A DNA stretch of 34,149 bases from Candidatus Zixiibacteriota bacterium. Its GTDB lineage: Bacteria; Zixibacteria; MSB-5A5; WJJR01; JAJRUJ01. A model generated the notes under the pieces. The model worked only from the letters and a program-made list of their open reading frames with translations, had not been told where the DNA came from and did no database searches. The position numbers were made by a program, and so were the translations under genes. Location of the stretch: the NCBI GenBank assembly GCA_024277855.1, contig JAJRUJ010000095.1, positions 1 through 34,149 on the forward strand, given 5' to 3'. Numbering within the stretch: position 1 is the first letter of the stretch; every line of letters starts with the position of its first letter. Of this stretch, positions 1 to 34,149 are shown one piece after another.

Positions 1-271
1 CGATACTGCGGCCGCCATGACATCTCTGGCCGCCGGCGTCGAAAAGGCCCCGTTCTCCAATCGACTCAAACTGCTTCTGGCGCGATTACAACTGGCTCGC
101 GGCACAAATGATCAAGTTTTGCCGCTGCTGAAAGCGGTACTTCGGATCAACCCCCGGCAGGGGGAGGCCCTCTATCTGAAGGGTTTGCTCGTTTTAGCCG
201 AGGGAGACACTGCCCAGGCGGTCGATCTTTGGGAAAGCGTCCTGGCGATTTCGCTGAACAGGGGAAAATGA
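1..271 (+). CDS. TPR-repeat protein, 3' end only
   Basis: The reading frame is open from the first bases of the window and stops with TGA at 269-271, so only the C-terminal ~89 residues are present. The visible part is alpha-helical and TPR-like: 'AVLRINPRQGEALYLKGL' followed by 'AEGDTAQAVDLWESVL' matches the helix A/helix B pattern, with the usual small residues and a proline at the turn. The ATG at 17 is internal to the frame and is probably not the real start. The stop overlaps the ATGATGA start of the next gene, which also contains TPRs, so the two are likely translationally coupled. TPR proteins scaffold protein complexes; the partner cannot be told from this fragment. Confidence 0.7.
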   Translation, partial: DTAAAMTSLAAGVEKAPFSNRLKLLLARLQLARGTNDQVLPLLKAVLRINPRQGEALYLKGLLVLAEGDTAQAVDLWESVLAISLNRGK

Positions 272-1392
272 TGAACGCGGGCAGAGCGTCGAAGTACATC
301 CTCAGCATTTGCGCCGCCGGTCTCTTTTTCGTGACGTTTTTTGTCCCGAACGTCTCGGCCGCGTTTCGCTATCTCCAGGAAGGGATGAAAGCGCCGGTGA
401 TCACCGGCCGCGACTTGCGGACCGGTGCGGAAATTTCCTCTGAGCCGCAGGCGGACGATCGGCTGATCGTGATTACTTTTTGGGCCACCTGGTCACAACG
501 CTCCCTGGAACTACTGGCTGATTTGCAATCTTTGCAGGAACAATATGCCGATCAACCGTTTCGGGTCATTGCCGTGAATGTCGATCGGGAGAAGATTACG
601 CCGGAAATTCGTGATTCGATTGACCGGATCGTTGATTCAATTACCCCGTTGTTGCCGCAGGTTATCGATGACGGCCTGCAGATGTTTTATGAATACGGAG
701 TGATCGCGGTTCCATCGACCGCCGTAATCGATTCGGCTGGCATCCTCCGTTATGCACCCTCCGGTTATTCGTTAACCGTCCGCGACCGGTTGGTCGATAC
801 CATTGAAGTCCTGCTCGGCCTAAAAACACCGACCGAATTTTATGCGGCATTACCGGGATACGAGCCCCATCCCCGCGCCATGCGGTATTACCGCCTTGCC
901 GTGCAATTGCTGAATCAACGGATGTACGAAAGGGCCGCCGCGAATCTTGTCTCGGCAATGGCCGCCGACAGCAATTTTTCCGCGCCGCATAATTTGCAGG
1001 GGGAAATCTACCTGGAGCTGGACAGTCTGCAGGCGGCAATCGATGAATTCCGTCTGGCGGTCGAGCGCGATACCAATTCGGTGGCGGCATGGGCGGGCTG
1101 GGGACGGGCGTTGTTGCGTAATAAGCAGCCGGAACAAGCGTATAAAAAGCTGGCGGTCGCCCTTGCCCGCAGCGGATCATATACTCCCGCGTTGGTCGAT
1201 TTGGCGCTTTGTCTGGCCGAGCGGGGTGACACGGACGAGGCAATCGATTCGTTGCAACAGGCGCTCGAATTAAACCCCAAAGATCCTGTCGTCCATTATT
1301 TTCTTGGCCGAGTCTATCGGAATACTGCTCCAATCGCCAAAACAGTCGAATCCTACCGCCGGGCATTGGAATTGCTCTTTCCTGCTCCCTAA
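268..1392 (+). CDS. Secreted TlpA-like thioredoxin-fold protein fused to TPRs, lacking the redox cysteines
   Basis: This is a 374-aa protein. The start is the ATG at 268 (or 271), inside the upstream stop and preceded by AGGGGA. Residues 1 to ~31 form a signal peptide ending VSA-AF. Residues ~35-185 look like a TlpA/AhpC-type thioredoxin fold: 'VITFWATW' strand, 'VIAVNVDRE', and the cis-proline segment 'VIAVPSTAVID'. The position that normally reads WCxxC reads WSQRS (residues ~75-79), so no redox-active cysteine pair is present. Residues ~210-374 carry about four TPR units, the last being 'AIDSLQQALELNPKDPVVHY'. I infer a periplasmic binding or scaffold role rather than disulfide exchange. 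In this cytochrome-rich setting it could be an apocytochrome-holding factor, by analogy with TPR proteins of cytochrome c maturation; that is a guess. Confidence 0.8.
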   Translation: MMNAGRASKYILSICAAGLFFVTFFVPNVSAAFRYLQEGMKAPVITGRDLRTGAEISSEPQADDRLIVITFWATWSQRSLELLADLQSLQEQYADQPFRVIAVNVDREKITPEIRDSIDRIVDSITPLLPQVIDDGLQMFYEYGVIAVPSTAVIDSAGILRYAPSGYSLTVRDRLVDTIEVLLGLKTPTEFYAALPGYEPHPRAMRYYRLAVQLLNQRMYERAAANLVSAMAADSNFSAPHNLQGEIYLELDSLQAAIDEFRLAVERDTNSVAAWAGWGRALLRNKQPEQAYKKLAVALARSGSYTPALVDLALCLAERGDTDEAIDSLQQALELNPKDPVVHYFLGRVYRNTAPIAKTVESYRRALELLFPAP

Positions 1393-1480
1393 GCAAGATT
1401 CGCATTTGGAATATGCTCGCAGCTATCGTATTGTCCTTAATGGGAATTGGTGGTGAAGACGGTCGCTCAGAGGAGCAATT

Positions 1481-2302
1481 ATGAATCATCTGCGTGTGGC
1501 AATTATCATTATAATTCTGTATATCGGGAGTTTTTCAACGGCGAGTGGCTTTGACTACCTCCACGGCGCCCAGGCCGTCGCAAAATTAAACTACGACTCA
1601 CTTTATCAGGCGGCCGCACCGATCGAGCGGTCGGCCGAGGGTCGGCAACTGATGGCCCATTGCCTTGCCCGTTACGGCGGCGTGGAGGCGCTGAAAAAAT
1701 TGGTCGGGTATCGGTTGACCTTGAGAATGAAGGCGTTCTTGAACAGGGATTCGCTGGATATTACCAAATCATTTCATCGAGGACGGCAGTATCGGATCAA
1801 TCGTGTTGGCCCGATCAACAACGAAACGAGGATTTTAAATGGAGATCGTTCCTGGTATCAAGCCAGCGACACTTTGATCAATCTTAATGATGGACGGTAT
1901 CGTGCGGAACTTTTCAGCTATCTGACATTGGCCCTGCCGTTGGCCATGAAGACCGAACGGTTTGACGGCATTCGCGTTGGTCTGCGTGACAACGATTCGT
2001 TGGTGTATATATATATGCGGAAAAAAGATTCATTGACGATTGTTGTCGGTATCGATCCTCACAGCTACCTGATTAAATCGTCCGAAGGTATTATTGAGCA
2101 AGGGAAAGACAATTTTGTATTTATTAATCATTTTTCCGATCACCGGGAATATGGCGGCTATGTGTTTCCGTTTCAATTGACCAATATCTCCATGGGTTTG
2201 GAAGTGGCCCGGTCGATTGTCACCAAAGTTGAAATCAATCCGGAATTTGCCGCCGGAGAATTTCGTCCACGGCGAATTATTAACCCTCGTACGGCCTATT
2301 GA
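1481..2302 (+). CDS. Secreted LolA-like / outer-membrane lipoprotein-sorting-fold protein
   Basis: This is a 273-aa protein with a good ribosome site (AGAGGAG) ~5 nt before the ATG. An N-terminal hydrophobic stretch (IIIIILYIGSF, residues ~8-18) followed by 'STASG' is a signal peptide. The rest is beta-rich and follows the layout of LolA/LolB-like proteins: a helix 'CLARYGGVEALKKL', then 'ILNGDRSWYQ', 'GIDPHSYLIKSSEG', and a late 'EYGGYVFPFQLTNI' leading to '...VEINPEF'. LolA-fold proteins bind lipids or lipoproteins in the periplasm. No lipobox is visible, so it is probably soluble. It lies 88 bp after the TlpA/TPR gene and 67-85 bp before the 17-heme cytochrome, so one transcript is plausible. 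The exact ligand is unknown. Confidence 0.65.
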   Translation: MNHLRVAIIIIILYIGSFSTASGFDYLHGAQAVAKLNYDSLYQAAAPIERSAEGRQLMAHCLARYGGVEALKKLVGYRLTLRMKAFLNRDSLDITKSFHRGRQYRINRVGPINNETRILNGDRSWYQASDTLINLNDGRYRAELFSYLTLALPLAMKTERFDGIRVGLRDNDSLVYIYMRKKDSLTIVVGIDPHSYLIKSSEGIIEQGKDNFVFINHFSDHREYGGYVFPFQLTNISMGLEVARSIVTKVEINPEFAAGEFRPRRIINPRTAY

Positions 2303-2387
2303 CCGTGAGGATTCCAAGCAGGATCCGCTCCGCGAGACAGTTCGCTCAACAGGTCGGTATCCTCGCTGAATGCCGGTAGTATTGCAG

Positions 2388-3692
2388 ATGAAACTTTGCA
2401 GGTTTTTAACATATTTGCTGTCGGCTGTTCTCATCATGGAGTTTGGTGGACTGGGAATCAGCGACAAGGCCATCGCCGGGGAGAAAGAAAAGACTTGCCT
2501 GGATTGCCATCCCGCGTATCGTAAGCAATTATCCGGGAAATTTAACCATGAGCCGTTTGCCAAGGGCAATTGTTACGCCTGCCACAAGAATCACGGCTTC
2601 CGGGACACATTCGAGCTGGCCGGTTCCATCATCGATCTCTGCTCGGCCTGTCATGCCGAGATCGTCGAATTGCCGGATGAGTCGCTTCATTACCCGCTTA
2701 CCGAAGAATCGAGTTGTCTGGAATGTCATCTGCCTCACGGAGCGGATAATAAATATTTCCTGAAGAAACCCAGCGGTCTGCTTTGTCTCGACTGCCATGA
2801 CTCTCCCACGGACGCAACCGGCTTCATCCACCAGCCGTTTGCCGACACCCTGTGTGTCGAATGTCATAATCCCCATGGGTCATTCTTCGGCCCGTTTTTG
2901 CAGCTACCCACCGGGTATGTCTGCCAGACGTGTCATGAGTCGATTCTTGCCGGTATTCCGCCCGATCAAATGCATACCGGCAAGGAGCTAAGCTCCTGTG
3001 AACACTGTCATCGTGGACATGCCGCCTCAGTTGAGCATCTGCTTCTCGCCGAGGTTAACAAACTATGTCTGGGGTGCCACACCGACATTATCGGCTCGGA
3101 TACTTTGACGGTGCCGCACTCCGTACTGCTCGAGAGTAACTGCCTGGTTTGCCATCAACCGCATTTCCGCAAAGGCGCAAATACCCTGATCGCGCAACAG
3201 CCCGAACTTTGTCTTGCCTGTCACGATGATATTGCCGAAATGATTTCCCGCAAGTATCCCCACGAGCCGGCCGGCGAAGATTGTCTGATCTGCCATGACC
3301 CACACCGGCAAGCCAAAAGCGGGGAGGAACGCACGCTGTGTGCCGATTGCCATGAAATCGAAGATAAAGAATTTCTGCAACGACATGAAAACCTTGCACC
3401 CAAATCATGTACCGGTTGCCACAATCCCCACGGTTCATCATCAGAGGGGTTGTTGCGGAGCAATCAGCATGTACCTTTTGCCGACGGCGAATGTGAACTC
3501 TGTCATCAGACCGGGATCGACCTGGATCAGCCCGCCGAGTCGAATGTTTGTTTGGATTGCCACGATATGCCGGAACCCCGCGGTTCACACTCTCCAGATA
3601 AGATTATGGATCATAATTGTCTCTATTGCCATCAGCCACACGTTGCCGACAACAAAAGTTTGCTGCGGGCAGCGAAAAAGCGTTCTGATTAA
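2388..3692 (+). CDS. 17-heme secreted c-type cytochrome (paired CXXCH type)
   Basis: The protein is 434 aa from the ATG at 2388, or 440 aa from 2370; neither start has a convincing ribosome site, and 2388 gives the better signal peptide (MKLCRFLTYLLSAVLIMEF). Seventeen CXXCH motifs run from 'CLDCHPAY' near the mature N-terminus to 'CLYCHQPH' near the C-terminus, about one heme per 24 residues. Many are the doubled type CxxCHxPHG (for example 'CLECHLPHG', 'CVECHNPHG', 'CTGCHNPHG'), in which the following His can be an axial ligand. There is no other domain. High heme density with no enzyme fold indicates an electron-transfer wire or reservoir in the periplasm or outside the cell. It is separated from the main cytochrome cluster by a 755-bp spacer, so it may be transcribed with the upstream genes. 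Confidence 0.95.
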   Translation: MKLCRFLTYLLSAVLIMEFGGLGISDKAIAGEKEKTCLDCHPAYRKQLSGKFNHEPFAKGNCYACHKNHGFRDTFELAGSIIDLCSACHAEIVELPDESLHYPLTEESSCLECHLPHGADNKYFLKKPSGLLCLDCHDSPTDATGFIHQPFADTLCVECHNPHGSFFGPFLQLPTGYVCQTCHESILAGIPPDQMHTGKELSSCEHCHRGHAASVEHLLLAEVNKLCLGCHTDIIGSDTLTVPHSVLLESNCLVCHQPHFRKGANTLIAQQPELCLACHDDIAEMISRKYPHEPAGEDCLICHDPHRQAKSGEERTLCADCHEIEDKEFLQRHENLAPKSCTGCHNPHGSSSEGLLRSNQHVPFADGECELCHQTGIDLDQPAESNVCLDCHDMPEPRGSHSPDKIMDHNCLYCHQPHVADNKSLLRAAKKRSD

Positions 3693-4447
3693 TAGTACTG
3701 CCTTTTTGTCGATCGTAACTTTCAAAGTTTTGGCGATGATAAATCCTGCTTTTCCCGGCAGTTAATAAAAACCAATATCATCCATTATCATTTTACCAAT
3801 GCATTGACTTTGCGTGAACTCCAATTCCCTGTGGTTGGGATTCGATCGGTGTTAGAGAAAAATTTTTCCAGAAAACCCGCCGTTCACCTCTGATCTGCCG
3901 GTAACATTTTGCCGCTTAACCGGTAATGATGACCAGTAGTTTTGTGTTTCCAATTAGTATTGAGTAATCAAGATAATATATACCTTTTGTTGGCATGAAT
4001 TTGTTGTTGGTTCTGTCCTCAAATTCGGGGTGATTTCTTGTCCTGCCGCAGGTTGTCGAAAATATTTTTCTCGACGAATCCCCCGGAATAGTAATGGTGG
4101 CATTTTAATTGTCATAAAATAGCATTGTATAAAGGATAGATTTGGCAAATTATTATCAAAACAGTAGGAAAAAGACCGATATCCTATTATAATGGCGCTG
4201 ACATCGGGTTATTGTGTCGCGGACGTAAGGCGGTGCAAAGGAAGTTAATTAACTCGTAGGAAATTCGTTAACGGAAAATACGCGTTTGATAGGGATATTT
4301 TTAGAAATTATCTTGTGAAAAATATGACGAAGTCAGATGCGTGGAAATTCTATTTATGGATAACATGATAAGCACCGGCCGTGGCTATTGCCGTCGAGAA
4401 CACATGAGGAGCGGTTGAACTATCGGGTGTAAGCGGAGCAGAAAAGC
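3693..4447 (+). other. Long AT-rich intergenic region upstream of the cytochrome cluster
   Basis: No credible gene is seen in these 755 bases on either strand; the 64-aa minus frame at 3954-4148 has no ribosome site or recognisable features. Notable marks are an imperfect palindrome at 4055-4075 (GTCGA arms around an A/T core), a perfect TATAAT at 4188-4193 without a recognisable -35 box at normal spacing, and the self-complementary GTTAATTAAC near 4245. The length and base composition suit a promoter/regulatory region for the downstream operon, possibly with an unrecognised small RNA. The actual start site cannot be assigned. Confidence 0.5.
4055..4075. promoter_or_regulatory. Imperfect palindrome, candidate operator
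   Basis: The 21-base stretch has GTCGA and TCGAC arms around an AT-rich core; 8 of 10 base pairs match across the dyad. It sits in the long spacer ~370 bp before the first gene of the cytochrome cluster. Dyads like this are common binding sites for dimeric regulators, but no regulator is identified and a single copy is weak evidence. Confidence 0.25.
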
Positions 4448-6043
4448 GTGGAAATTCGTCAATTCAATAAAAGAAATCTAAGCAGCAGTCCCGGCTGGTC
4501 GGGGCTGGTTGCCGTGGTCATTGTGTTGATCTGGGTGGCCATGTCGGTGGCCGCAGGCCCAACTTTTGTCGCTGCGTTTTTTGTTAAGGGTAAAGTCGGC
4601 CTGAAGTGGAGGAAGATTGAAGGGGTCGAATCATATTCGATCTATCGGAAGGCGCAAGGCGGGGAATTCGAAAAAATCAGTTCGACCGGCGATGATCATT
4701 ATTTCGATACTGATCTCGTTGCCGGGACGGTTTACATCTACCGGCTGGGCGTCGCCAGCGCTGATGGCCTGGAAGAATTTTCGGCGGAGAAGTCGGTGAC
4801 AATTCCGGGCGTGGAAGCCGGAGATTTCCAGCCGCCCATCTGGGTTGGCTTACGGGTCGACCAGGATCGGATCTACCTGAACTGGGACCCCGTCCCTTCG
4901 GCGATCGCCTATAACATCATGCGCTCAGCCACGCCGGGTGGAGAGTATGAAACAATCGGCAATGCGCAGTCCTCGAAGTATGCCGACAAGACCGGCCTGG
5001 AAAAAGGCCGGACATATTACTATGTGCTTACCGCCCTTAACGCAGACTTTGAGGAAACTAAATTCTCCGAAGAGCGAAGCATCAAGTACGGCATCAGTTT
5101 GGCCGAGCAGGAAAAGTTGGAGGCGGAGCAAACGAAGATCGTATTGGAAGATGTAAAACTCACCGAACTTTTCGATATCACGACTGCCGGCAACCTCGGT
5201 GCAATGAACCAACCGGCCGATGTGTTCGTCAACTCCGTCGGCAGGATTTATATCACCGACGCTCTGAATGCCAAGGTTCACTGCTTTGCTCCGGACGGTA
5301 AGTATCTTTTCTCGTTTGGCGAGAGGATGGATAAAGGCGATATCGACAATCCGCCGCCGGGAACATTTCTGATCCCCTTCACCTTGTTTATCGACAAGCA
5401 GGACCAGGTTTTCGTCACCGATATCGACGGTCATGACATCCAGGTTTTTACCGCCGACGGCAAATTTATCAAACGTATCCGAGTCCAAACCGGCGATAAC
5501 CAGGCCACTCTGCGGCCGAACGGCATTCATGTCCTCGATGACGGGCGGATGGTGATCACCGATACCGGCAACCACCGGTTCCTGATTATCGATCAAAACG
5601 GCCGGATCCTGCTTAGCGTGGGGGAAAGAGGCAGTAAGCCAGGTCAATTCGCATTCCCCGACGAACTGACGGTTACTGATGATAATATCATCTGTATCGT
5701 AGATGTCATCAATTGCCGGATCCAAGAATTCGACCTGGACGGCAAATTCATCCGCACTTTCGGCAGTGTGGGGCAATCTGCCGGGACTTTTGCCCGGCCG
5801 AAGGCAATCACAATTGACGAGAGGGGACGGATCTGGGTCTCTGACGGCATGTCCAGTGTCATCCAGTGTTTTACGGTGGACGGCAAGGTCAAATCGGCTC
5901 TTGGAACGATGAACGACGAATCGGTCAAATTCGTTACGCCCCGCGGTATTTTCTTTAAAGACGGACGATTCTACGTGGTAAACCGCGTCCCCAACCGGGT
6001 GGTGGTTTATCAGGTGGAGTGGAGTGATTCCGATGCTGAATAA
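4448..6043 (+). CDS. Membrane-anchored FnIII-FnIII-NHL beta-propeller protein
   Basis: This is a 531-aa protein with a GTG start and a weak upstream GGAG. Residues ~18-39 form one hydrophobic segment, a signal anchor or uncleaved signal. Two fibronectin type III domains follow (~46-120 and ~128-215): both have the 'V.L.W....YxIxRs/k' core and the 'G..Y.Y.l.a' strand. An acidic/basic linker (~216-240) leads into an NHL six-bladed propeller (~245-525) with repeated blades such as 'VFVTDIDGHDIQVF', 'MVITDTGNHRFLII' and 'IWVSDGMSSVIQCF'. NHL propellers bind proteins or carbohydrates and have no redox group of their own. It is the first gene of the cluster and is followed 52 bp later by a nonaheme cytochrome, so an assembly or scaffolding role for exported cytochromes is likely. 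Confidence 0.88.
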   Translation: MEIRQFNKRNLSSSPGWSGLVAVVIVLIWVAMSVAAGPTFVAAFFVKGKVGLKWRKIEGVESYSIYRKAQGGEFEKISSTGDDHYFDTDLVAGTVYIYRLGVASADGLEEFSAEKSVTIPGVEAGDFQPPIWVGLRVDQDRIYLNWDPVPSAIAYNIMRSATPGGEYETIGNAQSSKYADKTGLEKGRTYYYVLTALNADFEETKFSEERSIKYGISLAEQEKLEAEQTKIVLEDVKLTELFDITTAGNLGAMNQPADVFVNSVGRIYITDALNAKVHCFAPDGKYLFSFGERMDKGDIDNPPPGTFLIPFTLFIDKQDQVFVTDIDGHDIQVFTADGKFIKRIRVQTGDNQATLRPNGIHVLDDGRMVITDTGNHRFLIIDQNGRILLSVGERGSKPGQFAFPDELTVTDDNIICIVDVINCRIQEFDLDGKFIRTFGSVGQSAGTFARPKAITIDERGRIWVSDGMSSVIQCFTVDGKVKSALGTMNDESVKFVTPRGIFFKDGRFYVVNRVPNRVVVYQVEWSDSDAE

Positions 6044-6082
6044 AAAACGAGAAAAATACAGAAGACCAGAATTTCCAACGTC

Positions 6083-6089
6083 AAGGAGG
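6083..6089 (+). promoter_or_regulatory. Strong Shine-Dalgarno that fixes the start of the nonaheme cytochrome
   Basis: AAGGAGG lies 6 nt before the ATG at 6096 and selects that start over the in-frame ATG at 6024 inside the previous gene. It is the best ribosome site in the cluster, which suggests this subunit is made in large amounts. Confidence 0.75.
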
Positions 6090-6095
6090 CTTTCT

Positions 6096-7244
6096 ATGAA
6101 AAAACTTGCCATCGTTTTGACCGGTATATGCGTCTTGGCGCTGCCGGTGGCGACGTTTGGCGGGGTAGCCGGTTCAGACCATGACCTGACTGGTTCGGGA
6201 GAAAAGGTTTGTGAGGCCTGCCATATCCCTCACAACGCCTTGGGTGACAAGCTCTGGGCCCGCACGCCGAGTGGCACTTTCTCGGGTGTGCAGGACCTTT
6301 GCTACACTTGTCACGATGGTGGTGTGACCTCAGTAGGCGTGACCACAGCATTTGACGCCGCCAAAGAGCAGCATGCAATAGTAGGAGCCGACTGTAGCGG
6401 CGACGGAGCCTGCCATGATGTGCACAACCAGAACCCGAATGGCTCAGGTCGTTTTGTGGTGGAGACCGAAACGAACAACAGCTTTTGCGAAACCTGCCAC
6501 GATGCAACACAGTTTGCCGGTGCGGAAGGCCTCGGTGATCACACTGCGGGGTTGACGCACTTCACCAATGGTGGGACATTTACCTGTAATCAATGTCACA
6601 CCGTCCACGGGGCAACCGCCCAGACAACCAACCCGCCGGGCTTGACTAATCCGATTCTGTTGGCTGATAATCAACCCGGAAGTTATTATGGCGCCTTCTG
6701 TATCTCGTGCCATAATGGCACGGCGCCCACGGAAGCGGTGGCCGGTTCTGGTGGTCAGGCGGCCACCGATGTTTGGGATTATGCCCAGTCGGTCGCCGAC
6801 GGTACCGAATGGAAACATCCGACTACCTCAACCACCGGTGGTACTCCGGTCGGCGGCTGTAACAAGTGTCATGATGTCCATGATCCGGCCGCCTCTCCGG
6901 CCCCGAAATATCTGCTATTAGCGGATAATACGGAATCGGCCTATTGCCTGTCCTGCCATTCGGCAGCAGGGGCTCCGGGCATCGGCGCCAACACCCATTT
7001 CACCGGTGTGCCGACCGATGTGAATATGAACAGTGGCCTTAACCCGGCACTGCCCTGGGCCAACCAGATTGACGAGGATGGAACAGTCGGTGCCGATTGG
7101 GCAAGCGCCACGGCCAACATGATGGTTTGTGAAACCTGCCATTCAGTGCACAAGCAGGGCGACCAAACTGTTGATGGTGGCTACCTGTTGAGAGACGGTA
7201 ACACTAACAACCAGATATGCCAGGCGTGTCATACCGCCAACTAA
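6096..7244 (+). CDS. Secreted nonaheme cytochrome with an extra CX5CH site; OmcS/OmcE-like filament candidate
   Basis: This is a 382-aa protein. Residues 1 to ~21 form a clear signal peptide (KKLAIVLTGICVLALPVATFGG). Nine CXXCH motifs are present, from 'CEACHIPHNALGD' to a final 'CQACH' four residues from the C-terminus. A tenth site reads C-SGDGA-CH (C100-C106-H107), a CX5CH spacing. The CxxCHxxHN-LG opening and the heme at the extreme C-terminus resemble the layout of the Geobacter filament cytochrome OmcS. Between hemes the chain is Gly/Thr/Asn-rich and poor in charge, like surface polymers. The strong ribosome site and a hairpin directly after the gene suggest higher expression than its neighbours. 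Filament formation is inference; a non-polymeric extracellular electron carrier is the alternative. Confidence 0.9.
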   Translation: MKKLAIVLTGICVLALPVATFGGVAGSDHDLTGSGEKVCEACHIPHNALGDKLWARTPSGTFSGVQDLCYTCHDGGVTSVGVTTAFDAAKEQHAIVGADCSGDGACHDVHNQNPNGSGRFVVETETNNSFCETCHDATQFAGAEGLGDHTAGLTHFTNGGTFTCNQCHTVHGATAQTTNPPGLTNPILLADNQPGSYYGAFCISCHNGTAPTEAVAGSGGQAATDVWDYAQSVADGTEWKHPTTSTTGGTPVGGCNKCHDVHDPAASPAPKYLLLADNTESAYCLSCHSAAGAPGIGANTHFTGVPTDVNMNSGLNPALPWANQIDEDGTVGADWASATANMMVCETCHSVHKQGDQTVDGGYLLRDGNTNNQICQACHTAN

Positions 7245-7278
7245 GGTATCTCTTTGCAGTTGACGAAATTCGTCCACG

Positions 7279-7314
7279 AGGCAGGGCCCGGGCATTAGCC
7301 CAGGCCCTGCCTTT
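7279..7314 (+). terminator. Strong hairpin with a short T run after the nonaheme gene; partial terminator or mRNA stabiliser
   Basis: AGGCAGGGCC at 7279-7288 pairs with GGCCCTGCCT at 7303-7312, and the inner CGGGC/GCCCA can extend the stem around an ATTA loop. Only three T residues follow. The hairpin lies 35 bp after the stop of the nonaheme cytochrome and 10 bp before the next start. This is what one expects of a leaky terminator or a 3'-end stabiliser that sets the ratio between an abundant subunit and downstream genes. Confidence 0.6.
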
Positions 7315-7323
7315 GCTGAAAGC

Positions 7324-8412
7324 ATGAAAACTATAACAATATTTGTCGTGTATTTTATTATGGCCAATCTTGATGCCGGAGCAAGCACGTTTTTGGAAGT
7401 TCTCACTCCGCCCGAATATACCAGTACAAAATATGACCGCCTGTACTTAGTCGGCAAAACCGATGCGCCGAAGGTGGAAATTTCCCTCAACGGCACAGCA
7501 TATCGGGTACTAAACGTCCGCGATTCAGTATTTCATACTATGCTTGCCTTCGGTTACGGGCTTAATGAAATTGTTATCCGTACGATTACGGCAGACAGCG
7601 CCGCCACCCCGGCAGTCATCGATACCGTGGAGATCCTCAGCGGACCGAAGATTGGGAAAAAGTACAGCCGGATATTTGCCCCCCTTGTCTTTCACAGTGA
7701 GCATCCGCGCCGGGAATGTCTGGCCTGTCATCCGATCGCGACGGCGGAGGAAATATCCCCCGGTACCGCGGCCGCGTGTTACGAGTGCCATCGGGAGATT
7801 GAGCGGCATTTCCGCACGCATATTCCCAATGATCAGCGGGCGTGTTCGGTCTGTCACCGGCTGCGGGATGACCTGACCGCGGTGAGTACCGGCGGTTACG
7901 CCGGGAAAAATCCTTGCTATTCATGTCATCAGGACAAGATCGGTGCATATGCGCAGGATTATATCCATGGCCCGGTTGCGGGTGGAACGTGCACCATTTG
8001 CCACGATCCCCATGGTTCAGAATTTGAATTCAGTCTGGTGAATCCCGTCGCGGTTCTCTGTCCTTCCTGCCACACAATGGACAATTACCGGGAGTTACCA
8101 ACGCAGCATCGGCCGTTCAGTGAGGGCAAATGTACCGACTGCCACGATCCCCATTCCACCGATAACAAGTGGGTCCTGATTAAGAATTCGCAGGAGTTGT
8201 GTACGAACTGCCATCAAAAGATAGGCTTGATGGAGAACCACCGGCATCCGTATAATGTAACGCCGAAACGTCGGCTCGTTGCGCCGTTGGAATTGAGTGT
8301 GAACGGACAATTAGAGTGTCTCTCCTGTCACGAGGCGCATGCGGGCAGCTCAAAATACCTTCTGCGATCCGAGGAGGAGAATGCCTGTGCGGGTTGCCAC
8401 CCGGGTAGATAA
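7324..8412 (+). CDS. Secreted decaheme cytochrome with an N-terminal Ig-like domain
   Basis: This is a 362-aa protein. Residues 1-20 are a signal peptide. Residues ~22-120 form a beta-sandwich without hemes ('GKTDAPKVEISLNG', 'GLNEIVIRTI'), like the Ig-like/FlgD-type domains seen on secreted proteins. Residues ~130-362 carry ten CXXCH motifs, several of the doubled form ('CTICHDPHG', 'CTDCHDPHS'), ending with 'CAGCHPGR' at the C-terminus. The Ig-like module may be the docking part and the heme part the conductive part. No good ribosome site is seen before the ATG, so translation may depend on the upstream transcript. The gene is followed 3 bp later by an NHL lipoprotein. A decaheme electron carrier of the periplasm or cell surface is well supported; its partner is not known. 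Confidence 0.93.
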   Translation: MKTITIFVVYFIMANLDAGASTFLEVLTPPEYTSTKYDRLYLVGKTDAPKVEISLNGTAYRVLNVRDSVFHTMLAFGYGLNEIVIRTITADSAATPAVIDTVEILSGPKIGKKYSRIFAPLVFHSEHPRRECLACHPIATAEEISPGTAAACYECHREIERHFRTHIPNDQRACSVCHRLRDDLTAVSTGGYAGKNPCYSCHQDKIGAYAQDYIHGPVAGGTCTICHDPHGSEFEFSLVNPVAVLCPSCHTMDNYRELPTQHRPFSEGKCTDCHDPHSTDNKWVLIKNSQELCTNCHQKIGLMENHRHPYNVTPKRRLVAPLELSVNGQLECLSCHEAHAGSSKYLLRSEEENACAGCHPGR

Positions 8413-8415
8413 CGC

Positions 8416-9450
8416 ATGAAATATTGCCGGTTGACATATATTGTCGTTCTTATCGGGCTATGTGGTATTATTGCCGGGTGCGCCCATCACCGGCCGGTAC
8501 AGTCATTGGGCTGGCCGCCCCCGCCGGAAAAACCACAAATTGTCTACCAGCAGAGTATCTATGGCAGCTATAATTTGAAACGCAGTATGTTCGGCCGCGT
8601 AAAAGATTTCCTCCTCGGCAAGTCTCCCGATCTGTCCATCAGCAAGCCATACGGTATCGCCTATGACGGCAAAGCCAGGTTATATATCGCCGATACCGGC
8701 AAAAAAGGCATCATGGTCATGGATTTTTCTGACGGCTCGGTTCAGTTCTTCAATTCCCTCGGAGCGTATGGTCGGCTTGTCGAGCCGGTGAATGTCATTC
8801 TGGACGGGAAAGGAAATGTTTACGTCGCCGACACCCGGTTGTCCCGAATCGCCGTTTTCGATCGCTCCGGGATATTTTCCCATTTCATCGGCGATGCGGG
8901 GGAACTGGCCAGCCCGGTCGGCCTGGCCTACTGGAAAAACCCGAAGCAAACCGGAACCGATCGATTGTATGTGGTTGACGCCAAGTTGCACACGGTGAAA
9001 ATTTTCTCACCGGCGGGCGAGAAACTGGGCTCATTTGGCCGGCGCGGTGATCAGCGGGGAGAGTTCTATCATCCTCTGGGTATCGGCGTGAATTCCGGAG
9101 ATACCGTCTACGTGGTGGATGCTTTTCACTTCGCGGTGCAGGCCTTTAACGCCGACGGAGACTTTCTTTTCAGTTTTGGACCGACGCCGACCGGGATCGG
9201 TTCAATGGCCCGTCCGCGAGCGATTGCCATCGATTCGGACAACCATGTCTATGTGACCGACGCTTTGAACAATAACGTGCAGATGTATGATAACCGCGGG
9301 CAACTGCTGGTTACCTTCGGTGTGACCGGTTTTGCCCCGGGACAATTCCGGCTTCCAGCTGGTATTTGTATCACCGACGATGACGCGATCTATGTCGCCG
9401 ACTCGATTAATCGGAGAATTCAGGAGTTCAAGTATCTCGCCGTCCGGTGA
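8416..9450 (+). CDS. NHL beta-propeller lipoprotein (first copy of a duplicated pair)
   Basis: This is a 344-aa protein. The signal peptide ends in the lipobox I-A-G-C with Cys22, so it is a lipoprotein. A conserved segment 'WPPPPEKPQIVY' followed by 'MFGRVKDFLLGK' precedes a six-bladed NHL propeller from residue ~75 to the end; blades include 'LYIADTGKKGIMVM', 'VYVADTRLSRIAVF' and 'IYVADSINRRIQEF'. The same N-terminal pattern (WPPxP...FGxxKxxLxGK) appears in the propeller at 12264, so the two are paralogues. Each is directly followed by a tetraheme cytochrome. The probable role is an outer-membrane-tethered scaffold or assembly factor for that cytochrome; no enzymatic residues are evident. 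Confidence 0.9.
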   Translation: MKYCRLTYIVVLIGLCGIIAGCAHHRPVQSLGWPPPPEKPQIVYQQSIYGSYNLKRSMFGRVKDFLLGKSPDLSISKPYGIAYDGKARLYIADTGKKGIMVMDFSDGSVQFFNSLGAYGRLVEPVNVILDGKGNVYVADTRLSRIAVFDRSGIFSHFIGDAGELASPVGLAYWKNPKQTGTDRLYVVDAKLHTVKIFSPAGEKLGSFGRRGDQRGEFYHPLGIGVNSGDTVYVVDAFHFAVQAFNADGDFLFSFGPTPTGIGSMARPRAIAIDSDNHVYVTDALNNNVQMYDNRGQLLVTFGVTGFAPGQFRLPAGICITDDDAIYVADSINRRIQEFKYLAVR

Positions 9451-9466
9451 CTGGGAAGGATATTAT

Positions 9467-10135
9467 ATGATAGCGAAATCAAGATATTTGTTGATCCTGA
9501 TCCTGCTGGTCATTGTGCCGTCGGCGATGGCGGGAGTCAAAGAGACCAAGCATAATTTCACTTCACCGACGTACAGCCCCAATGCTTATTTCTGGGGGAC
9601 CCGACAGGTTTGCGTATTTTGCCATGCGGTGCACAACGCCGACCAGACCTACGGCCCGCTGTGGAACCATGAGGTGAACGGCGCGCAGTCCTACACCATG
9701 TACAGTTCGCAAACAATGGATATGAACCAGTCTGCCTCTCCGCACAATGGTTCACTCATCTGCCTGTCGTGCCATGATGGGACCATTGCGGTCAATTCCC
9801 TGAGCAATTTACCCGGCCCGGAAGCCGCCGGGAATTATGGGACCCCTGGCGGACCGGGACTTGACGTTGACGGAAAACTCACCAGCAGCTCGACTGCTTT
9901 TGTCGGCACTGATCTTTCCGACGACCATCCCGTGGGAATAACTTACGATGCGGGCAAAGACAACGACTTCGTGCCCAAGGCGGGAAATCCGACCGCATAC
10001 CCGGACAAACTGTTATATCAGGGTTTGTATGTCGAGTGTACCTCATGCCACAACCCGCATGATAACACGTACTCGGATTTCCTTGTCGAGTCGAATGACA
10101 ATTCGGCGCTGTGCACGAGATGTCATACCAAATAA
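9467..10135 (+). CDS. Secreted tetraheme cytochrome (OmcE-like family candidate), first copy
   Basis: This is a 222-aa protein. GAAGGA six nt before the ATG fixes the start at 9467; the longer in-frame reading from 9332 lies inside the propeller gene. The signal peptide is residues 1 to ~22 (LLILILLVIVPSAMAG). Four hemes: 'CVFCHAVHN', 'CLSCHDGTIAV', 'CTSCHNPHD' and a last 'CTRCHTK' at the very C-terminus. 'GPLWNHE' and 'DLSDDHPVGI' lie between them, and the His in DHPV is a likely distal ligand. The same landmarks occur in the protein at 13250. Small tetraheme proteins with a C-terminal heme include filament formers such as OmcE, so polymerisation is a reasonable hypothesis. The barrel gene begins 7 bp downstream, which points to export through or docking on that barrel. 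Confidence 0.92.
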   Translation: MIAKSRYLLILILLVIVPSAMAGVKETKHNFTSPTYSPNAYFWGTRQVCVFCHAVHNADQTYGPLWNHEVNGAQSYTMYSSQTMDMNQSASPHNGSLICLSCHDGTIAVNSLSNLPGPEAAGNYGTPGGPGLDVDGKLTSSSTAFVGTDLSDDHPVGITYDAGKDNDFVPKAGNPTAYPDKLLYQGLYVECTSCHNPHDNTYSDFLVESNDNSALCTRCHTK

Positions 10136-10142
10136 GACCGGA

Positions 10143-12257
10143 ATGTTGGATAAGTATCGCAAATATCTTTGGTTCTGGCTGATCCTGCCGGGTATTTTCT
10201 GGGCGGCGGCGGCCGGTGCACAGACGACGCTCACCGGCGAATTGGGCCTGGACTATGAAAATTATCAGTTCAACAATTCTCTCGCGGATACCGTGAGAGA
10301 CTATTCGGTAAGCCGCAGTCTGTCTAATCATTCCCTGGATTTTCGGCTCACCGGGCCGCTGATTTCCGAGCAACTGGCAAACTACGCCTCCCGGGCGATG
10401 ATTCTGGGAACATATTATCGACTCAACGGCAGTTCCGGTACGGCGGATAAGTATTTTCGGCCGCAGATTCCCACTTACGGCGGGACCCTGACCCTGTTTC
10501 CCGCCCGCCCGTACCCCCTTCGGCTCGAATTCAGCAAAACCCGTGTTCATTCGATTCGATATGAGGCAAACAACCGGTCGAAAATCGATCTGGAAAGTCC
10601 GGAGTTGGCTATCGTCCGCCGCTACCAGATCGATTTGAATTCCCGGAGCGGGGTTTGGAAAGTTGCTTTTGCCGACAATATCGATTTGACAACAGAAGTA
10701 AAACGGGATCGGACGGAAATCCATCGCGGGTATGATCTCGGCGAGGACCGGGATATCTGGGTCAATTTCAGCACGCTCCGCCCGGACAGTCTCAAAGACG
10801 TTGACACGATTGACGTGATCAACTCGATTCCCGGCGACACCGTCCTGCTTTATGTCGATTTGAATTTTGTTGATTCGCTGGCTCCGGCCGGCTCGGTGCG
10901 TTTCCCCCTCGATTCGGGGTTCCACCAGGTGGAATTCTACCCGCTCAGGAATAATCATTTCCGGGCGCTGGTTGCCGTTCGCGGCGACATGCGCTGGGAG
11001 ATTCTGCCTTCCCCGCCCACGACGCCGAATGACCTCGAACAAAGGAAGAATGCGGCCACCGGCATTTTACGTGTCGGCGGGGATGGACGCTTCCGCAGTG
11101 AAACATATTTTGAATACAGCGACACCGATGAACAATTGCAGGATATGATCATCTATTTAAGCAATTTTTCCAACACCGCCAGCTATGAGTTAGGGCGCGA
11201 CGGCCGGTTGCGAACGCTGACCAGTTATAGTCAGAATCAAACGAGTATTTCCGATATTTCTTCGCAATTGAATAAAGCGTTTATGCAACAGACCACCGTT
11301 GATTGGGGGAAAAAGCGCGGGTTGACCTCGACAATTTCACACAGCTATACAAAAATGTCTACACGGACCGATGTCGATGATTTTACCAGTAACACCCACA
11401 TTCTCAGCACGCGAAACGTCTATCCGATAAATAAGTTTAATTACACGCTGGATTTGAAAAACTCTGCGTCGTTGCTTACCGACAGTCGCGCTTACACGAA
11501 TAATCAATATAGCTCCGAATTGAATAATACGGTTGAATTCCACTTGTCGAAAACCAAATGGCGACCCCGGAACCTGATCAAATACAGTTATAATCTGCAA
11601 AAAAACCCGGACAAATCGGCGCGGGAATTGGAGACCGGGTTTTCGCTTACCGGCGATATTCCCCGGGTGCTCGGACTGGGTGATTTGAAGCTGCGTGGAG
11701 ACTATAAGCGGCGAAAACGGACTTACGATGACGGATCCGATATCCGAAACCGGTATTTTGCCGATATCGGGCTGGTCAAGGACTTCGGCGGCAGGTTGAA
11801 ATTCAAGTTCGACATCAATCAGGAGAAAGAAACTTATGGCGGCACCAGCACGCTGGCCGGAGAGAATGCAAACCAGAACAATCCCGCGCGTCAACCGCTG
11901 GTCAAAGACTCGTATAAAATCGACGTTCAGGCGACACCGTGGGATGAATTGAATTTCAGCGGGAATATTCTGGTGATCCGTCAGGGATCGACCAAAATCA
12001 CTCGTTTCGGCGTTTCGCTGTTGACTACGGTGCCGAAATTGAATATCCCCCTTCGTTCATTTTTGCTGGCCGAAAACCGTGATCTGGTGGGCCTGCCGAC
12101 CCAGTCTCAGCTTTCGATGGAGACCCGGGCCAGCTATCGATTTCGTCAGGTCACGATCACTTTGAGTCACCATTATGTTAAAGAGACACTCTTAACCGAG
12201 AAATACCATTTTCAGGAAGTCCGGATAAAAATCGCCCGGCACTTTGCCATACTGTAG
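10143..12257 (+). CDS. Large outer-membrane beta-barrel (porin-like conduit candidate)
   Basis: This is a 704-aa protein. The start at 10143 gives a signal peptide (residues 1 to ~27, ending AAAAGAQ); the longer frame reading back into the tetraheme gene has no signal peptide. The mature chain is rich in alternating hydrophobic/polar strands with many Tyr, Phe, Arg and Asp residues ('LTGELGLDYENYQF', 'FKFDINQEKETY', 'ETRASYRFRQVTITLSHHYV') and few helices, typical of a barrel of about 20 or more strands. There are no cysteines for heme attachment. It sits between two NHL/tetraheme pairs. By analogy with porin-cytochrome complexes it may house a cytochrome or export the small cytochromes; family membership cannot be assigned without a profile search. 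Confidence 0.8.
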   Translation: MLDKYRKYLWFWLILPGIFWAAAAGAQTTLTGELGLDYENYQFNNSLADTVRDYSVSRSLSNHSLDFRLTGPLISEQLANYASRAMILGTYYRLNGSSGTADKYFRPQIPTYGGTLTLFPARPYPLRLEFSKTRVHSIRYEANNRSKIDLESPELAIVRRYQIDLNSRSGVWKVAFADNIDLTTEVKRDRTEIHRGYDLGEDRDIWVNFSTLRPDSLKDVDTIDVINSIPGDTVLLYVDLNFVDSLAPAGSVRFPLDSGFHQVEFYPLRNNHFRALVAVRGDMRWEILPSPPTTPNDLEQRKNAATGILRVGGDGRFRSETYFEYSDTDEQLQDMIIYLSNFSNTASYELGRDGRLRTLTSYSQNQTSISDISSQLNKAFMQQTTVDWGKKRGLTSTISHSYTKMSTRTDVDDFTSNTHILSTRNVYPINKFNYTLDLKNSASLLTDSRAYTNNQYSSELNNTVEFHLSKTKWRPRNLIKYSYNLQKNPDKSARELETGFSLTGDIPRVLGLGDLKLRGDYKRRKRTYDDGSDIRNRYFADIGLVKDFGGRLKFKFDINQEKETYGGTSTLAGENANQNNPARQPLVKDSYKIDVQATPWDELNFSGNILVIRQGSTKITRFGVSLLTTVPKLNIPLRSFLLAENRDLVGLPTQSQLSMETRASYRFRQVTITLSHHYVKETLLTEKYHFQEVRIKIARHFAIL

Positions 12258-12263
12258 GATAGC

Positions 12264-13253
12264 ATGACGCAAACAGCACTCTGCATAATCGCCGGCTTGA
12301 TTATGTTCGCCGGCACGACGGCCTCGCCGGGGGAACAGCGACCGGTCTGGCCACCGGCGCCCGACCAGCCGCGAGTTGAATTTTTGCAGGAAATCCGTTG
12401 TGCCGATCTCCAGTTGAAATCGGGGTTTTTCGGAAAAATCAAGAAGGTCCTCGGCGGCAAAGCGGACGATATGCAAATCGCGTACCCGTTCGATATCCTG
12501 GTCCAGGGAAATTCGCTGTACATGACCTGCCAGGATTTGCCGGCGCTGGTTAAGGTCGATTTGAAGAAGAGGACTTACCAGCTTTTCGGGGGCGGCCGTA
12601 ACCAGTTGCAAAGTCCGATTGCGTTGTGTGCAACCGGCGACACTGTGTTTATGACCGACAGTCAATCCGGGTCGGTCTACCGGATGATCGACGAAAAGTT
12701 GGAGCCGTTTATTACCGAGGGGCTGAACCGCCCGACCGGGATCGCCGTGACGGGGAACAGCCGGCAGTTGTATGTTGTCGATACCGGTGATCACACCATT
12801 AAAGTATTCGATCTTACCGGCGGGTTTTTAAGGACAATCGGCCGCCGGGCCGAGCAGGAATCCGGGCTGAACTATCCGACGTTCGCCGTTGGCGCTCCCG
12901 GCGGCGACATCCTGGTAAACGACGCGCTCAACTTTCATATCAAACGCTTCGACGGCAACGATCAACTTACTGAAGTAATTGGTCGGGAGGGTGATGGGCC
13001 GGGCGCATTCGCCCGCCCGAAAGGCGTGGCCGTCGACAGCCGGGGACATGTCTACGTCGTCGACAACCTCTTCGACAATATCCAGGTTTTCGATCGACAG
13101 GGCCGGGTGTTGCTGGTTATCGGCTCGGGCGGCCAGCAGCCCGGAGAATTCTGGTCGCCGGGAGGAATCGACATCGCCAATGACACGATCTACGTTGCGG
13201 ATACTTTCAATAACCGGATCCAGGTTCTTCATTACCTTGGAGGTGGGCAATGA
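12264..13253 (+). CDS. Secreted NHL beta-propeller protein (second copy of the duplicated pair)
   Basis: This is a 329-aa protein with AGGA 4 nt before the ATG. The signal peptide (residues 1 to ~20) lacks a lipobox cysteine, so unlike its paralogue at 8416 it is probably soluble. The shared N-terminal signature is 'VWPPAPDQPRVEF' then 'FFGKIKKVLGGK', and six NHL blades follow (for example 'LYVVDTGDHTIKVF', 'VYVVDNLFDNIQVF', 'IYVADTFNNRIQVL'). It overlaps the next tetraheme gene by 4 bp (ATGA), a sign of translational coupling. I infer it works with that cytochrome in the way the first pair works, with one propeller lipid-anchored and one free in the periplasm. Confidence 0.9.
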   Translation: MTQTALCIIAGLIMFAGTTASPGEQRPVWPPAPDQPRVEFLQEIRCADLQLKSGFFGKIKKVLGGKADDMQIAYPFDILVQGNSLYMTCQDLPALVKVDLKKRTYQLFGGGRNQLQSPIALCATGDTVFMTDSQSGSVYRMIDEKLEPFITEGLNRPTGIAVTGNSRQLYVVDTGDHTIKVFDLTGGFLRTIGRRAEQESGLNYPTFAVGAPGGDILVNDALNFHIKRFDGNDQLTEVIGREGDGPGAFARPKGVAVDSRGHVYVVDNLFDNIQVFDRQGRVLLVIGSGGQQPGEFWSPGGIDIANDTIYVADTFNNRIQVLHYLGGGQ

Positions 13254-13903
13254 GGATGCGGATCGGCATGGTAATCGCGGTGTTGTCGTTGCTCGTCCCG
13301 GCGCTGAGCATGGCGGGGCAAAAAACATCTATTTTCCAGACCAAACACAACCTTTCGGTCACCGGCACGGGCGAGATTAAATCGAGCACGGAAACGCGTG
13401 TTTGTATCTTCTGCCACAGCAGCCATAACACATCAACCGACGGACCGTTATGGAACCACGAGACCACCTCACCGGGGAAATTCAAGACCTATAATCGCTC
13501 GACAATGGTCAGCCGCGCAGAACAACCGAACGGCGCCACCAAGCTGTGTCTTTCCTGCCATGACGGGACAATCGCGGTCGGTGCGGTTCGCGGACTGAGT
13601 CGGCCGATTCCAATGCGCAATGTTGCCGCGGGCGGAGAAATTCCCCAGGGTCGCGCTTCTCGTCTGGGTACCGATCTGACTGCCTCGCACCCGGTTTCGG
13701 TCAAATATCAGCAGACCCTGGCGTTGAGTAATTCACACTTACGCTGGCCGCCGCTCGATCCTGAAGGACGGGTAGGTGTTGACGCCGATGGTTATGTTCA
13801 ATGCACCGCCTGTCACGATCCCCACGGGAGTCGTTCGGAACGCTACCCGTTTTGGCATAAAGAAACTTTTGACCAGGTTTGTCAGGTATGCCATGTTTTC
13901 TAA
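13250..13903 (+). CDS. Secreted tetraheme cytochrome, second copy
   Basis: This is a 217-aa protein with a signal peptide (residues 1-22, ending LSMAG). The four hemes are 'CIFCHSSHN', 'CLSCHDGTIAV', 'CTACHDPHG' and 'CQVCHVF', the last ending three residues from the C-terminus. The spacing and the anchor segments 'TKHNLS', 'GPLWNHE', 'LGTDLTASHPV' and 'GVDADGYVQC' align with the protein at 9467, so this is a diverged paralogue. Its start overlaps the stop of the propeller gene, and its end overlaps the heptaheme gene by 11 bp. As with the first copy, the C-terminal heme and compact size fit a polymerising or docking electron carrier; direct evidence for filaments is absent. Confidence 0.92.
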   Translation: MRMRIGMVIAVLSLLVPALSMAGQKTSIFQTKHNLSVTGTGEIKSSTETRVCIFCHSSHNTSTDGPLWNHETTSPGKFKTYNRSTMVSRAEQPNGATKLCLSCHDGTIAVGAVRGLSRPIPMRNVAAGGEIPQGRASRLGTDLTASHPVSVKYQQTLALSNSHLRWPPLDPEGRVGVDADGYVQCTACHDPHGSRSERYPFWHKETFDQVCQVCHVF

Positions 13904-14981
13904 ATTGACCGGAAAATACACGAACTCCCTGGCCGGATGTCTGACGGTAATTTTATTCCTGGCCGGCGCCCCCGTTGCATTCGGGCATGTGGGTGATGCG
14001 CTGTTGCCGGAGGGATGTGGGTCCTGCCACGTTGGACACGGGATGGCGGGGCAGCCGATGCTGGCGCAGGCCGAGGAAGATTTCTGTTACCAGTGTCATG
14101 GTTCTGAAGAAAAGCGCACCCGAATGATTTCTTCCGGCCGGTTGTCCGCGGCGGCGGTTTTGGCCGATGTCGAACGGGAATTCCGGAAGCCGTTCCGTCA
14201 CCCGGTTCAGGAGGGGACCGGCCATCTGCCGACTGAACAGTTGCCGTCATTCAAAGGGGCGACGATTGGACATGCCGAATGTGTCGACTGCCACAATCCC
14301 CATCAACGAATTGAAGCGGGCAAACCGATGACGTATAAAGTCGCCGGTTACAGCCTGAGCGGGCAAAATCTCGAAACCAGTTTGCACGAATATGAAATTT
14401 GTCTCAAGTGCCATACCGATTATTTGGGCGTTGATCGCACCGAGCGCAGTCTCAGCGCCGAATTCGCCCTCGGCGGCCGTTCGCAGCATCCGGTAACCAG
14501 AGAGGCGTCGGGCGCCGGCATACCCAGTATGCCGCTGGCCCGCACGCCGGGGATGACGATGACTTGCAGTGACTGTCATACCAGCGACGATCCAAATGGC
14601 CCGCGGGGCCCCCATGGGTCGGATTACCGCTTTTTGTTGAGTGGGAATTATACTCTCGATGTTTACGCTGAGGAAAGTCCGCAGGCCTATGAATTCTGTT
14701 ATTCCTGTCATGACCGGTATAGTATTTTGGGCAATGAAAGTTTTCCTTTGCACCGCGAGCATATTGTCGGCGATCCACTCAGCGGTCGTCCGGGGACATC
14801 GTGTTTTACCTGTCACAACTCGCACGGTTCGCGGGATAATCCGTACTTGCTGGAGTTTAACCCCAAGGCAGTAACGCGGGAGACGAATACCGGTTTTCTG
14901 CAGTATCAAAAAACCGCCGCCGGCTCCGGCAAATGCTACCTGCGGTGTCACGATCATAACCATAGTCCGGCGGAGTATTAA
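13893..14981 (+). CDS. Secreted heptaheme cytochrome with an eighth, CX3CH, site
   Basis: This is a 362-aa protein. The start at 13893 lies inside the end of the previous gene behind CAGGT and gives a signal peptide ending VAFG. Seven CXXCH motifs run from 'CGSCHVGHG' to 'CFTCHNSHG'. The C-terminus adds C-YLR-CH followed by DHNH, a CX3CH site at residues 348-353. The middle and end ('ECVDCHNPH', 'ICLKCHTDY', 'CSDCHTSDDPNGPRGPHGS', 'FCYSCHDRY', 'CFTCH') have the same order as the last part of the 1683-aa protein at 17255, so the two share a heme module. It is likely a periplasmic or surface electron carrier linking the small cytochromes with the giant one; this is inferred from the shared module. 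Confidence 0.92.
   Translation: MFSKLTGKYTNSLAGCLTVILFLAGAPVAFGHVGDALLPEGCGSCHVGHGMAGQPMLAQAEEDFCYQCHGSEEKRTRMISSGRLSAAAVLADVEREFRKPFRHPVQEGTGHLPTEQLPSFKGATIGHAECVDCHNPHQRIEAGKPMTYKVAGYSLSGQNLETSLHEYEICLKCHTDYLGVDRTERSLSAEFALGGRSQHPVTREASGAGIPSMPLARTPGMTMTCSDCHTSDDPNGPRGPHGSDYRFLLSGNYTLDVYAEESPQAYEFCYSCHDRYSILGNESFPLHREHIVGDPLSGRPGTSCFTCHNSHGSRDNPYLLEFNPKAVTRETNTGFLQYQKTAAGSGKCYLRCHDHNHSPAEY
14934..14951 (+). other. Non-standard heme-binding motif CX3CH
   Basis: The codons read Cys-Tyr-Leu-Arg-Cys-His near the C-terminus of the heptaheme protein. The surrounding frame is intact through the stop, so this is not a sequencing frameshift in an ordinary way. A three-residue spacing is uncommon but known for some multiheme cytochromes. 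Confidence 0.6.
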
Positions 14982-15000
14982 CCAACGGTGAATAAGTACT

Positions 15001-16521
15001 ATGCAGATTGTTAAAAAATACATTTCCGGCGTCCTGTTCATCGTCCTGACCTGCTGTTCGAGTGTGTCGGCTTTGGATGTTGAATATATCGGATCGATCA
15101 CCGAGGGGTTGTCGGCGCCGACGTCGATCTTTGTCGGTGATGATAATCTCGTGGTATTGGAACCATTTCAGGACCGAATCACGGTTTTCACGCCCGATGG
15201 ACAACTGTCCGGAAAAATCGATGTCGCCGGTGACGCGATCGGCCTGGCCCGGCTGGCCGACACCCGGTATGTGTTCTGCGACCGTCAGGCCAGGACTGTC
15301 GTCCTGGTCAATATCCAGACCGGCTCGGTGGAGCTTTTTCTGGATGAAGTCGATCTGTTGCTCGACCCGATCGACATTGTTGTCGATAATGCCGAGTGTT
15401 ATATCCTTGATGCCGCCCGGCATGAAATCCTGGTTGCCGATCCGGCGGGACAGATTGTGCGACGAATCCCGCTTACCATGCCGGATGATTCGATACTCGG
15501 CTACCCGGGCAGTTTTGCCCTGGATAAAACCGGGGGCGGATTCTATGTGTTTGATCTGCTGACTTCCCGGGTGATCGTCTTTGATCGCCGGGGTGTGTAT
15601 CGGAAGACATTCTGTTCATTCGGCGTCGGACCGGGGACGATCACCCGCGGCAGTGAAATTATCTGTGACCCCTCGGGATATGTTTATATCGCCGACCGTT
15701 ACCAGGGGCGGATCGCCATATTCAATTCTGCAGGGGATTTTATCACCGATTTTAATCCGTCGGCCAACGACGGTCGTCGACTGGTCTTGCCGACCGGTAT
15801 GGCGGTCGACGATCAGGGGCTATTGTATGTTGTCTCCACCGAAGGCCCTCGAATCGACATGTACCATATCGACAAAACGACATATCCCGGCGAAGCGGTA
15901 ACCGCCGGCCTTGCCTACCCTCAGGATTTTGATACCGTGGCGATTGACGGTCTTCAGTTGATTGTCCATTTGAGTGGCCCGGGTGAGGCCAGAGAGCAGG
16001 CCGTTGTCGACTTTCAGTTGATTGAAAGATCGGATACTTCGCTACTACTGGCCCAGGGATTGGCCGTATTGCCGACGGTTGACGGTACTGAACCGGGGAA
16101 CGAGGATCTCACGACGGTCATCTGGACCCCCGATATCCCGCTGACTCCGGGTGATCTGTACGGCTGGCGCGTGCGCGTCAACACGGACGAATATCGGGGG
16201 GACTGGTCGTTATGGCGATGGTTTACGGCCGCCGCTGTTCCCACCGTCTATCGTCTTGAGCAGAATTACCCTAATCCATTCAATCCCCGCACGACGTTGT
16301 CCTTTTTGCTCGGGAGAGAAGGTCCGGCAACGATAACGGTTCACAACCTTCTGGGCCGGGAGGTCTGGCGGCAAACCCTGTCCTGCCCGTCGCCCGGGCG
16401 GTACCGGGTTGTTTGGGAGGGTACCGATCAGGCGGGCAACTCCGTGGCGTCCGGGGTCTATTTCTATCGGTTGCAGGCCGGTGACTATGTCCAAACCAAA
16501 AAAATGGTGCTGATGAAATGA
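15001..16521 (+). CDS. NHL beta-propeller with Ig-like domain and T9SS/FlgD-type C-terminal tail
   Basis: This is a 506-aa protein. The signal peptide ends near residue 24 (CCSSVSA-LD). A beta-propeller with degenerate NHL blades fills residues ~30-300 ('YVYIADRYQGRIAIF', 'LYVVSTEGPRIDMY'). A beta-sandwich at ~305-412 contains 'LTPGDLYGWRVRV'. Residues ~417-506 are a typical sorting tail: 'QNYPNPFNPRTTLSF', 'TVHNLLGREVW', 'SGVYFYRLQAGDYVQTKKM' and a last Leu-Met-Lys. In Bacteroidetes and other FCB bacteria such tails direct proteins through the type IX secretion system to the cell surface. This propeller is therefore predicted to be outside the cell, unlike its periplasmic relatives in this cluster. 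The tail is the best taxonomic clue in the window. Confidence 0.88.
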   Translation: MQIVKKYISGVLFIVLTCCSSVSALDVEYIGSITEGLSAPTSIFVGDDNLVVLEPFQDRITVFTPDGQLSGKIDVAGDAIGLARLADTRYVFCDRQARTVVLVNIQTGSVELFLDEVDLLLDPIDIVVDNAECYILDAARHEILVADPAGQIVRRIPLTMPDDSILGYPGSFALDKTGGGFYVFDLLTSRVIVFDRRGVYRKTFCSFGVGPGTITRGSEIICDPSGYVYIADRYQGRIAIFNSAGDFITDFNPSANDGRRLVLPTGMAVDDQGLLYVVSTEGPRIDMYHIDKTTYPGEAVTAGLAYPQDFDTVAIDGLQLIVHLSGPGEAREQAVVDFQLIERSDTSLLLAQGLAVLPTVDGTEPGNEDLTTVIWTPDIPLTPGDLYGWRVRVNTDEYRGDWSLWRWFTAAAVPTVYRLEQNYPNPFNPRTTLSFLLGREGPATITVHNLLGREVWRQTLSCPSPGRYRVVWEGTDQAGNSVASGVYFYRLQAGDYVQTKKMVLMK

Positions 16522-16531
16522 CGGTGAAACA

Positions 16532-17236
16532 ATGAGAAAATATCTTACCCTCGCCTTCGTCGTCATTCTCGCGGGCTTCAGCGTCGTTGGGGCCACCGAT
16601 GACCCGCATGGCGCGACAAATTCAATTACCTGCGAACAATGTCATATCCCGCATGGAACTTTGGGGGATATTTTGGTTAATGCCGCCGATTCGCTGGTTT
16701 CCACCCTTTGCCTGTCCTGCCATACGCCGGGCGGTTGGGTGAATATGGCCGAAGAACTGTCCTCGTCACAAAAAGCCATTCCGGGCGTATCGGGGAGTTC
16801 ACATAGCTGGGATGTCGCCGCGGTCAATAGTACCTATGGCGCGTCTCTCCCTCAACAGGCGGCCCTGTTCGATCATCTAAGCGCTGACAGCTCGATTACC
16901 TGCGCGACCTGTCATGACCCGCACCGCAATGCCAATTCGCCGTTCCTTCGGCTGGATAATTCCGCCGATGCGTTGTGTCTCGACTGCCATCGTGATCGTG
17001 ACGTTAATTCGGTACGAACATATACCGGGAATGTGCTTTCTCATCCCGTCGGCATTGCCTTGCCGACGACATCGACTTTTCATAATCCGCCGCTGGATGT
17101 CGACGGCAACCCTCAGCCATCCGACGGCAATACGACAAACGATTACCAATTGGGCGCCGGCGATATCGTTCGGTGCACGACGTGCCATGGAATTCATTAC
17201 ACCGATTCCAACTCGGGAACTGTGGACGGACCGTAA
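16532..17236 (+). CDS. Secreted pentaheme cytochrome
   Basis: This is a 234-aa protein with GGTGA 5 nt before the ATG. The signal peptide covers residues 1 to ~21 (LTLAFVVILAGFSVVGA). Five CXXCH motifs: 'CEQCHIPHGTLGD', 'CLSCHTPGG', 'CATCHDPHR', 'CLDCHRDRD' and 'CTTCHGIHY'. Single histidines in 'LSHPVGIAL' and 'SGSSHSWD' could be distal ligands. The opening C-x-x-CHIPHxxLGD resembles that of the nonaheme protein at 6096, so the two may be distantly related. The chain continues ~20 residues past the last heme, which makes a terminal-heme filament less obvious here. It lies 18 bp before the giant cytochrome and is probably co-translated with it. Confidence 0.92.
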   Translation: MRKYLTLAFVVILAGFSVVGATDDPHGATNSITCEQCHIPHGTLGDILVNAADSLVSTLCLSCHTPGGWVNMAEELSSSQKAIPGVSGSSHSWDVAAVNSTYGASLPQQAALFDHLSADSSITCATCHDPHRNANSPFLRLDNSADALCLDCHRDRDVNSVRTYTGNVLSHPVGIALPTTSTFHNPPLDVDGNPQPSDGNTTNDYQLGAGDIVRCTTCHGIHYTDSNSGTVDGP

Positions 17237-17254
17237 TCCGGTGGATGGAAGACA

Positions 17255-20200
17255 ATGATAACCAGAGGATTCATCCGAAACCTGATCATTATTGCCGTTG
17301 GTTTATTGTCGGTGACGTTTGCTGCGGTTGGGGCCTGGTCGGCTGATGTGCTGTCCAACGGTTCATTTGACGCTGGTATATCCACCGGATGGACCGACCA
17401 ATCCAGTGGACAGGGTACAGCCGCCTGGGATGAGGTGGACTACGGTATTGCTTCAGGATCACTTCGCGGTCGTACGGCAACGGGTCAAAACCAGGGATTC
17501 ATTCTCGATTTTGCCCAGACCGTCGGACCGATCAATTCCACCGACATCGTGCACCTGAGCTTTTGGTGGTATAAATGGAGTCAGACCGTTCCGGCCGGTC
17601 GGCATACGATGATTTTGCGGATTATTAAACCGGCCGGTGATTCGACAGACATCTGGACCGAGACAACGATTCCGGCAGCTAATTCTTCATTGACGGGAAA
17701 CTACAACAGTGATGTTTCCGCTTTTTTTGATCAAACCGGAAATTACACGATCCGGCTGATCGGCGATCTGCAATCGGGCACTGACGGAAACGCCTATGCC
17801 CAGGGCAATTTTGATGATGTTGTCCTGAATGTGCAGGGGGGAGTCAACAATGCCCCGATGGTGACCGCCGGCGCTACGCAAGTCAGTGTTTCACCGACGA
17901 ATCGCCTCGGTGCGAATACCACGGTAATCTCGACAGATTTCGGTGACAGCGACCAGCCGGGTGTCAGCGCCTTCACGGTGACGTTCAAAATCCGCGAACC
18001 GAACAACACCACCGAACTGACCCTGGTGAACAACCAGCCCAATGGCGGCGGGGGCCTGACGATCACCGATAACGGCGGCGGGTCGTATACGGCCAGTTAT
18101 ACCTACAACCCTGACGATGCTCAGACAACCGGTTTGTATGATTTGTATTTCGAAGTCACCGACGGTACCGACAGCGCCATTGATAATTACATCGATAATG
18201 CCGATGAACTCGAAATCAATGAAGTCGTCGCCAACAATGCGCCCACGGTAACACCGGGCGCCACGCACGTCAGCGTCTCGCCGGTGAATCGTTTCGGGCT
18301 GAACACGACGGTTGTCCTGGCCGATTTCAGCGATACCGACCAGCCGGGTATTAACGCTTTCAAGGTAACACTAAAGATTCGTGAACCGAACAACACGACC
18401 GAGTTGACCCTGGTGAACAACCTCCCGCATGGCTCTGGCGGTTTGTCAATCATCGACAACGGCGGCGGGTCGTATACGGCCAGTTATACCTACAATCCGG
18501 ATGATGCTCAAACCACCGGGTTGTATGATCTGTACTTCGAAGTTACCGACGGTATCGATAGCGTTGTCGACGGTTATGCCGACAATCCCGATGAACTTGA
18601 GATCAACGAAGTTTTCACCAATAATCCACCGCAGGTCGGAGCAGGGGCGACGAGAACCAGTAAGTCTCAGACCAACCGGAAAGGTACCGACAGCACTGTT
18701 TTGTCGGCAACATTTACCGACCTCGATAATCCGGGGATTGGTGCATTTGCCGTTACCTTCAAAGTCCGCGAGCCGGATAACAGTACCGAGATAGTGCTGG
18801 TTAATAATCAACCGGATGGCGCGGCGGGCGTCACTATTGTCGATAATGGCGGCTCCTATACCGCCAAATACACTTATAATCCCGACGACGCACAAACCCT
18901 CGGCTTTTACGATCTTTATTTCGAGGTCACCGACGGCACCGATAATGCTATCGATGGCTATGCCGACAACCTCGATGAACTGGAAATAATCGACATTCCG
19001 ACCAATAACCCGCCGGTCCTCGCGGCGAGTGCGACAACTGTTTTTCCGTCATCGGTCGACCGTTTCGGCGCGGCCACCACCGAATTAAGCGCCGTCTTTA
19101 CCGACGGTGACAGTCCCGGTATTGGGGCATTTGCGGTGACGTTCAGGTTGCGCACGCCATATAATGGTGGCTTGGTGATCGTGGTGGACGCCCTTGGCAA
19201 TGGTCAGGGCGGCTTGACCATCACCGACAACGGTGGCGGTTCTTATACGGCCCGAATTAACTGGGATCCGCCCGACGATCAGGTTTTGGGATACTACGAT
19301 TTGTCCTGTTTGGTTTCCGATGGAACCGATACCGCCGATGACGGGTTCGACAACAATCCCAACGAACTGTTGTTGACCAACGGCGGCGAGAACGCCCCTC
19401 CGGTTGTCTCTGCCGACAATACTTTTGCTTCACCGGCGGCCATAGAAAGAATCGGTGCCCATCCGACAATTATTTCCGCTACGTTCCAGGATGTCGATCT
19501 CCCGGGAGTCGGAGCATTTACGGTCACATTCAAACTGCGCCAGCCGGACAATTCCGCCGAAATCATCCTGGCGGATAATCTCGGCGATGGCGTCGGCGGG
19601 GTTTCGATCAGTGACGGCGGCGGCGGGATTTATACCGCCTCGATCTCCTGGGATCCGCCCGATGCGCAAACACTGGGCGTATATGATCTCTACTTCCAGG
19701 TTACCGACGGGGTGGATACTTCCTACGATGCCTATGCCGACAATCTTGACGAGCTTGAAGTCTATGATGCGATATCAAATAACGCGCCGACTGTCGTCGC
19801 CGGAGCCACTGCAGTGCTGCCCTCATCGATTACTCGTCTTGGCTCTGAATACACGATGATCCAAACGCTCTTTTCCGATGTGGACGTGCCGGGCCGCGGC
19901 GCGTTTACGATAACGATCAAGGTTCGCGATCAGTCGGCCGTCGAATACACCATCGTCAATGCCGCCGGACATAAACAGCAGGGCTTACGCGTTGAACATG
20001 TTTCGGGCAGTGACTATGAAGCATCGGTTCTCTGGGACCCGCCGGTGGGGCAGGTGACCGGGACCTACGACCTGTATTTTTATGTTGAGGATAACAAAGC
20101 GGCGGCAGCGACCGACGGCTACGCCAATAATGCGGACGAATTGACGATTACGGCCACGGCAATCGCCGGTGACGGCAATCTGCTCCGCCGGACCAACGAT

Positions 20201-22306
20201 GTCACCAATTGCGGCGGGACGAACTCGGCTTGCCATAATATCGCCGATCATCAAACACAAAACTGTCTGGTTTGCCATGCGCCGCATCAAACAACAAATA
20301 TCTACCTGGTACGGGATACGATCCAGACGCCTAACTCCGGCCTCCGGGAAGTGATCTTCAAGACGCTGGGTATCGGTGATCCATATAACGATCCTGATCC
20401 GACTGTCGGCGATCCGTCTTCGGGTGTCATGGCCGATTTTTCCAATGGCGTCTATACCGGGGTCTGTGAAGTTTGCCACACGTCGACCAGCCATCACCGT
20501 AATGATGGTTCCGAGCCGCTCCCCGACCACAATGATGCGACGGTTTGTACCAATTGTCATCCGCATGAGGGTGGGTTTGCCGCCGGAGAATCGGGCGGCG
20601 GCATGAGCTGTACCTGCCATCAGACGATCTTCGTGGGGATGGACAGTACGTCCACGAAGTACCGTCACATCCTGGCCAATGACGACGCCGACTATTCCCC
20701 CGGGGCCAGTGGCATGGCCCATATCAAGAACTGTCTGACCTGCCATGTCGACCACGATATTTTCCGTCCCGACCTCAACACCGGAGTGGGGCAACGCGGG
20801 AAGAACTTGCGGGTGGATTATGTGACGGATCCCGTTCAGGGTGATAACGCCGTTCTGTCCAATACTGATTACTCGTCCGCCGGTTTGGGCGGGCTGTGTC
20901 TTTCGTGCCATTCCGGCCCCGGTTGCACCGGCTGCCACAGCTCTCATGCGAGTGCATCCGTCGCTTCACTGCAGGAGGCCTCGCAGTCAACGTATGATCA
21001 TGTCTTTATCCCTAAAGATGACTACGATGCGGTGACCTCGACGCACAATTACAGCGTAGCGTCGACATTTGGCGAGGACGGTTCCACTTTTAACGCCAAT
21101 TGCGTGAAGTGCCACAATGACAACACGACGAAATCCTATCAGAGCTCTACTTACATGTTTAGTGTGCACGGCTCGGATTTCAACAATCTGTTAAATCCCC
21201 TCGGCGCTGTGGCGCCCACCGACCCGCTGGAGGAAAAACTCTGTTTCCGCTGCCATTCGACAACGTCTAACCCCAATGCCGGATCGAATCTGGACTACTA
21301 TGGGGTCAAAAGCATGACCAACCCGGAAGCGCTTGATCTCGAAGCCGTTTTTGGCCGCACATATACGCATCCGACAGCCGTCTATTCCGGGCGTCATCGG
21401 TTAGGGGAAGACGCGGCTGCCCTGGCTGACGGCAACCGTCATGCCGAATGCGGGGATTGTCACAACCCGCATGCCGCCCAGCAGGGAACGCATGATGGGT
21501 CGTCGAATCTCATTTCCAATGCACTGAAAGGCACCTGGGGAGTAGAACCGACCTCGTGGCCCGCAGCGCCGACCCCCACGGATAATGGGAACTTATTTGC
21601 CGCACCGTCAGGCTACGATCAGGTGAATCCCGCGCAGAAGGAATATCAGATCTGCCTGAAATGCCATTCGAACTATACCACCCTTCCCTCCGGCAAGCGA
21701 AATCTGGCCGAGGAAATAAATCCGAACTACACGTCAACCCACGGTATCGTGCAAGCGGGAACGAATGCTTATTGTAATACCAACACGATGAACGAACCAT
21801 GGGGCTCATCGGGGATTGCCTGGTGTTCCGATTGTCATCGCTCGTCGAATACCGCCGACCCGGAAGGCCCGCACGGTTCCAACCAGGAACACTTGTTGGT
21901 CGCGACGGTGGTTTCCAATAGTAGTGTCGGGACGCCTCTTTGTTATGTCTGTCACAAGGAATCAGAATACTGGAGTGGTAACACTTATTATAGCCGCTAT
22001 CCGGATCATCCGGCGGACCGGAGCGCCCACCGGCGCTCGCAGGGCTGTTTCGCCTGCCATATGTGGGAGTATTCATCCACCAGCGGCTTGGGTGTTTCAA
22101 CAACCAACTGGTCGGGCGGCACTCCACCGGCCGGGATTCTCGTCCACGGCATGAACAAGAAATGGGTATACAACGAACAGAACGGCTCGAGCGGCACCGG
22201 CCAGAATGTCGACGCATTTACCAGCGGGTATCTTGAAAATATGGATTACACGAATCGCCGCTGCTGGTCGGCAACCTGTAGAGGACATTCCAATCAAGGT
22301 TACTAA
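17255..22306 (+). CDS. Giant surface cytochrome: jelly-roll domain, six Ig-like repeats, 13-heme C-terminal half
   Basis: This is a 1683-aa protein with GGAAGA just before the ATG. Residues 1-29 are a signal peptide. Residues ~30-195 look like a jelly-roll/carbohydrate-binding-type domain ('NGSFDAGISTGW', then 'GNFDDVVLNV'). Six Ig-like repeats of ~128 aa begin near residues 198, 327, 455, 583, 712 and 842; each opens NNxPxV/AxA, has 'VTFKxRxPxN' and ends 'YDLYFEVTDGxD...DELEI', and is Asp-rich, suggesting bound calcium. Residues ~985-1683 hold 13 CXXCH motifs plus three odd sites (CX6CH, CXCH, CX4C-RGH). The layout implies a stalk that carries a multiheme head away from the membrane. The domain at the N-terminus may bind polysaccharide or mineral; this is unproven. 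Confidence 0.9.
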   Translation: MITRGFIRNLIIIAVGLLSVTFAAVGAWSADVLSNGSFDAGISTGWTDQSSGQGTAAWDEVDYGIASGSLRGRTATGQNQGFILDFAQTVGPINSTDIVHLSFWWYKWSQTVPAGRHTMILRIIKPAGDSTDIWTETTIPAANSSLTGNYNSDVSAFFDQTGNYTIRLIGDLQSGTDGNAYAQGNFDDVVLNVQGGVNNAPMVTAGATQVSVSPTNRLGANTTVISTDFGDSDQPGVSAFTVTFKIREPNNTTELTLVNNQPNGGGGLTITDNGGGSYTASYTYNPDDAQTTGLYDLYFEVTDGTDSAIDNYIDNADELEINEVVANNAPTVTPGATHVSVSPVNRFGLNTTVVLADFSDTDQPGINAFKVTLKIREPNNTTELTLVNNLPHGSGGLSIIDNGGGSYTASYTYNPDDAQTTGLYDLYFEVTDGIDSVVDGYADNPDELEINEVFTNNPPQVGAGATRTSKSQTNRKGTDSTVLSATFTDLDNPGIGAFAVTFKVREPDNSTEIVLVNNQPDGAAGVTIVDNGGSYTAKYTYNPDDAQTLGFYDLYFEVTDGTDNAIDGYADNLDELEIIDIPTNNPPVLAASATTVFPSSVDRFGAATTELSAVFTDGDSPGIGAFAVTFRLRTPYNGGLVIVVDALGNGQGGLTITDNGGGSYTARINWDPPDDQVLGYYDLSCLVSDGTDTADDGFDNNPNELLLTNGGENAPPVVSADNTFASPAAIERIGAHPTIISATFQDVDLPGVGAFTVTFKLRQPDNSAEIILADNLGDGVGGVSISDGGGGIYTASISWDPPDAQTLGVYDLYFQVTDGVDTSYDAYADNLDELEVYDAISNNAPTVVAGATAVLPSSITRLGSEYTMIQTLFSDVDVPGRGAFTITIKVRDQSAVEYTIVNAAGHKQQGLRVEHVSGSDYEASVLWDPPVGQVTGTYDLYFYVEDNKAAAATDGYANNADELTITATAIAGDGNLLRRTNDVTNCGGTNSACHNIADHQTQNCLVCHAPHQTTNIYLVRDTIQTPNSGLREVIFKTLGIGDPYNDPDPTVGDPSSGVMADFSNGVYTGVCEVCHTSTSHHRNDGSEPLPDHNDATVCTNCHPHEGGFAAGESGGGMSCTCHQTIFVGMDSTSTKYRHILANDDADYSPGASGMAHIKNCLTCHVDHDIFRPDLNTGVGQRGKNLRVDYVTDPVQGDNAVLSNTDYSSAGLGGLCLSCHSGPGCTGCHSSHASASVASLQEASQSTYDHVFIPKDDYDAVTSTHNYSVASTFGEDGSTFNANCVKCHNDNTTKSYQSSTYMFSVHGSDFNNLLNPLGAVAPTDPLEEKLCFRCHSTTSNPNAGSNLDYYGVKSMTNPEALDLEAVFGRTYTHPTAVYSGRHRLGEDAAALADGNRHAECGDCHNPHAAQQGTHDGSSNLISNALKGTWGVEPTSWPAAPTPTDNGNLFAAPSGYDQVNPAQKEYQICLKCHSNYTTLPSGKRNLAEEINPNYTSTHGIVQAGTNAYCNTNTMNEPWGSSGIAWCSDCHRSSNTADPEGPHGSNQEHLLVATVVSNSSVGTPLCYVCHKESEYWSGNTYYSRYPDHPADRSAHRRSQGCFACHMWEYSSTSGLGVSTTNWSGGTPPAGILVHGMNKKWVYNEQNGSSGTGQNVDAFTSGYLENMDYTNRRCWSATCRGHSNQGY
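17848..20160 (+). repeat. Six tandem Ig-like domain repeats within the giant cytochrome gene
   Basis: The units are ~384-390 bp each. Repeats 1 (from ~17848) and 2 (from ~18232) are nearly identical over long stretches at the DNA level, for example around 18070-18110 and 18460-18500, while repeats 4-6 have diverged. This indicates a recent duplication at the 5' side and a repeat number that may vary between strains. Confidence 0.8.
20210..20236 (+). other. Non-standard CX6CH motif
   Basis: The codons give Cys986, six residues (GGTNSA), Cys993 and His994, immediately before the first canonical heme of the giant cytochrome. Whether heme is attached is unknown. The ending S-A-C-H-N is like the G-A-C-H-D of the CX5CH site in the nonaheme protein. 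Confidence 0.5.
20609..20620 (+). other. Non-standard CXCH motif
   Basis: The codons read Cys-Thr-Cys-His at residues ~1119-1122, between canonical sites. With one residue between cysteines, normal two-thioether attachment is unlikely; a single-cysteine heme or a non-heme role is possible. Confidence 0.45.
22262..22288 (+). other. Degenerate CX4C-RGH motif at the C-terminus of the giant cytochrome
   Basis: The codons read C-WSAT-C-R-G-H. It resembles the CxxxxCH motif of the Geobacter CxxxxCH/CxxCH domain family, but the residue after the second Cys is Arg, with His two further on. Confidence 0.45.
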
Positions 22307-22325
22307 TATTTTTGCCTCTCAGCGG

Positions 22326-23369
22326 ATGGCGTTTTTCTTGATCGCCATCCTTCTTGTCCTGGTTGTATTATCCGCCTTGGTCCCCCAGAAAGATGTGGCG
22401 CAGGACCGGATCCTCGACTGGGAGGAGTTTCTGGGAGACGGTTATGTCGTCATTGAAAAAACGGGCCTGGATCAAATCTATTCTTCACCCCTGTTTTTTT
22501 TGGTCCTTGGTCTGTTGGCGATTAATCTGGCCGCCGGAAACCTCAAACGAATAAAACTCGTCTTCCGGGCCGAAAAACCGCTTGTCAAGGCCCGGCATCT
22601 CGGCATGATTATCTTCCATCTGGCGCTTTTGTTGATTATCGCCGGCGTGATTCTCAACTATTTATTTAGATTTCACGGCGTGTTTGGCCTGACCGAGGGG
22701 CAAACCGCCCGGGATACCGAACAGAAGTATTTTCGTATCTTCGCCGGGCCGTTGTACCCTGGTCAATTTGGGCGTTTTGCGATCGAGTTGGCGGGGGTTG
22801 ATCCGGTATACGAAACTGCCGGGGCCCGCACCGCGGCCGCCGAAATCACTCTCCGGCCGGCGATTCAGGAGACGCCGATAACCGATACAATCCTGATTAA
22901 CCACCCGCTGGCCTGGCGCGGCTTGGAGTTTCATTTCGGCTCGAAGACCGGCCTCTCTCCGGAAGTGCTGGTCACCGACACCAGCGGGCAACAAATATTC
23001 CGTAGTTTTGTCCGCCTCTCCACTCGACGGGTCGAGGACCGCACGTTGTCTTCCGATTTCGTCATTATTCCATCGAAGAATTTGAAGATAAATGTAGAGG
23101 TCCAGTCTGCAGATGAAGCGATCGATTCGGCCGTTTTTGTTGTTGCCGTGGAACAGGCACACGTTATCGTATATCAAGGGACATTGACGCCGGTGGACAC
23201 TGTTGCATTCGGCGGTCTGCGATTGACGATTCCGCGACTGCGCCGGTGGTGTTATGTCGATGTCGTCGAAAATCAATTCCTTAACCTGGTTTTTATCGGG
23301 TTTTGGACAGCGCTGGCCGGGCTGGTCATCGGCTTTGTTCCCCGGTTGATCAGTCGGAGAAAACAATAA
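22326..23369 (+). CDS. resB: ResB/Ccs1-like System II cytochrome c maturation protein
   Basis: This is 347 aa from the ATG at 22326. The frame is open back to an ATG at 22206, but that start would overlap the giant cytochrome by 101 bp. The residues 'NIFASQR' just before 22326 look like the conserved start of ResB, so a non-ATG start near 22287-22293 (behind GAGGA) is also possible. Features are TM1 followed by 'ALVPQ', TM2 ('LFFLVLGLLAINLAAG'), TM3 ('IIFHLALLLIIAGVIL', with a conserved-type His), a large periplasmic domain (~130-310) and a last TM ('FIGFWTALAGLVIGFVP') before an Arg/Lys tail. With CcsA it forms the synthase that attaches heme to CXXCH. The next gene begins directly after its stop. 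Confidence 0.88.
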   Translation: MAFFLIAILLVLVVLSALVPQKDVAQDRILDWEEFLGDGYVVIEKTGLDQIYSSPLFFLVLGLLAINLAAGNLKRIKLVFRAEKPLVKARHLGMIIFHLALLLIIAGVILNYLFRFHGVFGLTEGQTARDTEQKYFRIFAGPLYPGQFGRFAIELAGVDPVYETAGARTAAAEITLRPAIQETPITDTILINHPLAWRGLEFHFGSKTGLSPEVLVTDTSGQQIFRSFVRLSTRRVEDRTLSSDFVIIPSKNLKINVEVQSADEAIDSAVFVVAVEQAHVIVYQGTLTPVDTVAFGGLRLTIPRLRRWCYVDVVENQFLNLVFIGFWTALAGLVIGFVPRLISRRKQ

Positions 23370-24191
23370 ATGAACACACTCGAATCTTTGATGTATTGGG
23401 CCACCACTTTGCTTTTGGCCGGCGGCTTTTTCCTGGCGCTGGTCTCGATTGTTTTTGGTAAATCCCGGCCCTTCAGTATTGCCCGTCTCCTGGTGTTTCT
23501 GGCCTTTATCTGTCTTACTGTTTTCGGGATTACCCGCTGGGTGCGTACCGCTCATCCGCCGTTCGTGACATTGTTTGAATCGATGACCGTCTCGGTCTGG
23601 TTCGTCCTGTTGATGTTTCATGGCCTCCGCGCCCGTCTGCCGCAGACGTCGATCCTGCTTTTGCCGGTCTCGGCGATCACTTTTCTGCTGATGGGCTGGT
23701 CATCGTCCCTGCCGCAGGAAGCGTCGCCGTTGAGCGTAGCGCTGACCAACACCTGGTTGTTTATCCATGCCTCTTTTGCCACCGGTGGTGCGGCGGCTTT
23801 CCTGATCGGTGCATCGTTTTCAGTTGTCTATCTTATCGGGCGCGCCCGGCTGGAATCCCTGCAAAAGACATTTGCCGTGCTGCCCGACTACAACTTGTTG
23901 CCGAAGTCGATTCTCAATTTTCTGATTTTCGGCCTGATCCTCTGGGGAGTGATGATTGTTTCCGGTTCGATCTGGGCGCATGTGGCCTGGGGGCGATACT
24001 GGGCCTGGGACCCGATCGAGCTCTGGTCATTGATCAGTTGGTTACTCTATGGATTGTTATTACATACCCGGTTGACTTTTCGTCTGCCCCAAAGACTTTT
24101 CTGTTGGCTGACCATTCTCGCGGCGTTGACGGTGACATTCTCGCTATGGGGTGTTCAATATGTCTATGAAACTATTCACTCATATGGCTGA
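23370..24191 (+). CDS. ccsA: CcsA/ResC-like cytochrome c heme lyase subunit
   Basis: This is a 273-aa protein with ~8 predicted membrane helices. The diagnostic tryptophan-rich WWD motif is present as 'WGRYWAWDPIELWSL' starting at W207. Candidate heme-ligating histidines are in 'RTAHPPF', 'LFIHASFA' and 'LLHTRLTF', at the positions usual for CcsA. The length is normal for a bacterial CcsA. Together with ResB it exports heme and ligates it to apocytochromes on the periplasmic side. Its ATG directly follows the ResB stop, and its end overlaps the next gene, so both are part of the same operon. A dedicated synthase inside a cytochrome cluster suggests high heme-attachment demand or relaxed motif specificity, given the odd motifs nearby. 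Confidence 0.93.
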   Translation: MNTLESLMYWATTLLLAGGFFLALVSIVFGKSRPFSIARLLVFLAFICLTVFGITRWVRTAHPPFVTLFESMTVSVWFVLLMFHGLRARLPQTSILLLPVSAITFLLMGWSSSLPQEASPLSVALTNTWLFIHASFATGGAAAFLIGASFSVVYLIGRARLESLQKTFAVLPDYNLLPKSILNFLIFGLILWGVMIVSGSIWAHVAWGRYWAWDPIELWSLISWLLYGLLLHTRLTFRLPQRLFCWLTILAALTVTFSLWGVQYVYETIHSYG

Positions 24192-25200
24192 TCTTCGGCC
24201 TTTCGGTTCCCTGACGAGAATCCTGTGTCTGCTTTTGGTCGTCTGTGCCGCCGTCCATTGCGACAACAGGGAAAATACGATAATCGACCGGTATTCAACC
24301 GTGCCGAAATTGGAGCGGTCAGTACCGATCATCGATGGCGGGGATACCCTGCGACCGGCTCGGCTGCAGATGGTCGATGATACGCTCTATGTCAGTTATG
24401 TCGGCCAAACACGGTTGGACCTCTTTACGCCGGAATTGGAGAAAATCCGTTCGATTGTGCTGGACAAACCCGAGTCGGTCCATCCTACTTCGTTCGTCGT
24501 GGCCGATTCCGAGATCATCGTCACCGACCACGCTAAACGTATCGTCGCCGCCTACGATTTCGACGGCGGTTTCTTAACCTCGTTCGGCCTGCTCCCCGAT
24601 GAGGCCACCCGCCTCTCGCCTTTGGTTGTTACGTATTATGGCGGGGTGGCCTATGTCGCCGATATTGCCTTGCGGAAGGTGCTGGCAATATCGATGACCG
24701 ACGCCCCCGAAATTACCGAAAGGGGAGAATTGATCCTGACCATCCCGCCGGACTCCGGGCAGACTGTCGGCTTTCCGTCGGCTATCTGCGTGACACCGGA
24801 CGGCCGGTTGCTGGTCGGCGATGCGGAGGATGGCCTGGTGCGCGTCTTTACCTGTGACGGCCGGCCGGTATACAATTTTGATTCGGTTTTCACCGACCGC
24901 CCTCTGGCTCCCCAGGGCTTTGCCATCGATGATATCATCGATCCGGAGCTCCAGGATACATCCTCATTTGATCCCAGTGGAATTCGGTATTTGGGACGTA
25001 TACATGTCGTTGACGGAAACAACGCGGCGGTGCATCTGTTTAGTCCTCTCGGTCGCTTCATCGCGTCGTATCCTTCCGGCGGAGAATTAGTCCGGCCGTC
25101 GGGTATCGCCATCGATCGGGCGAGGAAAAAAATCTATATTGCCGACCCGGTGGCTCGGCGGATTTTTATGTATCGATACCAGGACGGCGGAGATGCTTAA
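24160..25200 (+). CDS. Secreted NHL-type beta-propeller protein
   Basis: This is 346 aa from the ATG at 24160, which has GGGG ~7 nt upstream; GTG 24151, ATG 24166 and ATG 24184 are alternatives. It overlaps the ccsA end by 32 bp. An N-terminal hydrophobic stretch (ILCLLLVVCAAVHC) is a signal peptide; the Cys after AVH could be lipidated but the box is not canonical. A six-bladed propeller follows ('EIIVTDHAKRIVAAY', 'VAYVADIALRKVLAI', 'RLLVGDAEDGLVRVF', 'KIYIADPVARRIFMY'). It is the fifth propeller of the cluster and the most diverged. Its place between ccsA and a small membrane protein may mean it works at the cytoplasmic-membrane side of the pathway. Its exact role is unknown. Confidence 0.85.
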   Translation: MSMKLFTHMADLRPFGSLTRILCLLLVVCAAVHCDNRENTIIDRYSTVPKLERSVPIIDGGDTLRPARLQMVDDTLYVSYVGQTRLDLFTPELEKIRSIVLDKPESVHPTSFVVADSEIIVTDHAKRIVAAYDFDGGFLTSFGLLPDEATRLSPLVVTYYGGVAYVADIALRKVLAISMTDAPEITERGELILTIPPDSGQTVGFPSAICVTPDGRLLVGDAEDGLVRVFTCDGRPVYNFDSVFTDRPLAPQGFAIDDIIDPELQDTSSFDPSGIRYLGRIHVVDGNNAAVHLFSPLGRFIASYPSGGELVRPSGIAIDRARKKIYIADPVARRIFMYRYQDGGDA

Positions 25201-25552
25201 AATTTTGCTGATGGTCAGTAACTACTTTCATGATCTATCGGTGGCGTTGCTGGCTTCGAACATTCTCGTTGTTTATTTCCTCGGACGTTTTCTCGATCAT
25301 CACCCGATTGCCGACCGGATCCTGCCGTATGTATTTGCCCGCCTGAAATATATTACCTACGGTGCGCTGGCCTATATCATCCTGGGTGGGGCGGTACGGG
25401 CGTATTTTTTCATGGATTTCGAATGGAACCCGGCGGTCGGCCGTGGACAGGTAACCGCGCTCATTATCAAACATATCTTGCTGGTGACCATCACCATTTT
25501 CGGCGTCATCGTGCACCTGAAATATCAGAGGAAATATGGCTACAAAGGATAA
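25193..25552 (+). CDS. Small integral membrane protein with conserved-looking histidines
   Basis: This is 119 aa, starting at ATG 25193 inside the stop of the propeller gene, behind GGCGGAG. Three or four membrane helices are visible (~residues 12-30, ~48-68 and ~85-108). Histidines near helix ends ('NYFHDLSVALL', 'IIKHILLV') could bind b-type heme. The general look (NYFHDLSVALLASN) recalls CopD/DUF2269-type membrane proteins, but I cannot assign the family firmly. It overlaps the radical SAM gene by 17 bp, so it is tightly coupled on both sides. It could be the membrane electron entry point for the cytochromes or a partner of ResB/CcsA; both are inference. Confidence 0.75.
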   Translation: MLKILLMVSNYFHDLSVALLASNILVVYFLGRFLDHHPIADRILPYVFARLKYITYGALAYIILGGAVRAYFFMDFEWNPAVGRGQVTALIIKHILLVTITIFGVIVHLKYQRKYGYKG

Positions 25553-26993
25553 GACCATTCTATTTGTGACGCCGCCTTACCATTGCGGCGTAGTCGAAGT
25601 GGCCGGGAGTTGGCCCCCGCTCGGACTGTTGTATCTCGGCGCCCAGGCCCGGCAAGCCGGTTGGCGGGCCGAAGTATACGATGCGATGACATTGCGCCAT
25701 GATTTCAAAGAAATCACATCCCGGCTGCAGAAAACGGAATTTGATGTTTTCGCGACAACGGCGATCACGCCGACATTTCCCGACGCCGCCGAACTGTGCC
25801 GCATTGCCAAGACGGTCAATCCCCGTTGCACGACAATTATCGGCGGCGTCCATCCTACTTTTTCCGCCGAGGAAATCTTCGCCGAACCGGGCGGGTCTAT
25901 CGACTACATCATTGCCGGTGAGGGAGAGCCCGCCCTGTATCGGTTCCTGATCAATTTCGATGATCTCGAGAAACGGCGACAATCACCAAATCTGATCTAC
26001 CGGGATGACGGTCGGCTTAAAACAAATTTGACTTTACCACTTAAGAAGGAATTAGATGAATTGCCGGTCGCCTGGGATCTGCTCGATTGGCGAAATTACA
26101 GTTATTATGTCATCCCCGGTTCCCGGCTGGGCGCGGTTTCGACTTCCCGTGGTTGCAGTCACAGTTGTACTTTCTGCTCTCAACAGCGTTTTTGGAACAA
26201 GATGTGGCGCGGCCGCACCCCCCGGGCCGTGGTTGCGGAAATACGGCAGGTGCATGACACTTACGGCGTCAATGTTTTTCTTCTCACCGATGAGTACCCG
26301 ACCTACGACCGGGATCGTTGGGAGGAAATCCTCGACCGGCTGCTGACTGAGAAGCTGGACATCTATATTCTCATGGAAACCCGGGTAGAAGATATTGTCC
26401 GTGATGAGGACATCTTGGCGAAATATCGACGGGCGGGGATCGTTCATGTCTATGTCGGCGCCGAGGCGACCGACCAGGGAACGCTTGACCGGATCAACAA
26501 GGAAATAACGGTAGCCGATTCCCGCCGCGCCATCGAACTGATCGCCGAGTATAACATGATTTCCGAGACGTCCTTTGTGCTGGGCTTTCCGGAAGAAACG
26601 GAGGACTCCATTGAAGCCACTTTCCGATTGGCCTGTGAGTTTAATCCCGATTTTGCTCATTTCCTGGCGATTACTCCGTGGCCCTATGCCGAGTTTTACC
26701 AGGAAGTGCGGGAGCATATCGAAGTATTCGATTATCGCCGCTACAATTTGATCGATCCAATCATCAAACCAAAGCAGATGACCCGCCGGCAGGTCGATCA
26801 TGCGATCATCGATTGCTATCGCCGGTTCTATATGCCCCGCATGTCCGAGTACCGCAAAGTCGAAGATACGTTCCGGCGCGACTACCTGCTTCGCTCGATG
26901 AAGTTAATCATGAAATCGTCATTTCTCATCAGCAAGTTTGCCCGCCTGGGGTTGAATCCGAAAAAACTGATGCCCGATATGTTTAAAGCGTAG
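25536..26993 (+). CDS. B12-binding-domain radical SAM enzyme
   Basis: This is a 485-aa protein. AGAGGA 3 nt before the ATG fixes the start. Residues ~8-140 form a cobalamin-binding-type Rossmann domain ('FVTPPYHCGVVEVAGSWPPLGLLYL', split here into 'FVTPPYHCGV' and 'SWPPLGLLYL', then 'TIIGGVHPTF' and 'YIIAGEGEPAL'). The radical SAM core has CX3CX2C at C207, C211 and C214 ('RGCSHSCTFCSQ'), followed by 'VFLLTDEYPT', 'HVYVGAEATDQGTL' and 'SFVLGFPEETED'. Relatives include BchE- and HpnJ-like enzymes that methylate or rearrange lipids, tetrapyrroles and other unreactive carbons. It is the last gene of the cytochrome cluster and overlaps the previous gene by 17 bp. Its substrate is unknown; heme, lipid or a cytochrome residue are candidates. 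Confidence 0.92.
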   Translation: MATKDKTILFVTPPYHCGVVEVAGSWPPLGLLYLGAQARQAGWRAEVYDAMTLRHDFKEITSRLQKTEFDVFATTAITPTFPDAAELCRIAKTVNPRCTTIIGGVHPTFSAEEIFAEPGGSIDYIIAGEGEPALYRFLINFDDLEKRRQSPNLIYRDDGRLKTNLTLPLKKELDELPVAWDLLDWRNYSYYVIPGSRLGAVSTSRGCSHSCTFCSQQRFWNKMWRGRTPRAVVAEIRQVHDTYGVNVFLLTDEYPTYDRDRWEEILDRLLTEKLDIYILMETRVEDIVRDEDILAKYRRAGIVHVYVGAEATDQGTLDRINKEITVADSRRAIELIAEYNMISETSFVLGFPEETEDSIEATFRLACEFNPDFAHFLAITPWPYAEFYQEVREHIEVFDYRRYNLIDPIIKPKQMTRRQVDHAIIDCYRRFYMPRMSEYRKVEDTFRRDYLLRSMKLIMKSSFLISKFARLGLNPKKLMPDMFKA

Positions 26994-27001
26994 TCCGTAG
27001 T

Positions 27002-28000
27002 CTATTTATTCAGGATCTCCACTCGGCCGCGACGCCGGTTTTTTTGTTCCCAGTCGTCGATGGCTTCGGCGTTTTTCTCCCGGATAATCCGATTGATGTC
27101 TTGATTATACTTTTTGGCCAGTAAGTTTTCCTGAGCGGCGCGCTCATTGTGTTGAATAATTTGTGATCGCTTTCGTGAAGAAAGTATTCGTCCCAACAAG
27201 TAGGAACCTCCGGTCAGACCGACCCCGGCAATGATTAAAGCGTTGGCCTCGTACTTGCTGTCTTCACCCACGATGAGTCGGGCGATTATGCCCTGAGTTA
27301 AAGGGATTATTGCGAAGGTCTCGGCAAACCCGTAGAACTGCTGGCGCAGTTTATCGGCCACTTTCTCGTCTATTAGCGGTATTTCCGTTTGGAATTCCAA
27401 ACCCAACTCCTCTGCTGAGATCGGAAATGGCTGGTTCTCTCGCAGAAGAAAACGCAGCGAAATAATTTCTCCCGAGTTCAGCATGAGTTGCTGTGTGAGT
27501 TCTTCATATCCGGTCGATGATACCTCGAGAGTATGCTCGCCGCCGGCCAGGGTCAACTGGGCGGGCAGTTCGATGGTCTGTTTGGCGTCGTCCAGGCGGA
27601 GTTTAGCGCCGGCCGGATCGGAAAAAACATGTACTTCAGCAAATTTTGTCGAGTCAAAAGAAATCGCTGATGAAGAGTTGCCTGCTGTCTCCGGTTGGAA
27701 GCTGACATCGACGGTCGCGACCTCTTTGGGGCCCACGGTCACCGATTGTTCGATCGGGCGATACCCTGCCTTGGACAGGGTGAGCGTATGCACTCCCTGG
27801 GCCATCGGGAGAATAAACCAGACATGTTTTGTCGGGGCATTACCCTTTCTGTCGGTGGACTGAACCGTTCCGTCGATTGAGATGACCGCGTTATCCTGGT
27901 CCAGACGAATACGAACCAACCCTGAATCCGGGATTTCGACCGCACCCAGACCGGTTGTGGTAAGAAGGAAGATTGCCAGTGTTGCCAGAGAGTATCTCAT
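27002..28000 (-). CDS. Secreted PEGA-domain protein with C-terminal membrane segment
   Basis: This is a 332-aa protein. The signal peptide is residues 1 to ~20 (LATLAIFLLTTTGLGA). There are two PEGA-type beta-sandwich domains: residues ~27-105 ('VRIRLDQDNAVISIDG', 'GVHTLTLSKAGYRPIEQ') and ~118-192 ('VHVFSDPAGAKLRLDD', 'GGEHTLEVSSTGYEELTQ'). A helical part and one probable membrane segment (~258-275, 'ALIIAGVGLTGGSYLLG') precede a basic, charged tail (~280-332). PEGA domains are found in surface and periplasmic proteins and are thought to mediate protein binding. It converges with the radical SAM gene with only 8 bp between the stops. No ribosome site is evident before its ATG, but a fair promoter is. 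Confidence 0.85.
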   Translation of the reverse strand: MRYSLATLAIFLLTTTGLGAVEIPDSGLVRIRLDQDNAVISIDGTVQSTDRKGNAPTKHVWFILPMAQGVHTLTLSKAGYRPIEQSVTVGPKEVATVDVSFQPETAGNSSSAISFDSTKFAEVHVFSDPAGAKLRLDDAKQTIELPAQLTLAGGEHTLEVSSTGYEELTQQLMLNSGEIISLRFLLRENQPFPISAEELGLEFQTEIPLIDEKVADKLRQQFYGFAETFAIIPLTQGIIARLIVGEDSKYEANALIIAGVGLTGGSYLLGRILSSRKRSQIIQHNERAAQENLLAKKYNQDINRIIREKNAEAIDDWEQKNRRRGRVEILNK

Positions 28001-28033
28001 AGTTATTACGGTCGTATGCCCCGCTCCGAATTA

Positions 28034-28061
28034 ACAATAGGTTTTTGGATCAGGGAGTCAA
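28034..28061 (-). promoter_or_regulatory. Candidate sigma-70-type promoter of the PEGA gene
   Basis: On the minus strand TTGACT (28056-28061) is followed after 16 bp by TATTGT (28034-28039), 33 nt before the ATG at 28000. Both boxes are close to the consensus and the spacing is normal. FCB bacteria may use other consensus sequences, so this is tentative. Confidence 0.4.
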
Positions 28062-28113
28062 GCGCTTAGTAGACGCGTCGTCGGAATCTATTGTCTGTGG
28101 GCCGTGATAAGAA

Positions 28114-28149
28114 GAAAAAAAGCGCCATCGCCCGGAGACAGATGGCGCT
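28114..28149 (-). terminator. Rho-independent terminator of the minus-strand gene 28252-28857
   Basis: On the minus strand AGCGCCATC (28141-28149) pairs perfectly with GATGGCGCT (28121-28129) around an 11-nt loop and is followed by a run of T (28115-28120 as A on the plus strand). It lies 102 bp after the stop of the small secreted gene and before the promoter of the PEGA gene, so those two genes are separate transcription units. Confidence 0.85.
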
Positions 28150-28251
28150 ATCGATTGATTAACCGTACAACGGTACATTATAATCCGGTTATTGCTGAAA
28201 CCCGGTCACTACGGATGGTATCACCCGGGCCGGTTCCAGTCGCCGGACCGC

Positions 28252-28857
28252 CTATTTCGTATCGGCCTTTGCCACGGCGGCCTTGGCTCTTTTTTCGTTT
28301 TCCCGGGCGACCCAGGCAGCCTTGCGCGTGGAGATTTCAGAATTGATTTGCACAAACTTCTGCCCGTTGTCCCGCAATGACATCGTCTCGAAAATCGAAT
28401 AATCATTGTGGCTGGCAATGAACTTCAAATTGACGAGATTTACGATGTCACTATCGGTCAACTCGAGTTGATTCCAGTTTTGAACCGGAGTCGCCTTGAA
28501 TTTTGCCATGATCGGCGCGTATGTCTTGCTGGTAACATCACTCATCACCAACACATAAAAATCTTTTGGCCCCAGGCCACGCACTTTGGCGATATCCAGC
28601 CAATGGTCGCCTCTCAGGCGAAGATCAGCGATCTTCTCGGCTGATTGGCCGGACTTTTGAGAGATATGGAAAACAACCGGGAGGTCTTCGTTGCTGATAC
28701 CTTTGATGAGGATGTTAGCCAGGTCGGCAGTTGACACATTGTAATAGTCGACGATCCCCTGATGAAACTGACTTTCCCCTTCTGCCGCCACTGATCCTTG
28801 ACCAAACAGTGCGACCAGGGCAAAGGCCAATACTGCCGCTGTGCCTTTGAAGCGCAT
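28252..28857 (-). CDS. Small secreted protein of unknown function
   Basis: This is a 201-aa protein with a strong ribosome site (AAGGAGT, 7 nt before the ATG). The signal peptide ends near residue 25 (GQGSVAA-EG). The mature part begins with a helical segment 'FHQGIVDYYNVSTADLANIL' and continues 'DLPVVFHISQKSG', 'LRLRGDHWLDIAKVRGLGPKDFYVLV', ending in an Ala/Lys-rich helix ('WVARENEKRAKAAVAKADTK'). No family is recognised. No cysteines are visible. It has its own promoter region with an inverted repeat, and a perfect terminator, so it is probably well expressed as a single gene. Function cannot be assigned. Confidence 0.85.
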   Translation of the reverse strand: MRFKGTAAVLAFALVALFGQGSVAAEGESQFHQGIVDYYNVSTADLANILIKGISNEDLPVVFHISQKSGQSAEKIADLRLRGDHWLDIAKVRGLGPKDFYVLVMSDVTSKTYAPIMAKFKATPVQNWNQLELTDSDIVNLVNLKFIASHNDYSIFETMSLRDNGQKFVQINSEISTRKAAWVARENEKRAKAAVAKADTK

Positions 28858-28902
28858 GAACGAACTCCTTTCCGAGTATTGTTTATTAACGTGATTTTTG
28901 AC

Positions 28903-28932
28903 TTAATAGACACAAAATACCATAGGAATCAA
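28903..28932 (-). promoter_or_regulatory. Candidate promoter of the small secreted gene
   Basis: On the minus strand TTGATT (28927-28932) and TATTAA (28903-28908) are 18 bp apart, ~46 nt before the ATG at 28857. The region is AT-rich. An inverted repeat lies directly upstream of the -35 box. Confidence 0.4.
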
Positions 28933-28935
28933 AAA

Positions 28936-28966
28936 ATAAAGTATTTCGGTCTTTAATATACTTTAT
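28936..28966. promoter_or_regulatory. Inverted repeat ATAAAGTAT-N13-ATACTTTAT, candidate activator site
   Basis: Two perfect 9-bp arms lie at 28936-28944 and 28958-28966, immediately upstream of the candidate -35 box of the small secreted gene. A third copy of the half-site, ATAAAGTAT, is at 29050-29058. The arrangement fits a dimeric regulator. Confidence 0.4.
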
Positions 28967-29285
28967 CGGATTTCCGGGAGCGAAACTTAATTCGGAAGAA
29001 AAATAGCAGCGCTTGCGCCGTCTCGTTGAGCGCAAATATAAACAGTACTATAAAGTATGCGATTATCGTCTTGCATGTACGTCATTAAAGATTTTGGGGT
29101 CGTGTCCCGGAGTTTGTGGTAATTGATTAATGTGGTTTCCGGCGATTCGCTTTTTTCTGTTTCTATCTGTGCAATATTCTTACAATTTGTTTTCGCAGCC
29201 AACGGCCCATGTGGTCCGGATCCCTGTGATCCTGACTTGTACCTGCAGGCGGGAAACGGTATTTAAATCATGGCGATTTTCGCCA
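28967..29285. other. Intergenic region with no supported gene
   Basis: Apart from the third ATAAAGTAT half-site at 29050-29058 and a small hairpin (ATGGCGA-TTT-TCGCCAT near 29270-29286) at the end of the next minus-strand gene, I see nothing I can name here. The 71-aa minus frame at 28987-29202 has no ribosome site and no recognisable domain. Confidence 0.4.
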
Positions 29286-29702
29286 TTACAATAATCCATG
29301 AACTAATGAAAACCGTAGGTTACGTTCACGTGACGTATCCAGTGACTCCAAGACCGCAAGGCGAAATGTCCAGCCCCCCGGGCTGTTGCGATCGGCCACA
29401 GATATATACCCCACATCCTCCCCGACCGGTCGGGGCAAGCCAAAAGCGCCTCGTAGCCGAAGCGCCCGGACAGGGGAGCGGGATGTCGCCAACAGAGGTC
29501 TCGCATGACTCGTTCTGATGGCTTCTTCCCAGGATTCGTATACGCGGTCAGGCGTTTCGGTCTCATACTCGACTGTTCCTGTTATTTGTACGGAAACTGT
29601 AATTGTGATCGAATCCGCAGCGAACAGTTCCGGGTTCGTCGGCAAAGTATCACCGAATTCTGCCAACACACCGATCAGGAGGGCGATCAGGAGGCTATCC
29701 AT
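29286..29702 (-). CDS. Possible small secreted protein
   Basis: This is 138 aa. GGAGGT lies 8 nt before the ATG on the minus strand, a strong ribosome site, and residues 1-15 (MDSLLIALLIGVLAE) are a short hydrophobic leader. The following part ('DTLPTNPELFAADSITITVSVQITG') is plausible for an exported beta-rich protein, while the second half is Arg-rich and less protein-like. No family is recognised. A 26-codon reading frame overlaps its start. It could also be a decayed gene; the plus-strand frame over the same region (29518-29883) has no start signals. Confidence 0.45.
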   Translation of the reverse strand: MDSLLIALLIGVLAEFGDTLPTNPELFAADSITITVSVQITGTVEYETETPDRVYESWEEAIRTSHARPLLATSRSPVRALRLRGAFGLPRPVGEDVGYISVADRNSPGGWTFRLAVLESLDTSRERNLRFSLVHGLL

Positions 29703-29775
29703 TGCCGTTGACCTCCATTTGGCCCATCAAATCGAGAGACCAACTCTTCCAGAAAACTCGACTGATCTTTCTCAT
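29695..29775 (-). CDS. Possible 26-residue leader ORF coupled to the gene at 29286-29702
   Basis: On the minus strand an ATG at 29775, preceded by GAGAGGT at 8 nt, reads MRKISRVFWKSWSLDLMGQM and six more residues before a TAG that overlaps the ATG of the next gene (ATGGATAG). The stop/start overlap and ribosome site suggest translational coupling. The peptide has no known family, and chance cannot be excluded. Confidence 0.25.
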   Translation of the reverse strand: MRKISRVFWKSWSLDLMGQMEVNGNG

Positions 29776-30272
29776 TGTTCCGACCTCTCTCCGAAGCAGG
29801 AAGGCAGCAACTCGAATGCCAAACACAAGTTCTACGGATTAATCGCAATGTCTGAAGAGAAACGCCACGGTATCACAGGTTAATTAAACAACTTGGACTG
29901 CCAATCTTCATAATGCGCACGCTGTTGCCAAACGCTTTTATAGATTCCAACTGGAGAATAATCGCTGCATGTAGATAATAATCTCATGCCAAGATGCACT
30001 GATCGAGAACGTCAACCTGCCGCGTTCGTCGTTTGATATTTAATCTCCTCGGATTTGGAAAAAGGAAACCGGGACTTTCAAGGCCAATGTTCTGGGCAAT
30101 CACCGGCCGGTGGCTGAGCGGTTTTTTACTTCAATGATCTGGGTGCCTGTTGATTACAATTATTTTGAAATCATATTATTGAACGGATATATATTCTTCC
30201 GGCCTTAACTAATCCATTGTCGAAGAATTCCAAGTTGGGCCCATGAAGTTTACGTCTTCAGCCAAGTTCGAA
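29776..30272. other. Intergenic region without a supported gene
   Basis: About 500 bases upstream of the PII-like gene. It contains the self-complementary CACCGGCCGGTG at 30101-30112 with a T run at 30122-30127, which does not form a convincing terminator, and a short TGAAG/CTTCA dyad at 30244-30260 just before the sigma-54 site. An enhancer-binding site would be expected in this stretch, but I do not recognise one. Confidence 0.4.
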
Positions 30273-30290
30273 TTGGCATACTTCTTGCTT
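30273..30290 (+). promoter_or_regulatory. Sigma-54 (RpoN)-type promoter of the PII-like gene
   Basis: TTGGCAT-ACTTC-TTGCTT matches the sigma-54 consensus TGGCAC-N5-TTGC, with GG at 30275-30276 and GC at 30287-30288 exactly 10 bp apart as required. Transcription would begin near 30300, a few bases before the AGGAGGAGG ribosome site (30304-30312) and 16 nt before the ATG. Sigma-54 control is common for PII genes, which supports the call. Confidence 0.65.
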
Positions 30291-30315
30291 TTATCCAAGC
30301 GGCAGGAGGAGGTTA

Positions 30316-30687
30316 ATGAGTATGAAAGAGATCAAAGCTTTTATTCGTCGAACTCAGATGGACGCCGTAGTCCATGCTCTCAAGAGGGTAGGTGTTAAGG
30401 GCTTTTCCATTATCGCGGTTGAAGGAATCGGTGCATTGGCTGATCCGGAAAAGAGTCAGTTGTCGATCGAATATGTAACAAGCTATAGCAAAGTTTTCAA
30501 AATTGAGCTTGCCTGCCGAGAGGAAGACGTCGGCAAAATAGTCCGGATTATAGCCCGTCTGGCTCGTACCGGGGAACCGGGTGATGGCGTGATCTTCGTG
30601 TCGAACATTGAGCAGGCGGTGAAAATCAGGTCCGGCGAAGAAGGGCGATTCACCCTTGATAAAACCCTGGCAGATGCAGAATCATAA
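30316..30687 (+). CDS. PII-like signal protein (GlnB/GlnK superfamily) with atypical T-loop
   Basis: This is a 123-aa protein with a very strong ribosome site (AGGAGGAGG). It has the PII fold signature: 'KEIKAFIRRTQMDAVVHAL', 'GVKGFSIIAVEGIG', a short T-loop region, 'VFKIELACREEDVGKIVRII', the B-loop 'ARTGEPGDG' (~83-91) and 'VFVSNIEQAVKIRSGEEG' with the start I-F-V-S. The T-loop (~37-56) reads 'ALADPEKSQLSIEYV' and lacks the YRGAEY segment with the uridylylated tyrosine, so it is not a classical GlnB/GlnK. PII proteins are trimeric sensors of ATP/ADP and 2-oxoglutarate. Variants without this tyrosine occur next to metal-transport genes. The TRASH-domain gene 97 bp downstream supports such a role here. 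Confidence 0.85.
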   Translation: MSMKEIKAFIRRTQMDAVVHALKRVGVKGFSIIAVEGIGALADPEKSQLSIEYVTSYSKVFKIELACREEDVGKIVRIIARLARTGEPGDGVIFVSNIEQAVKIRSGEEGRFTLDKTLADAES

Positions 30688-30783
30688 CAAACTTAATTGT
30701 AAATGGAACAGCAGTGAATAGTCATGTAAATAAGTGAAACAGGGAAGCCGGCATGACCCGGACACAGCAAGCGAGGCTGCAAG

Positions 30784-30954
30784 ATGAATCGGTGCATAAC
30801 CTGTAGAATGCGTGTGAATGCGAACCGCGCCCATATTACGATATCATACAAAGGCGAACGATACCTGGTCTGTTGTCCGCTCTGTCAAGCGGAGTTCGAA
30901 CGACATCCCGAAAAGTACATTCAACTGTCTGAAGTCAAAAAAACCAGACACTAA
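30784..30954 (+). CDS. 56-aa TRASH/YHS-type metal-binding protein
   Basis: A short frame begins at ATG 30784 and ends TAA 30952-30954; GAGG lies ~7 nt upstream. The sequence has C4-x2-C7-R-M9, then 'ISYKGERYLVCC' with C30-C31, P-L-C34, and 'FERHPEKY'. This is the order of TRASH/YHS domains (CxxCxM...YxGxxYxFCCxxCxxxFxxxPxxY), which bind copper, zinc or other soft metals. The protein consists of that domain only, with a charged tail. It follows the PII-like gene on the same strand, probably in one transcript. A metal chaperone or sensor partner of the PII-like protein is likely but untested. Confidence 0.75.
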   Translation: MNRCITCRMRVNANRAHITISYKGERYLVCCPLCQAEFERHPEKYIQLSEVKKTRH

Positions 30955-31008
30955 TATCCATAGTATGGCCTTCTCCCGAAAAAGTGCCCGGTTGCACCTG
31001 TGCACATA

Positions 31009-31224
31009 GGCAGGTGTGGCCCTGACCACCGGGACTTTTGCAAAAAGTCCCCCGCCCTGAAGGGCGCAGGTGGTCAGGGTTTATAGGACAGTGAGTATAT
31101 GGTGATTCGGCGATGATCAATCAACGATCCCGCGTGGATGGACCGATTTTGATAGATGCCATACAATCCGACGACGGTAACCCCGGGGGGGCGTACTCGT
31201 AAACCCGCCGCTGCGGGCCACGCC
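31009..31224 (+). repeat. Dispersed structured repeat, copy 1 (216 bp)
   Basis: This sequence is repeated in direct orientation at 32148-32344 with high similarity. It folds as an outer stem CCCTGACCACC (31020-31030)/GGTGGTCAGGG (31069-31079) enclosing two hairpins, GGGACTTTT-GCA-AAAAGTCCC (31031-31051) and CGCCCT/AGGGCG (31053-31066), a cloverleaf-like junction. A conserved linear part follows (TCAATCAA, GCGTGGATG, CCGATTTT, GACGGTAA), ending in the hairpin CCCGC-CGCT-GCGGG. No intact ORF is shared by the two copies. It could be a non-autonomous mobile repeat or a structured RNA element. Confidence 0.75.
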
Positions 31225-31228
31225 GGCC

Positions 31229-31330
31229 TGGTATAATGTCAATCCGCCGCACGATTTCTTCTATGAACTAATCCCCGGATTTATCTTCTCGTTTATCGCG
31301 GCGGTGGTGAATCTGGTGATGAAAGCATAA
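31229..31330 (+). pseudogene. 3' relic of a sodium:solute symporter (PutP-like) gene
   Basis: The frame ending at TAA 31328-31330 reads 'WYNVNPPHDFFYELIPGF' and continues 'IFSFIAAVVNLVMKA'. The pattern YE-[LI]-IPGFIFS is the C-terminal membrane-helix signature of sodium:solute symporters such as PutP ('GLYEIIPGFIFG'). Only ~33 residues remain; the 5' side is replaced by the repeat ending at 31224. There is no start codon or ribosome site. This looks like a gene truncated by insertion of, or recombination at, the repeat. Confidence 0.65.
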
Positions 31331-31336
31331 AAAAAC

Positions 31337-32041
31337 TCAGGGCTGTTTGATGACGATTATGTTTCGGTCAATATTCCAGATAATCATCGGCGGACCTGGT
31401 CTTACCCATGTTGTACGTTCGCCGGTTCCGCGCTTGATTTTTTCTCGCGGAACTTTATTTAACTCAAGGTGGAGAAGACGGGCCGTATAAGGCCCGGTCT
31501 CACGTTCGGCGCGCAAGTACGCGCGGATTAATCCCCATTCGGGAGACGACCACTCCAACACTTTGAACCAGCCGTCCGCTCCGTCACGCTGAAGGTCCGC
31601 AAGGATATAAAAGTGCATGGTTATCGCATACGCCGCCATCAGCTCACCGACATAATTTGCATCCTCCAACTTCGACCGCCATGTGGCAGGCTCCAAAACG
31701 GTATAATCACTTCCAAGTTTCCTGATTAACCCGGATTCTGTCTGACCGGTTTGGATGGTCTGATCCCCGATGAGTATCTTGTCCGGGGCCAGTGTGCCGC
31801 AGGCGAACTCTTTTTGATAATCAACATGGCCCATGGGAATACAACGCCCGGTGATATCAACAAACGGCATCATCCCGGTAGAATCGGGTAAAGCGAGCGG
31901 AAGCCAAAATGGGCGGACGCAATCCGGCTGTATGTCGCGGTCTTTGTGTCGTGTGCTATCGGCCACCGGCTGAGCAGCCGATGGTGATGCCCCCATAGAC
32001 AAGGCCAACGCGATCCGGATCAGCAGCAGTTTCTGCATCAT
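31337..32041 (-). CDS. Secreted protein of unknown function
   Basis: This is a 234-aa protein. The signal peptide is residues 1 to ~23 (LLLIRIALALSMGASPSAAQP). GAGGTG lies ~11 nt before the ATG. The mature part has two cysteines in short order ('DCVRPFWLPLALPD', 'RCIPMGHVDYQKEFACG'), then 'HFYILADLQRDGADGWFKVLEW', written here in parts as 'HFYILADLQRDG' and 'WFKVLEWSSPEWGL', and a basic C-terminal region ending 'IIWNIDRNIIVIKQP'. No family is recognised. It faces the symporter relic tail to tail and lies between the two direct repeat copies, so it may have come in with them or be a neighbour that survived. Confidence 0.75.
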   Translation of the reverse strand: MMQKLLLIRIALALSMGASPSAAQPVADSTRHKDRDIQPDCVRPFWLPLALPDSTGMMPFVDITGRCIPMGHVDYQKEFACGTLAPDKILIGDQTIQTGQTESGLIRKLGSDYTVLEPATWRSKLEDANYVGELMAAYAITMHFYILADLQRDGADGWFKVLEWSSPEWGLIRAYLRAERETGPYTARLLHLELNKVPREKIKRGTGERTTWVRPGPPMIIWNIDRNIIVIKQP

Positions 32042-32147
32042 ATTGAACAGTCACCTCGTTTGAGACTTACCCCATTTTACCCCTAAAGACTTGTGGGCGC
32101 AACAGATTGTCAATAGTTTGAAGGTCAGGGTTATGCCAGCCGCATAC
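32042..32147. other. Short spacer with an extra piece of the repeat's outer stem
   Basis: GGTCAGGG at 32123-32130 is an additional copy of the 3' arm of the repeat's outer stem, followed by TTATGCC. It can pair with CCCTGACC at 32159-32166. This suggests a partial tandem duplication at the left edge of copy 2. Confidence 0.45.
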
Positions 32148-32344
32148 GGCAGGTGTGGCCCTGACCACAGGGACTTTTGCAAAAAGTCCCCCGGTCAGGG
32201 TTTATAAGCCAGGGGGTAAGTGAATAATCGGCGACAATCAATCAATGGTGCCGCGTGGATGGGCCGATTTTAATAGATGCGATACAATTCGGCGACGGTA
32301 ACACCGGGGAACGCGCTCGCAAACCCGCCGAGGCGGGCCACGCC
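32148..32344 (+). repeat. Dispersed structured repeat, copy 2 (197 bp)
   Basis: This is a direct copy of 31009-31224, shorter by a net 19 bp: the second inner hairpin and part of the outer stem are missing. The pairing is kept: CCCTGACC (32159-32166)/GGTCAGGG (32193-32200), GGGACTTTT (32170-32178)/AAAAGTCCC (32182-32190), and the end hairpin CCCGCC-GA-GGCGGG, in which the base pair next to the loop differs from copy 1 but pairing is preserved. Between the copies lie the symporter relic and one minus-strand gene. Confidence 0.75.
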
Positions 32345-32491
32345 CCGTGCCTGTGGCATGCGGCTCAGGGATCCTGATCTACGGAGCTTGAAACTAAAGC
32401 ATAATCTCCTGTAAACGCCTATCCAATCCTGTCGTTCATATGTGTGGGAGAAAGGTTGGCGGGAGTCTGTTCGGGGCTTATCTTGGGTAAT

Positions 32492-33046
32492 ATGGATGTC
32501 AACACGTCCGATGAAGAGGTGATCGCCAGGTGCCTGAAAGGAGATTCCGATGCATTCGCGGTGATCGTGCGGCGCTACCAGGCGCGGTTTTTGCGGCTGG
32601 CCGGTGGGGCACTGACCGACGCTGCCTCGGCGCAAGATGTGGTCCAGGAGACATTTATCAAGGCCTATACCCGGCTGAATCAGTATCGTCCGGAAACAAG
32701 TTTCCCCTCCTGGCTCTATACGGTTTTCTCCAATTGCCTCAAAGACGACCTGCGCCGCCGCAAGCGGCAGGGCGGGTTATTGGACCGGTTACGCGACTAT
32801 TTGCTGATCGAGTACGAAACGCCCGAACCGGAACCGGAAACGCCGGATACCAGTTGGATCAGACCGGCGTTGAGCCAACTATCGGAAAAACAACGGATAT
32901 GCGTATTATTACGGGATATCGAACAAATGGAGATGAGCAAGGTGGCCGAAAAACTGGGCATCAACGAAACAACCGTGCGGGTTCACTTGATGCGTGGACG
33001 GAAGAAATTGCGAGAGATCTATGAACGAGAAGTACGAAAACAATAA
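32492..33046 (+). CDS. ECF-type RNA polymerase sigma factor
   Basis: This is 184 aa from ATG 32492. Upstream GTG 32444 and TTG 32456 (behind GGGAG) are in frame and possible, but sigma region 2 begins shortly after 32492. Region 2 contains 'DAFAVIVRRYQARFLRLA', 'AQDVVQETFIKAYTRL' and 'FPSWLYTVFSNCLKDDLRRR', the classic core and -10 recognition segment. Region 4 contains 'LSEKQRICVLLRDIEQMEM' and the helix-turn-helix 'VAEKLGINETTVRVHLMRGRKKL'. The linker is acidic and proline-rich (EPEPETPD). It overlaps the anti-sigma gene by 26 bp, the usual sigma/anti-sigma operon. Its target promoters are unknown. Confidence 0.92.
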   Translation: MDVNTSDEEVIARCLKGDSDAFAVIVRRYQARFLRLAGGALTDAASAQDVVQETFIKAYTRLNQYRPETSFPSWLYTVFSNCLKDDLRRRKRQGGLLDRLRDYLLIEYETPEPEPETPDTSWIRPALSQLSEKQRICVLLRDIEQMEMSKVAEKLGINETTVRVHLMRGRKKLREIYEREVRKQ

Positions 33047-33536
33047 CCGGTCCTGCGACACAATCCGCGAGCTGTTCGACCTGCTCGCCGCCGGTGACTT
33101 GCCGGTCGACGAGGCCGAGTTCTGCCATGAACATATTGGGGCGTGTCCGCATTGCCGGGCAGAATTCGAACGAATTCTGACGACGACCGAAGAATTACGC
33201 GGCGCACTGGGTGTCGGGGCAAAAATCCCCGGCCGGCCGGTCGATTTGTGGCCGGCAGTGCAGCGCGAGATCGGGCGGCCAGGCCGACGCCGGACAAAAT
33301 CGCGACGATGGAATTTCGAGCCGGTGTATGTGCTGGCGGCCTCGGCTGCGCTGACTGTCGCTTTGTATGTAATTGTCTCGATAAATTTTAGCGGTAAGGT
33401 CGGTCACCTGGCAAACGCACCAGTGTACGAATCGGCGCCGGTGGTGGTTTTCTCGGCGAAAATCGGTGAACGCCCGGCGCGAGTGTCCGGTTTCGAAACA
33501 GGCGACGGGGAAACGGTGCTCCTGTGGTTGGAATAG
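33021..33536 (+). CDS. Anti-sigma factor with zinc-finger (zf-HC2) domain
   Basis: This is a 171-aa protein. The ATG at 33021 overlaps the end of the sigma gene. The N-terminal cytoplasmic domain has the anti-sigma zinc motif H38-x3-C42-x2-C45 ('CHEHIGACPHC') after a helix 'IRELFDLLAAGDLP'. A membrane helix lies at ~105-127 ('VYVLAASAALTVALYVIVSI'). The C-terminal ~45 residues are outside the cytoplasm and end 'GDGETVLLWLE'. It binds and holds the sigma factor until a signal releases it. Short periplasmic tails of this kind are common in FCB anti-sigma factors. The gene after it is likely part of the same operon. Confidence 0.88.
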   Translation: MNEKYENNNRSCDTIRELFDLLAAGDLPVDEAEFCHEHIGACPHCRAEFERILTTTEELRGALGVGAKIPGRPVDLWPAVQREIGRPGRRRTKSRRWNFEPVYVLAASAALTVALYVIVSINFSGKVGHLANAPVYESAPVVVFSAKIGERPARVSGFETGDGETVLLWLE

Positions 33537-33548
33537 GGTGAGGATGCG

Positions 33549-34149
33549 ATGAAAAAAATACTATCTGCAATGCTGGTGATTTGTTTCCTGTTGGGCGGGG
33601 GGGAAACAGTCAACGCCGGGAAACAAGACAACGAGGAATACCTGGTGACGATAAAAAGTTATTTAATCACCGGATCGGCCGGCGAAGAGCAACTCATGTT
33701 GCAGAACACCTCGAACCTTTCGATGGCCGTATTGGAGGAAACCATCTCGGATGTCGAGGTTCTTTACGAAAAATTACAGGGGTTGTACGCATTTTCCGAC
33801 TATCAGGTCGTCGATATTACCTCGGCCCGAGTGCGGCTGTCGGGACAGCCGAAAACCGCAATCGGCGGCATTCGTTACCAGCGGGCCGAGCCGGCCGGAC
33901 CATGGCGGGTGGAATTTGACGATTTGGGTTGGGATAGCGAAGGCCGACTGCAGATGTTGGTCAAAGTCGAGAAAGACGGTGAATCGTTTATTACCAGTCA
34001 TGTCTCGGTCTTTCCCGGACGGTCGGTGATTCTCGGCCGTGCGATTGACGATGGCCAAGCCGATGCCGCATTTATTGCAATCGTGCCGGTGGTCGATGTG
34101 GTATCGTTACAAGCGCAGGAGTTTGACGGTGCGCTCGAGCATATACGAG
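33549..34149 (+). CDS. Secreted protein downstream of the anti-sigma factor, cut by the window end
   Basis: The ATG at 33549 is preceded by GTGAGGA. The frame stays open to the last base, giving ~200 residues. Residues 1 to ~24 are a signal peptide (ILSAMLVICFLLGGG...VNAG). The mature part is beta-rich: 'EYLVTIKSYLITG', 'YQVVDITSARVRLSG', 'WRVEFDDLGWDSEGRLQMLVKV', given in parts as 'WRVEFDDLGWD' and 'GRLQMLVKVEKDG', then 'SHVSVFPGRSVILGRAI' and 'FIAIVPVVDVVSL'. The last segments slightly resemble secretin strands ('V.pG.svilG'), but this is not enough to assign the family. Its place after sigma/anti-sigma suggests an envelope-stress or export function. Confidence 0.8.
   Translation, partial: MKKILSAMLVICFLLGGGETVNAGKQDNEEYLVTIKSYLITGSAGEEQLMLQNTSNLSMAVLEETISDVEVLYEKLQGLYAFSDYQVVDITSARVRLSGQPKTAIGGIRYQRAEPAGPWRVEFDDLGWDSEGRLQMLVKVEKDGESFITSHVSVFPGRSVILGRAIDDGQADAAFIAIVPVVDVVSLQAQEFDGALEHIR

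Follow-up and report, generated by a model that had tools for sequence, protein, structure and literature searches.

How a run of genes for multiheme cytochromes, beta-propellers, a cytochrome c synthase and a cobalamin-dependent radical SAM enzyme fits together, and whether it serves a single pathway, is the question raised by a contig of Candidatus Zixiibacteriota (JAJRUJ010000095.1; the window, that is, the whole stretch of DNA analysed, comprises 34,149 nucleotides). A sequence-only reading had described positions 4448–26993 as a candidate extracellular electron-transfer operon. Overall, the best explanation, in which we place fair confidence, is a core electron conduit with nanowires, to which an accessory module with a lyase and a BchE-like enzyme would be added; the two functional modules probably share one transcription unit.

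Organisation of the locus

The region 4448–26993 contains 17 genes, all on the same strand (+), as are all other features described below. The count of seven multiheme cytochromes with 52 CXXCH motifs (9+10+4+4+7+5+13) was confirmed, residue-shuffled copies of the same seven proteins having a mean of 0.2. The five NHL propellers, ResB, CcsA and the Radical_SAM and B12-binding domains are all above the Pfam cut-offs, and the small membrane protein of the earlier reading is also present (CopD-like, 119 aa, three helices). Based on the called starts, the genes overlap or are separated by 19 bp or less, except for the 79 bp between mhc9 and mhc10; if the start of mhc9 is moved to 6096, the gap between the first propeller (NHL1) and mhc9 is 52 bp. 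The single direction and close spacing described earlier were therefore found, but not the limits: the gene order in relatives indicates that three further genes at 229–3692 belong to the unit, which does not start at 4448. These encode a thioredoxin-fold (AhpC/TSA) and TPR protein with a signal peptide (229–1392; Pfam AhpC-TSA and TPR), an exported protein of unknown family (1481–2302; no Pfam match, same place in six relatives) and the 17-heme cytochrome mhc17 (2370–3692; 17 CXXCH, Paired_CXXCH_1 E 1e-61, same place in relatives). They are followed by an AT-rich spacer (3693–4447; 40% GC) without a conserved ORF, which has a counterpart of 406–763 bp at the equivalent position in six genomes and is presumed to be the promoter region of the main run. 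A terminator-like hairpin and T run (27023–27045), just 3' of the last stop codon, marks the end of the unit.

Distribution of the two modules across genomes

The core order (thioredoxin-fold/TPR protein, unknown protein, mhc17, NHL1, mhc9, mhc10, NHL2, omcE1, barrel, NHL3, omcE2, mhc7, NHL4, mhc5) is kept in the window and in G055, G101, G092, G100 and G105, all five with an orthologue of the 229–1392 protein in the equivalent place, and also in G099, minus the hit for that protein. These seven genomes belong to three families (f1, f8 and f18); contig-limited copies are found in G087, G063 and G070. The search for the gene order in relatives, as the sequence-only reading had proposed, thus returned the same order in other Zixibacterial families, and not scattered members.

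The accessory module consists of ResB, CcsA, a propeller, the CopD-like protein and the BchE-like enzyme, usually led by the giant cytochrome mhc13; six or more other genomes of Zixibacteria have the same order, again headed by the giant cytochrome. It adjoins the core in most carriers, is located elsewhere in G100 and, in part, in G070, stands alone without a cytochrome run in G050, and is absent from G092, G099 and G101, all three of which retain the core. This distribution points to a locus of two modules, the accessory one being separable from the core. The proposal of one pathway is thus correct only in part, the accessory genes being elsewhere, alone or absent in some genomes.

Concerning the 133 genomes of the class, the BchE-like enzyme is found in 11 and ResB in 10, nine of them shared (Fisher 2e-11), and ten genomes share the BchE-like enzyme and mhc5 (Fisher 9e-12); these counts are not independent of phylogeny. 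A PF01578 search of 16 genomes found a CcsA-type gene in all 10 carriers of the BchE-like enzyme and no such gene in the remaining six; a System I gene of the CcmF type is also seen in all but G063 and G013. As far as the contigs extend, the BchE-like enzyme never occurs in the class without System II. Cultured carriers of the BchE-like gene include the isolates Geotalea toluenoxydans and Geomesophilobacter sediminis. Outside the Zixibacteria, 15 of 22 BchE-like loci have a ResB, CcsA or CopD-like gene nearby, and the link between BchE-like enzyme, lyase and CopD-like protein is also present in Nitrospirota, Geobacterales, Myxococcota and Krumholzibacteria. The BchE-like gene of Geobacterales and some Nitrospirota lies beside MacB/FtsX, ABC and FtrD-like genes, not a cytochrome run.

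Core module

The two tetraheme cytochromes omcE1 (9467–10135) and omcE2 (13250–13903) are homologous to the nanowire cytochrome OmcE. Each contains four CXXCH motifs and aligns to OmcE (7tfs), keeping its heme sites as well as the histidine of its N-terminal TKH. The omcE1 matches are full length (7tfs E 5.6e-25, 9yuq E 1.5e-25), while those of omcE2 cover residues 4–153 for 7tfs (E 1.2e-19) and 13–215 for 9yuq (E 3.8e-14). On homology, motif number and conserved histidines both are of the OmcE type, and we propose that they are nanowire subunits which could form filaments. An OmcE query against plasmids gave no match.

The decaheme cytochrome mhc10 (7324–8412) is MtrA/DmsE-like. It matches chain A of PDB 6r2q (E 1.5e-11 over ~120 residues), the MtrCAB entry, the match being labelled 'Cystathionine beta-synthase' in the output, and also TIGR03508 (E 2.5e-25, under the cut-off). 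As an MtrA/PioA-type decaheme of the kind found in MtrCAB/Pio/Mto conduits, it is proposed to be the conduit cytochrome. The OmcA/MtrC surface cytochrome model TIGR03507 gave a sole match of 19.6 bits, in omcE2; the looser PF22113 (MtrC/F domain II–IV) passes its cut-off in mhc9, mhc7 and mhc13. The 9-heme mhc9 is placed at 6096–7244, with the start corrected to an ATG preceded by AAGGAGG. The 7-heme mhc7 (13893–14981; PF22113 E 1.7e-12) has an eighth site, CX3CH, which is invariant as CYLxCH in 9/9 orthologues. The best conserved core marker is the pentaheme mhc5 (16532–17236; 64–74% identity in 10 genomes).

The propellers of the core differ in their additional regions: NHL1 (4448–6043; NHL E 3e-15) has an N-terminal anchor and fn3-like domains, NHL2 (8416–9450; E 5e-22) is a lipoprotein with the lipobox IAGC, and NHL4 (15001–16521) ends in a FlgD-Ig/type IX secretion-like sorting tail (PF13860 exceeds its cut-off, PF18962 and PF13585 fall slightly short of theirs). 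NHL3 is located at 12264–13253 (E 3.5e-22). The type IX translocon protein SprA is encoded in the same genome, on contig C88.

The outer-membrane barrel of the earlier reading is plausible only. The candidate (10143–12257; ~700 aa) belongs to an unnamed sequence family of eight genomes (22–43% identity) and contains a signal peptide; its strand signal is weak, and profile searches against PDB and Pfam gave no match. PF11854 (MtrB/PioB barrel) has no match in the region, and hhalign found no similarity to a true MtrB of the same class (probability 0.1%). Single-sequence AlphaFold gave no usable fold (mean pLDDT 32), and the amphipathic-strand counts of eight homologues (z ~-0.1 to 2.8) are too weak to establish a barrel, non-barrels reaching similar values. 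The extracellular electron-transfer reading is well supported by the two OmcE-type cytochromes, the MtrA-like decaheme and the order kept in seven genomes.

Accessory module

The giant cytochrome mhc13 (17255–22306) contains Ig/cadherin-like repeats and, besides its 13 CXXCH, the motifs CX6CH, CXCH and a C-terminal CX4CxxH. It is followed by ResB/CcsB (22206–23369; PF05140 E 5e-23), the sole ResB in the genome, whose true start may be ~22326, and by the synthase CcsA/ResC (23370–24191; PF01578 E 1e-27), whose tryptophan-rich WWD motif reads WGRYWAWDP; together they have the features of System II. A ResA/CcsX thioredoxin partner with CXXC was not found in the block, the thioredoxin domain at 229–1392 reading FWATWSQRS in place of CXXC. 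The fifth propeller (24151–25200; NHL E 1.4e-8) comes next.

In an alignment of 16, the CopD-like protein (25193–25552) has invariant HD, R and K(H) residues. PF05425 (CopD) matches seven of the 16 relatives, with E values down to 2.4e-5, but not the protein of the window; the structure model of the latter (pLDDT 86) gave no match in a fold search. Identity with HemJ (PF03653) was considered and is unsupported; in the genome that contains the window (G000), PF03653 itself has no match.

The giant cytochrome of every module carrier with readable sequence is of one subtype, with CNTxTMxEPW, CxACHMW and a C-terminal CW...CxxH, which is seen in neither of the two module-less orthologues. Since CX6CH and CXCH are also present in giant-cytochrome orthologues without the module, they do not explain the lyase, and we rejected them as the sole reason for a dedicated one. 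In the terminal CX4CxxH the histidine is not adjacent to the second cysteine, so heme binding there may not occur.

The BchE-like enzyme

The most unusual point, which the earlier reading lacked, is that the radical SAM enzyme (25536–26993) is a sister of BchE, which carries out the anaerobic cyclisation of Mg-protoporphyrin monomethyl ester and has been purified (PMC13142503). Both have the same architecture (B12-binding and radical SAM domains, CX3CX2C), an identity of 35–38% over 94% and the N-terminal motif P-x-[YF]-H-x-G-x-x-E-x-A-G-x-W. In the tree, the BchE-like proteins form a separate clade, sister to phototroph BchE, and they score lower with TIGR02026 (368–435 vs 816–847 bits); the window enzyme, at 413.6 bits, misses the curated cut-off of 481.35. 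Unlike those of BchE, its neighbours are cytochrome maturation genes. BchH (Mg chelatase, TIGR02025), looked for as a marker of the bacteriochlorophyll pathway, has no match in the genome, estimated to be 100% complete, and the cell would make no chlorophyll. We found no earlier report in the literature searched tying BchE to Geobacter or cytochromes, or radical SAM enzymes to multiheme clusters.

Proposed function and alternative explanations

In the reading that we prefer, the core (229 to ~17236) would form a trans-outer-membrane electron conduit with nanowires. The cytochromes of 17, 9 and 7 hemes, soluble or anchored, would transfer electrons within the periplasm and on the cell surface, and the decaheme would thread the barrel. 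Outside the cell, the OmcE-type tetrahemes would polymerise into heme wires, scaffolded or anchored by the NHL propellers, one of them a lipoprotein and one with the type IX secretion-like tail. The accessory module (17255–26993) would add a giant cytochrome at the cell surface, some of whose Cys/His motifs are non-canonical, and a second, dedicated synthase, ResB–CcsA, with its CopD-like and BchE-like partners; ResB–CcsA would attach heme to giant-cytochrome sites unserved by System I, using porphyrin supplied or modified by the BchE-like enzyme. The barrel, filament formation, electron flow and lyase specificity are all inferred, and heme modification is the least certain step, one that we put forward tentatively. 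Equally speculative is a new type of cytochrome c maturation in non-phototrophs, in which a BchE-type enzyme would oxidise or cyclise heme or a porphyrin precursor, assisted by the CopD-like protein, and ResB–CcsA would attach the modified heme to particular giant-cytochrome sites, tuning their redox potential. If so, the enzyme of chlorophyll's fifth ring would have a sister serving electrical wiring; the pairing of BchE-like enzyme and lyase across phyla could mean chemically altered heme in some wires.

The BchE-like enzyme might instead be only a co-regulated neighbour, acting for example in lipid, quinone or peptide methylation, with ResB–CcsA as the dedicated lyase for the odd sites of the giant cytochrome; we regard this as possible, at rather low probability. 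An extra ResB/CcsA-type synthase is likewise encoded with an odd-motif cytochrome in Wolinella (NrfI for CXXCK, CcsA1 for CX15CH; PMC12285233), which we take as the precedent for ResB–CcsA here, although in our locus ResB and CcsA are separate and accompanied by BchE-like and CopD-like genes, in genomes equipped with System I as well. The co-variation of lyase and giant-cytochrome subtype also fits, as does the presumption that the majority of cobalamin-dependent radical SAM enzymes act as methylases (PMC13142503). A mere neighbour is harder to reconcile with a porphyrin cyclase as the nearest characterised family, with the N-terminal motif shared with that family, with the recurrence of enzyme and lyase across phyla, and with the constant company of System II within the class as far as the contigs extend. 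That the BchE-like enzyme stands in for an absent enzyme of the normal heme pathway would suit the lack of HemJ, but is improbable, since G092, G099 and G101 have the core cytochromes without it. Still less credible is a chance proximity of the BchE-like, ResB/CcsA and CopD-like genes to the cytochrome run of this contig: the three core-keeping genomes without them and the solitary module of G050 are what chance might leave, but not the order shared with at least six Zixibacterial genomes, Fisher values of ~1e-11 and recurrence in other phyla.

The same parts may also run oxidatively, with Fe(II), metal or a syntrophic partner as the electron donor. Against this, OmcE has been described from metal reducers; we regard the oxidative direction as possible, at rather low probability. 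Sequence cannot separate MtrA, MtoA and PioA decahemes by direction, and nothing in the window decides between flow into and out of the cell. Furthermore, a steel-corroding bacterium grown autotrophically has a locus with OmcE, MtoA and NHL proteins (PMC12016550), and Zixibacteria with mtrAB and a reductive TCA cycle have been reported (PMC9769843).

If the preferred reading of conduit, wires and accessory module is right, a conserved, marker-rich operon of an uncultured phylum joins an MtrA-like conduit, OmcE-type wires, propeller scaffolds and a barrel of unknown family. For tetrapyrrole chemistry, it would mean a BchE sister clade linked to the making of cytochrome c, in lineages that reduce metals and lack chlorophyll, and enzymatic remodelling of natural c hemes, as well as the origin of BchE, would become directly testable questions.

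Comparison with known systems

Porin-cytochrome operons and mtrAB have been reported for Zixibacteria (PMC7005843, PMC9769843). As in MtrCAB, PioAB and MtoAB, an MtrA/DmsE-type decaheme is found beside a probable barrel of similar size; in contrast to them, the barrel is outside PF11854, without profile similarity to the MtrB of the same class, and there is no MtrC-family match. The OetABI/Pcc conduits likewise have a single cassette for porin, periplasmic and surface cytochromes and a putative nanowire cytochrome, but the nanowire is of the OmcS/OmcX type, and the parts of the source covered by our search describe neither propellers nor a lyase for the cassette (PMC10553843). The claim that no known locus has the full set stands within the literature searched. 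In Geoalkalibacter ferrihydriticus (Ga0056053_02426–02431; PMC12016550), however, an MtoA homologue, an OmcE homologue and two NHL proteins were already described in one locus; ResB/CcsA, a BchE-like enzyme and a giant cytochrome are unreported there. The present locus encodes five propellers, and its cytochromes number seven to eight. Compared with OmcE of Geobacter sulfurreducens (PDB 7TFS), omcE1 and omcE2 share the distal DxxHP histidine in addition to the features given above, with full or near full-length homology, but are two paralogues per operon within a 20-gene block.

Gene content and conservation of the core

The run at 4448-26993 contains 17 plus-strand ORFs, including seven multiheme cytochromes (mhc followed by the number of CXXCH motifs, and two OmcE-type tetraheme proteins) with 52 CXXCH motifs, as described in the sequence-only reading; shuffled versions of the seven have a mean of 0.2. 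Pfam confirmed the five NHL propellers, ResB, CcsA (Cytochrom_C_asm) and the B12-binding radical SAM enzyme. The tight spacing also holds: with the called starts, genes overlap or lie at most 19 bp apart, with a single exception of 79 bp. Starts were revised for mhc9 (6096), omcE1 (9467), the putative barrel (10143), mhc7 (13893) and the small CopD-like membrane protein (25193), and perhaps for ResB (22326). Three genes at 229-3692, including a 17-heme cytochrome, are part of the same conserved block and are separated from the main run by an AT-rich spacer without a conserved ORF. The first of these, a thioredoxin-fold/TPR protein (TrxTPR, 229-1392), lacks the CXXC of ResA/CcsX despite the cytochrome maturation context.

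A hairpin and T run directly follow the last stop codon of the run (consensus scan, weak evidence). On the minus strand, running towards the end of the operon, a PEGA-like exported protein is encoded (27002-28000). It closes off the locus in nearly all relatives, whether or not they have the accessory module; several (G055, G050, L067) have a 5-heme cytochrome between it and the operon end. A likely ECF sigma factor and anti-sigma (CHxxxCPHC-like) pair is found downstream (32444-33536).

Contig C85, which makes up the window, belongs to a genome with an estimated completeness of 100%. The marker cytochrome mhc5 (16532-17236) is found in 13 of 133 class genomes (families f1, f7, f8, f11 and f18; the match in G050 is short). 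The order TrxTPR-unknown-mhc17-NHL1-mhc9-mhc10-NHL2-omcE1-barrel-NHL3-omcE2-mhc7-NHL4-mhc5, hereafter the core, is identical in the window and five relatives (G055, G101, G092, G100 and G105). G099 has the same series, with only the TrxTPR match missing, and in G087, G063 and G070 it is visible as far as the contigs reach. Relatives therefore keep the core in order; the sequence-only reading had named scattered members without conserved order as telling against it.

Concerning previously described systems, OmcE, MtoA and two NHL proteins occur together in one locus (PMC12016550), cassettes of porin plus nanowire are described (PMC10553843), and porin-cytochrome operons and mtrAB are attributed to Zixibacteria (PMC7005843, PMC9769843). 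The searchable literature yielded no prior account of the full set (five propellers, unrelated putative barrel, second synthase and BchE sister). The accessory module of the locus could prove more than a variation on known systems.

Components of the core

The cytochrome mhc10 has ten hemes and matches PDB 6R2Q chain A, which we take to be MtrA of MtrCAB; the printed name of the chain is 'Cystathionine beta-synthase', and its length and the mhc10 match fit MtrA despite this label. Both omcE1 and omcE2 can be aligned with OmcE, which forms a tetraheme filament in Geobacter (7TFS, an entry identified through PMC12954529), and they retain its heme sites as well as its N-terminal TKH histidine. 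Between them lies a 705-aa protein with a signal peptide and same-position homologues at 22-43% identity. Its size, place and composition fit the outer-membrane barrel proposed earlier and suggest that it is one, but comparisons with Pfam, PDB and true MtrB of the class found nothing similar. NHL2 is a lipoprotein; the C-terminus of NHL4 is a FlgD-Ig domain, as in type IX secretion cargo, and SprA is present in the window genome. Most likely, the core would serve as a conduit across the outer membrane that either passes electrons to OmcE-type wires or receives them from these, with the NHL propellers as scaffolds.

A C-terminal CX3CH (CYLxCH) is invariant in 9/9 orthologues of mhc7 (13893-14981), which therefore probably has eight hemes rather than seven.

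Distribution of the accessory module

Downstream of mhc5 the loci diverge from one another. In the window, G055 and G105, the giant cytochrome mhc13 (17255-22306), ResB, CcsA, NHL5, the CopD-like protein and the BchE-like radical SAM enzyme (25536-26993) continue on the same contig; in G063, G013, G110 and G087 these genes are present across contig breaks. In G070 they are split, with mhc13-ResB-CopD-BchE together on one contig and CcsA-NHL5 following mhc5 on a second. The named relatives carrying the module are Candidatus Zixiibacteriota. The reading of the whole run as a single pathway is only partly supported, since the accessory module is separable: it lies on a separate contig from the core in G100, G050 contains ResB-CcsA-NHL5-CopD-BchE without the cytochrome run, and the BchE-like enzyme and ResB are absent from G092, G099 and G101, which retain the core. 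In G050 (C1, ~3582000-3588500; L034, L065) the module is preceded not by cytochromes but by several proteins whose tails are type IX secretion-like.

Of 133 genomes, 11 carry the BchE-like enzyme, 10 carry ResB and nine carry both (Fisher 2e-11, shared ancestry uncorrected, five families involved); ten have the BchE-like enzyme together with mhc5 (Fisher 9e-12, likewise uncorrected). In two BchE-like genomes the ResB search had no match: BLAST recovered the gene in G110, and the G077 contig begins near NHL5. Among 16 genomes searched, a CcsA-type gene is present in 10/10 BchE-like carriers and 0/6 others, and CcmF-type System I genes in 14.

System II synthase and giant cytochrome

No ResB other than that of the module was found in the window genome, and the CcsA of the module carries the motif WGRYWAWDP. 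System II is an addition to other c-maturation genes here, since two further Cytochrom_C_asm genes of the genome fit CcmF and CcmC by size. System II synthases that serve particular odd heme motifs have been described (NrfI, CcsA1; PMC12285233). Like their targets, the giant cytochrome upstream of ResB has odd motifs: conserved non-canonical CX6CH, CXCH and C-terminal CX4CxxH, any of which might bind heme. Only module carriers have a giant cytochrome with CNTxTMxEPW, CxACHMW and C-terminal CW(n)CxxH, which might likewise bind heme; the two orthologues from genomes without the module terminate in an ordinary CX3CH. In Nitrospirota, too, giant cytochromes encoded close to BchE-like genes (L051, L052) have C-Xn-C-x-x-H at their end.

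The BchE-like enzyme

The top family of this enzyme is BchE, the anaerobic Mg-protoporphyrin monomethyl ester cyclase, at 413.6 bits (cut-off 481; phototroph BchE 816-847), with 35-38% identity to phototroph BchE over ~94% of the length. In the tree (support 83/96, with a bootstrap that had not entirely settled and with some long branches) it groups with enzymes of Krumholzibacteria, Nitrospirota, Geobacterales and Myxococcota, adjoining but outside phototroph BchE. The motif P-x-[YF]-H-x-G-x-x-E-x-A-G-x-W is common to this group and phototroph BchE and does not occur in the remaining B12 radical SAM enzymes of the sample. Because no BchH was found in the window genome, the enzyme would not be expected to act on Mg-protoporphyrin. 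The best-fitting hypothesis, from sequence and gene context, is that the enzyme would act on heme or a heme precursor destined for the dedicated synthase.

The 22 non-Zixibacterial BchE-like loci, many on short contigs, contain CcsA (10), ResB (7) or a CopD-like gene (8), and 15 have at least one of these. Around the BchE-like gene, Geobacterales and some Nitrospirota carry, among others, MacB/FtsX, ABC and FtrD-like (PF10080) genes (L043, L045, L053, L054); some of these four loci have a second B12 radical SAM enzyme of ~440 aa. In two Nitrospiraceae (L049 and L052, 9998-11944) the BchE-like protein has 648 aa and an extra ~150-aa C-terminal domain, which looks like an SRPBCC ligand-binding domain. 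Some Geobacteraceae contain a second BchE-like paralogue (L056, 11943; L058, 5724), without the shared N-terminal motif and on a long separate branch.
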